56,908 bases of DNA from Acidobacteriota bacterium (GCA_021818955.1 JAKASR010000007.1:94677-151584); one strand, 5' to 3'. Positions 1-56,908 are shown, numbered from the stretch's first letter. Made by a program: numbers and translations. Notes: generated by a model not told the origin, from the letters alone.

Positions 1-120
1 TTGCCTCTAGCATTATCAATTTCGGAGAAATTGCCTCTAGCATTATCAATTTCGGAGAAATTGCCTCTAGCATTATCAATTTCGGAGAAATTGCCTCTAG
101 CATTATCAATTTCGGAGAAA
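1..120. repeat. Four tandem 30-bp hairpin repeats
   Basis: Four identical 30-bp units stand head to tail, and a fifth starts and then diverges into the dispersed repeat. Each unit junction forms the hairpin aatttcggagaaatt, with a 6-bp stem and a 3-base loop. The same hairpin module recurs with small changes near 2335-2380 and 29200-29305. The array is open in one frame for 201 codons (to 606), but that frame only translates repeats. Confidence 0.9.
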
Positions 121-456
121 TTGCCTCAAGCCATGCCCGCAGGCCGGGTTCGCGCGGGGTTCCGGTTAGGTCCCGCGCCTATTAATGACGATACCAAGCA
201 ATTCCGCAGGAATTGCATCAAGCAAGCCGGCAAATGCCCGGCATCCATGAGTATTCGCAATACGTCCGGTTTCGGCCGGACCTTTGCCAAGGCGTCAGCG
301 CCTAAAAGTAAAAGCGGCCGTGCCGCCGGCTGCATGAGTTTTCGCCATGCGTCCGGCTTCGGCTGGACCTTTGCCAAGGCGTCGGCGCCTAAAAGTAAAA
401 GCGGCCGTGCCGCTGCGAAAGCGTCAGCCCCTAAATGTAAAAGCGGCCGAGCCGCC
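121..456. repeat. Dispersed intergenic repeat, composite copy (modules M2 + M3 x2.5)
   Basis: Module M2 (about 121-200) is a GC-rich block ending in a cctattaatgacgata-like string. Module M3 (about 78 bp) follows at about 249-328 and 337-414, with a partial third at 414-456. M3 reads gagtattcgc, then the dyad tccggtttcggccgga, then gcgaaagcgtcagcgcc, then aaaagtaaaagcggccgtg. The region from 1 to 655 otherwise holds no gene that I can support. Confidence 0.85.
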
Positions 457-655
457 TTATTCCACTCGCGAGGGCAGTGTTTCCACTCGCAGGCGAGGTT
501 TAAAACGCCGGTTACGGCAAATTTTTCTGCCGGGTTTATTGCCATCCGGTTTTTTCCGGCGCATGGATGGCGTTTTCCAGGGCTTCAACCCGGATTTTGG
601 GCCTGATGAATTGGCATGATTCGTGCTGTTTACCTCGGTGAACTGGGATCATGCT

Positions 656-1033
656 ATGAGCAGTAAACTTTCCACCTTGCCTTCGAGTGTGGAAATCTCG
701 CGCTGTATACAGTGTCGGCGAAGTTTGCCCGCCCAGGCCGCTTATTGTTTGTATTGCGGCGCCAGCCAACAGGAATCTGCAGTGCGCGAAAGACACGAAA
801 CCGGCCGGGAAGGCTTGCATGAAACCGATTGGACCTCCGGCAGCCTGATTGCTTTAGTGCTGGGGCTGGCTTGCCTGTTTGCGGCGGTGGCCACGGGCGC
901 GCTTTTCAGTCAGCGGAATGTTCACGATTGGCAGGCCGTCCAAGCCTGGCGCTTGGAGTGGCTGGCGGCGGGCATTGCCTGTTTTCTGCTTTCGCTCTGT
1001 TTGCAAGGGCTGCGTGGCGGCGATAAGAATTAA
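656..1033 (+). CDS. Zinc-ribbon membrane protein, hypothetical
   Basis: A protein of 125 residues from the ATG at 656; a GTG at 623 is an in-frame alternative without a better ribosome site. The N-terminal third has a zinc-ribbon pattern, CIQC followed about 13 residues later by CLYC. A charged stretch follows, then two hydrophobic segments: about 20 residues starting SLIALVLGLACLF, and a C-terminal one around AAGIACFLLSLCL. I read it as a small membrane-anchored zinc-ribbon protein with the ribbon outside the bilayer. No family function is assigned. It faces tsaD convergently, with an M3 repeat between them. Coding status rests on the paired cysteines and helices. Confidence 0.7.
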   Translation: MSSKLSTLPSSVEISRCIQCRRSLPAQAAYCLYCGASQQESAVRERHETGREGLHETDWTSGSLIALVLGLACLFAAVATGALFSQRNVHDWQAVQAWRLEWLAAGIACFLLSLCLQGLRGGDKN

Positions 1034-1061
1034 ATCTTCAAGCATGAAGCGTTAATGGCCG

Positions 1062-1140
1062 GGAGTATTCGCCCTGCGTCCGGTTTCGGCCGGACGTTTG
1101 CGAAAGCGTCAGCGCCTAAAAGTAAAAGCGGCCGTGCCGC
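1062..1140. repeat. Dispersed intergenic repeat, M3 copy
   Basis: A single M3 module (gagtattcgc ... gcggccgtgccgc) fills the gap between two convergent genes and abuts the tsaD stop codon. It could serve as a bidirectional 3' structure. Confidence 0.85.
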
Positions 1141-1142
1141 AT

Positions 1143-2258
1143 TTATAGTGGCCAGACGGCAAAGGCGCGAGCGTCCAGCGGAAGCCGCTCGCCGGCCAGG
1201 AAGTGCGGGTAGGCGGCGGCGGCAATCATGGCGGCGTTATCTGTGCATAGCTCCAATGCGGGCGCATAACAGGCGGGGCCGACGGCTTCCTCAAGGCTGC
1301 GCCGCAGACGGCAATTGGCGGCTACGCCTCCGCTCACCAGCAGGCTGCGCGCGCCTCTCAGTTCGCAGGCGCGCAGCGCCTTGCTTGCCAACTCGTGTAC
1401 CACGCTGGCTTGAAAGCTGGCCAACAGATCGAGCGTATGCTGGCTGCAGGCGTCGCGCCAGGCTTCCCACCCGGGATGATCGTGCCCGCTCATCTTTTGC
1501 CGGCGGATGGTAATTTGCTCCTGCAAGTCGGCGTGAGTTTGGACATAGCGCAGCACCGCGGTTTTCAATCCGCTGAAGGAAAAATCCAGCTCGCTTTCGC
1601 CGCCGGCGCGCGTCTTCAGCCGCACTCGGGGAAACGGGATGGCGTCTTCGCGGCCGAAGCAGGCTAGGCGATCGATAATCGGTCCGCCGGGATAACTGAG
1701 GGCCAGCAGTTTCGCCACCTTATCGTAAGCTTCGCCGGCGGCGTCATCGCGCGTGCGGCCGAGCGGAAGGTAGTGGTAGCCGGCCCCCCGCGGCTCAACC
1801 AAATACAACATCGTGTGTCCGCCCGAAACCACCAGCGCCACCGCCGGCCATTCCGGCTCCGGACGGCCATGGCGGCGTTGCTCCAGCAGCACCGCTTGAA
1901 TATGGCCTTCCAGGTGATTGACCCCAATCAGCGGCTTGCCCGCTGCCCAACTTAGCGATTTGGCATAGGTCAGGCCCACCAGCAAAGCTCCGGCCAGTCC
2001 CGGCCCCTGGGTAACCGCGATCAGATCAAGTTCCGCCAGCGATTTGCCGGCGGTCGCCAGGGCCTCGCGGACGATGGGCACAATCGCCCGCAGGTGCTCG
2101 CGGCTGGCCAATTCTGGTACCACCCCGCCATAGATGCGGTGCACCGGCGCTTGCGAGAGTACCAGGTTCGACAGGATTCGCTCGTCCCCCTCCAGCACTG
2201 CCGCCGAGGTCTCATCGCAGGAAGTCTCAATGCCAAGAATCAAAGGTAGCCGGCTCAT
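1143..2258 (-). CDS. tsaD: tRNA N6-adenosine threonylcarbamoyltransferase
   Basis: TsaD (Kae1/YgjD/Gcp) transfers threonylcarbamoyl from TC-AMP to A37 of ANN-decoding tRNAs, working with TsaB and TsaE in bacteria. The start at 2258 gives 371 residues, normal for the family, and begins just before the ASKHA-type motif LGIETSCDETSAAV. A longer start at 2279 adds seven unremarkable residues. Diagnostic motifs are the metal-binding NHLEGH (histidines near residues 115 and 119), the nucleotide-binding VVSGGHT, SFSGLKTAVLR, VSGGVAANCRLR and CTDNAAMIA near the C-terminus. All key residues are intact. The gene stands alone, with dispersed repeats on both sides. Confidence 0.96.
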   Translation of the reverse strand: MSRLPLILGIETSCDETSAAVLEGDERILSNLVLSQAPVHRIYGGVVPELASREHLRAIVPIVREALATAGKSLAELDLIAVTQGPGLAGALLVGLTYAKSLSWAAGKPLIGVNHLEGHIQAVLLEQRRHGRPEPEWPAVALVVSGGHTMLYLVEPRGAGYHYLPLGRTRDDAAGEAYDKVAKLLALSYPGGPIIDRLACFGREDAIPFPRVRLKTRAGGESELDFSFSGLKTAVLRYVQTHADLQEQITIRRQKMSGHDHPGWEAWRDACSQHTLDLLASFQASVVHELASKALRACELRGARSLLVSGGVAANCRLRRSLEEAVGPACYAPALELCTDNAAMIAAAAYPHFLAGERLPLDARAFAVWPL

Positions 2259-2284
2259 GGAGTTTGCCATTGATCTCATTATCC

Positions 2285-2425
2285 CGCGTCAAGCGTTAAT
2301 GGCCGCGTCGGGCAGTAGTTTTCGTCATTGGCAATTTCACGGAAATTGCCTGCAGCATTTTCAATTTCGAAGAAATTGTCTCCAGCCATGCCCGCAGGCC
2401 GCGGCGCGGGATGCCGCAACGGCAG
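2285..2425. repeat. Dispersed intergenic repeat with three short hairpins
   Basis: The copy reads gcgttaatggccg, then the hairpin units aatttcacggaaatt and aatttcgaagaaatt, then an M2-like block (catgcccgcaggccgc...). It sits in the divergent gap between tsaD and the gene at 2513, so it overlaps any promoter there. I see nothing else in this gap. Confidence 0.8.
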
Positions 2426-2512
2426 GTTTCAGTAGCGTTGGCTTCGACTGGAATGAATACGGTAATTGAAGACTTCCTCTATACTTTGCCTGTTGCCGAA
2501 CAGGAAATACTT

Positions 2513-5266
2513 GTGAACCCGCGAACTGTCTTCTGCTTGCATGTCTCCTTTTTGATTTTGCTTTTCGTCATGCTGGGCGGCGGCTTGGCCGGCCAGCAAC
2601 CTGCGCCTCAGGTCAGCGGCTGGCGGCATATTTCGACCGGGAAATTATTGCCCTCTCCCTATCCGGCGGCGGCTTTGCGCTTGAACAGTTTGCCCCTGAC
2701 CGTGGCGCTCAGTCCCAATCGGCGGTATTTGGCCATTTTGAATAACGGCTATGGCACGCGCCAATCCGGCTACCGGCAATCCATTGCCATTTTGGATTTG
2801 CAAACCGGAAAAGTACATGACTTCCCGGATGCGCGTCTGGGCCCAAAGCAACAGCAGACGTACTTTTTCGGCTTGGCATTTGGCATGAGCGGGCGGCATT
2901 TATATGCCTCGATGGCCTCATTGAGCGATCCACTGGGCAGGAAAAAAGGCGATACCGGCAACGGTATCGCGGTGTATCGGTTTCATGCGGGGCGGCCGCA
3001 ACCGCGGCGCTTTCTCCCTCTGCCCTTACAACCGCTGCCGGCGGGCAAGCGCCAAACGTTGCGCCATTTGCCGCGCGGCTATGCCAACCCCTACCCGGCA
3101 GGGCTGGCCGTTTTAGCGTCGCCGCAAGGCGAACGCCTGCTGGTGGCGGATAATTATGCCGACAATGTGCTGCTGCTGGACGCCCGCAGCGGGCGCCTGC
3201 TGCGCCGCTTTAATCTGAGCCGCGCGCCGGTTGTGCCCGCCAGTTTTCCCCTTGACCTGACTGCCAGGCGGCGCCGCGCCCGCTATGCCTGGTGCAGTTT
3301 ATGGAATGGCTCCGCGGTGGCGCGCCTCAATCTGCGCACCGGCGCGGTGCGCTACCAGGCATTGCTGCGTCCACGGGTCGCGACCTGGCCGGGGTCGCAT
3401 CCTACCGCCATGCTGCAGCGCGGTCAATGGCTGTTTGTGGCTTTAAGCAACCGTGACCGCGTGGCCGCGCTCGACGCCCGTAGCGGACGCGTGCGGGCGT
3501 GGTTTTCCACCCGGCTGCCGGACGAGCGCTATGGCGGCAGCCAGCCGATTGCGCTGGCGCTCGGCCGCCGCCATTTATATGTCGCCGATGCCATGCAGAA
3601 TGCGATTGCGGTCTTCGGTCTTTCCCGCTTGCTGGCGTCGTCATCCACGGCGGGCCCGATCCATATTGAGGCCGCCGGCTTCATCCCCACCGAATGGTAT
3701 CCTTCCGCCCTGGCGGCGGTAGCAGGCAAGCTGGTGATCGTCACCGGCAAGGGCCAAGGCACTGGGGCCAACGCCCGCCACGCCCACCCGATCCGCTACA
3801 CCTACATCGCCAAGCTGATTCATGGCTCGGTCTCGATGCTCGGCCGCGGGTCGCTGCTGGACCATCTGCCGCAATGGACGCGGCTGGCGCTGCGCGCCAA
3901 CCGCATGGATCGCGTGCCGCTCGAGCGTGTTTTCGCTGGCGCCAATCCCATCCGCCACGTGCTCTATATCGTCAAGGAAAACCGTACCTACGATCAGGTT
4001 TTTGGCGATTTGCCGGGCAATGGCGACCCCGCATATTGCATGTATTGCGAGGCGATCACGCCAAACGAACACGCCCTGGCGCGGCAGTTCGGCATCCTCG
4101 ATAATTTCCAGGTTTCCGCCGAAGTCTCCGCCGACGGTCACGAGTGGTCCATGGCCGCCACCGCCGACGACTTCAACGAGCGCACCTGGGAAATCAATTA
4201 CCGCAACGGCCAGCGGCCTTACGATTTTCAGGGCTCGGTCGCGGACGCCGTGCCGCTGGCCGAAGGCATCTCCAACCTGGACGAACCCTGGACGCGCTTT
4301 CTCTGGACCGACGCCGAGCGCGCCGGCATCAGCTATCGCATTTATGGCGAAGATTTAGTGGGCCATTTCTGCAATCGCGCCCCGCGCCAGGTCAGCGGCC
4401 GAGCCGGCACTCCCAGCGGCAGTTCTCAGGCTTGCCCGCGCCGCTGGATTCATCCCGGCCAGCCCCTGCCTTCCGGGCTTGGCGCCGACTCCGGCAGGCC
4501 CAGCCCTTACTCCTGGCGTATCCCCCTGCTGGCCAGCATGCAACCCACCTTTGCCGGGCAACGCGGGCATTTTGACCCGCACTATCCCGATTTCCAGCTC
4601 AACTACCCGGACCAGTTGCGGGCGGATGAGTTTTTGCGCGAGTACCGCGGCTTCCTGCGCCACGGCCATTTGCCGCAATTGATGATTTTATGGCTGCCCG
4701 ACGACCATACCGCCGGCGCCGATCCGGGGTTTCCGCGGCCGGCGGCTTCGGTCGCCGATAACGATTTGGCTTTGGGACGCATCGTCTCCGCCATTTCGCA
4801 CAGCCGTTACTGGCGCTCGACCGCCATCTTCGTGCTCGAAGACGATGCCCAGGATGGGCCCGATCATGTGAATGCGCACCGTTCCACCGCGCTGGTGATC
4901 AGCGCCTGGTCGCCCAACTCGGCGCAGCATCCCTTTATCGAGCATCACTTCTACACCACGGTCAACATGATTCGCACCATCGAGGCGCTGTTGGGCCTGC
5001 CGCCCATGAACAATAACGACGCGCGCGCCGCGGTGATGGCGCCCCTGTTCAGCGGCAACGGCCGCCAGCCGGCTTTTCGCCCGCTTGACCGCAACCGCCG
5101 CAATGGGCTGATTTACCAAGTCAACCCGCCGCATGGGTATGGCGCGCGGCGCTCCGCCCTGATGAATTTTAGCCAGCCCGACCGCGACAATAGCGCGGTG
5201 CTGAACGCCATCCTGTGGCATGCCGCCCGCGGCCATACGCCGATGCCCGCGGCCCCCCAAAAATAA
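2513..5266 (+). CDS. Secreted beta-propeller (YncE-like) / phosphoesterase fusion
   Basis: The frame is open from 2411, but I choose GTG 2513: AGGA stands 7 bases upstream, and the new N-terminus is a typical Sec signal (charged VNPR, hydrophobic core FLILLFVMLGGGLAG). This gives about 917 residues. Residues about 40-470 form a YncE/lactonase-like beta-propeller with repeated 'LDxxSGR' turns. Residues about 480-880 match the phosphoesterase family related to acid phosphatases and phospholipase C, with VKENRTYDQVFG, ADGHEWSMAATADD, WLPDDHTAGADPG and VLEDDAQDGPDHV supplying Asp/His metal ligands. Such fusions are common in Acidobacteriota and are exported. The substrate is unknown. The gene is monocistronic and divergent from tsaD. 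Confidence 0.88.
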   Translation: MNPRTVFCLHVSFLILLFVMLGGGLAGQQPAPQVSGWRHISTGKLLPSPYPAAALRLNSLPLTVALSPNRRYLAILNNGYGTRQSGYRQSIAILDLQTGKVHDFPDARLGPKQQQTYFFGLAFGMSGRHLYASMASLSDPLGRKKGDTGNGIAVYRFHAGRPQPRRFLPLPLQPLPAGKRQTLRHLPRGYANPYPAGLAVLASPQGERLLVADNYADNVLLLDARSGRLLRRFNLSRAPVVPASFPLDLTARRRRARYAWCSLWNGSAVARLNLRTGAVRYQALLRPRVATWPGSHPTAMLQRGQWLFVALSNRDRVAALDARSGRVRAWFSTRLPDERYGGSQPIALALGRRHLYVADAMQNAIAVFGLSRLLASSSTAGPIHIEAAGFIPTEWYPSALAAVAGKLVIVTGKGQGTGANARHAHPIRYTYIAKLIHGSVSMLGRGSLLDHLPQWTRLALRANRMDRVPLERVFAGANPIRHVLYIVKENRTYDQVFGDLPGNGDPAYCMYCEAITPNEHALARQFGILDNFQVSAEVSADGHEWSMAATADDFNERTWEINYRNGQRPYDFQGSVADAVPLAEGISNLDEPWTRFLWTDAERAGISYRIYGEDLVGHFCNRAPRQVSGRAGTPSGSSQACPRRWIHPGQPLPSGLGADSGRPSPYSWRIPLLASMQPTFAGQRGHFDPHYPDFQLNYPDQLRADEFLREYRGFLRHGHLPQLMILWLPDDHTAGADPGFPRPAASVADNDLALGRIVSAISHSRYWRSTAIFVLEDDAQDGPDHVNAHRSTALVISAWSPNSAQHPFIEHHFYTTVNMIRTIEALLGLPPMNNNDARAAVMAPLFSGNGRQPAFRPLDRNRRNGLIYQVNPPHGYGARRSALMNFSQPDRDNSAVLNAILWHAARGHTPMPAAPQK

Positions 5267-5310
5267 ACTTCTGGCGGCGTAATATAGGTGGGGTTGCACG
5301 CGTAAAAAAA

Positions 5311-5349
5311 AGAAGACCGAAGTGGAGGGGTAGTTTACTTCGGTCTTCT
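5311..5349 (-). terminator. Strong hairpin with A-tract on its left side
   Basis: A perfect 13-bp inverted repeat (agaagaccgaagt / acttcggtcttct) encloses a 13-base loop. An A-run at 5304-5311 precedes it, so read on the minus strand it is a classical stem plus U-tract terminator. The plus strand lacks a T-tract after the stem. It lies between two plus-strand genes. It may stop antisense transcription or act as a 3' processing structure for the phosphoesterase mRNA. Confidence 0.6.
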
Positions 5350-5419
5350 CTGAAGCAACAGGTCTATAAGGCTCGTTGCAGTAGAGACGGGTGCCGCCCG
5401 GCAGGGGTTTCAATAAATT

Positions 5420-6364
5420 ATGCCTTCCGCTATCAGCTTGCGGGGTGTGAGTAAAACCTACGGCAGCGTACGCGCTCTTCAAGCCCTCGACCTGGACATT
5501 CCCGCCGGCAGCGTTTATGGCTTGCTCGGTCCTAACGGCTCGGGCAAAACCACCACGCTGCGCATGATTACCGCCATTCTCCTGCCGGATAGCGGCGAGA
5601 TCAGTATTTTCGGCCATCCCGCCGGCGGCAATTCGCGCGACTTGCTCAGCTATTTGCCGGAAGAGCGCGGCCTGTATCCCAAAATGAAATTAGCCGAGCA
5701 ATTGGTGTTTTTTGCCCGGCTCAAGTCCGTGCCCCGCGCCGAGGCCGAGCGCCGAACGCGCTTTTGGCTGGAACGGCTGGAGTTGGCCGCATGGGCGGCC
5801 AGGCGAGTGAATGAGTTATCGAAAGGTATGCAGCAAAAGGCGCAATTCGCGGTGGCGCTGTTGGGCGATCCCAAAATATTAATTCTCGACGAGGTCACCT
5901 CGGGGCTCGATCCGGTCAATGCCGAACTGGTGCGCGAGATCCTGCTGGAACAGCGCGCCGCGGGTAAAACCATCCTGTTTTCCACCCATCGTATGGAAGA
6001 TGCCGAACGGATCTGCGACGCGATTTGCCTGATCGCCACCGGGCGCAAGCTGCTGGATGGCGATATCAACCAGGTGCGCGCCGGCGCCGGCCGCAAAACC
6101 GCGCGCGTAGAATTTCGCGGCGATGCCGGCCTGCTTTCTCAGGCGCCGGGCGTCTCCCAGGCCGACCTTTACGGTAATTATGCCGAGCTGCGCCTGCAAG
6201 ACCCCGGCCGGGCGCCGGAACTTTTGCGCTGGCTGGCGCCGCGCCTGGAAATCACCCATTTCGAATTGCTGCAGCCCACCCTGAACCAGATCTTTCTCGA
6301 TACCGTCGCCCAGCCCGCCCCCGAGGCCGTGGCGGCGGCGGGCTTGGAGGCGTCGCATGCTTGA
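5420..6364 (+). CDS. ABC transporter ATP-binding protein (NatA-like)
   Basis: A 314-residue ATPase of the ABC-2 exporter type. It shows Walker A GPNGSGKTTT (about residues 37-46), the signature LSKGMQQK (about 132), Walker B ILILDEVTSGLDP (about 153) and the H-loop histidine in STHRMED (about 188). The segment after residue 220 is the DUF4162-like C-terminal extension usual for NatA/CcmA-like exporters. The gene overlaps the downstream permease by 8 bp, so the two are translationally coupled and form one exporter. The substrate is not visible from sequence; related pairs move Na+, drugs or lipids. Confidence 0.93.
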   Translation: MPSAISLRGVSKTYGSVRALQALDLDIPAGSVYGLLGPNGSGKTTTLRMITAILLPDSGEISIFGHPAGGNSRDLLSYLPEERGLYPKMKLAEQLVFFARLKSVPRAEAERRTRFWLERLELAAWAARRVNELSKGMQQKAQFAVALLGDPKILILDEVTSGLDPVNAELVREILLEQRAAGKTILFSTHRMEDAERICDAICLIATGRKLLDGDINQVRAGAGRKTARVEFRGDAGLLSQAPGVSQADLYGNYAELRLQDPGRAPELLRWLAPRLEITHFELLQPTLNQIFLDTVAQPAPEAVAAAGLEASHA

Positions 6365-7652
6365 CCGGCGCCGGTTCGCCAAACTCGGCATCGTGATTCA
6401 GCGCGAATATCTGCAGCGCGTACGCAGCCGCGGCTTTATTGTCTTTACGCTGCTGTTTCCCGCCCTGCTCGCCGGCTACATCACGGTGATCATGGCGATC
6501 AGCCACAATACCGGCAAGGCACGCTACCGGCTGGCCGTCCTCGATCTAAGCGGCAAGCTCTATGCGCCCCTCGCTCGCGCGTTGGCACGCGCGCGGGTGC
6601 AAGGCAAGCCGCAATTTCAGTTGACGCCCGTGCGCGCCGATGCCGCCTACCTGAAGGAGCAGCAACAAGCCTTGGATTCGGAGGTGCTGGCCCGGAAATA
6701 TGATGGCTATCTGCTCATTCCCGCCGATGTTTTCCAGAGCGGCCAAGCCAGCTATCACGCCCGCACCGTCACCGACTTTTTTCTGCTGCAGCGGCTGCAA
6801 AGCGCGCTGCGGACCGCGGCCAGCCGCCAGCGCCTGGCCGCCGCCGGCATTTCCTCCCGGGTGGCGCAGTTGGTGCTGCGGCCCCTCAAGCTCCGCCAGA
6901 TGGAAATTACCCCGGCGGGCGAACACGCCGACCAGGGACAAACCTTCGCGCTCGCATATGTGCTCGGCATCCTGCTCTACATGATGCTGGTGATGTATGG
7001 TATGTACATGATGCGCGGGGTGATTGCGGAAAAAACCAACCGCACGGCCGAGGTGGTGCTTTCCTCGCTGGATACTAATACCCTCATGCTGGGTAAGCTG
7101 ATCGGCCTGGGCGCCGCCGGCCTGACCCAGTTCACAGTTTGGCTGTTCTGCCTGGCGCTGGTGACCGGCTACGGCTTGATCAGCGCCCATCTGGCCGGCA
7201 TGCCCGGCGTTTTCGGCCAAATCCCCAAATTGCCGCCGCTGACCTACCTGGCGCTGGTGATCTATTTTGTGCTCGGGTTCCTGCTCTACGCCGCCCTGTA
7301 TGGCGCCATTGGCGCCTCGGTTTCCACTACCGAAGACGCGCAGCAGATGCAATTGCCGATTACGCTGCTGCTGGTGGCCGCGATCTTCCTGATTCCCATG
7401 GTGCTGTCGCACCCCTCCGGCATGCGCGCCCTGCTGCTCTCGGAAGTGCCCTTCTTCGCCCCCATCCTGATGACCTTGCGGCTGACCGCCGCGCCGCCGC
7501 CGCTGTGGCAGATCGGCTTGAGCTGGGCGTTGATGCTCGCTTTCTGCTGGCTGTTTATCCGCCTGGCGGCCAAAATCTATCGCACCGGCATGCTCATGAC
7601 CGGCAAGCGGCCCAACCTTGCCGAACTGCTGCGCTGGCTGCGGGCGGCTTAA
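6357..7652 (+). CDS. ABC-2 type permease (NatB-like)
   Basis: A 431-residue membrane partner of the ATPase just upstream, starting inside that gene. Layout: one N-terminal transmembrane helix (about residues 22-42), an extracytoplasmic domain of about 150 residues, then a block of five or so helices from about residue 195 to 400. This is the NatB/YhaP-type ABC-2 topology. The string RGVIAEKTNRTAEVVLSS just after the second helix is the conserved cytoplasmic coupling segment of this family ('EKTNR..EVLLSS'). The C-terminus is short and basic. No further gene belongs to the unit. Confidence 0.9.
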   Translation: MLDRRRFAKLGIVIQREYLQRVRSRGFIVFTLLFPALLAGYITVIMAISHNTGKARYRLAVLDLSGKLYAPLARALARARVQGKPQFQLTPVRADAAYLKEQQQALDSEVLARKYDGYLLIPADVFQSGQASYHARTVTDFFLLQRLQSALRTAASRQRLAAAGISSRVAQLVLRPLKLRQMEITPAGEHADQGQTFALAYVLGILLYMMLVMYGMYMMRGVIAEKTNRTAEVVLSSLDTNTLMLGKLIGLGAAGLTQFTVWLFCLALVTGYGLISAHLAGMPGVFGQIPKLPPLTYLALVIYFVLGFLLYAALYGAIGASVSTTEDAQQMQLPITLLLVAAIFLIPMVLSHPSGMRALLLSEVPFFAPILMTLRLTAAPPPLWQIGLSWALMLAFCWLFIRLAAKIYRTGMLMTGKRPNLAELLRWLRAA

Positions 7653-7663
7653 TAGAATCCCGG

Positions 7664-7711
7664 TTTTCAGCGGCTCATCTTTTCAGCGACTCATCTTTTC
7701 AGCGACTCATC
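7664..7711. repeat. Three tandem 16-bp repeats
   Basis: ttttcagcgactcatc occurs three times in direct succession, the first with one mismatch, straight after the permease stop. In the rest of the gap to 7934 I see no gene or clear promoter. Confidence 0.85.
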
Positions 7712-7934
7712 GCAATTGCTGTTTTTATTCATCCCCAAATTAGTTGCGCTTTCATTATTCCTTGCATAAATAGTGTCGTAGGTGCCGGAAGTGTCGGGAG
7801 CCCATAAGACATTAATAATCAATAAGCGGAGCGCGGCACTAAGGTGAAGTTTGAGGAATCCCAATAAGTAACAGAAAAAATGAGGCATTCGTAAAGCTTT
7901 TTTTAATTCCCGTTTTCACTTACACTGTCTCACG

Positions 7935-8621
7935 ATGTTGTATCGCCGAGGTCATCCGGGAATCGTTGTGTTTTGCTGCCTGAGCGGGCTGGCCGCGCAG
8001 ACAAGCGCGCTGGCGCGCGCGCGTGGCGCCACGGGAGGCTGGAGCTTTTCCGAAACCCGCGCCGCCCCGCTTACTCGGACGCGCGCCGCGGCGGCTAATT
8101 TCAAGCTGGTTTCCGGGCCGCGGGCGCGCATTCGCCGCTTGCTCAACCGCGCCGCGCGGCACTATCGAATCAGCCCGCGGCTGGTGCGCGCGGTGGCGCG
8201 GCAGGAATCGGATTTTCATCCGCGCGCGGTCTCCTCCAAGGGGGCCTTGGGCGTCATGCAACTGATGCCGCGGACGGCGCGCGAGCTGCGCGTCGCGCGT
8301 CCCTTCGATGCCGCCCAAAATATTGATGGCGGGGTGCGCTTCCTGCGCGATCTGCTGGCCCGCTATCACGGCAATCGCCGGCTGGCGCTGGCGGCCTATA
8401 ACGCCGGACCGGGGGCGGTGGACCGCTTTGGCGGCATCCCGCCTTACGCCGAAACGCAACATTACATCCGCGCCATCTTGCAACACCTGCGCCCGCCCCC
8501 GGCCTCGGCCGCGGCACGCCCGGCCGCCCGGATTTCACCGGCACGCCCCCAGCCGGCCGCCCCCCCGATCGTCCTCAGCCGCAGTTCCGAGGGCGGCTGG
8601 GTCTTCAGCAACACCGACTGA
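7935..8621 (+). CDS. Lytic transglycosylase, SLT domain
   Basis: A 228-residue exported muramidase-fold enzyme that cleaves the glycan backbone of peptidoglycan to 1,6-anhydro ends. The N-terminus (about 1-26) is a signal sequence. The catalytic domain spans about 62-165: ARQESDF carries the catalytic glutamate (Glu91), followed by SSKGALGVMQLMP, the DAAQNIDGGVRFL helix and AAYNAGPGAVDR, all standard for the Slt/MltC-type goose-lysozyme fold. The rest is a Pro/Ala/Arg-rich tail ending in SSEGGWVFSN. WSFS(ET) near residue 36 resembles WVFSN at the end, so short terminal motifs may be duplicated. It is monocistronic, with 21 bp to the next gene. Confidence 0.92.
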   Translation: MLYRRGHPGIVVFCCLSGLAAQTSALARARGATGGWSFSETRAAPLTRTRAAAANFKLVSGPRARIRRLLNRAARHYRISPRLVRAVARQESDFHPRAVSSKGALGVMQLMPRTARELRVARPFDAAQNIDGGVRFLRDLLARYHGNRRLALAAYNAGPGAVDRFGGIPPYAETQHYIRAILQHLRPPPASAAARPAARISPARPQPAAPPIVLSRSSEGGWVFSNTD

Positions 8622-8642
8622 GATACCGCTATCGCTGCTACA

Positions 8643-10421
8643 ATGTCGCCCATGCCGCTGCTGCGCGCGCGGCGCCTCGGTGCTATGCCTCCACTCACTG
8701 CTTCGCTTGCCACGCCGCCCGCCGCGTCGCGGCTGCAACCTAAACCTAAAATCTATGACGCCATCGTGGTCGGCTCCGGAGCTTCCGGCGGCTGGGCTGC
8801 CAAGCGGCTGGCGGAAGCGGGGTTGGAGGTTGCCTTGCTCGATGCCGGCCGGCCGCAACGCGACGCCAACTTCCGGGAGCATTTGCCGGCGGCCCGCTTG
8901 CCCTATCGCAATCTGGCGAATTATCGGCTGCTGGAACTCCGTCCGGTGCAGGCCAAGGTTTATGCCTGCACCGAATTCAATGCCGGCTGGTTCTGCAATG
9001 ACTTCGACGAGCCTTACACCACGCCCGCCGGCATGCCCTTCAACTGGATGGGCCGTCTGCGCATGATCGGCGGCCGCAGCAACGTTTGGGGGCGGCAAAG
9101 CTACCGCTTCAGCGATTTGGATTTCAAGGCCGCCTCCCATGATGGCTATGGCGTCGATTGGCCGCTCAGCTATCGCGAACTGGCGCCCTATTACGACCTG
9201 GTGGAAACCTATGTCGGCATTACCGGCATGCGCGAGCGGCTGCCGCAGTTGCCCGATGGGCAATTTCAGCCGCCCATGGGCCTGACCTGCGCGGAGCACC
9301 TGCTGCGCGAGCGCTTGCGGAAGCGGATGGGGCGCGCGGTGACGCTCGGCCGCTCCGCCAACCTCACCCGTGGCATAAATGGCCGCGCCCCCTGCCACTA
9401 CTGCGGCCCCTGTGAACACGGTTGCGTTACCCATTCCTATTTCAATTCTTTTTTCACCACCGTTCGCGACGCGCTCGCCAGCGGCCGCTGCACCCTGGTG
9501 CCGAACGCGCAAGTGGCCCGCGTGTTGCTGGACGACCGCCGGCAGCGCGCCCGCGGCGTGCTCTATCTTGATCGCACCACCCGGCGCGCGCGCGAACTGC
9601 GCGGTCGGGTGGTGGTGCTCTGCGCCCAGGCCCAGGAATCGGTGCGCATTCTCTTCAATTCCGCTACGCCTCGCCATCCCCGCGGCCTGGCCAACTCCTC
9701 CGGCGTGCTCGGCCATTACCTCATGGACCACATCACCGGCGGCGGCGCTTCGGGCGAACTGCCGGAGCTGACCGCGCCCCCGGTCTTCGACCAGCCGCAC
9801 CGCCCCGATGGCATCTATGTGCCCCGCTTCCGCAACCTGCTCACCGGCCCGCAACAGCGCGCCTATCTGCGCGGTTTCGGCTACCAGGGCGGCGGCGGCG
9901 CGGGCGGTTTCAACTTCAATGCGCCCGGCTTCGGCGCCGATTATCTGCGCGGATTGCGCCGCACCGGCGGCGCCTACCTGGGCATCGGCGCCTTCGGCGA
10001 ATGCCTGGCGCGCTGGGACAATTATGTCGAGCTGGACCCCGAGCGGGTGGACGCCTTCGGCGTGCCGGTGCTGCGCATTCATATGAGTTACGGCGAAAAC
10101 GAGCTTGCCATGCTGCGCGATATGGGCGAAGCGGCGGCGGAGATGCTGGAAGCCGCCGGCGCCCGCCACGTGACCACGCAAATCCAGGCGGGCACCCCCG
10201 GCGATGCGATTCATGAAGTCGGCATTGCGCGCATGGGCAACGATCCACGGCAGTCGGTATTGAACCGCTGGCAGCAGACGCATGACATTGCCAACCTGTT
10301 CGTCATGGACGGCGCCGGTTTTCCTTCAACCGCTTGCCAGAACCCCACGCTCACCATCATGGCGCTGGCCGTGCGTTCGTGCGATTACCTGCTCGAAAGC
10401 CGGCGGCGGGGCGAATTGTAA
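8643..10421 (+). CDS. GMC-family FAD oxidoreductase
   Basis: A 592-residue flavoprotein. The FAD-binding Rossmann motif VVGSGASGG is at about residues 42-50; the first 35 residues look like a poorly conserved leader, and ATG 8685 is an alternative start. The GGRSNVWG segment fits the GMC substrate/FAD region. A cysteine cluster, CHYCGPCEHGC (about 250), is typical of the gluconate-2-dehydrogenase-like GMC branch. The C-terminal GMC domain has HEVGIARMG (about 523) and CQNPTLTIMALA (about 563), which give the catalytic His/Asn pair. It probably oxidises a sugar or polyol. No gluconate dehydrogenase small subunit or cytochrome gene adjoins it, so the electron acceptor is unknown. Confidence 0.9.
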   Translation: MSPMPLLRARRLGAMPPLTASLATPPAASRLQPKPKIYDAIVVGSGASGGWAAKRLAEAGLEVALLDAGRPQRDANFREHLPAARLPYRNLANYRLLELRPVQAKVYACTEFNAGWFCNDFDEPYTTPAGMPFNWMGRLRMIGGRSNVWGRQSYRFSDLDFKAASHDGYGVDWPLSYRELAPYYDLVETYVGITGMRERLPQLPDGQFQPPMGLTCAEHLLRERLRKRMGRAVTLGRSANLTRGINGRAPCHYCGPCEHGCVTHSYFNSFFTTVRDALASGRCTLVPNAQVARVLLDDRRQRARGVLYLDRTTRRARELRGRVVVLCAQAQESVRILFNSATPRHPRGLANSSGVLGHYLMDHITGGGASGELPELTAPPVFDQPHRPDGIYVPRFRNLLTGPQQRAYLRGFGYQGGGGAGGFNFNAPGFGADYLRGLRRTGGAYLGIGAFGECLARWDNYVELDPERVDAFGVPVLRIHMSYGENELAMLRDMGEAAAEMLEAAGARHVTTQIQAGTPGDAIHEVGIARMGNDPRQSVLNRWQQTHDIANLFVMDGAGFPSTACQNPTLTIMALAVRSCDYLLESRRRGEL

Positions 10422-10482
10422 GCGCCGGTAAAAGGGCGTCTGCCGCCAGCCGCCATTAGGCGTACACTGTTTTTTTAAACGC

Positions 10483-10905
10483 ATGCCCCGGCTCGTTCTG
10501 CCATTTTCTCCCCGCTTCTGCCGCGCCCGCCGTTGGCGTGCCGCCGCCCTGATCCTGATACTGTCCGCCGCCGGCCTCGCCGCTTGTCATCAGGCCACCA
10601 CCCGCGGCCGTTGGACTTTAACCCTCAAGACCAATCCCAAAGTGCCCGTTGCCGGCCAGCCCACCCGCTTCCTGCTGCACGTCAATCGCGCTCATGGCCA
10701 GCCGCTCGACGGCGCTCGCGCCCAGCTCGCGCTCAATATGAGCTTCATGGATATGGGCGCGAACGTGGTGCAGCTTGCGCCTCAGGGTGACGGTAACTAC
10801 GCCGGCAGCGGGCAGTTTTCCATGTCCGGCGATTGGGACTGCCATGCCCGGGTCGAGTTGGGCGGCGTGCAACGCGTCCGCACGTTTCATTACAAGGTGG
10901 ATTGA
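10483..10905 (+). CDS. FixH/YtkA-like lipoprotein
   Basis: A 140-residue exported protein. A basic N-terminus and hydrophobic segment end in the lipobox LAAC (Cys about 34), so it is probably a lipoprotein. The remainder is a single beta-sandwich with the YtkA/FixH pattern: VAGQPTRFLLHV, a central MSFMDMG, GDGNYAGSG, and FSMSGDWDCHARV. Members of this family occur beside copper and cytochrome oxidase genes, and the methionine- and histidine-containing pattern suggests a metal or redox-assembly role. Here it precedes the cytochrome c/NrfD operon by about 490 bp but is not obviously in it. Confidence 0.72.
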   Translation: MPRLVLPFSPRFCRARRWRAAALILILSAAGLAACHQATTRGRWTLTLKTNPKVPVAGQPTRFLLHVNRAHGQPLDGARAQLALNMSFMDMGANVVQLAPQGDGNYAGSGQFSMSGDWDCHARVELGGVQRVRTFHYKVD

Positions 10906-11018
10906 GGCCCACGGTATGCCGCTGCGGTTTTAACCTTTACACGGTAAATATAAACAGAGTCGAAGTCAGTTTTTTTTAATCTCGGGAAATAACTGCAGCC
11001 GCCGCCGAATTTGGTCCA

Positions 11019-11126
11019 GTGACAGTTGGTGACAATTGAGTGACAATTGAATAGCATTCAATTGTCACCATCTAAGTTATTGAATTTAAAGGACTTAATT
11101 AGGATGGTGACAACCGTGACAATTGA
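11019..11126. promoter_or_regulatory. Cluster of GTGACAATTGA boxes with a 13-bp dyad
   Basis: GTGACAATTGA occurs at 11029-11039, 11040-11050 and 11116-11126, and inverted at 11058-11068. Near-copies lie at 11019 (GTGACAGTTG) and 11107 (GTGACAACC). The second and inverted copies form the perfect dyad gtgacaattgaat-agc-attcaattgtcac (11040-11068). No T-tract follows, so an operator is more likely than a terminator. It lies 270-375 bp upstream of the cytochrome c/ferredoxin/NrfD operon, with an M3 repeat between. Confidence 0.65.
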
Positions 11127-11141
11127 TTTTGATTTTTCCTT

Positions 11142-11219
11142 GAGTATTCGCAATACGTCCGGTTTCGGCCGAACCCTTGCGAAAGCGTCAGCGCCTAAAA
11201 GTAAAAGCGGCCGTGCCGC
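11142..11219. repeat. Dispersed intergenic repeat, M3 copy
   Basis: One full M3 module lies between the GTGACAATTGA cluster and the cytochrome operon. The gap 10906-11395 holds these two elements and no gene that I can support. Confidence 0.85.
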
Positions 11220-11395
11220 TTCTTACGCTGCTTTTCCGCCGACATCACACTCGACGATGATCCTCCCCATAGCTGCCGCCTGGAAGCGCGGGGTATTTCA
11301 TCAAGTATGCGCACAGCGTCACCACAAGCCGCGCGGAAGGGTGATCATACTCACCCCGCCCCCGCCGCCGCCGGATTCCGGCGGGGAGGGCGGCG

Positions 11396-11872
11396 ATGAA
11401 ACCTTTTGGCGAGGCCGGCCACCTGCTGCGGGTAGCGCTGGTGTATGCGCTGGGAGTGGCGCTTTTCCTGATAGTACGGGCTATATTGGTGCCGCACAGC
11501 TTCGGCGAGTTTGGGTATTACCGCGGCCGCGCCATCGCCCAAGTGGCCGCCCTGCCCATGCATTTCGCCGGCCATCAGGCCTGCCGGTCCTGCCATGCCG
11601 ATGTGGTCGCGCTCAAGCGGAGCGGCGTGCATGCCGGGCTGCATTGTGAAGCTTGTCACGGACCGCAGGCGGCGCATGTCGCCAATCCGGCGGCGGTGCG
11701 CCCGGTATTGCCCCGCGTCGCCACGCTCTGCATTCGCTGCCATGCGTACAACCCCGCCCGGCCCCATAGTTTTCCGCAAATCGTGGTCAAGCAGCACGAT
11801 CCCGGCGGCCTGGCCTGCAATACCTGCCATCAACCCCACAGTCCCCTGCAGGGCTTCGGCAAAAAAACATGA
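11396..11872 (+). CDS. Membrane-anchored tetraheme cytochrome c
   Basis: A 158-residue protein with GGGAGG upstream of its ATG. One N-terminal hydrophobic helix (about 11-32, uncleaved or signal-anchor) precedes four CxxCH heme-c sites: CRSCH (about 63), CEACH (about 84), CIRCH (about 112) and CNTCH (about 140). Additional histidines are available as distal ligands. It resembles the NrfB/NrfH-like electron-transfer cytochromes of periplasmic respiratory complexes. The stop codon overlaps the next start (ATGA), so it is co-translated with the ferredoxin subunit. It likely carries electrons between NrfCD-type subunits and a periplasmic partner. Confidence 0.88.
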   Translation: MKPFGEAGHLLRVALVYALGVALFLIVRAILVPHSFGEFGYYRGRAIAQVAALPMHFAGHQACRSCHADVVALKRSGVHAGLHCEACHGPQAAHVANPAAVRPVLPRVATLCIRCHAYNPARPHSFPQIVVKQHDPGGLACNTCHQPHSPLQGFGKKT

Positions 11873-12603
11873 ACATTACCCGGCGCCATCTGCTGCTGTT
11901 ATTTCCCGCCGCGGCGATGTCTTGGGAGTCGTTGCAGGCGGGCGCGCCCGAGCAAGCGCCCAACTACCAGATGTACAAACACTGGTGGGGCATGCTGCTG
12001 GATATTTCCAAGTGCATCGGCTGCGGCAACTGCGTGCGCGCCTGCGCCGCCGAAAATAACGTCCCGGAAGGCTACTTTCGCACCTGGGTGGAGCGCTACC
12101 GGGTGCGCGACGAAGACATGCCCTACCCGCAGGTGGATTCCCCCGATGGCGGCATGCACGGCTTTCCTGCGCTTCCCGCCGAGCCCGGCGTCAAGGAATT
12201 CTTCGTGCCCAAGATGTGCAACCATTGCGCCGACTCGCCCTGCACCCAGGTCTGCCCGGTCGGCGCCACCTTCATCACCCCCGACGGGGTGGTGCTGGTG
12301 GATAAGGAATACTGCCTGGGCTGCCGCTACTGCGTCCAGGCTTGCCCCTACGGCTGCCGTTTCTTCAACCCCAGCACCCGCACCGCCGATAAATGCACGC
12401 TCTGCTACCACCGCATCACTAAGGGGCTGACTACCGCCTGTTGCGAAGCCTGCCCTACCGGAGCGCGGCAGTTGGCCGACTTGAAAAATCCCAACGATCC
12501 GATTCATGCCTTCATGCGCACGCATAGCGTGCAGGTGCTGAAGCCGTATCTGGCGACCGGGGCCAAGGACTTCTACTACGATCTTGACGGGGCGGTGCGC
12601 TAG
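11869..12603 (+). CDS. Periplasmic 4Fe-4S ferredoxin subunit (NrfC/PsrB-like)
   Basis: A 244-residue iron-sulfur protein with four cysteine groups: CIGCGNCVRAC (about 49), CNHCADSPCTQVCP (about 117), CLGCRYCVQACP (about 149), and CTLC with CCEACP (about 177-195). These fit four cubane clusters as in NrfC, PsrB and DmsB. The N-terminus (NITRRHLLLLFPAAAM) has a twin-arginine followed by a hydrophobic stretch, compatible with Tat export. Its ATG overlaps the cytochrome stop, and the NrfD gene starts 11 bp downstream. It should pass electrons between NrfD-bound quinol and the cytochrome. Confidence 0.92.
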   Translation: MNITRRHLLLLFPAAAMSWESLQAGAPEQAPNYQMYKHWWGMLLDISKCIGCGNCVRACAAENNVPEGYFRTWVERYRVRDEDMPYPQVDSPDGGMHGFPALPAEPGVKEFFVPKMCNHCADSPCTQVCPVGATFITPDGVVLVDKEYCLGCRYCVQACPYGCRFFNPSTRTADKCTLCYHRITKGLTTACCEACPTGARQLADLKNPNDPIHAFMRTHSVQVLKPYLATGAKDFYYDLDGAVR

Positions 12604-12614
12604 CGGAGAGCTTT

Positions 12615-13799
12615 ATGACCATGCCGGCGGTCCAAGGCTATATGTACCCCAACGAGCGGGAGCTCGCCTGGAGCATCCTGATCGTGATCTACCCCTATAT
12701 CACCGGCCTGGTGGCGGGCGCCTTTATCCTGGCCTCGCTCGAGCGCGTCTTCCACGTCGAGGCGGTGAAACCCACTTATCGCCTGGCGCTGCTTACCGCG
12801 CTCGCTTTCCTGCTGGTCGCGCCCCTGCCGCTGCAACTGCACCTGGGCCATCCCGAGCGCTCGATCGAGATGTACCTGACTCCGCACCGCACCTCCGCCA
12901 TGGCCATGTTCGGCTTCGTCTATTTGTGGTACCTGATGGCGGTGCTGGTGCTGGAAATCTGGCTGGATTTTCGCGCCGATATCGTTCGCGCCGCCCTGGC
13001 CGAGCGCGGCTGGCGGCGCTGGTTCTATCGCGTCCTCACCCTGGGCTCCTACAACATCAGCCCGCGCGCGCTGGCGATTGACGAGCGCGCCGGCTATATC
13101 GTTACCGTCGTCGGCATCCCCTCGGCGTTGCTGCTGCACGGCTATGTCGGCTTTATCTTCGGTTCGGTCAAGGCCAACCCCTGGTGGTCGTCGCCGCTGA
13201 TGCCGGTGGTGTTCATCTTCTCCGCCATGGTGTCGGGCATCGCCGCGGTGTTGCTGATCTACATGTTCACCTCCTGGCGCCGCCGCTGCCCGATCGATAT
13301 GCGCTGTCTCGACTCCATCGCCCGTTATTTGCTCTATACCTTCCTGATCGATTTCAGCCTGGAGATGCTCGATCTGGTGCACCGTATCTATGAAGCCGAT
13401 GAGTCGTTCCGCAGCTTGGATTTCATGCTGCACACCAAGCTCTATCTCTCGCAGGTCGTCATCCAGATCTATATCGGCACGCTGGTGCCGCTGGCGCTGC
13501 TGGCGCTGACCCAAATCGTGTCATTGGGCGTGCGGCACCGCAAGCGCATCTATGCCCTGGCCGCCAGCTTGGCGCTGGTCGGCATCTTCGCCATGCGCTG
13601 GAACGTGGTCATCGGCGGACAGTTGTTTTCGAAAAGCTTCCTCGGCTACACCACTTATAAAATCGGCTTTGTCACCCGCGAAGGCTTGCTGCCCGCGATC
13701 GTGCTGATGCTGTTGCCGATCCCGATTTTATGGGTGCTGGTCAAGCTATTGCCGCCCTGGCCGGCCGATACCGCCGCCGGCGCTTCCGCGGCGTCCTAG
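12615..13799 (+). CDS. NrfD/PsrC-family membrane quinol subunit
   Basis: A 394-residue integral membrane protein, preceded by GGAGAG. It has about nine or ten hydrophobic helices, the first at residues about 16-36 (IVIYPYITGLVAGAFILASL). This is the NrfD/PsrC fold, the quinone-interacting subunit of many respiratory complexes. The HLGHPER segment after the third helix is a typical family feature near the quinone site. Its neighbours supply the Fe-S and multiheme cytochrome subunits. No molybdopterin oxidoreductase, NrfA or alternative complex III catalytic gene adjoins it. Confidence 0.88.
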   Translation: MTMPAVQGYMYPNERELAWSILIVIYPYITGLVAGAFILASLERVFHVEAVKPTYRLALLTALAFLLVAPLPLQLHLGHPERSIEMYLTPHRTSAMAMFGFVYLWYLMAVLVLEIWLDFRADIVRAALAERGWRRWFYRVLTLGSYNISPRALAIDERAGYIVTVVGIPSALLLHGYVGFIFGSVKANPWWSSPLMPVVFIFSAMVSGIAAVLLIYMFTSWRRRCPIDMRCLDSIARYLLYTFLIDFSLEMLDLVHRIYEADESFRSLDFMLHTKLYLSQVVIQIYIGTLVPLALLALTQIVSLGVRHRKRIYALAASLALVGIFAMRWNVVIGGQLFSKSFLGYTTYKIGFVTREGLLPAIVLMLLPIPILWVLVKLLPPWPADTAAGASAAS

Positions 13800-13837
13800 G
13801 CGCGGGGGTTAATAACGCGGCGGGCGCGGCTTTTTGC

Positions 13838-16768
13838 CTAGAACGAGAGCCGGGCGGCGATCTGCAGTTCGCGCGGCGGCAAGACGTTGGTGATGCCGCT
13901 CAATGGCTGGCCGAAGCCCGGCGCGGGCGTGGCGCCGTTTCCCCATACCGGGTTAAAGCCCACGACATTGGCATGATTGAAAAGGTTAAACGACTCCAGC
14001 CGTAAATTGAGATGGAAACGATCGGTGAGGGTTATGGGCCGTTGCACGAATAGATCGGCTTGATAGAAGGCTGTGCCCCGGGCGGTGTTGCGGCCGATGA
14101 CCACGCCACCGATCACCGGCCGGTCGGCGGTTTGTCCTTCGCCGCTATTATCGGCGCCGGTGACGATGTTATACGGCAATCCGGAGGCCAGCGTCACCAC
14201 CCCGCCCATTTGTAGCCGCCAGGGCGCGGACCAAATGCCGTTGAGAACAAATCTTTGCGGCTGGTCGAAAATGGCATTGCCGTATTCGGCCGCGCCGGTG
14301 AAGTTGTCGAGGTTGGGCGCCTGGTTGGACGCTTTCACATCCGGATCCACATTATTCAGCGTGTGGGACCAGCTGTAGCTGGCCCACAGCGCTAATGCAT
14401 GCGCAAAATGATGCTCCAGATTGGCTTCCAGCCCGTTAAAAAACCCATAGCCGTCATTGATGCTGGTATCGATGATGCTGTAGGGCGGCTGCGGATAGCC
14501 CGCCGGCGGTGTGGCCTGGCAGGCCAAGCCGCGCTGCCGATACCACCACACCCAATACGGCCGGGTGCAGTTTGCCGCTCCCGGCGACCGCGTCTGTCCC
14601 GGTGCGGTTCGAATGAAAGGCGAAGGCGGATTGATATCCAGTTGCCGGTTGACGTGCACGGAATGCGAGCCGATGTAGTCCAGGTTCAGCATCCAGCCAG
14701 GCGCCACTTCTCGCTGTACTCCAAACGTCCATTGCTCCGAATAGGGGTTCTGCAGCGCAGTGGGATAGAGGGGTAAAACCGAGGTGGGAAAAAATCGGCT
14801 GAGATAGGCGCTGTCTCCGGGCCGGACATAGAGGGTGCGCGGCGGCAGCATCGCCCCCGCGGGAAAAGCGGGCAGCGGTACTGCGGTCAGGCTGGCGGGA
14901 AAGCCCGCGCCGCCGGGATAGGCGGTGTAGTTGTAGATTCCTTGCGGTCCATTGATGGCATAGTTGCCCGCCAGATTATCGGGGAGCTGGCCGTAATATA
15001 TCCCGTAGCCGCCTCGTACCACCATGCCATGCCAGTTGTAGGCAAATCCCAGCCTTGGGCTAAAGTCATGGCGGGAGTCGCTGAAGGTCTGCTGCTCATA
15101 ACGCAGCCCCAAATCGAGAGTGAGATTGCGGCTTAATAAGTATTGATCCTGAACGAAGAGCGCCCACAGGGTGCTGGTCACCGAATATTGAGCGCTGCCG
15201 AAGCTTTGGGTATAGCTCTGCACGTTGGCCAGGGTGATATACGCGGGCGAGGCGCAATAGGCGAGGGTGTAGCCCGCCGGGCAGGGCTTGAAATTAAACC
15301 GGCCCTCCGTAATCGGCCCCCCGCTTTCCTGGCTGTTGCCGCCGGCAGCGGAGACGATGGCGTCGGCGCCAAAGTTGATCTGATGGCGGCCGGCGGTCAT
15401 GCCCACGGTGTCGGTTGCCTCGTACTGGCGATTGAGCAAGAGTGCGGATTGCGAGGCGCCTTCGGTCAGCACGTTGGGTATGACGTATTGGGTGCTGTAG
15501 TCAACCGGAGTAAAGCTGGTAATCGGCGATCCGAGCTGGAATTGCAGCCGCAAGCCATTGACGGCATGCGAACCTAAAACCAAATCATCGCCGAGCTGGA
15601 GGGTATAGGTCCGGCGCTCATAGATGCGGTCGGCGCTGGGCAGGGAAAACCCGCCCACGGCGTCATTGGGGTTGGTGTCGTAAAAGCGGTCTTCATCCAG
15701 GCGCAGGAAGGCGGAGTGATTGTCGCTGAATTGATGGTCGAGGCGCGCGTACAGCAATCCATCATGATAATGGCCGGTGAAAATGCCGGGCGCCGCCGGC
15801 GAGGTGATCAATGATCCGCGGCTTTGCAAGCTGACTTCGCCGGCGATAAAAAATTGGGTGCGCCGCGCCAGCGGGCCGGAAAGGCTCCAGGCCGTCTGCC
15901 CCAGCACGTCGGTGGCGGCGTTCTTGCCCTGCAGCAACTGCGTCAATCCCGGCAAGACGCCCTGGGTCGAACCGGGGCGCCAGGTTTCCAGCAGCGAGCC
16001 ATGCCAGTGCTCGCCGCCGCTGCGGGTGATCACGTTCACGGCCGCTCCCATCGTGCCGCCGTATTGCGCGGAAAAGGCGTTGGTCAGCACCTTCATTTGC
16101 TGGATGGCGTCGATGGGCACATTGGTGAAGATCGACTGGCGCCCCCAACTATCGTTTCCGGTGCTGCCATCCACTTCAAAGCTGGTCTGCCGGCGCCCGG
16201 CGCCATTGGTGGTAAACAAGGTCTGGTTCTGAAAGGCATCGCCCTGATTGGTGGCCGGCCGGTTGGCGGAATTTAACAGCGCCACGCTGGTGAGCCGGCG
16301 ATTGGGCAGGGGAGTGGCGGCCAACTCCCGCGTGCCCAGGGTGATGCCCAATTGCGGTTCGCGCGCGTTGATGGTTTCTAGCGTGCCGGTTACGGTGATG
16401 CTGGTGGCCTCTCCGGCCAGGGCCAGGGTGAGAGTGAAGCTGGCGGTTTGGCCGCCGCTTAACCGGAACTGGCGGACGTGGGCGGTGACGAAACCGGCAT
16501 GCGCGGCGCTGAGCGAATAGGTTCCGGCGACGGGCAGCGCCGCAAGCTGGAAATGGCCGTTCGTCCCGCTTATGGCGGAATAGTGTTCACCGGTAAGACT
16601 ATTGCGCGCGATCACCAGCGCGGCCGGAATCGCGGCGCCGCTCGGATCGGTGACGGTCCCGTGAATGGCGGCTGTATCCGGAGTTTGTGTGAAAACGGCT
16701 GGAGCGAGTACGGCCGCCAGCAGCCAAGGCAGAACTAGTCGTCGCAGCGTGAGGGAAGCGTGAACCAT
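13838..16768 (-). CDS. Oar-like TonB-dependent outer membrane receptor
   Basis: A 976-residue protein with a signal peptide (about 1-27), a carboxypeptidase-regulatory-like beta-sandwich (IHGTVTDPSGAAIPAALV, to about residue 115), a plug domain with AFSAQYGGTMGAAVNVITRSG (about 240), and a long beta-barrel ending in RLSF, whose terminal aromatic is the BAM signal. This is the Oar-type architecture that is strongly expanded in Acidobacteriota and usually linked to uptake of complex substrates. I cannot identify a TonB box or ligand. It converges on the NrfD gene with a 38-bp gap, so any regulatory link to that operon is doubtful. Confidence 0.92.
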   Translation of the reverse strand: MVHASLTLRRLVLPWLLAAVLAPAVFTQTPDTAAIHGTVTDPSGAAIPAALVIARNSLTGEHYSAISGTNGHFQLAALPVAGTYSLSAAHAGFVTAHVRQFRLSGGQTASFTLTLALAGEATSITVTGTLETINAREPQLGITLGTRELAATPLPNRRLTSVALLNSANRPATNQGDAFQNQTLFTTNGAGRRQTSFEVDGSTGNDSWGRQSIFTNVPIDAIQQMKVLTNAFSAQYGGTMGAAVNVITRSGGEHWHGSLLETWRPGSTQGVLPGLTQLLQGKNAATDVLGQTAWSLSGPLARRTQFFIAGEVSLQSRGSLITSPAAPGIFTGHYHDGLLYARLDHQFSDNHSAFLRLDEDRFYDTNPNDAVGGFSLPSADRIYERRTYTLQLGDDLVLGSHAVNGLRLQFQLGSPITSFTPVDYSTQYVIPNVLTEGASQSALLLNRQYEATDTVGMTAGRHQINFGADAIVSAAGGNSQESGGPITEGRFNFKPCPAGYTLAYCASPAYITLANVQSYTQSFGSAQYSVTSTLWALFVQDQYLLSRNLTLDLGLRYEQQTFSDSRHDFSPRLGFAYNWHGMVVRGGYGIYYGQLPDNLAGNYAINGPQGIYNYTAYPGGAGFPASLTAVPLPAFPAGAMLPPRTLYVRPGDSAYLSRFFPTSVLPLYPTALQNPYSEQWTFGVQREVAPGWMLNLDYIGSHSVHVNRQLDINPPSPFIRTAPGQTRSPGAANCTRPYWVWWYRQRGLACQATPPAGYPQPPYSIIDTSINDGYGFFNGLEANLEHHFAHALALWASYSWSHTLNNVDPDVKASNQAPNLDNFTGAAEYGNAIFDQPQRFVLNGIWSAPWRLQMGGVVTLASGLPYNIVTGADNSGEGQTADRPVIGGVVIGRNTARGTAFYQADLFVQRPITLTDRFHLNLRLESFNLFNHANVVGFNPVWGNGATPAPGFGQPLSGITNVLPPRELQIAARLSF

Positions 16769-16777
16769 TCCATGAAT

Positions 16778-16850
16778 ATTCGCAAAGCGCCCGGCTTTGG
16801 CCGGACATTTGTGAAAGCGTCAGCGCCTAAAAGTAAAAGCGGCCGAACCG
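16778..16850. repeat. Dispersed intergenic repeat, M3 copy
   Basis: A slightly divergent M3 module stands 10 bp upstream of the receptor start codon, where its promoter or leader should be. Confidence 0.8.
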
Positions 16851-16994
16851 CACGGACTAGCATATAGATAGCTCTCTGCTACTACCAGCACTCGTAATTT
16901 GCTGGAAACAACGCGTCACAGCCGCCGGTATTGCTAAGACGAAAGCCATACCGGCGATCATGCGGGCCTTCGTGCAGTGACATTTAATTTAGGC

Positions 16995-17115
16995 ATGATG
17001 GCTTCGTCCGGAATTGCGCCCGGCAATGCCCGGCAGCCATGAGTTTTCGCCAAGCGTCCGGCTTCGGCCGGACTCTTGCGAAAGCGTCAGCGCCGCAAAG
17101 TAAAATGCCGTGCCG
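16995..17115. repeat. Dispersed intergenic repeat, degenerate copy
   Basis: Starts near ggcttcgtccggaattgc and runs through gagttttcgcc, the cttcggccgg dyad and agcgccgcaaagtaaaa. It is shorter than the other copies. The remaining gap 17116-17440 is AT-rich and holds the FNR-type box. Confidence 0.75.
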
Positions 17116-17292
17116 CAATCGGGCGCGCGCGCGCCGCGAGTTGATGCTGCAATGTAAATCGCTGAAATAAATGTATTTAGTTGCAGCTTGTTGTATCCGT
17201 GTTTATGACTTGATAACTGAACCGGCAGTCGGGGGGGAGGAAAATTATTCGGTCAGAACCCATAAAAGCCTAATTATTTTCTTGTATTCAAC

Positions 17293-17306
17293 TTGATTAT
17301 GATCAA
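17293..17306. promoter_or_regulatory. Perfect FNR/Crp-type box TTGAT-N4-ATCAA
   Basis: TTGATTATGATCAA is an exact match to the FNR consensus dyad TTGATnnnnATCAA. It lies 135 bp upstream of the chosen sigma-factor start and in an AT-rich promoter-like gap. Binding by an FNR/Crp-family regulator, and so oxygen or redox control of the sigma-kinase operon, is an inference. Confidence 0.55.
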
Positions 17307-17440
17307 ATATGACCTGTTTCGCTCTCAGTATGAGTCGCAGACTGACTGGGCCGAGGCTTGAGATTCCCCCCTGGGGTCTCCTCTCGTTCATTTCATCCAG
17401 TCAAGGCGTGATTTTTTGTCCGGCGCCAGCGGTAAATTTC

Positions 17441-17962
17441 ATGTACGACTTCAGCATTAGCTCGAGCCAGGATGCCGCCTTCGCAGATACCTACCGCACT
17501 CTGCGCTCGCTGGCGGATGCCTATATGCGCCGTTTCCCTAATGTCGCCACCCTCCAAGCCACCGCACTGGTCCACGAGGCTTATCTGAAGCTGAACGGCG
17601 AATCCAAGACTTTTGCGGGTTCGGATCATTTCATCCGCACCGCCGCCATGGCCATGCGCCAAATCCTGGTGGACCATGCCCGCGCCCGGCAATGCCAGAA
17701 ACGCGGGGGAGACGTTGAGCGGATAACGCTGGACGGGAACGAAATTGCCGCTCGCGGCGGGGTGGATGTGCTGCTCATCAACGACGCCTTGCAGCGACTC
17801 CGGCAATGGGACCCCCGTCAGGCACAAATCGTTGAACTGCGCTGTTTCATGGGGCTCAGTGTGGCCGAAACCGCGCAGAATCTGCAAATTTCCGAAGCCA
17901 CGGTAAAGCGTGACTGGTCCATGGCTCGCGCCTGGCTGGAACACGAACTCAGCGCTCGATGA
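17441..17962 (+). CDS. ECF-type sigma factor (TIGR02999-like)
   Basis: A 173-residue sigma factor from ATG 17441; the frame is open upstream to 17309, but those residues look non-coding. Region sigma-2 includes AYMRRFPNVATLQATALVHEAYLKL, with HFIRTAAMAMRQILVDHARA typical of the acidobacterial/planctomycetal subgroup. Region sigma-4 has LRCFMGLSVAETAQ and ISEATVKRDWSMARAWL as the -35-binding helix-turn-helix. No anti-sigma gene is present. Its stop overlaps the kinase start (ATGA), so the two are co-translated. Control by kinase phosphorylation, as shown for some ECF groups, is plausible. Confidence 0.88.
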   Translation: MYDFSISSSQDAAFADTYRTLRSLADAYMRRFPNVATLQATALVHEAYLKLNGESKTFAGSDHFIRTAAMAMRQILVDHARARQCQKRGGDVERITLDGNEIAARGGVDVLLINDALQRLRQWDPRQAQIVELRCFMGLSVAETAQNLQISEATVKRDWSMARAWLEHELSAR

Positions 17963-20184
17963 ATTCCGAAGACTGGTCTCGCCTGAAAGTCTGGTTTGGC
18001 GAAGCTTTAGCCGCCACCCCGGAGCAGCGCGCCCGCATCGTGGCCCGGGTGCGCCAGGAATTCCCGGAGTTGGCGCCGGAACTCGCATCGCTCATTAGCA
18101 CCCACGAAGCTCATTCCCTCACGACTCTCGATCTCACCGTTCGCCCCCTGCCAGCCCCGGAAATGTTTCCGGAAGGTTTGCCCGCCGGCTCGCTCCTTGG
18201 TAATTACCGCATCTTGCGCGAGTTGGGGCGCGGAGGCACGGGTATCGTGTTTCTCGCCGAGCGCGACGATGACGAGTTTCACCGCCCGGTGGCGCTCAAG
18301 CTGCTGCGGTTCGCCTTGCCGGGCCAGAAATCCAGCGCTCCTTCCGGTCTAACCCTTGAGCGCGGTTCGCTCTCTCGCATGCAACACGGCAATATCGCCA
18401 TTTTGCTGGATTGGGGAATCAATGCCGAGGGCTTGCCCTGGCTGGCCACCGAATTCGTCGCAGGCGAGCCGATCAATGCCTTTTGCCGCGCTCGCGGCTT
18501 AAACGAGCGCGCGATCCTCGATCTTTTTGCTCAAGTCACAAGCGCCGTGGCTTATGCCCACCATCGCGGGGTGGTCCACCGGGATCTAAAGCCCGGCAAC
18601 ATCCTGGTCAATCAGGAGGGGCTGGTCAAGCTGCTCGACTTCGGTATTGCCCAGCCGGCGGCCGGCGGCTCTGAAGTTTCGGCCGGCCATCAGTTCACTC
18701 CGGCCTATGCCAGCCCGGAGCAACTCGCGGGCAAGCCCGCCACTCCCGCCAGTGATGTGTACTCTCTGGCCGTGGTGCTGGGGCAACTGTTGTCGCAGTC
18801 GTTGCCGCCCGACTTGGCCCGCATCTCTTCCGGCCTGGTCCCCATTTTGCGTCATGCCTTGGAGCCCGAGGCTATGCGGCGTTACCCTTCGGTGGATCTC
18901 TTTCAAGCCGACCTCAAGCGCTACACCCTGTTTCGTCCCCCGCGCGCCATTCCCACGGGCTGGCCTCGCCGCGCCTCGCTTTATTTCCGCCGCCATCAAC
19001 TGCCGGCGACCGTGGCGGCCCTGGCCGCCGTGACATTCGCCGGGCTCGGCTTCTGGTTCTCGAAGGCTTTGCCGCCGCTTACCGCGGCGCCGGCGCGTCC
19101 GGTGGCGGCGATTGCTTTTATGGGCCAACCGCTGCACACGAGCGCTACTTTGCCCTTGCAGGTAACCTGGCCGCATGGGGCGCGCGTGCGCTCGGTTGCG
19201 GTGGTGACGCAGGGCGTGCCTAACCTTGATTTCACCAGCCCCGACGCGGCAGCTTGCATCGGCGTCTTCCCCGCCGGCGCGAGCTGCGTCATGCACATTC
19301 GCTTTTCGCCGACCGCCAGGGATCGGCGTTTGGGCGCGGTCCTATTCCGAGGCCAAACCGGCAACATAATTGACACCCGGTTCATTTCCGGAGGCGGAAG
19401 CTGGAGCAAGCCCTGGTCACTCCATGCCACCCCCAGACGCATCATTTCCGGCCTCAACTTCGCGCGCGGGCTGAGCACGGATGGCTGGGGTAACGCCTAT
19501 TTCATCGAGGCTCGCGGCCGCACGCTGGATGAAATCCCGGCGGGCCGTTCCAGCAAGCGCATTCGGGCGCGCATGCCGCTGGTCTTTCAGAGCGGCGCCA
19601 CCGCGGTGGATGGGGCCGGTCATATCTATTTCAGTTCCGCTGCCGCCCACGCCGTTTATGAGTTGCATCACGGCGCGCCCCGGCTGATCGCCAGCTTTCC
19701 TTCCAGCGTCCTGCTCGATAACAACTTGTCGGTGGATGGCGCCGGCAACCTTTACGCCAGTGACGAGGAAGGCGGCATCTATATGGTTGCCGCCGGCTCG
19801 CGCCGCGTGGTCCTCCTCTATTCCGGAAACCAGGGCCACCGTTTCATCGGCATGGACGCCGATCTCGATGGCACCCTGTACTGTCTCGATTATTCCTTCA
19901 ATACGCTGTACCAGCTCGCTGCGGGAAGCTCGCAACTGGTGCGGACCATGGGCCCCGACGGCCACTTGAACCAGCCCCATTCCATCCTGGTGTTAGGCGG
20001 CGGGGTGTTGCTCGTCGGCAACGACGTTCCCAACGGCCACCTCCTCCGCTATCCCTACGATCTTCGGGCTTCCGTGTTGCCGGTGTTGGGCAATCAGAGC
20101 CTCGCCCTCTATAACGGGTCTCGTCTTTTTACCGTCGTCAACAACAGCCGGGTGTACGTCTATTCCGTCCGCCCGGCATCCTAA
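17959..20184 (+). CDS. Receptor Ser/Thr protein kinase with extracytoplasmic ASH-like and NHL-like sensor
   Basis: A 741-residue protein. An N-terminal segment of about 80 residues precedes a Hanks-type kinase (about 82-340) with the glycine loop LGRGGTGIVF, lysine in VALKLL, catalytic HRDLKPGN, DFG, SPEQL, and the SDVYSLAVVL helix, all intact. One transmembrane helix follows (about 352-372). The outer part has an ASH/HYDIN-like sandwich (ACIGVFPAGASCVMHIRF, about 430-450), then NHL-type propeller repeats (VDGAGHIYFSS, VDGAGNLYASD). It presumably senses an envelope signal and phosphorylates targets, the co-translated sigma factor being the obvious candidate. Confidence 0.88.
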   Translation: MNSEDWSRLKVWFGEALAATPEQRARIVARVRQEFPELAPELASLISTHEAHSLTTLDLTVRPLPAPEMFPEGLPAGSLLGNYRILRELGRGGTGIVFLAERDDDEFHRPVALKLLRFALPGQKSSAPSGLTLERGSLSRMQHGNIAILLDWGINAEGLPWLATEFVAGEPINAFCRARGLNERAILDLFAQVTSAVAYAHHRGVVHRDLKPGNILVNQEGLVKLLDFGIAQPAAGGSEVSAGHQFTPAYASPEQLAGKPATPASDVYSLAVVLGQLLSQSLPPDLARISSGLVPILRHALEPEAMRRYPSVDLFQADLKRYTLFRPPRAIPTGWPRRASLYFRRHQLPATVAALAAVTFAGLGFWFSKALPPLTAAPARPVAAIAFMGQPLHTSATLPLQVTWPHGARVRSVAVVTQGVPNLDFTSPDAAACIGVFPAGASCVMHIRFSPTARDRRLGAVLFRGQTGNIIDTRFISGGGSWSKPWSLHATPRRIISGLNFARGLSTDGWGNAYFIEARGRTLDEIPAGRSSKRIRARMPLVFQSGATAVDGAGHIYFSSAAAHAVYELHHGAPRLIASFPSSVLLDNNLSVDGAGNLYASDEEGGIYMVAAGSRRVVLLYSGNQGHRFIGMDADLDGTLYCLDYSFNTLYQLAAGSSQLVRTMGPDGHLNQPHSILVLGGGVLLVGNDVPNGHLLRYPYDLRASVLPVLGNQSLALYNGSRLFTVVNNSRVYVYSVRPAS

Positions 20185-20185
20185 A

Positions 20186-20372
20186 GCGTTAACGGCCGAG
20201 TCGGACAGCAGTTTTCGTCCGAAATCGTAGGCCGAAGCGCGGGGTTCCTATAAGATCCCGCGCCTATTAACGACAATAAACTTTCGGCAGCCATGAGTAT
20301 TCGCAATGCGTCCGGTTTCGGCCGGACCTTGGCGAAAGCGTCAGCGCCGAAAAGTAAAAGCGGCCGTGCCGC
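20186..20372. repeat. Dispersed intergenic repeat, long copy
   Basis: Begins gcgttaacggccgagtcgga right after the kinase stop, then an M2-like block with cctattaacgacaataa, then M3. The rest of the gap (20373-20707) is a GC-rich leader without a gene that I can support. It may hold the promoter and a structured 5' UTR of the next gene. Confidence 0.85.
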
Positions 20373-20707
20373 CTAAGTGGCGCAATGAGTTCCAGCCGCT
20401 GTGGGCGAGTCTTAAAGTGATTCTCGGCAGGTTTCGCCGGCGGCGTGAGCTCCCGCGGACGCTTTTTCCGTTATTCCAAGTGAGCGTTCTCCGCCTGTGG
20501 CGGCAGGTCACGAACTTGCCGTGAGCCAGGGCGCAAATACGTTCGTCGGGCCGGGAATCCCCCCGGAAGTTCACGGCCTGGCGGCGGTGCAAGCATCCCT
20601 GCTGCGACGCTTCGGGGTTCATGTCCATCCGGGAATTCGCAGGCCATGGGTGAAGTGTGCCTTCACGGGGCATTTTATCCGGGCGGCAAAAAACGGAGGA
20701 GACAACC

Positions 20708-22846
20708 ATGCAGTATCGGATTCTTGGTTCCATGCCCGCGCGCAAGCAAGTAACGAAATTCTGGGTGCCGGTCATGATGTTGCTTTTGGCGCTGCTGGCC
20801 ATCCCGCGTGCGGCGCGAGCGCAGACGCCGACCTTTAGCCCGGAGCTCCAACATATCATTCAGGTGAACTACGGCACATTCCAGCCTTTCTCGGCAGCGG
20901 TTGGGGATTTCAACGGGGACAAGCAAGTCGATGCTCTCGTCACCGACGGCGGACCCAACGTCCACCTGCTGCTCGGCAACGGCGACGGCACCTTCACCGA
21001 ACAACAAATCTATATTCCGGGAAACCCGAACCCGGGAGCGATCCAAGCCGCCGATCTGAATGGCGACGGCAAACTGGATGCCGTTTTCGGCAGCAATGGC
21101 GGCAACGAGGCGGTGACGGTTTTGCTCAACACCGGCAATGACGCCAATGGCGTACCCCAGTTCACCGTCACGACCTATGCTACGGGATTGCCCGGGATTC
21201 GCAGCGTCACGGTCGGCGACCTGAACGGCGACGGCCATCCGGATTTGATCGTTGGCGATTGCTGCGGCACTTTTCGCGTATTACTGAACAACGGCGATGG
21301 CACGTTCACCCTGGGGCAGACTTACGGCATTATGCCGAATAACGGCGGACCTTCCGTCGGCCAGGGAGTGATCGCGGATTTGAACGGCGACGGTAAAGCC
21401 GATTATATTGTGGTCAGCGCCCAAGCCGACGCCACGGATATTTTCTATGGCAACGGGGACGGCACTTTTCAAAACCCGGTGGTTTTACCCGGCCAGGCCT
21501 ACAGCGTGGCGGTCGCCGACCTCAATGGAGACGGCAGACCAGACATCATATTAGGCCTGGCGGGCAATGTGGCGGTTTACCTGAACCAGGGCGGGGGCAC
21601 ATTCAGCGCTCCGGTCATTTATTCCACCAGCAACAATCCCCAAATTTCCAATTATGTATTTTCGGTGGCGGTTGGCGATTTAACCGGGGACGGGAGCCTG
21701 GATGTAGTCGCCGCCAATTTCATCAACTATACGCAGGCACTTCCGGGCAAATCCGTCGCAGTCCTTCCCGTCAACAGCAACGGAACGCTGGGCGCCGCAC
21801 AGTTGTTCACCGACGAATACGACCCGACTTCAGTTGCGATTGCGGATTTTAACGGCGACGGCAAACTCGACATCGGGACGGTGGGCTATGCCTCCCGCAC
21901 CTACAACGTATTGCTGAACAGCACGCCGTCAGCCATCGCCGCGACCACGACCACCCTGGCTTCTTCGGCCAATCCCTCCGTCTATGGCCAGGCGGTAACT
22001 TTCACCGCCGCCGTCGGCGGCACCGGCGGCAATACGCCCGCCGGCTCGGTTACCTTCAAAGATGGCGCGGCCACGCTCGGCAGCGTCAGCTTGAATGCCG
22101 CGGGACAGGCAAGCTTCACGACCGCTTCGCTGGCGGTCGGAGCGCATGCCATCACCGCCAGCTACGGCGGCAACGCTCAATTTAGCGCCAGCGCTTCCGG
22201 CACGCTCACCCAGGCGGTGAACCAGGCGGCGACCTCGCTGGCGTTAACCAGTTCGGCGAACCCGGCGCTGCTGAACCAGCCCATCACGCTTACCGCCATG
22301 CTTTCGGTGGTGGCTCCCGGCGCGGGATCGCCCTCGGGCACGGTGCAATTCCTGGTGGATGGCTCGCCCAGCGGCGCTCCGGTCAGTGTCAGCGGAGGCA
22401 AGGCTAGCCTATCGCTCTCGAATTTGAGCGTGGGCTCGCATACCATCTACGCCGACTACAGCGGGGACGCGGACTTTCTCTCCAGTGCCGGAGATCTCTC
22501 GCAAGCGGTGAACTACCGCTTCCTGGGGCTGTACGCGCCCTATTCCACGCTGCGGAAATACCAGCCCGGTCAGGCCATCCCGCTGATCTGGCAATATGCC
22601 GATTATTCCGGCCGCGTGGTGAACTCCAGCGGCGCCGAGCCCATGGTCAGCTTCGCCGCCTGCGCCGGCGGCGCCGCGGCTTCGGCTTCCGCCGAGGGCG
22701 CGAGCGGGTATCAATACTTCGGCTTGACCAACGCCTGGCAATTCAACTGGAACACCACCGGCGTCTCCGCCGGCTGTTACAACCTGACTATTACCAGCAA
22801 CAAGACGGGACAAAGCAACGGCCCGTTCCCGGTGCTATTCCGATAA
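20708..22846 (+). CDS. Secreted FG-GAP/VCBS-repeat protein with bacterial Ig-like domains
   Basis: The start at 20708 has GGAGGAG 6 bases upstream and gives 712 residues with a signal peptide (hydrophobic MMLLLALLAIPRAARAQ, cleavage near residue 38). Residues about 50-410 hold seven or so FG-GAP/VCBS repeats with calcium-binding DLNGDGKxD and DFNGDGKLD loops, predicted to form a beta-propeller. Two Ig-like (Big_5-type) domains follow, with GSVTFKDGAATLGS and GTVQFLVDGSPSG. The C-terminal 110 residues are a separate domain containing cysteines. It is probably an extracellular surface or adhesion protein. A strong terminator lies downstream. Confidence 0.88.
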   Translation: MQYRILGSMPARKQVTKFWVPVMMLLLALLAIPRAARAQTPTFSPELQHIIQVNYGTFQPFSAAVGDFNGDKQVDALVTDGGPNVHLLLGNGDGTFTEQQIYIPGNPNPGAIQAADLNGDGKLDAVFGSNGGNEAVTVLLNTGNDANGVPQFTVTTYATGLPGIRSVTVGDLNGDGHPDLIVGDCCGTFRVLLNNGDGTFTLGQTYGIMPNNGGPSVGQGVIADLNGDGKADYIVVSAQADATDIFYGNGDGTFQNPVVLPGQAYSVAVADLNGDGRPDIILGLAGNVAVYLNQGGGTFSAPVIYSTSNNPQISNYVFSVAVGDLTGDGSLDVVAANFINYTQALPGKSVAVLPVNSNGTLGAAQLFTDEYDPTSVAIADFNGDGKLDIGTVGYASRTYNVLLNSTPSAIAATTTTLASSANPSVYGQAVTFTAAVGGTGGNTPAGSVTFKDGAATLGSVSLNAAGQASFTTASLAVGAHAITASYGGNAQFSASASGTLTQAVNQAATSLALTSSANPALLNQPITLTAMLSVVAPGAGSPSGTVQFLVDGSPSGAPVSVSGGKASLSLSNLSVGSHTIYADYSGDADFLSSAGDLSQAVNYRFLGLYAPYSTLRKYQPGQAIPLIWQYADYSGRVVNSSGAEPMVSFAACAGGAAASASAEGASGYQYFGLTNAWQFNWNTTGVSAGCYNLTITSNKTGQSNGPFPVLFR

Positions 22847-22859
22847 GCGGCTAGACGAT

Positions 22860-22897
22860 CTGCCGCCGCGCGCCGCGCATGCGGCGCGCGGCGGCAG
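22860..22897 (+). terminator. Perfect 17-bp GC-rich hairpin
   Basis: A 17-bp perfect inverted repeat (22860-22876 / 22881-22897) encloses the tetraloop gcat, 13 bp after the FG-GAP stop. It has no T-tract of its own, but a canonical terminator follows at 22945, so the pair likely end and protect the transcript. Confidence 0.7.
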
Positions 22898-22905
22898 GCA
22901 TGCGA

Positions 22906-22984
22906 AGCCGCATACGCTTGGCGCGCAATTCAATCCATGCCTCCAGGAGCCTGCCTCATGCCGGCTCCTTTTTTTTGTACTTAG
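22906..22984 (+). repeat. Terminator cassette, copy 1
   Basis: This block of about 79 bp (gccgcatacgcttggcgcgc ... ttgtactta) recurs at 26361-26440 with only a few changes and one 4-base difference. Confidence 0.85.
22945..22976 (+). terminator. Rho-independent terminator
   Basis: The 7-bp stem aggagcc / ggctcct encloses a loop of 11 bases and is followed by a run of eight or nine T. It ends the FG-GAP transcript. Confidence 0.88.
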
Positions 22985-23044
22985 CGAGAGGGTAAAGCTG
23001 GGCGGGATTCCCGCTCATAGGTCAACGTCTTGTCGCTGCTTACG

Positions 23045-23275
23045 AACCTGGCGGCTCGGCCGCTTTTATTTTTAGACGCTGACGCTTTCGCAAACGTCCG
23101 GCCGAAGCCGGACGTTTGGCGAATACTCATGGATACCGAAAGTTTATTGTCGTTAATAGGCGCGGGACCTAAAAGGAACCCCGCACGAAAGCGGCCTGCG
23201 GGCATTGCTTTAGGCAATTTCTCTGAAATTGCCAATGACGAAACTACTGCCCGACTCGGCCGTTAACGCTTTAGG
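23045..23275. repeat. Dispersed intergenic repeat, full copy in reverse orientation
   Basis: All modules are present on the minus strand: M3 (about 23051-23130), M2 (about 23135-23210), the aatttctctgaaatt hairpin and the gccgttaacgc end at about 23270. It lies just beyond the stop of the SpoIIE gene, in that gene's reading direction. The gap 22847-23331 holds this and the terminator cassette only. Confidence 0.88.
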
Positions 23276-23331
23276 TGTTGCACCGCCCCCAAGCGTCGCT
23301 GCGCGGTGCAAGCGGCCGAGCCGCGTTGAGG

Positions 23332-25791
23332 TCACTCGATCCTGACGATGATGTTGGTGAGATCGTCGCGGTTGGCTTCGTCGGTTGAGAATGAGCGCGC
23401 GGCTGCGCAGATGCCATCGGCCAGTTCCCGCGCTGTTTCGTGGCGGTGGGCTCGCACATAGTCCAAAGCGCGATCGCTGCCGAACTGTACGTCGCCTCCA
23501 CCAGTCCCGGTCGCTTCCGTGATTCCATCGGTCAGCAGGATGAGCGTCTGCCGATGCTGGATCGGCACCGTAGTCGTACGGAATTGTGCATCCGCGAATA
23601 GTCCAAGCGGAATCCCAAAGCTTTCGAGCGTGCAATCGATCTCTCCGGAATCGCTAATCAGAAACGCCGGAATATGGCCCGCGCCCGCATACGACAAGCA
23701 ATTCCTATTTGCATCGAGACAGACCAGGAGCATGCTCACGTAACGATCGCCGGAGAGATCCGCGACCAACATTCGATTCACGCTACCAAGCAGCCGTGCC
23801 AGGTCGGCCTCTACGTGGCTGAAGGCGCGCACGTAGGCCCTCGTAAGTGCCATCACTAGTGCCGAATCCAGCCCATGTCCACTTACGTCTCCGATGCCGA
23901 GGCAGATTCGGCCGTCGGGTAGCGGGAAGAGGTCGAGATAATCTCCGCCGGTTTCGTCCGCCTGACAGGCCGCGGTCCCGATTTCAAACCCTTCGAAGCT
24001 GGCGGACAGCGCCTGATAAAAGTGCTGCTGCACCTCCCGCGCAAGGCGCATCTTCAGGTCCCGTTCCTGGTTCTTTCGCAGCTGGGTGATGTCCTTCACC
24101 ACCGAGACGAAATGGGAGGTGGTGCCGGTGCTGTCGCGTATGGGCGTGATCGTCTGTTGACACCAATACAGCTCGCCGGATTTCCTCCGGTTCGCAAGCG
24201 TCCCCCGATACGTTTCGCCGGACAGGATTTTCTTCCACAACGCAGCGTAGAAGGCCTCGTCGTGCACGCCCGAATACAAGATATGCGGGGTCTTTCCAAG
24301 GGCTTCTTCTCGCGTGTAGCCGGTAATCTCCTCGAATCCGCCGTTGACGTATTCGATGATGCCACTTGGGCTCGTGATCATGACGCTGTCCCCCGTCTGT
24401 TCCACGGCCTGCGAGAGGAGTTTGATAGTTTCAAGAGCTCCGCGCTCTCGGGCAGCCTGCCGGTTCTGTTCGGTGAGGTCCCTGACGATTGCTAATGTTC
24501 CATCGAACTGACCGTCCCGATCAAACATCGGTGAGGTGGCGACCTCGGTCCAAAGTTCTGTTCCGTCCTCCCTTCGGTATCGCTGCTTATGAACTTCCTT
24601 CGCACCGTGCCGGCTTCTTGCAAGACAGGACCGTTCCTCGGCCTTCTCGGAAGGAAAGAGGAAGTCGAATACCGGCCTGGCGCGCATCGCTGTAACACTG
24701 GAGCCCAGCAACTCCGCCATGCGGCCGTTCACGAAAGACGTCTCCAGCGCTGGATTCAATTTCCAAATGCCGTCGTAAGACGTCTCCACAATCGCGCCAT
24801 AACTTCTTTCCAGGTTTTGGACCGCTGCCGTTGCACTCTGCTCCCGAATGAGCTCGGTCCGCTCGCGAATGACCGCGGCCAGGATGATGCCCGACAAGGT
24901 GGTGATGCCGAGAAAGGATTGAAACACCGTTGCGCTTTGCTGCGGATCAACTCGAATGAAGGGTCCCAGCCCCCGCGCTGTGCCCCAAATCGCAATCGCC
25001 GAGACCAGAAGGCTCACGAGCGTAACCCCCTGGGTCTCGAAGCGCAGCGCCGCCCATAATACGAACGGAAAAATGCCGAAGGCGAATGCATCCGTGCGCA
25101 TGACCCCGAGATGAGAGTTGAATACCGCCAGGGAACTTGCCAATGCGGCCATCAGCAGGCAGGCGAGCTCGATCCGACCTGCGGCTGGAATCGACCACAG
25201 CCCGGCGAAGGTCAGGATCAGCGGCGTAATGATGAGCACGCCCAGGGCGTCTCCAAGAAACCACACCAGCCATGCGGAGTGCGGATCCGACCAGGCGGCA
25301 ACATGGGCGATGGACAATACGCCGATCCCGATGCTCGCACTCACCGCGGCGCCGAAGGCGCCGCCAATACAGAGGGCAAGTACATCCCACCGGCGAAATA
25401 ATCGGGGTTGGAAATCGGGAAGAGTCTTGAGGAGCCAGCCTCCGCAGAGCGCACCAAGCGTGTTGCCGATCGCGATTCCAGCTGCAGCCCCATGCGGCAA
25501 GGGCGAAAAAAAGTTGACGGTCAACGCGCCCAATGCGATCGCCGGCCAGATCCGATAACCGCAAAGGATCACGGATGCGAGTGCTACCCCCGCCGGGTAC
25601 CAGAGCGGAGAGACGTTACCATTCGTGAAAGGAACGATCAGGCCGATTTCACCAGCGAGTACATACGCAAGGGCGACGCCAAGCAACTCCCAGGCGCGAC
25701 GGCCCCTCTGGCCATCCAGAAACCCGTTGCGGATTACAGCGGAAAATTTGCGGTGACTAAGTGCTGCCGGACGCATTGCTGTGACTTTCAA
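23332..25791 (-). CDS. MASE1-PAS-PAS-SpoIIE (PP2C-type) sensor phosphatase
   Basis: An 819-residue membrane sensor. Residues about 30-310 are a MASE1 domain with about eight helices. PAS 1 lies at about 325-445, and PAS 2 with its PAC segment at about 460-575 (YVNGGFEEITGYTREEALGK). A SpoIIE/RsbU-type PP2C phosphatase closes the protein (about 590-819), with metal-binding acidic motifs GGDYLDLF, GIGDVSGHG and LLTDGITEA. Such proteins usually dephosphorylate an anti-anti-sigma factor in a partner-switching stress cascade. No STAS or anti-sigma gene is next to it, so the partner is elsewhere. The divergent neighbour is only an IS remnant. Confidence 0.92.
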   Translation of the reverse strand: MKVTAMRPAALSHRKFSAVIRNGFLDGQRGRRAWELLGVALAYVLAGEIGLIVPFTNGNVSPLWYPAGVALASVILCGYRIWPAIALGALTVNFFSPLPHGAAAGIAIGNTLGALCGGWLLKTLPDFQPRLFRRWDVLALCIGGAFGAAVSASIGIGVLSIAHVAAWSDPHSAWLVWFLGDALGVLIITPLILTFAGLWSIPAAGRIELACLLMAALASSLAVFNSHLGVMRTDAFAFGIFPFVLWAALRFETQGVTLVSLLVSAIAIWGTARGLGPFIRVDPQQSATVFQSFLGITTLSGIILAAVIRERTELIREQSATAAVQNLERSYGAIVETSYDGIWKLNPALETSFVNGRMAELLGSSVTAMRARPVFDFLFPSEKAEERSCLARSRHGAKEVHKQRYRREDGTELWTEVATSPMFDRDGQFDGTLAIVRDLTEQNRQAARERGALETIKLLSQAVEQTGDSVMITSPSGIIEYVNGGFEEITGYTREEALGKTPHILYSGVHDEAFYAALWKKILSGETYRGTLANRRKSGELYWCQQTITPIRDSTGTTSHFVSVVKDITQLRKNQERDLKMRLAREVQQHFYQALSASFEGFEIGTAACQADETGGDYLDLFPLPDGRICLGIGDVSGHGLDSALVMALTRAYVRAFSHVEADLARLLGSVNRMLVADLSGDRYVSMLLVCLDANRNCLSYAGAGHIPAFLISDSGEIDCTLESFGIPLGLFADAQFRTTTVPIQHRQTLILLTDGITEATGTGGGDVQFGSDRALDYVRAHRHETARELADGICAAARSFSTDEANRDDLTNIIVRIE

Positions 25792-25907
25792 TCGGGGCGA
25801 ATCGTGCGTTTAATAGGAAGGAAGTAGGCGACCGGTTGCCTGATGGCACATCAACTACCTGGCTTGAGCATACTCGCTACCAGAGCGCGCGGCAAGAATT
25901 ATTGAGT

Positions 25908-26038
25908 ATTCCTGCGCATCCCGAACGCTGGTTCCTGCTTGATTCCGAACGCCGCTCCTGGCTGATCCCGAACGCCATTCTTATTTCATTCCGAACGGGA
26001 TTGATCCCGAATGCCATTCCTGTTTGATCCCGATCACC
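25908..26038 (+). repeat. IS21-type left end with degenerate 24-bp repeats
   Basis: About five imperfect units of roughly 24 bp share ttcctg(n)ttgatcccgaacgcc. Arrays of such repeats at the left end, just upstream of istA, are characteristic of IS21-family elements, where they bind the transposase. The istA remnant begins 70 bp downstream. Confidence 0.6.
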
Positions 26039-26107
26039 GATCGGTAAGAAGGCGGACGCTATCGGCCTGCAAGCCGGATACTGTCCTTTTTCCAGAGGAG
26101 GAAAAGG

Positions 26108-26300
26108 GTGGCTGAAGAAAAAGCGTCCATGCATAAGGTCTATGAAGTGTTGCGTTTGCAATACGACCGGGGACGGGGACAGCGGCAGAATGTGCGCAGC
26201 GTCGGCTTTAGTTCCAGCACTGTCCACGAGTACCTGTGCCGGTTCCAGGCGGCGGGGCTGGTCTGGCCGCTGCCGGAAGGCCGGGGCGAGGCCGAGCTGG
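26108..26300 (+). pseudogene. istA: IS21-family transposase IstA, N-terminal remnant
   Basis: A GTG start with AGGAGG 6 bases upstream opens a frame whose first 65 or so residues match the IstA N-terminal helix-turn-helix (KVYEVLRLQYDRGRGQR, then SSSTVHEYLCRFQAAGLVWP, then LPEG). After GEAELD at about 26300 the similarity stops. The DNA then turns into unrelated sequence and the terminator cassette. The DDE catalytic region and istB are absent, so the element is dead. Confidence 0.75.
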
Positions 26301-26360
26301 ACCCGGATGTAGGCCAATATCATGCCCCGCCAGGGCGCTGGCGCCTATGCCATGCAATGC

Positions 26361-26440
26361 CGCATACGCTTGGCGCGCAATTTAATCAATGCCTCCATCC
26401 AGGAGCCTGCCTCATGCCGGCTCCTTTTTTTGTACTTAAG
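26361..26440 (+). repeat. Terminator cassette, copy 2
   Basis: Near-identical to 22906-22984. It follows the IS21 remnant and has no complete gene upstream to terminate. Confidence 0.85.
26401..26431 (+). terminator. Rho-independent terminator
   Basis: Stem aggagcc / ggctcct followed by seven T; the same terminator as at 22945, inside the second cassette copy. Confidence 0.85.
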
Positions 26441-26509
26441 GAGGGGGCATTCGAGCCGCAGCCGAGCTGTTTCCCGCGCGAGCCGATTGCAAGCAACGGC
26501 CGTCTGAAC

Positions 26510-26668
26510 GAGCAATTTATGGCACGCTTATTAACGACAATTCAAAACAATTCCGCGGGAATTGCGTCTGGCAATGCCCGGCCGCCATGAGTATTCGCCA
26601 TGCGTCCGGTTTCGGCCGGACCCTTGCGAAAGCGTCAGCGCCTAAAAGTAAAAGCCGCCGTGCCGCTA
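26510..26668. repeat. Dispersed intergenic repeat, long copy
   Basis: Holds cttattaacgacaatt, the hairpin aattccgcgggaatt, then M3. It ends about 15 bp from the 3' end of tRNA-Arg. Confidence 0.85.
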
Positions 26669-26682
26669 GAATCAATGATTTA

Positions 26683-26759
26683 TGGCGCGCCTGGAGGGAA
26701 TCGAACCCCCGACCAACGGTTTAGGAAACCGCTGCTCTATCCTTCTGAGCTACAGGCGC
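26683..26759 (-). tRNA. tRNA-Arg (anticodon CCU)
   Basis: Read on the minus strand it folds as a complete cloverleaf: acceptor GCGCCTG / CAGGCGC, D-arm with GCTCAG, anticodon loop TTCCTAA (anticodon CCT), T-loop TTCGATT, discriminator G and an encoded CCA. It decodes AGG. No integrated element is attached to its 3' end, although the IS21 remnant is close by. Confidence 0.95.
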
Positions 26760-26817
26760 GCGCTTGAAAACGCTGGATTTATTGTACTTGAGCGCCCCTC
26801 GCCGCCGCCGCTAGGAA

Positions 26818-26985
26818 CGTCAAAACAAAACAATTCCCTGGGAATTGCGTCAAGCAAGCCGGCAATTCCGCAGGAATTGCGCCCGGCCATGCTCGGCATC
26901 CCTGAGTATTCGCCCTGCGTCCGGTTTCGGCCGGACCTTTGCGAAAGCGTCAGCGCCGAAAAGTAAAAGCGGCCGTGCCGCTTCT
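26818..26985. repeat. Dispersed intergenic repeat, long copy
   Basis: Two hairpins of the aattccctgggaatt and aattccgcaggaatt type are followed by M3. It fills most of the gap between tRNA-Arg and the next gene. Confidence 0.85.
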
Positions 26986-27048
26986 AGCCGCTAAACGCTA
27001 ATTCCCCTGGTGCGGTAGGATAGCCCAGATTATGCAGGAGGACGATGC

Positions 27049-28446
27049 ATGTCGCGCGCCGACCCGATGGCCCCTGGGGTGATTCGTTTCGCTCTCGCGG
27101 ATTCCATCGCCTTCTTGAATGCGAACGATTGGGATGGCGTCTCGGCGCGTTCCGGACTGTATTTGTCGCGCCGCTTTCTGGGGCTGCTCGAGCAGCACCG
27201 GCCCGGGAATCTCGCCATTCACTATGCCTTGGCCTACGCGGAGGATCGTCCGGTGGCGGCCATCGTTGCGCAGAGCCTGGACATCCGATTGGCGGACCTT
27301 TCTTCCCGGCGCATCCAAGGCACCGGGCCAGGGCTTTGGCGCTCTCTGGAGAAAGCCACCGCCCATTCGATCACCCGCGTCCATAAGCGATACCTTCTTT
27401 TCGAAGCGCTCCACTCGGGGGCTCGGCTCGACCAAGCGGGGCAAGCCGCGGACGAGCCTGGGCGTTGGCCCGGCGTGGCGTCCAGTTTGGGACGCAGGTG
27501 GCATGGTCTTTTGAAGGCCGCCGGCTATGCCGCGGAACTCCCCGTGGCGTGGCTTCACCAGCGCCTGATGGTGTGCGGGAACTTCCTTTCAACCGGCCCC
27601 CACGGCGTGGCCTTCGCCGAAGGCGAAGATCCCGCCCGCCTCTGGCCCGTGGTGGAGGCCGCCTTAAACCGCATCCGCCGCTCCAGCCAACTCTTCGGTG
27701 ATTCCGATCTGATTATGATCAAAGACCTCACGGGTGACCAGAAGGAGGCCGCCGCCGCCCTGCGGCGCTTTCACTTCCGCCGCTTCGAGACCGAGCCAAA
27801 CATGATTCTTCGTTTCGCGCGTGGTTGGCGGAGCTTCGACGACTATCTCGGCGAGATGAGATCCGAGTACCGGGTGCGCATCAGGAAGACCGTCAGGGAG
27901 CTTGCTGCCGCGGGCATCGTCCTGGAACGCCTCGGCCCGGAGGCGGTAAAGGCCAGGGCCCCGGAAATCTACCAGCTCTATCTCCAGGTGCATGAGCGCC
28001 AGAAGCTGCGCCTGGTAACCATCCGCCCGCAATGGATCCCTGCGCTCGCGGCATGCTTCGGCGACGATTTCCGCACCGTCATCGCCCGGCCAAAGCACGC
28101 CAGCAAGGTGTTGGGCTTCGTCAACGTCATGCGCGACGGCAGCGGTGCGCACGGCCTCTACATTGGTTTCGACAAGGCGGTGGCGATGCGGGGAATTCCT
28201 CTGTATCTCGGCCTGGTGTATGCCGCCGTCGAACAAGCCCTTGCGATGGGGGCCGAGCACATGTCGCTGGGGCGTACCGCCCTCGGTCCCAAGGCCCAGA
28301 TTGGCGCCAAGGCCCAGACCATGTATAGCTACCTCCGGCACCGAAACTCCGCCTTCAACCTGGCCGTCCCCCCTATCCTGGCGCTGCTCCCCAAGCCGGC
28401 CGAGCCTCCTGAGCGCCATCCCTTTAAGAGCGGGGCGTCCGCTTGA
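27049..28446 (+). CDS. GNAT-superfamily (FemAB/BioF2-like) N-acyltransferase-type protein
   Basis: A 465-residue soluble protein with an upstream GGAGGA. The C-terminal half (about 255-420) fits a GNAT/FemAB-like fold: FDDYLGEMRSEYRVRIRKTV, VLGFVNVMRDG, LYIGFD, and MSLGRTALGPKAQIGA, as seen in 'GNAT acetyltransferase-like' (BioF2-type) proteins. The N-terminal half is a divergent duplicate of that fold or a separate domain. Relatives attach amino acids or acyl groups, for example in cell-wall or exopolysaccharide pathways. The substrate here is unknown. No operon partner is visible. Confidence 0.7.
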   Translation: MSRADPMAPGVIRFALADSIAFLNANDWDGVSARSGLYLSRRFLGLLEQHRPGNLAIHYALAYAEDRPVAAIVAQSLDIRLADLSSRRIQGTGPGLWRSLEKATAHSITRVHKRYLLFEALHSGARLDQAGQAADEPGRWPGVASSLGRRWHGLLKAAGYAAELPVAWLHQRLMVCGNFLSTGPHGVAFAEGEDPARLWPVVEAALNRIRRSSQLFGDSDLIMIKDLTGDQKEAAAALRRFHFRRFETEPNMILRFARGWRSFDDYLGEMRSEYRVRIRKTVRELAAAGIVLERLGPEAVKARAPEIYQLYLQVHERQKLRLVTIRPQWIPALAACFGDDFRTVIARPKHASKVLGFVNVMRDGSGAHGLYIGFDKAVAMRGIPLYLGLVYAAVEQALAMGAEHMSLGRTALGPKAQIGAKAQTMYSYLRHRNSAFNLAVPPILALLPKPAEPPERHPFKSGASA

Positions 28447-28472
28447 AGCAAAGTAAAAGCGGCCGCGCCGCT

Positions 28473-29069
28473 TCAGTGGCCTAGGCCTTTAGTGGTTGCG
28501 CCCAGGCGCGACAATACGCTGATGGCGCCCAGCAAATACAGGACCGCCCAGACCTTGGCCGCCGTGGCCGACTTCACGGGAATCTTCGCTTTTTTCGCAG
28601 CGCTCAGCCGCCAAAAAATATACACGCCGGCGACGATTCCGCCGATTAGCTCGCTCAAAAGCGACCCGATTGCCGTCTGGTGTCCATAATAGCCAATCAC
28701 GAAGATTGCCAGGTAGACCAGAAAAGATTTTCCGACCAAGCCCCAGCCATTGATCGCAGGCCGTGCCGCGGGCATCGTTCCCGCAGCGTATCCCGGCGGG
28801 GCGGCGCTTGCCTGCGGCGGATATTGCGGCTGAGAAAATTGCTGCGGGGCTGCGGGTTGGGCGTAGGTTGCCGGCGCGGGCGCCGCCGCCGCATACCCTG
28901 ACGGCTGAACTCCCGGCGCGGCGGCCGGCGGCATCGGAGCCTGAGCGCTCGGCGTGGCAGGCGTCGCGGCCGGGGCCGCGGACGCGCTGCCGGCCACCGG
29001 CGATCCACAGGAACGGCAAAAATGCGCGTTGGCCTCGGTCGGCTGTCCGCACTGAGCGCAAAACGTCAT
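28473..29069 (-). CDS. Zinc-ribbon membrane protein with Pro/Ala-rich linker
   Basis: The start at 29069 places AAGGAA 7 bases upstream; an ATG at 29075 would sit on the ribosome site. The protein has 198 residues. An N-terminal zinc ribbon (FCAQCGQP ... FCRSCGSPV) is followed by about 80 residues of low-complexity Ala/Pro/Gln linker with APQQFSQPQYPPQ, then hydrophobic segments (SFLVYLAIFVIGYY, and further at AKVWAVLYLLGAISVL). It is of the 'zinc-ribbon domain-containing' membrane class with no known role. An M3 tail fragment (28447-28470) separates it from its convergent neighbour. Confidence 0.75.
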   Translation of the reverse strand: MTFCAQCGQPTEANAHFCRSCGSPVAGSASAAPAATPATPSAQAPMPPAAAPGVQPSGYAAAAPAPATYAQPAAPQQFSQPQYPPQASAAPPGYAAGTMPAARPAINGWGLVGKSFLVYLAIFVIGYYGHQTAIGSLLSELIGGIVAGVYIFWRLSAAKKAKIPVKSATAAKVWAVLYLLGAISVLSRLGATTKGLGH

Positions 29070-29154
29070 GATCATTTCCTTGCGGGCTGAAGTGGTAGCG
29101 AGGCTTGAACCTTATCCCAGATTCAAACTTGCTGTCAATGCGGCTATGCGTTCA

Positions 29155-29436
29155 TGCAGCGTTCACGGCCGAGTCGGATGGCAGTTTTCGTTATTGGCAA
29201 TTTCGAAGAAATTGCCCAAATATTTTCAATTTCGAAGAAATTGCCTCCCGCCTGCTCAATTTCGGAGAAATTACCCAAACATTCTCAATTTCGAAGAAAT
29301 TGCCTCTAGCTATGCCCGCAGGCCGCAGCGCGGGGTGCCGGTTAGGTCCCGCGCCTGGAAACGACAGCCAGGCGTCCGGTTTCGGCCGGACCTTTGCGAA
29401 AGCGTCCGCGCCTAAAAGTAAAAGCGGCCGTGCCGA
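29155..29436. repeat. Dispersed intergenic repeat, rightmost full copy
   Basis: gttcacggccgagtcgga, four hairpin units of the aatttcgaagaaatt type (about 29200-29305), M2 and a shortened M3. This is the last copy before the integrative-element array. It fills the divergent gap 29070-29488. Confidence 0.88.
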
Positions 29437-29488
29437 TGGTATATGCTGGCGCTTGCTGTTAACCCGGGAGGGTGAAACGGATGCATTT

Positions 29489-30460
29489 ATGACCATTGCG
29501 AACCAGTCATCTCCCGGTGCCGCCGCCGGCCCGCGGCGCGCGGCGAGACGGTGGGGACGCAAGCTCCTGCGCGCCTGGGCGCGCACCTGCCGCGCGCCGG
29601 GCTATCTCTACTATGTCGTGGACCGCTGGGGGGCGCGCCTGTGCCCGCTGCCTCCCGAGGACAGCCTGCTCGAGGCGCGTCTGCCGGGCGGGCTGCGCCT
29701 GCGTTGCGATCTGCTGGAGGAGGTCCAGCGCCAGATTTATTTTCTGGGCGTGTACGAGCCGATACCCGCTTATCTGCTGACCCGCTATTTGCAGCCGGGC
29801 ATGATCGTGATCGATGCTGGCGCGAATGCCGGCCAATACACCCTGCTGGCCGCGGCTCGAGTCGCGCCGGCGGGCGCCGTGCATAGCTTCGAGCCGGTGC
29901 CGGCTTTGCATGCCCGGCTGGTGCGGCACCTCGAACTCAACCGGCTCGACGGCGTGCACGCGGTTTGCGCCGCGTTATGGCACCGGCATGCGTCCGTCCG
30001 CCTGGGACTGCCGCAAGGCGTCCGCGGGAATTCCGGCGCTTATAGCCTGGGGGCGGCCTGCGCGGCCATTGAAGCCCGCGCCTTGACTTTGGATGAGTAT
30101 GTGGCGCGGCAGGCGCTGCCGCGCGTGGATGTGATCAAAATGGATATCGAGGGCGCGGAGCCCTACGCTCTCGAGGGGGCGCAACGCACGCTCGAGCGCC
30201 ATCATCCCCTGGTTTTGATCGAAATCAATCGCCAATGCCTGCGCGCGCTGGGCAGCGAACCTGGGGCGATTTGGCGCATCCTGCGCGCCTGTGGCTATCG
30301 CGCCTGGCTGCCAGGCTATGCCGCCGAGTCCAGCCGTGAACTCCACGGCCTGGAAGGAATCGAGCAATCCACCCTGTTTTTTCATCATGGCCCGCTCCCC
30401 GCGGCCTTGGCTTCGGGGTGGAACTATCGCCGGGTTTTGCGCTGGGCCCTGGGCGTGTAG
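29489..30460 (+). CDS. FkbM-family SAM-dependent methyltransferase
   Basis: The upstream frame is open through the repeat, but ATG 29489 (MTIANQSS) is the likely start; GGGAGG lies about 17 bases upstream, a long spacing. The protein has 323 residues. SAM-binding motif I is VIDAGANAGQYTLLAA (about 106-121), followed by VHSFEPVPALHARL and, near residue 215, VIKMDIEGAEPYAL, the FkbM signature. It should O-methylate a sugar or polyketide-like hydroxyl, often on surface glycans or lipids. The N-terminal 40 residues are Arg-rich. It is the last host-type gene before the element array. Confidence 0.88.
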   Translation: MTIANQSSPGAAAGPRRAARRWGRKLLRAWARTCRAPGYLYYVVDRWGARLCPLPPEDSLLEARLPGGLRLRCDLLEEVQRQIYFLGVYEPIPAYLLTRYLQPGMIVIDAGANAGQYTLLAAARVAPAGAVHSFEPVPALHARLVRHLELNRLDGVHAVCAALWHRHASVRLGLPQGVRGNSGAYSLGAACAAIEARALTLDEYVARQALPRVDVIKMDIEGAEPYALEGAQRTLERHHPLVLIEINRQCLRALGSEPGAIWRILRACGYRAWLPGYAAESSRELHGLEGIEQSTLFFHHGPLPAALASGWNYRRVLRWALGV

Positions 30461-30514
30461 CTGCGCGGGCATGAAAACTGAAACCGCCCCGCAACTTTCC
30501 GATAACCGTCGCTC

Positions 30515-30659
30515 TCTACACTGCCTCTGCCGCCGCAATCAGCGCGCGGCGGTCGAGCGGCTCGCCCAATTGATGGCTGGGGATTTGATGGCTAACGATG
30601 GCGAGTTGCCGTCCGCCGGTCCATCCTCAATTTTGCAACCCACGCGGATTCCATAAGTT
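30515..30659 (+). pseudogene. Tyrosine integrase, C-terminal tail remnant (element E0)
   Basis: About 140 bp match the last 47 codons of the intact integrase at 46875-47017 (RAAVERLAQLMAG ... SILQPTRI), with a frameshift near 30535. It sits in the same position relative to the tRNA-Gly core as the intact gene does at 47 kb. It is the surviving right end of an older, deleted element to the left. Confidence 0.82.
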
Positions 30660-30663
30660 TGGT

Positions 30664-30708
30664 TGGAGCGGGAGACGGGGATCGAACCCGCGACATCAAG
30701 CTTGGGAA
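30664..30708 (-). repeat. Attachment-site core: 3' half of tRNA-Gly(CCC)
   Basis: On the minus strand this is the 3' part of a tRNA-Gly: anticodon loop TTCCCAA, 3' anticodon stem, T-arm GCGGG-TTCGATC-CCCGT, acceptor CTCCCGC, U73 and CCA. No 5' half adjoins it. The same 45 bp recur at 47025-47069. It is the core of a tRNA-Gly integration site, here at the junction between an older element (left) and unit A (right). Confidence 0.88.
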
Positions 30709-30891
30709 TTCTGCTTTCATGAACCCTTAACCCTTGATTTGCCTTGCTTTTCCGCGCCGAATGCTATCAGAAAATGGGAAATTCCATGGGGGGTTTGATG
30801 GCAAGTTGATGGCGAGTTCGAGAGAAGGGACCGTTCAAGCAAAGCTGAAACCATACTCAGCTTTGTGCGGTTGAGGGGGAGTGGGTCAAAC
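30709..30891. repeat. Element left-end repeat J, copy A
   Basis: About 183 bp (ttctgctttcatgaaccc ... gagtgggtcaaac) recur at 38777-38956 with about 90% identity. The block starts exactly at the end of the tRNA core here, so it is the left end (attL arm) of unit A. Confidence 0.85.
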
Positions 30892-31484
30892 TTTCTCTGC
30901 TCAAGTGAAGCTATATATGATAAACATCCTCCTCTTGCGATACGCCACGAAGTGCCTGAATATTTAAATATAATTGTTCCTGAATGTGCACATGTATTAC
31001 CACAATAGAACCAATAGTTGAATGCAGCACGTCGATGATTTTTATTAAATATTATAGTACTAAAATAGATTAATGCATTATTATTTTGAAAGTTTATTGT
31101 ATGCCCGGGAGACACCACATGTATATCTATGTTCTTTGTAAACATATTGGGTGAGAATGATTTAATCGTGTTGTATTGCTTTATTTGAAATTTGAATGGT
31201 TGCAAGCATTTACTATTGCTATAGTTCAGCTGGAAATATTTAGTTTTAGAACTTAAATATAAATGCATATTCCAGTCTTTCCAAGATGCGTTCCTACGGG
31301 AGCGTTCTATGTATATAAATTTTTTGTATATTTGAATTTCATCCAGTGACAATAATTTATTGGATTGGTTATTGCCAATTTTATTTGCAGTGAAGCAACA
31401 TGTAAAAGTGATTATAATAACTTGCAAGCTTATCGCGTAAGTAATTCGCTTGGAGAAATCATAATAATATAACTTTGATTTCAT
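30717..31484 (-). CDS. Candidate immunity protein for the RHS metalloprotease toxin
   Basis: A 255-residue protein starting 19 bp after the RHS stop, with AAGGTGG before the ATG. An N-terminal hydrophobic segment (ISLQVIIITFTCCF) predicts export or a membrane anchor. The body is AT-rich and unlike any family I recognise; it has a CGNTCAHSG cysteine pair near residue 162. The last 59 residues or so are encoded by left-end repeat J, so the natural C-terminus was probably lost or replaced. Its position directly after a polymorphic toxin, and its predicted periplasmic location, fit an immunity role. That role is inference. Confidence 0.6.
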   Translation of the reverse strand: MKSKLYYYDFSKRITYAISLQVIIITFTCCFTANKIGNNQSNKLLSLDEIQIYKKFIYIERSRRNASWKDWNMHLYLSSKTKYFQLNYSNSKCLQPFKFQIKQYNTIKSFSPNMFTKNIDIHVVSPGHTINFQNNNALIYFSTIIFNKNHRRAAFNYWFYCGNTCAHSGTIIFKYSGTSWRIARGGCLSYIASLEQRKFDPLPLNRTKLSMVSALLERSLLSNSPSTCHQTPHGISHFLIAFGAEKQGKSRVKGS

Positions 31485-31503
31485 GTTTCCACCTTCTGGA
31501 TTA

Positions 31504-34500
31504 TTATGATCGTGGAACTAAAGTTGCACCATGGCTGCCGTTAATACTTGGACAATCTCCGTTGGGATCAAGGCAAGGGAAAATCGCATCTGGGTTTTCA
31601 ATTAATAACAATCCCAATGCATCAAAAAAGTCAGAGTCATTTATGCTATTGGGTGTTATATATGCTCCACCGCCGCCGGTATTATTATTTTTTTTATTAT
31701 TAGGGCATTGCCTCTTTAAAATATTAATTTGGCTTTGATTAAATTCATTGCTAGAATTTAAAGGGCCTGTTAATTGGGAATTACTTGCTTCATCGGTCAT
31801 AATTGTATTGGCAGTATGGTGGCGAATTCCAAATATATGGCCAATCTCATGTGAAGCAATTCGCCCTGATGCAACACCCAATACATTACTATTTGATGGA
31901 AGATTATAATCATTTGAAATTACACTACTAAGGACGCCACCATTTCCCGTTGGCATATATAATCCATATAATTTATAAGCTGAGGCCCAGCCTAATGTGT
32001 CGTGTCCGTTGATATAACTTGGAAAATCAGAACCAAATCTATAACCAATAAATGTTATATTTGCTGAATAAAATGAATTGCCTTGTCCATTAAAAGATAC
32101 TCCTTGCCCGGCGGCTTCAAATATTTTTTGAATTTGTGCTTCAGCTGATTTTAATTGTGCATTACTTAAAGAGTGAAAATTTGTAATATTTATATTAAAT
32201 ATACATAGTCCAAATAAGTCGTATGTACTACAGGGGTTTCCTTCAACATAAGAATACCTATTAAAGCTTTGTGGATCATTTGGGTTTATCATATCCCATC
32301 CTGCCGGATCAGGACTCATCCAGCGAGCTTTCAATGGCGAATAATTGCGGAATAAGTAACGGTAGAGTCCGGAATCCGAGTCAAATTCATGTCCCGTCCA
32401 ATTTAAACTGGTAGTGGGATCGAGCGAGGCATTCCAGGGATTGCCGAACGGGCTAAAGTGATAATTTATCGGCCCGGCAGTTGGATTGTAGCGGAAACTG
32501 AGTGTGCCGAGCAGGTTCGTGCCGGTATAGGTAAAGGCGCTATAGCCTGATGGCGGGTTCAAATCATAGGTTTCCAGCGAGGTATTCCCAATGCCCATCT
32601 CAAACCGAACCCAACTACTTGTGGTGCCATCATATACGCCGCGCAATGCGCCTCCCAAGCCATAAACATAATCTATTTTATCCGTGCCAAGGGTTTGCAC
32701 CCGCTGTCCCAATGGATTATAGTTATATGTGCTGCTGCCGTTATTCAATCCGGTCACCTGGCCCAGGGCGTTCCAGGCATATGTATTCGTCGTATCATTC
32801 AAAGTATTGCCGTCATTATCATAACTCCATCCCTGGATTTGATTGTTGTTGCTGGAATTCATGACAAAATTGAAATAATCTAAATTGCTGGCGTTGGTGA
32901 CATTTCCCCAGCGATCAATGGTGTAGGTGGTATTGGCTTGTGTATTGTTAGGCGCGGTCAGGCTGGCAATCCGGCCTAAGGCATCGTAAGCAAACGTGCG
33001 GTTATAAGTGGTATTTATATTATCGTTATTGCTTGTCAACAGGCCATCCGCGTCATAGCCGTAGCCGCGATCAAAATCCTTCGTGCCGTTGACGGTGGAC
33101 GTGATTTCGGTGGTTTCAAGATCGTCGTTATAGCCGCCATTTAAAGTTTCCGGCCCAACCGTAGCCGACGCCAAGGCTTCAAAGGGTGTGTAGGCGGCAT
33201 TTCCAAATACGGTTTCCCCGCTGTTCCAATTCGACGGGGCGGTGATATTGGTTACCCGACCGGGATTGTCAAGGGCATAGGTAAAGGTATATCCCCCGGG
33301 GTTGGTGTAATTGTTGACTTGTCCGTTGTAAAAGTAGGTGTAGGCTTGATGGGTTTGCACATCGGGAGCTTGCTGCCAAAGATCGCTCACCTCGCCGGCG
33401 GCGTTGTAGCCATAATCCGCCCAAGTGCCATTGGCGCTGTTGGCGCAAGCCAGGCGGCCAAGCAGCCCGCCTCCTGATGTAATATTGCATCCGGAATTGG
33501 AATCATAGATAAACGTCAGTTTTGGGGTCGAATCCGTAAAGGATTCGCTGGTCAGCCGATCCAGCGCATCATAATCAAAACTGGTAGTGACATTATTGGC
33601 ATCCTCGCGCGTGAGCAGGTTGCCATCGGCATCGTAGGTCATCGCCTCCGACCAGTTTGTGCCGCCGGCGGGATTGGAAGGACCAGAAAGCGTGGCCGCC
33701 GCTTCCGGGTAATAACTATAGAGCACATTCCCCAAATCATCGTAGGCCAAGGACCGCTTTTGGCCGCCGTCGTTGACCAGCGTCAGCCGGTCCAAAGCAT
33801 CATAGCTGTAGCAGGTATTGTACTCGCCGCTGGTCAGACTGCCCGAGGCAGGGTTCGGCTCATCGGCTTCAATCGTATTGCCATCGGCATCTAGCCAGGT
33901 TTCGTCATATCGTCCTGCCGCCGATATCGCTTCAATGGGGTATACCTGACTACTGCATTGGCTTGTGGTTAACCCGTTATTGCTTCCGACTTGCGTTCCG
34001 TAATAAATATGAGAAATACTGGCGTCCGGATTTGTCACCATCTTAATTCGACCTAAAGCGTCATAGCTGAATTGTGTCACGCCATAGGTGGGATCGCTGG
34101 TCGAGCGGTAGGGATTGGTGATGGAAGCAATCTCACCATCGCCATTATAGCTGGTCACCGTAAAGTCCGGCCCTGCGGGATCGTTGACAAGCTCATGCTG
34201 CGTTTCGCGTCCAGCCCAGTCGTAAGTATCTTGTTCGTGCCGCCAGCCGGTATCCGATGCCGGCAATGTATCTGCCGTGGTGCTGATGTAGCGATCAATG
34301 GTGCTGGAATTATTACCGGCATTGTCGTTATATTGAATTACCGCTTCGCTGCCGCCGGGTGCGTCAATTTGCGTCAGCCGGCTGAAAGGGTCATCATAAT
34401 GAAACGTAGTGGCTTGCCCATTGAGATTGGTTACGGCAAGGGGAAGCCCCGCATAACAATTCCAGGTCGTGGAAGTGCTCAGGGGTGAAATGGGGAATGT

Positions 34501-36303
34501 AGTCTTGGTGGGAAATGCTCCATCGCAAATTGAGCTATCGTAGGTATAAGTTGTCGTATGTCCATTCGGGGTTTGCACGGAAGCCAGCGTGCCATTGGAA
34601 TTGTAAGCAATGTTGGTTGTATCGAAACTGGAGCCGGATACCAGACGTGCGATGCTGGTAGGATCGCCCTGGCTATTGTTGGTAAAATTCGTCTGCGCGA
34701 GAATCGTTCCGCCGCTATCTTCCGCCGTGACACTGGTGGGCCGCTCGTTCACAGTCCCGTTCACGCCATAGTTGGCATAATCGATGATGGTCTTGCGCAA
34801 GACCGCGTCCAGACCGGAGCCGGTAAAAAAGGCCGTCTGATCGATTTCCGTAGGGTTGCCATAATTATCCAAGGTAGTGGTTGAAGTGGACTCCAAGCCT
34901 TCATCATCCTGGGTCGTAATATTAATTGGTGAAATACTTGAAATTGCCGATCCATTGCAAGGAAAGGCCGTGCCGCCATAGCAGGTATAAGTGGTATCAA
35001 GCGGGCTTCCCTGAACGGCTCCCTGATAGACATCGCGTTCGGTTTGATACGGACCTTCGAAATAATACTGCGTATTGTTCCCCATCGGGTCTTGAACGGT
35101 GGTGGTCCATTCCGGATCGGATACTACTGCACGCGTATAAGTCCATGTGCCATCCGGCGTGGTGCGGGTAAGAATAGGCGTGCTGCCGTCCGTGCATTCG
35201 ATGCCGTTTGTGCCTCCGCTATATGCGTAAGTTATGGATTGGCCCGTGGGCAGGGTGATGGACGCGATTCTTCCTGTCCTATCACCGCTAAAGCCGGGCG
35301 TATGCTCATAATGGAATGTATACTTCTCATTGTTAGTGGTAGTATAATTTGGAAGATGAATTTCAGAAACTAAGGGTATATATGTTGTGCCACTATTATA
35401 TTCGGTAACGCCAGTACACCCGAAATTGGTTCGAACGATATAGCTGCCATATATTACTTTGAAAGTTTCCGCATTTCCATCCGCATCCGTATACGTATAT
35501 GTCGTCGAGCCACCTGCCGTTTGATCGCCGCTTACCGTCAATGCGGTCATGCCAAGGCTATCGGTATAGACGGTTCCGGTCGTGCTAATGTTGGTCCCAT
35601 AAGCATCTACTATACTTGCGGAAGCAATTAGATTCGCCGGTATGCTTCCTTGCTGATACTGGGGATCATAAATCGTATTCCCTTTGGCATCGTAAATATT
35701 CGATGACGGGCCTTGCAATGAGGTGCCGGCGTTGGCGGTAATAGAAAAGCCTGAGTTATCATTAGCCGCCACATCATTCATGCTGGCGGGAAGCGTCCCT
35801 TTATGTCCTGCCGGGCATTCGCTATAATCAGCAATTTCACCACTAAAAGAATGCGTTGCATTGTTATTTTGCACATATTCCCAATTGCTATAGGTATTGT
35901 ACATATAGCATGATTGCAATGTATGGCTCTCGGCTCCACAACAGGATGGCGCTAATGAACATCTCGTGCCTGGACATATTCCGCCACCTAATTTATAAGT
36001 CGTATAGCCAGAAAATGCATTGGTTTGCGTATTCCAACCCCAGTTTCCCGTCGGCGTCCATGCCCCTGCAACCGGCTTCCAAATCGCGCTGTCATAAGAA
36101 ATGGAAAACGTAAAGGGCATCTGCACGCCCGGCTTGTGCAAGATGTTGAAGGTAAAATGATCGTTCAAATTCTGAAGGTTGACCACATCCGGACCGCCGG
36201 CAAAGGTGCCTAATGGATAAATGCCTGTCGCAACCTGCGCATGCAACCATGAAGTGAATAGACCGAGAAGGAAAACACTGACCATCAAGTAACGTTGACG
36301 CAT
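31504..36303 (-). CDS. Sec-exported RHS/YD-repeat protein with C-terminal metzincin-type protease domain
   Basis: The start at 36303 has GAGGGTG upstream and begins a clear signal peptide (MRQRYLMVSVFLLGLFTSWLHA). A start at 36342 would only add a non-signal extension. Length is about 1599 residues. A unique N-terminal domain with cysteines is followed, from about residue 600, by many YD repeats. The RHS core boundary is WMSPDPAGWD ... NRYSYVEGNP (about 1328-1360). The variable C-terminal domain (about 1370-1599) carries HEIGHIFGIRHH with a downstream IMTDE, i.e. the HExxHxxGxxH zinc site plus Met-turn of metzincins. It is probably a surface or secreted antibacterial toxin that acts by proteolysis. 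The immunity candidate lies 19 bp downstream. Confidence 0.88.
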   Translation of the reverse strand: MRQRYLMVSVFLLGLFTSWLHAQVATGIYPLGTFAGGPDVVNLQNLNDHFTFNILHKPGVQMPFTFSISYDSAIWKPVAGAWTPTGNWGWNTQTNAFSGYTTYKLGGGICPGTRCSLAPSCCGAESHTLQSCYMYNTYSNWEYVQNNNATHSFSGEIADYSECPAGHKGTLPASMNDVAANDNSGFSITANAGTSLQGPSSNIYDAKGNTIYDPQYQQGSIPANLIASASIVDAYGTNISTTGTVYTDSLGMTALTVSGDQTAGGSTTYTYTDADGNAETFKVIYGSYIVRTNFGCTGVTEYNSGTTYIPLVSEIHLPNYTTTNNEKYTFHYEHTPGFSGDRTGRIASITLPTGQSITYAYSGGTNGIECTDGSTPILTRTTPDGTWTYTRAVVSDPEWTTTVQDPMGNNTQYYFEGPYQTERDVYQGAVQGSPLDTTYTCYGGTAFPCNGSAISSISPINITTQDDEGLESTSTTTLDNYGNPTEIDQTAFFTGSGLDAVLRKTIIDYANYGVNGTVNERPTSVTAEDSGGTILAQTNFTNNSQGDPTSIARLVSGSSFDTTNIAYNSNGTLASVQTPNGHTTTYTYDSSICDGAFPTKTTFPISPLSTSTTWNCYAGLPLAVTNLNGQATTFHYDDPFSRLTQIDAPGGSEAVIQYNDNAGNNSSTIDRYISTTADTLPASDTGWRHEQDTYDWAGRETQHELVNDPAGPDFTVTSYNGDGEIASITNPYRSTSDPTYGVTQFSYDALGRIKMVTNPDASISHIYYGTQVGSNNGLTTSQCSSQVYPIEAISAAGRYDETWLDADGNTIEADEPNPASGSLTSGEYNTCYSYDALDRLTLVNDGGQKRSLAYDDLGNVLYSYYPEAAATLSGPSNPAGGTNWSEAMTYDADGNLLTREDANNVTTSFDYDALDRLTSESFTDSTPKLTFIYDSNSGCNITSGGGLLGRLACANSANGTWADYGYNAAGEVSDLWQQAPDVQTHQAYTYFYNGQVNNYTNPGGYTFTYALDNPGRVTNITAPSNWNSGETVFGNAAYTPFEALASATVGPETLNGGYNDDLETTEITSTVNGTKDFDRGYGYDADGLLTSNNDNINTTYNRTFAYDALGRIASLTAPNNTQANTTYTIDRWGNVTNASNLDYFNFVMNSSNNNQIQGWSYDNDGNTLNDTTNTYAWNALGQVTGLNNGSSTYNYNPLGQRVQTLGTDKIDYVYGLGGALRGVYDGTTSSWVRFEMGIGNTSLETYDLNPPSGYSAFTYTGTNLLGTLSFRYNPTAGPINYHFSPFGNPWNASLDPTTSLNWTGHEFDSDSGLYRYLFRNYSPLKARWMSPDPAGWDMINPNDPQSFNRYSYVEGNPCSTYDLFGLCIFNINITNFHSLSNAQLKSAEAQIQKIFEAAGQGVSFNGQGNSFYSANITFIGYRFGSDFPSYINGHDTLGWASAYKLYGLYMPTGNGGVLSSVISNDYNLPSNSNVLGVASGRIASHEIGHIFGIRHHTANTIMTDEASNSQLTGPLNSSNEFNQSQINILKRQCPNNKKNNNTGGGGAYITPNSINDSDFFDALGLLLIENPDAIFPCLDPNGDCPSINGSHGATLVPRS

Positions 36304-36424
36304 GTCACCCTCGCGAGTGGGAGTGATTTTATTGCCTTTCAAACGATCAAGTCAATAATTTTTTTCCATCCGTTTAACCCTTTTAAATTCATGATTTTTC
36401 GTTCATCTGTTATTCTGCCCATGA
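36304..36424. promoter_or_regulatory. Divergent promoter region between cargo and backbone, unit A
   Basis: This 121-bp gap separates the minus-strand RHS gene from the plus-strand backbone. It is nearly identical to 44202-44321 in unit B, although the cargo genes differ. TATTCT at 36411-36416 could be a -10 for the backbone, only 9 bases before its ATG, which would make that mRNA nearly leaderless. Confidence 0.5.
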
Positions 36425-37255
36425 ATGGCAAAAGCCCGTAAAAGTTCCGATCAGACGGATGCGCATGCCCATGCCGCTGAATTGGCGCATGCGCTGATGC
36501 AGTCGAGAAATTTTCTATTCCCCACGGAGGTTTCCTTTCCGCTGCATTCACTCGGCGATGTCCTTTTCATCGGCGCCATGACGGTCGCGGTGGTCGCGCA
36601 GTTCGGGACGAATTTAGGCCATAGCGAAGGAATCAGCTTAGTCCGGAGTCTACAAGAGCGATTTAAACAGGCGGCGCAAGCGGGCACACCCCTGGATGAA
36701 AAATGGTGGACGGAATATTTAGAAAATGGAATCCAGTCGGGCCAAGTTGATCCCGATGATTTACGCCAGGCTATTTTTCAAGCGCTGGCAATTTTAGAAA
36801 AACCACATCAGATGCGACGGCTTCTGGGGCAGATGATTAAACGCCAATTTCCCGTAATGCCCCCTGGCCGGCGGCATTTGATCGAACCGGAAAATTATCC
36901 CGAACTGCGCATGCAAGCGGATAAATGGCTGCCCGTGGCGCGGGCTTTAATCCCTCTTTTAGCGGAAGATGCGCAGGTAAACCCCAAAATGCGCATGTCG
37001 CAAGCCGAAAAGATGCGCATGGCCCTGGATATATTGCGCACTCGGTTCCCTCAACAATGCCAAATCTTGAAAGATTATTTGCCGCGCGTTGAATCCATTC
37101 TGCGGCATAAAGTTGTTCGGGATGCAAAGACTATTGATGGCCAAGCTCGCCGTTTGGCCGATGCGCTGGCTGGAGCAACATTCGGTTTGAGCCCCGCTTA
37201 TGCCGTCAAGCGGGTCCAGGCCGCGCGTCAAATCCACCCGCCCCAGGCCAAATGA
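36425..37255 (+). CDS. Conserved backbone protein X of unit A, unknown function
   Basis: A 276-residue soluble, basic protein with no signal or membrane segment that I would trust. One hydrophobic patch is SLGDVLFIGAMTVAVVAQF (about 43-61). It contains repeated basic helical segments, such as HQMRRLLGQMIKRQF. I do not recognise a family. A copy at 44322 differs at only about 14 residues (about 95% identity), while the adjacent cargo is entirely different. It is always next to protein Y and the integrase, so a role in element maintenance, transfer or regulation is plausible but unproven. A 12-bp hairpin follows its stop. Confidence 0.75.
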   Translation: MAKARKSSDQTDAHAHAAELAHALMQSRNFLFPTEVSFPLHSLGDVLFIGAMTVAVVAQFGTNLGHSEGISLVRSLQERFKQAAQAGTPLDEKWWTEYLENGIQSGQVDPDDLRQAIFQALAILEKPHQMRRLLGQMIKRQFPVMPPGRRHLIEPENYPELRMQADKWLPVARALIPLLAEDAQVNPKMRMSQAEKMRMALDILRTRFPQQCQILKDYLPRVESILRHKVVRDAKTIDGQARRLADALAGATFGLSPAYAVKRVQAARQIHPPQAK

Positions 37256-37265
37256 CAACTGCATA

Positions 37266-37293
37266 GTTTTATCCTTCGGTCGAAGGATAAAAC
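37266..37293 (+). terminator. 12-bp hairpin after backbone gene X
   Basis: A perfect stem gttttatccttc / gaaggataaaac encloses the tetraloop ggtc, 10 bp after the stop of X. It has no T-tract. The unit B copy (45163-45190) keeps the hairpin with one mismatched pair. It may be a partial terminator or RNA processing site before Y and the integrase. Confidence 0.5.
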
Positions 37294-37396
37294 TCGCGCG
37301 GCTGCTCAATAATACAGATTATTTTCAGAGCTTCTCCCCCGCAGACATTATTTTCCAAACTAATCATGACGATTGATCCGGTTCAAAGGAGACGTC

Positions 37397-37825
37397 ATGA
37401 GCAGCAAAAAGAATTTGTCCACTTCACCCGCCAAGGCTATGGCGAATGCCCGCTGGCAACCAGATCATGCGCAGGCTGCGCATATCAGCCAGCAGGCGCG
37501 ATTGTTGGCGTTTCGCCGCTGGGGTATTCCATCCCCTGCCGATGCGCATGCAAGTCGGGTTGTAAGCCCCCAATCAGAGCATTCATCGCATGAACTGGCC
37601 TGGCTGCCCTTGGCGGGCGGGATGCTCAGCCTGCTTTGGGGCATCGGTCATGCGCATGAACCGGTAAAACCTTCGCCGGCCACGCATCCGATTTTGGGCG
37701 ATACGGAGCGGAATGCGGGGATTCAGTCCGCATCTAGCGGCTTTTCGGGCATGGGTATTTTCGCCATGGTTGCCGGGATTGCGCTCATCCTGCTGGCGAT
37801 TCATTTATTCACTAGCCAAAGCTGA
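37397..37825 (+). CDS. Small two-helix membrane protein Y of unit A
   Basis: The ATG at 37397 has AAGGAG 5 bases upstream and gives 142 residues. The N-terminal 70 residues are hydrophilic with AKAMANARWQPDHAQAAH. Two hydrophobic helices follow: LAWLPLAGGMLSLLWGIG (about 69-86) and GIFAMVAGIALILLAIHLF (about 119-137), joined by a loop. No family is recognised. It lies between protein X and the integrase in both units, and the copies are nearly identical except for the first codons. It could be a membrane partner of X or a holin-like or mating-pore component; the sequence does not decide. Confidence 0.72.
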   Translation: MSSKKNLSTSPAKAMANARWQPDHAQAAHISQQARLLAFRRWGIPSPADAHASRVVSPQSEHSSHELAWLPLAGGMLSLLWGIGHAHEPVKPSPATHPILGDTERNAGIQSASSGFSGMGIFAMVAGIALILLAIHLFTSQS

Positions 37826-37926
37826 TCCTTGCCCCTCGAATTTTGACTCTTCCCGCCATGGCCGCTATACTCCATCTCGCGGAAAAGCAAGGCGAGTCCA
37901 GCCAGCAAGGAGGCTGGCAAAAGCAT

Positions 37927-38790
37927 ATGGCTCGCCGCCGCTATCAGCGAGGTACTGTACGCAAGCGCGGTAAACGCCAGCCTGTATGGGAGCTTCAATG
38001 GCGGGAAGATTGCATCACCCTGGAAGGCAAGATTGGCCGACGCTGGCGCAGTTGCCAGCTTGGGCCGGTCGCAGAGATGACCTATCGGCAAGCTTTGAAG
38101 CTGGCCGATGCGCATCTGAATGCGCTCAACCAGGGCCGGGTCATGCCGCAATCCACGATTACGCTCGAAAGGTTTGTGGAGCGGAACTTCATCCCCGATG
38201 CCTTGCCGGCGTTGAAAGCTTCTACGCAGAGGCTTTACCGTTCACTTTTAACCGTTCACCTTTTACCTGCTTTTGGCCATTACCGGCTTTCCGATATTAC
38301 CCACCTGGACTTGCAGCGATTCGTGCTGTTGAAGATGCGGCAAGGGCTGGGCTGGGAGCGGGCCAATCAGCTTCGCCAACTGGCTTCAAAGCTGATGGCA
38401 ACTGCCAGCAAATGGGGCTTGCTCGCGGGCGAAAATCCCGCCCGGGGAATCGAGCTGCCAGAAAAAACTTGGGTTCGTGTAAAGCATGCGCTTTCACCTC
38501 TCCAGGTCAATCAATTGCTGGCGATACTCAACGAACCCGTGCGCACGCTGGCCGAAACCGCCGTGCTAACGGGCATGCGCATCGGGGAAATTCTCGCCCT
38601 GCGCTGGCAGGATGTGGATTTCAACCTCTGCCATATGCGCATCGAGCGGGCCTACTGCCGGGGCGTAATGGGCACACCCAAGACCAAAAGCAGCCGTCGC
38701 ACCATCCCTATCCCGCCGTCGCTTTGCCAAGCCCTGATCCAGCTACGGCCAAGCGAACCGAAATCGGAAGCTTTAATTCTGCTTTCATGA
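37927..38790 (+). pseudogene. Tyrosine integrase of unit A, C-terminally truncated
   Basis: Homology to the intact unit B integrase runs from the start to codon 284 and ends in the middle of KPEALIL. The frame then reads a few codons of left-end repeat J and stops. The SAM-like N-terminal domain and the first catalytic arginine (TGMRIGEILALRW) remain. The HxxR, the second histidine and the tyrosine nucleophile are gone, so it cannot recombine DNA. The break shares aat with J, which suggests a short-homology deletion that also removed the tRNA core between units A and B. AAGGAGG lies 13 bases before the start. Confidence 0.9.
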
Positions 38791-38956
38791 ACCCTTAACC
38801 CTTGATTTGCCTTGCTTTTCCGCGCCGAATGCTATCAGAAAATGGGAAATTCCATGGGGGTTTTGATGGCAAATTGATGGCGGGTTCGAGAAAAGGGAGT
38901 GTTCAACAAAGCTGAAATCATACTCAGCCTTGTGCGTTGAGGGGGAGCAGGTCAAC
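38777..38956. repeat. Element left-end repeat J, copy B
   Basis: The second copy of the block at 30709-30891, marking the left end of unit B. Here it abuts the broken integrase instead of a tRNA core. A 30-bp scrap of the same block (ggggttttgatggcaagttg...) reappears at 40115-40145. Confidence 0.85.
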
Positions 38957-39054
38957 GAAACTACTCCCTGCACAGTGGTCAGTTTGATCGGAGGTGCAGT
39001 TCTCATAGTGTGTTGTCCTATACGATATGGACGCACCCTGGCTCATAACCGATG

Positions 39055-39972
39055 CTATTTATGATGTATCGCACTAAATGGCCATAAAATGGAACGTAAT
39101 TTTAAGTCATGGGAGATTAATAATAATCTTCTATAAATTGATGGCGATATCCATTCTGGACTTGAACTATATTTACTGAGTAAATGCTTTTTGCCATCAA
39201 TATTCCATAAATATATTCCCATGCATTGCCCATTGCTCCCATATGTGCTTGTATTTGATACATACCGAACCAATGAATCTGATTTATAAAGACAGTACCC
39301 ATCAATGCCAACATTGTCCACCAGGACACTGCCTGAATCATTCACGGATAAGTGTAAATAATTGTGGCCGTATTTTAAATTTGACAAATTATAATTAAAC
39401 AATTTTTTGGCATTGACATCGTAAATGGCTAGAGTATCGTTAAAATTATTCCACCATGATATATACTTGCCGGCAGGGCTAATGTCCAATGAAGCCGCAT
39501 GTCTTAGATTCATTATATATGGCCTGATCATTACATCGTTCTTTATCAAGACGTGCTTATTATTCGAACATAATGCGTTATAATTATAAATAATGTGACC
39601 ATCATAGTTGTATGTCCATTGATGAGGCAGCATTTTCTTGTGCCATATTAATGAACCGCAAGAAGCAATTATATAAGAAGTAATTATTTTTTTGAATTTC
39701 TTGTTCTTTAAATTAATAACAATACCTCTTGAGAGCCCATCCAGATTAACCGGCTCAAATTGGAAAGCCAAATACTTTCCATCTTGCGATATGGCATATT
39801 TATAAAATTTCATATTGCGTGTAATTTCAGTATTCGCATTATGGCAATTTGCCCATAATTGTCCATCATGCCCACTTAGATAAGTAAAGCAATGCTGCCC
39901 ATGGGCCAATTTGCATAGGGCGGGAATAGTTAAAATTACTATAAGAATGAATAATCTGACACGATGATGCAT
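39055..39972 (-). CDS. Secreted WD40/TolB-like beta-propeller protein (cargo, unit B)
   Basis: A 305-residue protein with GGGAG 7 bases before its ATG and a clear signal peptide (LFILIVILTIPALCKLAHG). The mature part has propeller-like blades: KYAISQDGKYLAFQF, LDISPAGKYISWWN and LHLSVNDSGSVLVDN. It is AT-rich, unlike host genes. It is a distant paralogue of the protein at 40053-41162, sharing a CGSL motif, 'S.DGKYL.W' blades and a matching C-terminal WIS segment. No family function is recognised. In this place it may be an orphan immunity or effector-binding protein left after loss of an RHS gene. That is inference. Confidence 0.68.
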   Translation of the reverse strand: MHHRVRLFILIVILTIPALCKLAHGQHCFTYLSGHDGQLWANCHNANTEITRNMKFYKYAISQDGKYLAFQFEPVNLDGLSRGIVINLKNKKFKKIITSYIIASCGSLIWHKKMLPHQWTYNYDGHIIYNYNALCSNNKHVLIKNDVMIRPYIMNLRHAASLDISPAGKYISWWNNFNDTLAIYDVNAKKLFNYNLSNLKYGHNYLHLSVNDSGSVLVDNVGIDGYCLYKSDSLVRYVSNTSTYGSNGQCMGIYLWNIDGKKHLLSKYSSSPEWISPSIYRRLLLISHDLKLRSILWPFSAIHHK

Positions 39973-40052
39973 GTCGGGCTCCCAGGGTGAGATGTGAAGT
40001 GATCTTGTTCTCCCGCTAGCCGCAGTTATAAATATCTTGCCAAATCAGATTA

Positions 40053-41162
40053 TCAGGCATTTCCCCAGCGGTCAATGGTGTAGGTGGTATTGGCTTGCGT
40101 ATCGTTTTGGCGCGGGGGTTTTGATGGCAAGTTGATGGCAGGTTTTCTGGCCCCCTGTCGAAGAGAATTATTTTTAAGGTTTAACCAATGGATTATATTT
40201 TTCGCGGTTGATTTCGAGATCCACTGACCTCCGCCTGCCAAAGCTATATATTTGGGCTTTGAATGTATATTTTTTATATAGTATAAACCGATGAAATGAG
40301 TTTTTAAATATTTTATTATATAAGATCTGTTTTTTGCATATTGATAATTGATATTTATAAAACCTGATAATAATATTTGACCCTCGTCATTTATTGAATT
40401 CATCTCAGATAAAATAGTATCATTACATTTACTTTTATGATCTGTATATTTTACGCATATACCACGCTTAGATTGCCATATTAAATATTTGCCATCAGAT
40501 GATGTGTTGACGCTGTCCTCTTCCGCATTAGAATCTATCATTCTACCACTAGGGTATGTAATTAAGGCGCATTTTGAACATACCGCTGTGCATCCTGGCC
40601 CACAAGCAATAATAGTGTTTGGCATAACATAATAGTTATGAAGTGAACCGCAATATGTATAGCTATAAGTTCTAGCCGGCAATGGAATTTCAGGCGTGTG
40701 TAAATATCGTGATGAAATTGTATCCCAAATATAGTTGTGAATTACTTGTGATTGATGAGCTTCCAGCACTATGGTTCCACATGTTTTTATAAGATTATAC
40801 TTCCACCATGTAAAGTAATGGTTGTGATTATCTTTTAGCATGATTTCATGCCCGGTGTTAAGGTTGACGCGGATAAAATGATTATGCCGTAAATAAACAA
40901 GATAGTGATCTTTTACGGCATACTCGCCGCCAGTTATGGTATTTTTAAATCTATATGTTCTATGATTGCTATACAAATACAAGTACTTATTATAGAACAG
41001 GAAATTACCATTTACTTTAAATTTAATGTTATTAATTATCTTATTAATATTCTGCGGCAAATTAATATTCTGCGCCGATAATTGATTGATTTGAAATGAA
41101 AAAATATACAATACTAACAATATTGTTATGCGCCTAATGTCGATCTCATTTTTGGGGGTCAT
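40053..41162 (-). CDS. Secreted beta-propeller-like protein, paralogue of 39055 (cargo, unit B)
   Basis: A 369-residue frame. The N-terminus (ITILLVLYIFSFQINQLSAQ) is a signal peptide. The middle has propeller-type strands with TSSDGKYLIWQSK, and a cysteine cluster CGPGCTAVCSKC (about residue 190) that the 39055 protein lacks. The last 30 residues or so are not native: they read through a J scrap into an RHS fragment (NTTYTIDRWGN), so the original C-terminus was altered by recombination. It is AT-rich and its start lies just beyond an IS5 remnant. Function unknown; probably exported cargo. Confidence 0.62.
   Translation of the reverse strand: MTPKNEIDIRRITILLVLYIFSFQINQLSAQNINLPQNINKIINNIKFKVNGNFLFYNKYLYLYSNHRTYRFKNTITGGEYAVKDHYLVYLRHNHFIRVNLNTGHEIMLKDNHNHYFTWWKYNLIKTCGTIVLEAHQSQVIHNYIWDTISSRYLHTPEIPLPARTYSYTYCGSLHNYYVMPNTIIACGPGCTAVCSKCALITYPSGRMIDSNAEEDSVNTSSDGKYLIWQSKRGICVKYTDHKSKCNDTILSEMNSINDEGQILLSGFININYQYAKNRSYIIKYLKTHFIGLYYIKNIHSKPKYIALAGGGQWISKSTAKNIIHWLNLKNNSLRQGARKPAINLPSKPPRQNDTQANTTYTIDRWGNA
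40058..40110 (-). pseudogene. Internal fragment of an RHS gene
   Basis: About 53 bp match the unit A RHS gene at 32901-32953 in the same orientation (coding for NTTYTIDRWGN), with about four mismatches. It shows that unit B once carried an RHS gene that has been deleted. It joins directly to a scrap of repeat J. Confidence 0.82.
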
Positions 41163-41285
41163 GGATTTTCTGCGTCCTTGGAATTGATAAAATAAGGGCT
41201 CTTCCCAGCCAAGCCGCTACTTTCATGAATCGTTTCCGCGCCGGCGAGCAGCTGACCCATTTTGTCGACGATTGGGACAAATTGC

Positions 41286-41387
41286 AAGGTGCAATCGCTA
41301 ACGTCAGGTAAAAATAGAGGATGCGATAGAGCAATATTTATCATCTTCGCTATGATGTGTGGGCACCAAATCCGGGTAACGGCTTCC
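41286..41387. repeat. 102-bp direct repeat, copy 1
   Basis: Matches 43284-43385 over 102 bp (aaggtgcaatcgctaacgtc ... ggtaacggcttcc) with roughly ten mismatches. It interrupts the IS5-like transposase at its right end. Confidence 0.88.
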
Positions 41388-41656
41388 GTGTTCAGACGCC
41401 CATCGGCCTGGAGATGCTCGGCCAAGCGGCGCAACGCTTTTTGCAGCGCGCCAATTTTCACCCATTGCTGAAAACGACGATGGCAGGTCTGATAATGCGG
41501 ATACTTGGCGGGCAGATCGCGCCATTGTGCGCCGGTGCCTAATATCCACAACACGCCATTCAGCACCTGGCGCGTATCGCGGGCGGGTCGGCCTCGCCCA
41601 TCCGCCCGCCGCTTGGGGGTTAGAATCGGCGCCAATAGTTCCCATTGTGAGTCGCT
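41388..41656 (-). pseudogene. IS5-family transposase, N-terminal remnant
   Basis: On the minus strand the frame reads SDSQWELLAPILTPKR, then GRGRPARDTRQVLNGVLWIL, then GAQWRDLPAKYPHYQTCHRRFQQW, the standard N-terminal DUF4096-like domain of IS5-group transposases. A stop lies immediately before the first matching codon, and homology ends at about residue 90, where the 102-bp repeat begins. The DDE core is absent. Confidence 0.82.
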
Positions 41657-41737
41657 GACTTACCAGCATCCAGGCATCGGTTAGAGTTGCGGTTCGTCAC
41701 CAGAGACATTTCGGTCTGCTCAACATGTATCCGATTG

Positions 41738-41927
41738 ATAATCAATTATTTGCGCTGACTGTTGACATTTTTGAGACCGGTTCTCGTCTACCCGGCCACC
41801 GCGATGGACATCTTCATCCGGGAGGTCATCGACTGGACGATGACGATGGAGATACTTCATTCTGCTCCACCCTTATCCCGTTTATAATCAATAATATGCG
41901 TTGACTGTTAATGTTTTTGAGACCGGT
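41738..41927. repeat. 44-bp direct repeats flanking an rve-like scrap
   Basis: Two 44-bp copies (41738-41781 and 41884-41927, ataatcaat ... tttgagaccggt) match at about 38 positions. Between them the plus strand reads ATAMDIFIREVIDW, which resembles an integrase-core transposase (DIYSREVVGW-type) but is only about 25 codons long. I read the segment as IS debris. The stretch 41657-41933 holds no intact gene. Confidence 0.55.
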
Positions 41928-41933
41928 AGTAAT

Positions 41934-42407
41934 TTATAATGCTCTAATATTTAATAATTTTATAAGTTTTTGTGCTAAAGAAAATTTCTTCTGATGCCAT
42001 GCGCCCGCTGAATAAGCAATCGACAGATACAACGGATATGTATAAACAAGATATGTAAATGAAGGTCCCAACTGGGATTTTAGAGCATATTTGAAACCAC
42101 ACCAGGAGCACTGGCCAGTTTGATAATTATCATATATAAAACCGTATATAAACCACACAACAAATAGCAACCATAGCTTATTAATATACAAATGGCCATA
42201 TTTGTAAACTATATAAACGCCTGCAATGAACCCTGAAATAATAGAAACAATTGGTATTGGTCCATCAAAAATATATTCTAAGGTTCTTGCATTTTGCTTG
42301 TAAGCTAACTCAAAGGCTGAGATGATTAAATATGTTAATAAGTATACAGAACTTGGCGCAATAATACAATAGAATAAATTAGTAATTAATTTTTTGATTA
42401 ATCTCAT
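41934..42407 (-). CDS. Multi-pass membrane protein (cargo, unit B)
   Basis: A 157-residue, AT-rich protein with about four hydrophobic helices: near residues 10-32 (LFYCIIAPSSVYLLTYLII), 50-68 (IPIVSIISGFIAGVYIVY), 76-95 (LWLLFVVWFIYGFIY) and 115-135. A CSWC pair sits between the third and fourth. No family is recognised and no good ribosome site is visible. It lies 57 bp downstream of the secreted protein at 42465-43220 on the same strand and could be its membrane partner. Confidence 0.55.
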   Translation of the reverse strand: MRLIKKLITNLFYCIIAPSSVYLLTYLIISAFELAYKQNARTLEYIFDGPIPIVSIISGFIAGVYIVYKYGHLYINKLWLLFVVWFIYGFIYDNYQTGQCSWCGFKYALKSQLGPSFTYLVYTYPLYLSIAYSAGAWHQKKFSLAQKLIKLLNIRAL

Positions 42408-42464
42408 ATTATTACTAAGCTGTTTAACCTTTCATGATATCACAATCCTGCAAATCACCACATT

Positions 42465-43220
42465 TCACGCCACCCTAAAGCCCAATTGCGGCAGATGTGT
42501 AGAGTATTCATGTCCAATCATCGGACTTTCATTGTGATCCATAATATACCACAAATTTAATGTGCCATTTTTAATAATCCGATTAAGGTAGTATTTAATT
42601 AAATATTCATATAGACTTTTGTCTTTATTTGTATATGAAAACTTGATGTTTTCAAAAGAATCATATAAATGTCCTGAATATTTTGCTATCCCACGTACAT
42701 TATACCGGCCATTATTTATTAATTTATACTCCACAATATTTTTGGTAATTGAATGAATTGATAATCCATTCAAAGATTTTATGGTATAACCTGGGTAATA
42801 CAATTTACATTCGGATAAAGCACCAGGGAAGTATGGTAAGGCCGCGCAAGCAGCATGCCTACTTGATGAATAAATTTCATATTTAATATATTTCTTACGA
42901 TTATGGATTGGATGCAAGAATACTTTATCAATACCATCAGCATAGATATGTCCGTAACCTGTCCAGTACTTTTTTGCAATCCATATGAGTATAGAAGCGC
43001 CGTATACGCCAATATCATTCTTGAAACATTCAGGAATAGTTAATGATACATAACTTGGATATTTAATATTATGCGGCCCACCTATTCCATTAATCAAAGA
43101 TAAAATTTTGACCTTAAAATTCTCAGTTACATACGAATTCTTTGATGCTTTGCCTTTGCACACTACAGTGCATAAGAACAATAAAAGTAATATTACGATT
43201 GAGCACATTTTCACAGTCAT
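42465..43220 (-). CDS. Secreted hypothetical protein, paralogue of 43416 (cargo, unit B)
   Basis: A 251-residue protein with GGGAGG 8 bases upstream and a signal peptide (CSIVILLLLFLCTVVCKG). The mature part aligns along its length with the protein at 43416-44126: 'YP.Y..L.IP' then IGVYGASILIWIAKKYWTG, a mid-region cysteine/alanine block with YFPGAL, and a C-terminal DKSLYEYLIKYYLNRI helix. The 'IGaYGa...W..P..W.G' pattern recalls DUF4850-type proteins, from memory only. It is AT-rich. Function unknown; a candidate orphan immunity protein. Confidence 0.66.
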   Translation of the reverse strand: MTVKMCSIVILLLLFLCTVVCKGKASKNSYVTENFKVKILSLINGIGGPHNIKYPSYVSLTIPECFKNDIGVYGASILIWIAKKYWTGYGHIYADGIDKVFLHPIHNRKKYIKYEIYSSSRHAACAALPYFPGALSECKLYYPGYTIKSLNGLSIHSITKNIVEYKLINNGRYNVRGIAKYSGHLYDSFENIKFSYTNKDKSLYEYLIKYYLNRIIKNGTLNLWYIMDHNESPMIGHEYSTHLPQLGFRVA

Positions 43221-43283
43221 TACAGTATCCTCCCGTGTGAGATAGCAACAATTATTATCCAGATGAATGCAGGGTGCAATTTA

Positions 43284-43385
43284 AAGGTGCAATCGCTAAC
43301 GTCAGGTAAAAATAGAGGAAGCGAAAAAGCAATGCTTATCATCTTCGCTATGATGTGTGGGCGACAAATCCGGGTAACGGCTTCC
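43284..43385. repeat. 102-bp direct repeat, copy 2
   Basis: Second copy of 41286-41387, in the same orientation, in the gap between the two paralogous secreted proteins. Similar flanks (EAVTRI.CPHIIAKM-type codons) show that IS-derived DNA was copied together with the cargo. Confidence 0.88.
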
Positions 43386-43415
43386 ATTTTAGATGTTCTT
43401 CGTAAACCACTCATA

Positions 43416-44201
43416 TCATTTTCCATGATTAATATAATAATACTGTAGAAAATGTAATAAAGTAATGTCATGCCTTTGTAAGACAAATGCGGACATCTGG
43501 AAAAAATAATAATCTCCACCTTGGTAATACGCTACACCACATGCAAGCAACCTATGATTATTATACAATCGATAACTGACTGTATGGGGATCGACATGTT
43601 GTAGATGATGCAATCCAAGTGGTACAGCAGAAGGATAAAAGCCATCAGATAATGCTTTATGTCGCGCCTTAAGAAAAAATGTTGCCGCATCTGCCTCACT
43701 ACAGCCTGCGCAACCACCATCATTTTCATATTGAATATATGGTGTGGAAATATTAGGATTATAAACAATATAATCTTTTAACTTATTTATATAAGGACCC
43801 AGCACTACAGTAGTCGAATTATCCGAACCTTGCGATGCCGTACCCGCCCACCCCTTAGGACCTAACCATATCATTCCAGCAGCACCATATGCCCCTATAT
43901 GATTAATTAAACTGATTGGAATATTTAGTTTATAATACTTTGGGTATTCTTCTTTAATTCCGTTTAAATTATATATTGTATGTATAATATGTACTCTTAA
44001 AGAAACCTCTATCAATCTTTTATCAACATTACGTTTAGTATAGGAATACAATTCGGAAGAAAAGACCGCGCTAGTTATCGTCAGGATAACTATAAAAAAC
44101 ATAAATCGAATTAATTTATATTTCACTGTACCTTTTGTGGCTTTCCATGAAGTGAATAGACCGAGAAGGAAAACACTGACCATCAAGTAACGTTGACGCA
44201 T
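43416..44201 (-). CDS. Secreted hypothetical protein fused behind the RHS signal leader (cargo, unit B)
   Basis: From 44201 the frame starts with MRQRYLMVSVFLLGLFTSW, identical to the unit A RHS leader, then switches at KATKGT to a different protein. A native GTG start at 44126 with AAAGG 4 bases upstream opens its own signal peptide (FMFFIVILTITSAVFS). The native protein is about 236 residues and homologous to 42465-43220, with IGAYGAAGMIWLGPKGWAG and a cysteine pair GGCAGCSEA (about residue 130 of the native form). The RHS promoter and leader have been captured by recombination. Which start is used is unknown. Confidence 0.68.
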   Translation of the reverse strand: MRQRYLMVSVFLLGLFTSWKATKGTVKYKLIRFMFFIVILTITSAVFSSELYSYTKRNVDKRLIEVSLRVHIIHTIYNLNGIKEEYPKYYKLNIPISLINHIGAYGAAGMIWLGPKGWAGTASQGSDNSTTVVLGPYINKLKDYIVYNPNISTPYIQYENDGGCAGCSEADAATFFLKARHKALSDGFYPSAVPLGLHHLQHVDPHTVSYRLYNNHRLLACGVAYYQGGDYYFFQMSAFVLQRHDITLLHFLQYYYINHGK

Positions 44202-44321
44202 GTCACCCGCCTGAGTGGGAGTGATTTTATTGCCTTCAAACGATCAAGTCAATAATTTTTTTCCATCCGTTTAACCCTTTTAAATTCATGAATTTTCGTT
44301 CATCTGTTATTCTGCCCATGA
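44202..44321. promoter_or_regulatory. Divergent promoter region between cargo and backbone, unit B
   Basis: Near-identical to 36304-36424. Conservation here, while cargo differs, marks it as the fixed control region of the element. The homologous block between units runs from 44145 to 46668 (36248 to 38777 in unit A). Confidence 0.5.
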
Positions 44322-45152
44322 ATGGCAAAAGCCCGTAAAAGTTCCGATCAGACGGATACGCATGCCCATGCCGCTGAATTGGCGCATGCGCTGATTCAGT
44401 CGAGAAATTTTCTATTCCCCCCGGAGGTTTCCTTTCCGCTGCATTCACTCGGCGATGTGCTTTTCATCGGCGCCATGACGGTCGCGGTGGTCGCGCAGTT
44501 CGGGACGAATTTAGGCCATAGCGAAGGAATCAGCTTAGTCCGGAGTCTACAAGCGCGATTTAAGCAGGCGGCGCAAGCGGGCACACCCCTGGATGAAAAA
44601 TGGTGGACGGAATATTTAGAAAAAGGAATCCAGTCGGGCCAAGTTGATCCCGATGATTTACGCCAGGCTATTTTTCAAGCGCTGGCAATTTTAGAAAAAC
44701 CGCATCAGATGCGACGGCTTCTGGGTCAGATGATTAAACGCCAATTTCCCGCCATGCCCCCTGGCCGGCGACATTTGATCGAGCCGGAAAATTATCCCGA
44801 ACTGCGCATGCAAGCGGAAAAATGGCTGCCCGTGGCGCGGACTTTAATCTCCCTTTTGGCGGAGGATGCGCAGGCGAACCCCAAAATGCGCATGTCGCAA
44901 GCCGAAAAGATGCGCCTGGCCCTGGATATATTGCGTACTCGCTTTCCTAAAGAATGCCAAATCTTGAAAGATTATTTGCCGCGCGTTGAATCCATTCTGC
45001 GGCATAAAGTTGTTCGGGATGCCAAGACCATTGATGGCCAAGCCCGCCGTTTGGCCGATGCGCTCGCTGGAGCAACATTCGGTTTGAGCCCCGCTTATGC
45101 CATCAAGCGGGTCCAGGCCGCGCGTCAAATCCACCCGCCCCAGGCCAAATGA
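44322..45152 (+). CDS. Conserved backbone protein X of unit B, unknown function
   Basis: A 276-residue copy of the protein at 36425, with about 14 substitutions spread evenly and no frameshift, which suggests both copies have been under selection for a coding role. Substitutions are mostly mild (Met to Ile, Asp to Glu, Val to Ala). It has the same start context and the same downstream hairpin (45163-45190). No recognised domain. Confidence 0.75.
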   Translation: MAKARKSSDQTDTHAHAAELAHALIQSRNFLFPPEVSFPLHSLGDVLFIGAMTVAVVAQFGTNLGHSEGISLVRSLQARFKQAAQAGTPLDEKWWTEYLEKGIQSGQVDPDDLRQAIFQALAILEKPHQMRRLLGQMIKRQFPAMPPGRRHLIEPENYPELRMQAEKWLPVARTLISLLAEDAQANPKMRMSQAEKMRLALDILRTRFPKECQILKDYLPRVESILRHKVVRDAKTIDGQARRLADALAGATFGLSPAYAIKRVQAARQIHPPQAK

Positions 45153-45293
45153 CAACTGTATAGTATTATCCTTCGGTCGAAGGATAAAACCCGCGCGGCT
45201 GCTCAATAAAACAGATTATTTTCAGAGCTTCTCCCCCGCAGTCTTTATTTTCCAAACTAATCATGACGATTGATCCGGTTCAATGGAGACGTC

Positions 45294-45716
45294 ATGAACA
45301 ACAACATATCCACTTCACCCGCCAAGGCTATGGCGAATGCCCGCTGGCAACCAGAACATGCGCAGGCTGCGCATATCAGCCAGCAAGCACGCCTATTGGC
45401 GTTTCGCCGCTGGGGTATTCCATCCCCTGCCGATGCGCATGCAAGTCAGGTTGTAAGCCCCCAATCAGAGCATTCATCGCATGAACTGGCCTGGCTGCCC
45501 TTGGCGGGCGGGATGCTCAGCCTGCTTTGGGGCATCGGTCATGCGCATGAACCGGTACAATCTTCGCCGGCCACGCATCCGATTTTGGGCGATACGGAGC
45601 GGAATGCGGGGATTCAGTCCGCATCGAGCGGCTTTTCGGGCATGGGTATTTTCGCCATGGTTGCCGGGATTGCGCTCATCCTGCTGGCGATTCATTTATT
45701 CACTAGCCAAAGCTGA
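45294..45716 (+). CDS. Small two-helix membrane protein Y of unit B
   Basis: A 140-residue copy of the protein at 37397. The first codons differ (MNNNIS instead of MSSKKNLS) and two codons are missing there; after that the copies are nearly identical. The ribosome site is weakened (tggag instead of aaggag). Two hydrophobic helices are kept. It ends about 100 bp before the integrase start. Confidence 0.72.
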   Translation: MNNNISTSPAKAMANARWQPEHAQAAHISQQARLLAFRRWGIPSPADAHASQVVSPQSEHSSHELAWLPLAGGMLSLLWGIGHAHEPVQSSPATHPILGDTERNAGIQSASSGFSGMGIFAMVAGIALILLAIHLFTSQS

Positions 45717-45817
45717 TCCTTGCCCCTCGAATTTTGACTCTGTTCGCCATGGCCGCTATACTCCATCTCGCGGAAAAGCAAGGCGAGTCCAGCCAGCAAG
45801 GAGGCTGGCAAAAGCAT

Positions 45818-47017
45818 ATGGCTCGCCGCCGCTATCAGCGAGGTACTGTACGCAAGCGCGGTAAACGCCAGCCTGTATGGGAGCTTCAATGGCGGGAAGA
45901 TTGCATCACCCTGGAAGGCAAGATTGGCCGACGCTGGCGCAGTTGCCAGCTTGGGCCGGTCGCAGAGATGACCTATCGGCAAGCTTTGAAGCTGGCCGAT
46001 GCGCATCTGAATGCGCTCAACCAGGGCCGGGTCATGCCGCAATCCACGATTACGCTCGAAAGGTTTGTGGAGCGGAACTTCATCCCCGATGCCTTGCCGG
46101 CGTTGAAAGCTTCTACGCAGAGGCTTTACCGTTCACTTTTAACCGTTCACCTTTTACCTGCTTTTGGCCATTACCGGCTTTCCGATATTACCCACCTGGA
46201 CTTGCAGCGATTCGTGCTGTTGAAGATGCGGCAAGGGCTGGGCTGGGAGCGGGCCAATCAGCTTCGCCAACTGGCTTCAAAGCTGATGGCAACTGCCAGC
46301 AAATGGGGCTTGCTCGCGGGCGAAAATCCCGCCCGGGGAATCGAGCTGCCAGAGAAAACTTGGGTTCGTGTAAAGCATGCGCTTTCACTCATCCAGGTCA
46401 ATCAATTGTTGGCGATCCTCAACGAACCCGTGCGCACGCTGGCCGAAACCGCCGTGCTAACGGGCATGCGCATCGGGGAAATTCTCGCCCTGCGCTGGCA
46501 GGATGTGGATTTCAACCTCCGCCATATGCGCATCGAGCGGGCCTACTGCCGGGGCGTAATGGGCACACCCAAAACCAAAAGCAGCCGTCGCACCATCCCT
46601 ATCCCGCCGTCGCTTTGCCAAGCCCTGATCCAGCTACGGCCAAGCGAACCGAAACCGGAAGCTTTAATCTTCCATACCGCTTCGGGCACACCTTTAAGCG
46701 ATTCGAACCTACTGGCAAGGTATCTGAAGCCAGCCGGACGAAAGCTAGGCATGCCCTGGCTCAACTTCCACACCTTCCGCCGCACGCATGCCACGCTGCT
46801 GCAAGCGGCGGGCGCATCGCCCAAGGACGCGCAAGCGCAACTCGGGCATGCGCAGCTTTCGACTACATTCGACCTCTACACACTGCCGCTGCCGGCGCAT
46901 CAGCGCGCTGCGGTCGAGCGGCTCGCCCAATTGATGGCTGGGGAATTGATGGCAAACGATGGCGAGTTGCCGCCCGCCGGTTCATCTTCAATTTTGCAAC
47001 CCACGCGGATTCAATAA
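45818..47017 (+). CDS. int: Tyrosine integrase of unit B, intact
   Basis: A 399-residue phage-type tyrosine recombinase. The N-terminus is a basic arm-binding region (ARRRYQRGTVRKRGK), followed by a SAM-like core-binding domain (about 75-165) with TLERFVERNFIPD and LQRFVLLKMRQGLG. The catalytic domain carries TGMRIGEILALRW (Arg), HTFRRTHATLL (HxxR), LGHAQLSTT and the FDLYT tyrosine, so the site is complete. The frame is open upstream to 45734, but ATG 45818 with AAGGAGG 13 bases before it is the likely start. It stops 7 bp before the tRNA-Gly core, the normal place for an integrase beside its attachment site. Confidence 0.95.
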   Translation: MARRRYQRGTVRKRGKRQPVWELQWREDCITLEGKIGRRWRSCQLGPVAEMTYRQALKLADAHLNALNQGRVMPQSTITLERFVERNFIPDALPALKASTQRLYRSLLTVHLLPAFGHYRLSDITHLDLQRFVLLKMRQGLGWERANQLRQLASKLMATASKWGLLAGENPARGIELPEKTWVRVKHALSLIQVNQLLAILNEPVRTLAETAVLTGMRIGEILALRWQDVDFNLRHMRIERAYCRGVMGTPKTKSSRRTIPIPPSLCQALIQLRPSEPKPEALIFHTASGTPLSDSNLLARYLKPAGRKLGMPWLNFHTFRRTHATLLQAAGASPKDAQAQLGHAQLSTTFDLYTLPLPAHQRAAVERLAQLMAGELMANDGELPPAGSSSILQPTRIQ

Positions 47018-47024
47018 GTTTGGT

Positions 47025-47069
47025 TGGAGCGGGAGACGGGGATCGAACCCGCGACATCAAGCTTGGGAA
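47025..47069 (-). repeat. Attachment-site core: 3' half of tRNA-Gly(CCC), second copy
   Basis: Identical to 30664-30708. It closes the right end of unit B. To its right the sequence is not the tRNA 5' half but the start of the prophage region, so another element probably occupies the same site. The gap 47070-47245 holds GC-rich small hairpins and nothing else I can name. Confidence 0.88.
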
Positions 47070-47245
47070 AAAAGCGGTCGAAGCGCAAGCCATTGATTTC
47101 CCACGCCGCCGGGCGGCGTAACACCCTTTTCCAGACGCCGCTGCGGCGGCTAATGCACACATTTTTGCACATGCGGTAAAGCGCGGCGACGGCGAAAAGG
47201 AATCATTTTTCGACGCGGCGCGAGAAGTGTGTCGAGGAGGATGGG

Positions 47246-47848
47246 ATGCAATATTTATCGAAAAACGACATGACCGCGGCGAAATTCAAAAGCGCGCGGC
47301 TGCGGCTGAAAGATGGGCAGCGCATGCTGCAGATGCAATTTTCAATTGGGATGACGGCGGCGGAAAAAGGGTTGCCGGATTTTCTGGCGCAGGAGGCGGC
47401 GTTTCTGGGCGCGCATGCCGGGGTGGAGCAATTGATCAGCGCGCGCTCGATCGAATCGCAAAACCTGGAATTTTACCCGGCGCCATGTACGCCGGTGAAC
47501 CTGGAAATCCACGCGGTAGATTTGGAAAAATTGCGCTGGACGCGGGAGACGCGGGAAGATTTGCGGCTGCATTTTCAGGTGCTGGTGCCGGCGGCGGAAA
47601 CCTTCGTGGTTTGGGCGCGGCGTCATTTCGGCGCCGAGGTGTATGTCGTCTTTATCGAGGCGCAGCGTGAGCTGGCACCGCCGAGTGAATCGGCCACGCC
47701 GGAAACCAAGGCCGAACCCACGGCAAAACCGGCCGCGCCGGAAACGCCGGGGACGCCGGCAATGACGCCGTACCAGATCCGGCAGCGCGGCGGCCGGCTG
47801 CAGCAGCTTTTGGAGAAAAAGAAAAAGGCGGCCGGGGATAAGGAATGA
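47246..47848 (+). CDS. Phage early protein, unknown function
   Basis: A 200-residue protein with GAGGAGG before its ATG. The first 145 residues are a soluble alpha/beta domain (RLRLKDGQRMLQMQFS ... FVVWARRHFGAEVYVVF). A Pro/Ala/Glu linker follows, then a basic C-terminal helix (QRGGRLQQLLEKKKKAAG). I do not recognise a family. Its stop overlaps the start of the replication protein (ATGA), so it probably works early in the phage cycle, possibly in DNA replication or recombination. Confidence 0.68.
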   Translation: MQYLSKNDMTAAKFKSARLRLKDGQRMLQMQFSIGMTAAEKGLPDFLAQEAAFLGAHAGVEQLISARSIESQNLEFYPAPCTPVNLEIHAVDLEKLRWTRETREDLRLHFQVLVPAAETFVVWARRHFGAEVYVVFIEAQRELAPPSESATPETKAEPTAKPAAPETPGTPAMTPYQIRQRGGRLQQLLEKKKKAAGDKE

Positions 47849-48717
47849 GCATTCGCATGATCGCGGAAGTCTGGCGCCGGCAAATCAGCGGCGGCAAGCA
47901 GGCGGTGTGCCTGGTGCTGGCGGATTTCGCCAATGACGCGGGTTTGCAGGTGCGGCCCTCCATTGCGATGATTTCCTGGAAAACCGGGCTTTCGGAGCGC
48001 CAGGTCACCCGCATTATGGGCGAGCTGCGTCAAGCTGGCGCGCTGCAGGTGATCGCCCATGGCCAGGGCGGGCGCGGGCAGGTGCCGGAATACCAGTTGA
48101 TGCTGGATAAGTTGCGCTTGAAGCCTGGAACTGCAAAAGGAAAGAAATCACAGCCAATAACCGTGGGCCACAAAAAGGGTGATATGGTATCACCCTTTGA
48201 AGAGCAAAAGGGTGACATAGCGTCACCCTTTAATGCGCAAAAGGGTGACATTCGCAGCAGCCCGGTAAGGAAGATAAACGGTATGTATGATTCGTTAGGT
48301 GATGATATGAATAAAACATCATCGGCGAATGCGAAATCGCAATCCTACCCACGGACGGCCGCGCGGGCCGAGATCGAGGAGATTGAAAAAAATTTTAGCG
48401 AAGCCCTAGTGCTCACCGGGAGCGTGGCGCGCTTCGATGCGAAATTGGCGCGCCAATTGCTGGAACGCTACGATTTGCGAACGATTACGCTGGGAATTTG
48501 GCTGACGGCCGCCCGGGCGCGAGAACCCATCCATTCGCTGGCGTATTGCCAGGGGGCGATCGCGGAAGCCGCGAAAAACGGGCTCACGGACAGCTATGCG
48601 GTGGCGCTGGCCAGCTACCGACGCCATGCCGAGAAGAAAAAACGGCATCTGGAGCAGGGCGGAAGCATCGGCGCCGGCGGCGTAATTATGGCGGAAACGC
48701 ATGGGAACTCGCCGTAA
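47845..48717 (+). CDS. Phage replication protein with HTH_36-like domain
   Basis: A 290-residue protein. Residues 1-85 form a winged helix-turn-helix of the HTH_36 type (MISWKTGLSERQVTRIMGEL), common in phage replication initiators. A linker (about 105-140) has three KGDxxSPF-like repeats, and the DNA coding for them is an array of palindromes (see 48174-48249). The C-terminal part (about 170-270) is helical with ARQLLERYDLRTI and HSLAYCQGAIAEA, as in DnaD/replisome-organiser-like tails. It would bind an origin and recruit host helicase loading. No helicase or loader gene follows in the window. Confidence 0.75.
   Translation: MSIRMIAEVWRRQISGGKQAVCLVLADFANDAGLQVRPSIAMISWKTGLSERQVTRIMGELRQAGALQVIAHGQGGRGQVPEYQLMLDKLRLKPGTAKGKKSQPITVGHKKGDMVSPFEEQKGDIASPFNAQKGDIRSSPVRKINGMYDSLGDDMNKTSSANAKSQSYPRTAARAEIEEIEKNFSEALVLTGSVARFDAKLARQLLERYDLRTITLGIWLTAARAREPIHSLAYCQGAIAEAAKNGLTDSYAVALASYRRHAEKKKRHLEQGGSIGAGGVIMAETHGNSP
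48174..48249. repeat. Iteron-like palindrome array inside the replication gene
   Basis: Five copies of AAAGGGTGAY in 76 bp: two perfect inverted pairs (aaagggtgata-tgg-tatcacccttt, 48174-48198; aaagggtgac-atagc-gtcacccttt, 48207-48231) and a lone direct copy at 48240-48249. They are spaced 33 bp apart. This resembles an origin embedded in an initiator gene, as in lambdoid phages. Confidence 0.7.
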
Positions 48718-48814
48718 ATGATAGAAAACAAAGCAAATAAATATTGCATTTTTTACTTGACACAAAATAGCGGTATAATGTAATAATAATGAAGCCGCAA
48801 TGGAGGCGGCGAAT

Positions 48815-49033
48815 GTGAGCTCAATCCCAAATCCCTATGAATGCATCCCGACGAATATTCTTGCGCAATATGATCGCCTGCGTGAACGCATCGAGGCTGG
48901 CGATCTCATAACCTACGAGGAGGCTGAGGCCTGCACTAACGCCATGCTCTGGGCAGACGCCTGGAAAGGACACGATCGTATCGAGGAGCGTGGCGAGGGA
49001 TACTATGCGGCGGATTGCCGCGAGCAGGATTGA
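48815..49033 (+). CDS. Small acidic phage protein, unknown
   Basis: About 72 residues from GTG 48815, which has GGAGG 7 bases upstream; an ATG at 48800 is in frame but overlaps that site. The protein is acidic and helical (LAQYDRLRERIEAGDLITYEEAEACTNA), without cysteine motifs or membrane segments. Upstream, 48720-48790, is very AT-rich with TATAAT at 48774. Role unknown. Confidence 0.55.
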   Translation: MSSIPNPYECIPTNILAQYDRLRERIEAGDLITYEEAEACTNAMLWADAWKGHDRIEERGEGYYAADCREQD

Positions 49034-49043
49034 TCGATCGGAT

Positions 49044-49238
49044 ATGAGATCTCACGTGAGCAAAAATCCGCACGCGGTATCTCTTGGCCGATTGGGAGGG
49101 CATGCCGGCAAGGGCAGCCGCAAGCCAGGCGCCGGTCGCAAGCCGGTGTGCCATCCCGATCGGCCGGATATCCATTGTTCACGGTGTCGCAAAAGATTAA
49201 AGATGCAAGAGTATAGGACTGCAAAATTAAATACATAA
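49044..49238 (+). CDS. Small zinc-binding-like phage protein, uncertain
   Basis: About 64 residues from ATG 49044 (a GTG at 49059 is an alternative). It is Gly/Lys/Arg-rich (GGHAGKGSRKPGAGRKP) with a HCSRC pair near the end. No good ribosome site. It overlaps nothing and is followed by about 250 bp of AT-rich DNA (49239-49488) in which I see no gene. Confidence 0.4.
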   Translation: MRSHVSKNPHAVSLGRLGGHAGKGSRKPGAGRKPVCHPDRPDIHCSRCRKRLKMQEYRTAKLNT

Positions 49239-49488
49239 ATAATCATAAAATGTAATAAGTAAGCACAAAGTAACATTAAATAAAAATTAAATGGGCATTT
49301 AGAAAATAATTCTTGCAATCGGGCAACCCCATGAGTTATTCGTATTAGTGAATTAAGCGACGTGGAATAGCCACCACAACTGAATCAGGCAAACGACAAA
49401 CCCAGTCGCTAAAAAGGGTCCTATTTCGATGCTCTTAATCTTTTTTTGGGAGCCCGATTAAAAGCCTCGAAATCGGAAAAGCAAGAAA

Positions 49489-49791
49489 ATGGCCTGGAAA
49501 CGTTACGTAAAATTGCTGAATACAGAGGGAAAAGTTGAATGCCATATTACCCCGGAAGACGCGCGGTTAATGATTCTTGGCGGGAAAGCCGTACAAATTA
49601 GCGTAAAACCTTATATTATTCAGCGTTTTGAGCGGGTGATGAGGCCGAGCGCGGCGACCATCACTTTCCGGCAGTTAGAGGCTGCGGCGGGCGCGAGTTT
49701 TCCCTGCGCGTCAAAAGCCGAGCGCTACCAGGCCAAGCGTTTGCAAATTTGGCCGGCCGTCCACGACACCAAAGCGGTGCTTGGAATTTGA
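49489..49791 (+). CDS. Small phage protein, unknown
   Basis: A 100-residue frame starting MAWKRYVKLL, with a basic C-terminus. It contains CHITPEDARLMILGGKAVQI, a short alpha/beta-looking segment. It starts the rightward gene string that leads into the terminase genes. No family recognised. Confidence 0.5.
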   Translation: MAWKRYVKLLNTEGKVECHITPEDARLMILGGKAVQISVKPYIIQRFERVMRPSAATITFRQLEAAAGASFPCASKAERYQAKRLQIWPAVHDTKAVLGI

Positions 49792-49909
49792 CTCCCCATG
49801 TTCAATGCCCGGCTGACGGAGATTCGAGCTCTGGCAGAGATGGCGCCGGCGTGGAACGACCGCTTTCGCATCCAGCAGGGATTTGGCGGCAAACGCAAGG
49901 AGCAAATAT

Positions 49910-50155
49910 ATGGCGCGATTAACCACCGAAGAACGCGATCGGCTGAAGGACAAGGATTACGCGCTGCCGGAAGAACGGGCCTACCCGATTCCCGACCTGG
50001 AGCACGGTGAAAAGGCGATCCAGTTGGGCGCACGCGCAGTGAAGGCAGGAACGTTGTCGCCGGAAAAATACCGGCGCATCAAGGCTGCGGTCAAATACCG
50101 TTATCCGGAAATCGATATCCAGGAACATGAACGACGGGGAAAAGAAAAAAGCTAA
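49910..50155 (+). CDS. Small phage protein, DUF6582-like
   Basis: ATG 49910 has AAGGAG 7 bases upstream and gives 81 residues. It begins ARLTTEERDRLKDKDYALPEERAYPI and continues with a helical LGARAVKAGTLSPEKYRRIKAA segment. This pattern ('LT...R..L.D.DFA.P..R..P') is common in small phage and prophage proteins next to head or packaging genes (recalled as DUF6582). It overlaps the terminase small subunit by 29 bp. Confidence 0.62.
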   Translation: MARLTTEERDRLKDKDYALPEERAYPIPDLEHGEKAIQLGARAVKAGTLSPEKYRRIKAAVKYRYPEIDIQEHERRGKEKS

Positions 50156-50684
50156 AGCCGCGCGGCAGGCGGAAATTCGGCGCCTATACGATGCCGGGGT
50201 GAAATATCGCGAGATTGCGCGGATGCTGGGCTGTTCGGAGAAAACCGTACAGCGGACAGTGCGGGGAAGCGGACAGGATCGACTGCCGGCGAGCGTGCGG
50301 CGGCTAAAGCCGCGGCAGCAAAAACTGATAACCGGAGTAGCGCAAGGACTTACGGCGCGGCAGGCGGCGCTTGAAGCCGGCTATACGGAAAACACGGCAT
50401 CGAACGCGAAACGCGATCTCCTGGAAAAACCCGCACTCAAGGCGGCGTTTGCGGATTTGATGCGGGCGCAGATTCCCGACGAGCTGGTGATCCAGCGGCT
50501 GCGCGAAGGCATTGACGCCACCGAGACCAAATTTTTTGCGCATAACGGCAACGTGAAAGCCGAACGCAACGTGATTAATTACGGCGAACGGCGGGCATAC
50601 CTGGAATTGCGCATGCGCGCCACCGGACAGCTCAAAGAAGCGGTGGAGCGGGAAACGCCGGTGCAGCTGGTAATTGATATTTGA
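50127..50684 (+). CDS. terS: Terminase small subunit
   Basis: A 185-residue protein. An N-terminal HTH (IRRLYDAGVKYREIARMLGCSEKTVQRTV) precedes a second HTH of the Terminase_2 type (GLTARQAALEAGYTENTASNAKR). A C-terminal part includes DELVIQRLREGIDATETKFF and GERRAYLELRMRATGQL, matching Terminase_2 proteins that bind the packaging site and hand DNA to TerL. It starts inside the preceding gene, and terL follows after a short gene and a repeat-rich gap. Confidence 0.88.
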   Translation: MNDGEKKKAKAARQAEIRRLYDAGVKYREIARMLGCSEKTVQRTVRGSGQDRLPASVRRLKPRQQKLITGVAQGLTARQAALEAGYTENTASNAKRDLLEKPALKAAFADLMRAQIPDELVIQRLREGIDATETKFFAHNGNVKAERNVINYGERRAYLELRMRATGQLKEAVERETPVQLVIDI

Positions 50685-50697
50685 TGGAGGAGCGAAT

Positions 50698-51078
50698 ATG
50701 AACTTTTTTGGCAAGGTGTTTAACGGCGTCGCGCATGTATATGCGTTCGTCTTGCAAATGGCGCAGAAAATCGGCCTACTGGCGGAAAAAGCGGCGCAGG
50801 AAGGCGACACGGTTGCGACCGAAATCGACCAGGCGGCGCAGATTCTGGGGCCCGGACTGAAGGCGGTGATCGGCCCGAATTTTCAGGCAATTCTCGACGC
50901 AGAGCATTCCCTGATCGGGTGTTTCGTCAAAGAAGCCGCAGCGGCCGGCAAACCGATCGAGGAGATCCTGGCGGCGATTCAATCCGGCGGCTTCAATTTC
51001 GCCGCGGACGCGGTAGCGCTAGAGGCAGCACGGACGCTGCTGGAATTGTTTTTGCATGGGCAAACGCCGGCGGCGTAA
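50698..51078 (+). CDS. Phage protein between terS and terL, unknown
   Basis: ATG 50698 has GGAGG upstream. The product is 126 residues, largely alpha-helical and amphipathic (NFFGKVFNGVAHVYAFVL, KAVIGPNFQAILDAEHSL, AVALEAARTLLELFL). It has no confident membrane segment. No family recognised. Confidence 0.6.
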   Translation: MNFFGKVFNGVAHVYAFVLQMAQKIGLLAEKAAQEGDTVATEIDQAAQILGPGLKAVIGPNFQAILDAEHSLIGCFVKEAAAAGKPIEEILAAIQSGGFNFAADAVALEAARTLLELFLHGQTPAA

Positions 51079-51162
51079 GGACTGCTGTTTCCGGCGCGGC
51101 CGGTCGGCTGAAACGTCCGCGAGTTGATTTCCGGCGCGGCCGTCCGGCCGCAAAAAACTTTC

Positions 51163-51291
51163 ATGTTTCCGCGTCATAAACATAAGCGCGCGTGTCCGCC
51201 GCAACGCTGGCAGCCGAAACGACTGAAGGACCGCCTCCGCCGGCTGAAGGCGCGAAATTACCTGCGCTATCAGCGCAAATTGCATCCATAG
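51163..51291 (+). CDS. Very short basic peptide, 42 residues
   Basis: The frame reads MFPRHKHKRACPPQRW and continues KRLKDRLRRLKARNYLRYQRK. About 45% of residues are Lys, Arg or His. It ends 38 bp before the start of the 34-codon frame at 51329. No clear ribosome site. It may be a real DNA- or RNA-binding peptide, or chance. Confidence 0.35.
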   Translation: MFPRHKHKRACPPQRWQPKRLKDRLRRLKARNYLRYQRKLHP

Positions 51292-51328
51292 CCTCAACGA
51301 TATTTTCCAGCAACGCCAATGCACCTGT

Positions 51329-51433
51329 ATGGATTGGACAGATTTCCGCGATCAATTGATCGCGGCCTCATTGAAGCTCGGTGTCCAGGACATCGACGGG
51401 CGAATCCAGGCCGGGATTTCCGCGATCAATTGA
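51329..51433 (+). CDS. Short frame broken by a 74-bp duplication, 34 residues
   Basis: The frame codes for MDWTDFRDQLIAASLKLG ... and ends at a TGA created inside the second palindrome. The segment DFRDQLIAASLK is encoded twice, 74 bp apart, so the second copy lies in another frame that leads into terL. This may be an upstream coding remnant of terL or a leader peptide. Confidence 0.3.
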   Translation: MDWTDFRDQLIAASLKLGVQDIDGRIQAGISAIN

Positions 51434-51451
51434 TCGCGGCCTCATTGAAGC
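51341..51451. repeat. Two 37-bp direct repeats, each with a 20-bp palindrome
   Basis: Copies at 51341-51377 and 51415-51451 are identical. Each contains the perfect palindrome ccgcgatcaattgatcgcgg (51346-51365 and 51420-51439). They end 9 bp before the terL start. A packaging site or an operator for the late genes is possible. The gap 51079-51459 also has two ttccggcgcggccg boxes at about 51089 and 51129. Confidence 0.85.
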
Positions 51452-51459
51452 ATACCCTA

Positions 51460-52887
51460 ATGGCCACGCTCGCAATAGGCACATGCCGCCAGGTGCGGCT
51501 CTCGGAGCTAATGCCGGCCGGTCCGGACGGCCAGCGCGGGCTGACGGAACGGCAGCGGGAATTCCTGACGATGATGCGGGAAAAGAAGTATGGGCTTTAC
51601 GGCGGCGCAGCCGGAGGCGGCAAAAGCTTCATGCTGCGCTGGTGGCTGCTGCTGTTTCTGCTCGAAATCTTCGTCCGCTTCGCCATGCGCGGGGTGCGGG
51701 TGGGATTGTTTTGCGAGGATTATCCCAGCTTGCGCGATCGCCAGATTTCGAAGATCAAGCACGAATTTCCGCGCTGGCTAGGCGAGGTAAAGAGCACCAA
51801 GGAAGAAGGGCTGGGCTTTTTCCTGCGCGAGAGCTTTGGCGCTGGATTCATCTCGCTGCGCAATCTGGACGACCCCTCGCGTTATCAATCGACGGAATTC
51901 GCTGCGATCGGCGTGGACGAGTTGACGAAGAACCCGCTGGACGTATTCGAGCAATTGCGGGCGCGGCTGCGCTGGCCGGCCGCGCCGGAAAACATGAACT
52001 TTCCCTTCGCCGGCGCGACCAATCCCGGGGGCCGCGGGCATGAATGGGTGAAGCGGTTTTTTGTAATCAACGATCCGCCGGCGCCGCTGCGGAAACAGGA
52101 TTTTGGTTTCGTGCGATCGCTGGCCAGCGACAACCCGCATAACCCAAAAGACTACCAGCAGCATTTGCTGACGCTGACGGATGAACGTCTGCGCAAAGCC
52201 TACGCCGAGGGCGATTGGGACGTTTTCGAGGGCCAATTTTTCGGCGAGTGGCGCGCGCCTTATCATGTCTGCCGCCCGTTTCGGATTCCGGCATACTGGC
52301 GACGCATTTGCGCGTCCGATTGGGGATATTCCAAGCCATTCGCATCGCTTTGGCTGGCGATCTCGCCGGAGGGGCGCAAGTACGTTTATCGCGAGCTCTA
52401 CGAAACCAGGCGCGAAGCCAATTGGCTTGGTGCCGAGCATAAACGGTTAAGCGCAGGCGAGACGCTGGCCTACAAGTTGCTCGATCCCGCCTGCTGGGAC
52501 GCTTCGCGGGGCATCTCCATCGCAGATCAGTTGGCCAAAGCCGGTTGGGAATGCGTGCCGGCTGAAAACGACCGCATCAATGGCTGGGCGCGAGTGCGCC
52601 AGGCGCTGGCCTGGCAGATGAATGAGCGCGGCGAGCTGGCGCGCGAGCCGGAACTGCAAATTTTCGAGAATTGCCCCAACCTGATTCGCACATTGCCGGC
52701 GCTCCCGTTTAGCCGGCTCAACCCGGAAGACGTGGACACGGAAGCCGAGGATCATGCTCCGGACGCGCTGCGTTATGCGCTCATGAGCCGGCCGGGACAA
52801 ACCAAGCAGCCAATCGATCTGATGAGCCGGGAAGATGCCGAGACGGCGCTGCGGCTGGCGCATGAGGAGCATCCATGGCTGGCGTGA
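51460..52887 (+). CDS. terL: Terminase large subunit
   Basis: From ATG 51460 the protein has 475 residues; the frame is open from 51319 through the repeats. The ATPase domain has Walker A GGAAGGGKSF (about 48-57) and Walker B-like FAAIGVDELTK (about 147-157), followed by the GATNPGGRGHEWVKRFF coupling motif. The nuclease domain has an RNase-H-like acidic residue in ASDWGYSKPFA (about 284-294) and the late acidic block EDHAPDALRYALM (about 430). It is the packaging motor of a tailed phage. It overlaps the next gene by 13 bp. Confidence 0.93.
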   Translation: MATLAIGTCRQVRLSELMPAGPDGQRGLTERQREFLTMMREKKYGLYGGAAGGGKSFMLRWWLLLFLLEIFVRFAMRGVRVGLFCEDYPSLRDRQISKIKHEFPRWLGEVKSTKEEGLGFFLRESFGAGFISLRNLDDPSRYQSTEFAAIGVDELTKNPLDVFEQLRARLRWPAAPENMNFPFAGATNPGGRGHEWVKRFFVINDPPAPLRKQDFGFVRSLASDNPHNPKDYQQHLLTLTDERLRKAYAEGDWDVFEGQFFGEWRAPYHVCRPFRIPAYWRRICASDWGYSKPFASLWLAISPEGRKYVYRELYETRREANWLGAEHKRLSAGETLAYKLLDPACWDASRGISIADQLAKAGWECVPAENDRINGWARVRQALAWQMNERGELAREPELQIFENCPNLIRTLPALPFSRLNPEDVDTEAEDHAPDALRYALMSRPGQTKQPIDLMSREDAETALRLAHEEHPWLA

Positions 52888-53204
52888 CGGTCAGCGCCAG
52901 GCCGCGAGCCTGTGCGCAATGCGGCGCGAAGGATCGCGAAATCTATGTACCGGAAGCCGAGGCGGAACATTGGATCGTTCCGTTTTGGCAGCCGCAGCAA
53001 AAAGAATTGAATGCCGGACAACGCGCCCAAGGCTGGCAGCGGCGCGAATTTCAGGGGCTGCCGGGAATCGAGCGGTTGTTGTGCCGGGACTGCATCAACG
53101 ACAATGCGCGGCGGGACCGCATCTGGCGCGAAATGCGAAGCGCAGCCGAAAAGATCGAGAAGCAGGAGGATGAAAATCCCTATTTGATTTTGTGCGAGGC
53201 CTGA
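52875..53204 (+). CDS. Small zinc-binding phage protein
   Basis: A 109-residue protein starting inside terL. Two cysteine pairs, CAQC (about 14-17) and CRDC (about 70-73), suggest one zinc site. The helical, charged C-terminus (RRDRIWREMRSAAEKIEKQEDE) may dimerise. No family recognised. Its stop shares one base with the next start (TGATG). Confidence 0.6.
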   Translation: MAGVTVSARPRACAQCGAKDREIYVPEAEAEHWIVPFWQPQQKELNAGQRAQGWQRREFQGLPGIERLLCRDCINDNARRDRIWREMRSAAEKIEKQEDENPYLILCEA

Positions 53205-53569
53205 TGGCAAAACGGATTGCGGGCATTCTGCTGGTGGCGTGGATTCTGCCGAGATTCGGCATGACCATCATAGACCCCGGACGAATTGGGTTAAGCGGGC
53301 GCATATCGGCCGGCGATCTGCTGATGTCGCTGAGTTTTATCGGGTCCGCCTGGTGGTTTTTTCGAGGCCTGGACAAGCGGCTGATCGCCAACGACGAATG
53401 GCGGCATAGCCACCAAATTGAATCGAACGAACGGGCCAAAGCAATGCGACACCAGTGGAAGGAAATCAGCGATATCAAGATATCGCAAAGCAGCCAGGAG
53501 GCGCGGCTGAACGCGAACGAGCAGCGGCTCGATCGCCTGGAAGAGCGCCGGCGCGGACAGACGGCATAG
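53204..53569 (+). CDS. Small membrane protein with coiled-coil tail, possibly holin- or spanin-like
   Basis: A 121-residue protein. Two hydrophobic stretches come first (IAGILLVAWILPRFGMTII, about 5-23; LLMSLSFIGSAWWFF, about 41-56), then a charged helical tail with QSSQEARLNANEQRLDRLEE, likely a coiled coil. This layout is seen in some phage lysis or membrane accessory proteins, but no specific family is recognised. Confidence 0.58.
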   Translation: MAKRIAGILLVAWILPRFGMTIIDPGRIGLSGRISAGDLLMSLSFIGSAWWFFRGLDKRLIANDEWRHSHQIESNERAKAMRHQWKEISDIKISQSSQEARLNANEQRLDRLEERRRGQTA

Positions 53570-53578
53570 GAGAAAACG

Positions 53579-54025
53579 ATGACCACCCCTAACAAAGCGT
53601 CGGCAAGCGAACGCGCCACCAAAGCCAACCTGGCTTACAAAAGCGGCATGCGCGGCAACGAGCCGGACCCGGCCCGTTTCATGATGGTGCCCAATAGCGG
53701 CCTGGAAATGCCGCCGCTGGAAATGCCGCAGGCCTCGGCGGCTTCGCGCGGCAGCGACAACCCGGAATTTTCGGCGCTGAACCTGAAAAAAGACGGCCCC
53801 GGCGACGGCACCAAGACGCTGGAAGAAACGGCGGAAGAGCGCATCAAAAACGCCGAAGCCAAAGGCGATGGGGAAGACGAGCCGGAAGAGACTGACGATT
53901 CGGACGTTTTCAAAAGCGGCATGCGAGGCCGGGAACGGCGTCCGAAGCGCGCTCGGCGCCAGGCGAAACGCCGCGATGAACGCGAAGCCGAACGCGGGCG
54001 CGAAGCCGACCGCCGGGAAGCCTGA
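53579..54025 (+). CDS. Highly charged phage protein, unknown
   Basis: A 148-residue, mostly disordered protein with AGGAG before the ATG. The middle is acidic (GDGEDEPEETDDSD) and the C-terminus is Arg/Glu-rich (RRPKRARRQAKRRDERE). The string KSGMRG occurs twice, at about residues 21 and 112. It may be a scaffold- or nucleoid-like protein. Its stop overlaps the next start (TGATG). Confidence 0.55.
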   Translation: MTTPNKASASERATKANLAYKSGMRGNEPDPARFMMVPNSGLEMPPLEMPQASAASRGSDNPEFSALNLKKDGPGDGTKTLEETAEERIKNAEAKGDGEDEPEETDDSDVFKSGMRGRERRPKRARRQAKRRDEREAERGREADRREA

Positions 54026-54339
54026 TGCGCACCGGGCGTAGTCCGCTGGGACGGTATCGATGCCATGGCCCGGCGTGCGGCAAGCTTTTCGCGGCGACCG
54101 CGGAAAAGGCTCATTTGCACTGCAGCGCCACCTGCCGGCAGGCGCATGCGGGTGAGCTAGGAAGCCTGCGCGCCGAGCTGCACGCGCGGGGATTTGTCGA
54201 GGATCGAGAAACGCCGAATTTGCTGAGGAAGGATGGGGTGACGCTAACGCTGGAGAGTTGCCGCGGCGATCTGCAGCGGGCGCTGGAACGCCATGCGAAA
54301 ACTGTCAAGAATCTATCTGACGCGGCGCGGGCACGTTGA
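54025..54339 (+). CDS. Small zinc-finger-like phage protein
   Basis: A 104-residue protein with a treble-clef-like pattern: CHGPACGKLF (about 13-22) and HCSATCRQAH (about 32-41). The rest is helical and charged. The 3' end overlaps the following gene by 47 bp. A DNA-binding or nuclease-accessory role is possible; no family assigned. Confidence 0.55.
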   Translation: MRTGRSPLGRYRCHGPACGKLFAATAEKAHLHCSATCRQAHAGELGSLRAELHARGFVEDRETPNLLRKDGVTLTLESCRGDLQRALERHAKTVKNLSDAARAR

Positions 54340-54637
54340 GGATTTGCGGGCCGAGATCCGCAGCCTGCGTGAGCTGCTGGCCAGCGAACAGCGGCGCGGC
54401 GCCGAGATCGAACGACAACTGGGCATCGTGATCGAATCGCAATTTCACCGGCCCGTGGTGGCCGCGTCGGCCGCGCCGGCGGATAACAAAAGCGGCATGG
54501 ACGCCGAGACTTTAATCGATCAGCCCATTTCGGACCAGGCGGCCGATGCGGCTTGGATGAAGGAACAGCTGGAATCAATCGCAACCGAGCATGCGAGCTG
54601 GCAACAGGGAAAGAATGAAACAGGCAATGCGGAATAA
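54293..54637 (+). CDS. Small coiled-coil phage protein
   Basis: A 114-residue helical protein: VEDLRAEIRSLRELLASEQRR is a likely coiled coil, followed by a low-complexity Ala-rich linker and a second helix (DAAWMKEQLESIATEHASW). It starts inside the previous gene and ends inside the next. Confidence 0.5.
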   Translation: MRKLSRIYLTRRGHVEDLRAEIRSLRELLASEQRRGAEIERQLGIVIESQFHRPVVAASAAPADNKSGMDAETLIDQPISDQAADAAWMKEQLESIATEHASWQQGKNETGNAE

Positions 54638-56908
54638 TCGGCAAATCTGGATGCTGATGCTGGCGATGATAGTGGGATTCGCCGGGGCGGCCGGCGCGCA
54701 ATCCACTACCACCGTCACCGGCACGATCAAGGACCTGGCAGGCAACGTGGTGACCTCCGGCCAGGTGGTATTTTCGCTGCAGCCGAACCTGGATACGACG
54801 ATATCCGGCAATGCGCGTTTCGTGCCGATGACGATCGACTGCCAGATCAATTCCAGCGGACAACTGGTGAGCGCGACGGGCTCTGGCGCCTGCACGGTGA
54901 CGCAGAACAGCGCGCTGACGCCGGCGGGGACATATTATCAAGTATCCATCCAGCCTTATTACGCCAACGGCTCGCAGTTTAACTGGTATGCGACGAGCTC
55001 GACGCAAGACATCACACAAGTGGTACCAACACCAGGGACGGCGCCGGCTTATACATTTGTCGATGTCAACAGTAATCAATCAATTGCCGGAAACAAACAA
55101 TTTACGAACCTGAACGGCGTTTTAAATGCGGCGCAGTTTAGCAGCCTGAGCGCGGCTTGCGCAGCGGCGGCGGCGGCGGGACAAATGGTTGTAATTCCAT
55201 CCGGCACGACCGAAAGTATCACGGCTAATACGACTCTGCCCTCCAATTGCGCCACCGAAATTCAACCCGGAGGCAATGTCGCAATTTCGTCGGGCGTGAC
55301 GCTCACCTCCAATGGTTCGCTTGAAGTGGATCAGGGCGGCAAAATCACCGGCGCGGATTCCACCTCCACCCTCACCTTGGCTGGCCCCTTTTCCGCGGGC
55401 AATTACCAGACCTTTTTTGGCGGCCTCACCGTCACTTATAGCGGCGGCATTTATCAAGGACGTTCGCATGGCATCTGGTGGGGCGTGGTGGGCGATGGAA
55501 TGACCGACAACGCCGCCGCGCTGAACGCCTGGTGCAAATCCATGTTCAGCGACGCCGCCTACCCGGTAGCCGGGGAATTGCCGTTTGGCGAAATCCAATT
55601 TAACAGCCCGATCTATTGCGGCGGAGGCACCAGCACGACGCCCCTATCCACCAAGGGCTGGACCTTCGTTGGACAGGGAGGCAAAGCCAGCGAGATGCTA
55701 TACGCCGGCGCGGATTCTACCACTCCGGTATTTACCATCATGGCGACGCAATGGAGCCGTATTGGCAATTTCCGATTGCGTAACAATACTGTGGATTCGA
55801 CCACGGGTGAAACCATTGGTCTGGCGTTATCAGGTGGCAACGCAAGCGGTGGAACGAGCGGTGCCCATGACCATCTATTCGACTTCGATATTACGGCGTT
55901 CGGAACTGACCTTGAGATTGGAGATCCGAATGGAAATGAAATGTCGGAGAATCATATCTCGAATTTCAGCTGTGAAGGTTCAGGCACCGGCAACACCTGC
56001 GTTTTGCTGAATGGAGCTAATACGGATGGCGAGGTATTTGATCAGCTTAAAGCCGATGCTCAATATGACATCGTTTGTAATAGCTGCCAGGGTGTAACAG
56101 TAAATGGCTCAGATAGCCATATGTTAGGGCCAGGATCAATCTTTTTATACGCCTATGGTTCACTAATTGGCAATTTTACTATCCGGGATATGCGCCTGGA
56201 GTTGGGCGAAATGCTGGCCTGGTTTGGTAATCAGAGCGGCACTAACGATGGAAAGCAGGTTAATTTCAAGGCTTCTCTTATCCACTATGCATCGTCGCCC
56301 ACACAAGCTACCTTAACCGCGCCTGGAGCACTGACGCTTACTCCAACTACCGGCACTGGATCGTTGGGAGCGGCCACCTATTATTTTAAATGCTCCGCGA
56401 TGGATGGCGTGATGGATGAATACGGGCCATCGGCGGAAGCCTCGGCCACACTTTCCGCGACCGGAGAAATAACTGTAAGCATTCCCGCGGTAACGAATGC
56501 CAGCTATTACAAATGCTACGGAGGCACGGTCGCGGGTGCTGAATCGTGGTTCCTTTATAGCTGGACGAATACAGTGGTAGTTAATCAATCATCCGGCACC
56601 TATCTGGCCGGAACGCCTCCAACCGGGAATGTAACTGGTCGCGACATGCTGGTGCATTTTGGTGAGGTCGGTACGGTTGACATTAACGACTCCGACTTTT
56701 CCAACTCCACCAACGGAGATTTCGTGCAGATGGTTTCGGGTCACGCCCAAACCCAAACTCTCAAGATTACGGGGACGAGCTTAACCAACGCCAATCCAGA
56801 ATCCGTTTGCACTCCGGTATCGGCTTGTGCTATTGGGCTAGTGGAGGCTTTGACAAACAACGGCACGTCTGGAACCGAAGGCGGCTTGATGTATGAATCC
56901 TTCGGCAA
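54615..56908 (+). CDS. Secreted beta-helix tail-spike-like protein (partial, runs off the window)
   Basis: The frame opens at ATG 54615 (AGGGA just upstream) and stays open to the last base, at least 764 residues. A signal peptide (WMLMLAMIVGFAGAAGAQ, cleavage about residue 29) is followed by a Cna-B-like segment (TVTGTIKDLAGNVVTSG). From about residue 285 there is a pectate-lyase-3/beta-helix motif, GVVGDGMTDNAAALNAW, with repetitive Asn/Ser/Gly strands after it. This is the fold of phage tail spikes and surface-glycan lyases. A Sec signal is unusual for a virion protein, so it may be a lysogeny-expressed surface enzyme. The 3' end is outside. Confidence 0.78.
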   Translation, partial: MKQAMRNNRQIWMLMLAMIVGFAGAAGAQSTTTVTGTIKDLAGNVVTSGQVVFSLQPNLDTTISGNARFVPMTIDCQINSSGQLVSATGSGACTVTQNSALTPAGTYYQVSIQPYYANGSQFNWYATSSTQDITQVVPTPGTAPAYTFVDVNSNQSIAGNKQFTNLNGVLNAAQFSSLSAACAAAAAAGQMVVIPSGTTESITANTTLPSNCATEIQPGGNVAISSGVTLTSNGSLEVDQGGKITGADSTSTLTLAGPFSAGNYQTFFGGLTVTYSGGIYQGRSHGIWWGVVGDGMTDNAAALNAWCKSMFSDAAYPVAGELPFGEIQFNSPIYCGGGTSTTPLSTKGWTFVGQGGKASEMLYAGADSTTPVFTIMATQWSRIGNFRLRNNTVDSTTGETIGLALSGGNASGGTSGAHDHLFDFDITAFGTDLEIGDPNGNEMSENHISNFSCEGSGTGNTCVLLNGANTDGEVFDQLKADAQYDIVCNSCQGVTVNGSDSHMLGPGSIFLYAYGSLIGNFTIRDMRLELGEMLAWFGNQSGTNDGKQVNFKASLIHYASSPTQATLTAPGALTLTPTTGTGSLGAATYYFKCSAMDGVMDEYGPSAEASATLSATGEITVSIPAVTNASYYKCYGGTVAGAESWFLYSWTNTVVVNQSSGTYLAGTPPTGNVTGRDMLVHFGEVGTVDINDSDFSNSTNGDFVQMVSGHAQTQTLKITGTSLTNANPESVCTPVSACAIGLVEALTNNGTSGTEGGLMYESFG

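Follow-up and report, generated by a model that had tools for sequence, protein, structure and literature searches.

The window, a stretch of 56,908 nucleotides from an Acidobacteriota bacterium (G000:C46:94677-151584) whose right end is a contig end, contains two identical copies of a 50-bp sequence, hereafter the core (core0, 30659-30708; core2, 47020-47069; both minus strand). Read on the minus strand, it begins in the anticodon loop of tRNA-Gly(CCC), covers the rest of that 3′ half and extends 5 bp further; the intact tRNA-Gly(CCC) on contig C24 (65870-65919) has the same sequence. A search allowing up to three mismatches returned 2 matches in the window and 0 in 100 shuffles; core0 is a candidate att site. 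Next to core0 lies a left element end, J1 (30709-30890, plus strand), which is repeated with 93 % identity as J2 (38777-38955, plus strand), and a backbone encoding two proteins, X and Y, and an integrase is present twice (36247-38776 and 44145-46667; 97 % identity over 2530 bp). The genes between these repeats are AT-rich (G+C 0.35-0.48, vs 0.54-0.55 in the backbone and 0.62 in host DNA) and encoded on the minus strand. The two cargos have one 58-bp Rhs fragment in common and nothing else; as they are otherwise unrelated, a simple duplication origin of the units is ruled out. A preliminary description of this DNA had reported the core at both sites, the J repeat, the homologous backbone and the differing cargos, and all of these were confirmed.

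Further traces of units are present. The window contains five copies of a doubled repeat, TTGATGGC-N3/7-TTGATGGC (0 in 100 shuffles), always at unit ends: before core0 (30570-30592), before core2 (the int-side arm repeat, 46931-46953, plus strand), in J1 (30795-30813), in J2 (38863-38881) and in a relic at 40121. These repeats are likely integrase arm sites. The copy before core0 lies in int0 (30515-30658, plus strand), apparently the 3′ tail of a lost integrase gene; in agreement with the earlier report of an integrase tail plus core at about 30515-30708, this stretch is 91 % identical to the tail of int2 over 221 bp. The relic at 40121 (J3, 40114-40144, plus strand; arm repeat 40121-40139) is what is left of a third left-end arm, overlooked in the preliminary description; it adjoins an Rhs remnant and marks a further unit inside what had been taken for a second element.

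The two integrase genes differ in completeness. int2 (45818-47017, plus strand) encodes a tyrosine integrase (Pfam Phage_integrase, 3.7e-24; PHROG integrase, 3e-67) with the catalytic R, H-x-x-R, H and Y all present (TGMR 215, HTFR 318, LGH 342, Tyr 354). Searches of phage and plasmid records with int2 returned only matches below 60 % identity, which are uninformative. Comparison of motifs with int2 showed that int1 (37927-38790, plus strand) is truncated, stopping at 38790 and lacking the HxxR, LGH and catalytic Tyr of the C-terminus. The int1 end, AAGCTTTAA followed by TTCTGC, mimics the core-J junction, AAGCTTGGGAA followed by TTCTGC. Because AAGCTTTAA meets J exactly as AAGCTTGGGAA of the core does, the arrangement suggests that the catalytic end was lost through recombination between this core-like sequence inside int1 and a missing core1, the simplest route, which would have fused the units into a composite. 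As int1 is truncated, the two units are not the independent elements initially proposed; from core to core they form one composite of 16,361 bp, with int2 as its sole complete integrase. int1 and int2 also share an identical run of 609 bp, a probable sign of gene conversion.

X (X1, 36425-37255, 276 aa; X2, 44322-45152) and Y (Y1, 37373-37825; Y2, 45270-45716), all on the plus strand, are 95 % and 94 % identical between copies, respectively, and evolve under purifying selection (dN/dS between the window copies about 0.23 for X and 0.28 for Y, from substitution counts). Neither had a confident match in Pfam, PHROG or PADLOC, and PADLOC likewise returned no match for the Rhs protein or the cargo. 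Y1 is a small protein with a hydrophobic segment at its C-terminus. X was modelled from 6 sequences as an all-helical protein (pLDDT 71) for which a Foldseek search against the PDB returned nothing below E=2, and no X was detected in IMG/VR or phage records.

Cargo 1 is dominated by a full-length rhs gene (31504-36342, minus strand; Pfam RHS_repeat, 6e-26) encoding a 1612-aa protein with a probable signal peptide, RHS repeats and a C-terminal tip. The tip carries a metzincin motif, HEIGHIFGIRHH (residues 1498-1509), a pattern with a single occurrence in 59,117 six-frame residues. The stretch around the motif returned three weak Pfam matches, all of them metalloproteases (Peptidase_M10, Reprolysin and M54), and a PDB search returned karilysin (E=0.24), while an AlphaFold model of the tip alone was unusable (mean pLDDT 29.6). 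These matches are suggestive, though not proof, of a metalloprotease toxin. Directly 3′ of rhs lies an AT-rich gene (30717-31484, minus strand) whose 255-aa product has a hydrophobic N-terminus and no Pfam or PADLOC match; its position makes it a candidate immunity protein of the Rhs toxin.

Cargo 2, entirely on the minus strand, lacks a toxin-length Rhs and retains only an rhs signal-peptide start and an rhs relic (40058-40106; 94 % identity to 32901-32949). The remaining genes encode an immunity-like, secreted AT-rich protein of 305 aa with no family match (39055-39972), a secreted AT-rich protein of 369 aa whose 3′ end enters the J and Rhs relics (40053-41162), a fragment of an IS4/5-type transposase (41159-41635; DUF4096, Pfam 1.6e-21), a secreted DUF4850-like protein (42465-43220; Pfam 0.02) and a DUF4850 protein (43416-44201; Pfam 3.6e-8) fused behind the rhs signal-peptide start MRQRYLMVSVFLLGLFTSW, in common with the start at 36342. 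Cargo 2 thus reads as Rhs remnants plus putative secreted immunity-like proteins, two of them similar to DUF4850, and not as a toxin.

The window holds the two half-cores, and no intact tRNA-Gly was found in it; the intact tRNA-Gly(CCC) is on C24, which rules out, in this assembly, an array at the intact gene. The C24 gene has its own abutting integrase (int3, 36-37 % identical), and C24 carries no further core. To account for the missing tRNA-Gly at the array, one has to suppose a rearrangement, the loss of a tRNA copy or a break in the assembly. Phage-type genes identified with PHROGs begin directly to the right of core2 and run to the contig end (47070-56908, plus strand), including a replication initiator (47845) and the small and large terminase subunits (50127 and 51319). 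We rejected these as part of the Rhs element and regard them as a neighbour sharing the core. The host genes of the left flank were also rejected as a conserved insertion site, being absent or only distant in relatives. One account of the location alone, compatible with the interpretation given below, is that a rearrangement split a single tRNA-Gly locus (tRNA, int3 region, phage, core2, units, core0) in two. The tRNA and int3 without a second core on C24, the cores without a tRNA on C46, the compatible orientations of the two contigs and the documented occurrence of rearrangements that separate partial from full tRNA copies (PMC9897764) are in its favour; however, C24 runs unbroken as far as glgC, which lies 4.7 kb from the tRNA, the right end of the phage is out of sight beyond the contig end of C46, and the uncut order is seen in no relative. 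Searches with a ParB-like protein and TerL returned no viral contigs linking the phage to C24. We consider a split locus possible, at slightly worse than even odds.

X is rare, which speaks somewhat against the interpretation given below: a pattern search returned 10 loci, all in three Acidobacteria metagenome-assembled genomes (MAGs) of a sister genus; the only other relative is a distant copy in another family (G067). The sister-genus MAGs are drafts with contigs that end inside element repeats, and wherever these contigs reach far enough, X, Y and int are kept together, at other tRNAs, bearing out the earlier view of X-Y-int as neighbours. X-Y-int adjoins tRNA-Arg(CCT) at L035 and tRNA-Val(GAC) at L036 and L042. 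L036 (G010:C13) comprises a 45-bp tRNA-Val half-core (2042-2086), an Rhs-CT, X, Y, int and the intact tRNA (7008-7084), and a displaced half and an intact tRNA at opposite ends are also found in L038 and L089. L042 (G002:C54) carries an Rhs with an Ntox33 tip, a DUF4279 gene, X, a frame-disrupted Y, int and an intact tRNA-Val; the Ntox33 tip and the DUF4279 gene are consistent with a toxin and its cognate neutralising protein. The tRNA goes with the integrase: tRNA-Gly with int2, tRNA-Val with 54 %-identical integrases and tRNA-Arg with a 32 %-identical one.

tRNA-Val genes in another family of the order adjoin integrases that share 53-58 % identity with int2. In G067, an intact tRNA-Val is separated by 11.3 kb from an exact 45-bp half; the element between them encodes int, a Rep_1 replication protein, a type III restriction-modification system and the distant X. 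In G080, a 5.8-kb element with int likewise lies between an exact 45-bp tRNA-Val half and an intact tRNA. As the distant X sits with int and restriction-modification genes, X probably belongs to the vehicle and not to the toxin. tRNA-Gly(CCC) genes free of a detectable int2-type integrase, anticipated in the preliminary description, do occur in relatives (G003, G004 and G005), and G006 has an integrase fragment beside a tRNA-Gly(CCC) copy. As to host range, the units were found in Acidobacteria of one family, and most hold an interchangeable toxin tip and a likely immunity gene.

A search with the tRNA-Val core plus J returned 18 matches in G002 alone and revealed rows of shorter cassettes. 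At L123 (G002:C27), cores at 3083, 5406 and 7354 delimit cassettes. Each combines J with an Rhs-CT ORF and a small ORF that run antisense to the int orientation of the core, and X, Y and an intact int all went undetected. Two cores lie 2.07 kb apart on G010:C185. On G002:C7, orphan Rhs-CTs and one full-length rhs are interspersed with cores at 3810, 6186 and, in diverged form, 15364. An opposite-strand Rhs-CT was found within 3.2 kb of 13 of the 16 core-plus-J sites, the other three having no detectable Rhs-CT. Rows of orphan Rhs-CTs, each followed by a small gene, are present at L123, L126, L132 and L135. Across 17 tips, which fall into 13 groups, median identity is 69 % in the 55 residues before the tip and 21 % in the last 100 residues; this conserved pre-tip region, the variable C-terminal tip and the RHS repeats characterize Rhs polymorphic toxins. 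Beyond Ntox33, and possibly NlpC/P60 for the full-length Rhs of L039, no tip had a confident family match. The immunity genes are putative, assigned by position. As int-tail-like sequence is retained to the left of the core at 5406 in L123, some cassettes probably derive from complete units via internal deletion.

In our interpretation, tRNA-targeted integrative elements with Rhs toxin/immunity modules stand in tandem in the window, in a decayed state, and across the family a tyrosine integrase has assembled Rhs-CT/immunity arrays whose modules are delimited by att sites, with a probability of roughly 0.7; recombination, mobilisation in trans, toxin and immunity activity and re-tipping are what we infer from the arrangement of the sequences. 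The preliminary description had proposed tyrosine-integrase elements that target a tRNA, stack in tandem at one tRNA and vary only in a slot for polymorphic toxin and immunity genes. The int2 motifs, the tRNA-abutting integrases of the sister genus and the tandem cores agree with targeting and stacking, but in this assembly the array in the window has no intact tRNA beside it. Cargo does vary, though not as the sole change, as whole units lose X-Y-int and survive as cassettes of about 2 kb. Similarly, Ntox33 with DUF4279 fits toxin/immunity cargo, whereas the relics of cargo 2 and the type III restriction-modification system of G067 do not.

Under this interpretation, a unit begins with a core and the J arm, followed by the cargo (as a rule on the strand opposite to the integrase), and continues with X, Y, the integrase and the int-side arm up to the next core, each core being a tRNA 3′ half from the anticodon loop. 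The integrase would join the core of a circle to the tRNA or to an existing core, and integration would restore the tRNA and leave a half-core behind, so that new units could stack. Units without X-Y-int would persist between cores as Rhs-CT/immunity cassettes of some 2 kb, which could be moved only in trans, probably by an intact integrase. The orphan Rhs-CTs may then serve as a stock for re-tipping full-length rhs genes via homologous recombination, with the conserved pre-tip region as the homology, as in Salmonella (PMC3967940). In its furthest-reaching form, which we advance tentatively and would not quite put at even odds, the system may be a platform for toxin cassettes: a tRNA-targeting integrase with X and Y would assemble and reshuffle int-less Rhs-CT/immunity rows at tRNA-half att sites, in cis and in trans, feeding orphan tips to the resident full-length rhs, in effect an integron for polymorphic toxins.

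These loci could instead be ordinary tandem tRNA islands, in which Rhs is incidental cargo and the int-less cassettes are decayed islands that are not mobilised in trans. Tandem islands at tRNA genes are known (Islander lists 125 tandems of at least two among 3,919 islands, PMC4383910), related integrases carry other cargo, and the int-tail-like sequence at L123 suggests deletion derivatives. However, just 4 of the Islander tandems comprise at least three islands, and an integrase in every member is required there for an array to count (PMC4383910), whereas at least three consecutive cassettes of similar size here keep the core, J, Rhs-CT and small ORF and not int. Decay alone would not be expected to keep toxin-sized modules as regularly as the antisense Rhs-CTs at 13 of 16 sites, leaving this reading somewhat doubtful. 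A further possibility is that rhs genes gave rise to the arrays through duplication and homologous exchange, the route suggested for orphan Rhs/CdiA modules, and that the tRNA halves are hitch-hikers. This reading can draw on pre-tip regions conserved enough for such exchange, on the demonstration of the latter for Salmonella rhs (Koskiniemi 2014, PMC3967940) and on the gene conversion suggested by the int1/int2 run, but it is unlikely given that the tRNA half-core and the J arm mark the limits of units and that neighbouring units have little in common beyond Rhs and their ends (58 bp between the window cargos).

The arrays described here, which we favour reading as integrase-assembled, are reminiscent of the orphan Rhs-CT/RhsI and CdiA-CT/CdiI arrays (PMC3150448, PMC3967940), long known from the vicinity of rhs and cdi genes, in having rows of displaced toxin C-termini with a small gene and a conserved pre-tip sequence that allows re-tipping. 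They differ in that a tRNA half-core and an element arm delimit each module, linked to a tyrosine integrase; the word 'integrase' is absent from the main texts of both papers, and Poole 2011 (PMC3150448) stated that the mechanisms of orphan-module exchange were unknown. As in the tRNA islands of Islander (PMC4383910), there is a tyrosine integrase beside an intact tRNA, a displaced 3′ fragment starting from the anticodon and tandem stacking, but most cassettes here are int-less, about 2 kb long and mostly made up of one antisense Rhs-CT and a small gene.

Like integrons, the arrays are rows of small exchangeable cassettes with site-specific ends and an integrase encoded elsewhere in the array. 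Unlike integrons, the att sites are tRNA halves and not attC, and the integrase is not IntI but best matches phage integrase PHROG 1, lies in one unit, would move itself and has cassettes antisense to it. The Gamma-Mobile-Trio (GMT) islands are reportedly recognised by a trio of conserved genes, one of them for a tyrosine recombinase. As described in PMC12039261, which cites Mahata 2024, GMT islands are likewise mobile armouries of antibacterial toxins and defence genes; by that description they are set apart by their other hosts and T6SS toxins, and X and Y match no family searched.

In the open literature searched, with most subscription journals outside it, we found no paper combining tRNA islands with orphan Rhs-CT arrays. 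The modules described here have precise, integrase-compatible, tRNA-derived ends, and an intact integrase is present in their family; their assembly can thus be put to the test, and a concrete mechanism is suggested for how bacteria may collect toxin modules. Related integrase vehicles carry toxins in the family of the window and restriction-modification genes in another family. tRNA islands and tandem islands (PMC4383910) and orphan Rhs-CT arrays (PMC3150448) are each known separately, and it is their combination that appears to be new here.

The integrase genes of the two X-Y-int backbones, the truncated int1 and the complete int2, share a 609-bp identical run (window 37854–38462 and its int2 counterpart), while the surrounding backbones are 96–97 % identical; this run is a signature of gene conversion. 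Within the variable region of the second unit (cargo 2), a 113-bp repeat occurs in two copies that are 90 % alike (41280–41392 and 43278–43390), and, when translated, both give the protein sequence with which the IS4/5-type transposase fragment ends.

Phage-type genes, including a replication initiator and the small and large terminase subunits, start directly right of the tRNA-Gly(CCC) half-core (window 47070–56908) and continue off the contig end. This region is likely a prophage that uses that same tRNA.

Elsewhere in the source genome (G000), an intact tRNA-Gly(CCC) is abutted by an integrase that differs from those of the window (C24:61437–65949). The locus also includes an HTH gene whose product is putatively excisionase-like, together with one for a ParB-like protein; it lacks a second core, and glgC is the immediate neighbour beyond it. 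Sequences resembling the palindrome-like repeat CAATTTCGAAGAAATTGCC, present in tandem copies at window 29198–29306, also lie close to the tRNA on C24; the repeat perhaps represents a dispersed family within G000.

In a relative from another family (G067), an 11.3-kb element at a tRNA-Val (contig C3, about 6173–17502) encodes an integrase matching int2 at 56 %, a Rep_1 protein and a distant version of protein X; the element also carries genes for type III restriction-modification along with one for an SMC-like ATPase. Finally, C24 carries a row of ORFs (about 16041–35845) that by eye resembles a type III CRISPR-Cas locus with a CRISPR array behind it (translated repeat LQGYPDEEGIKT).
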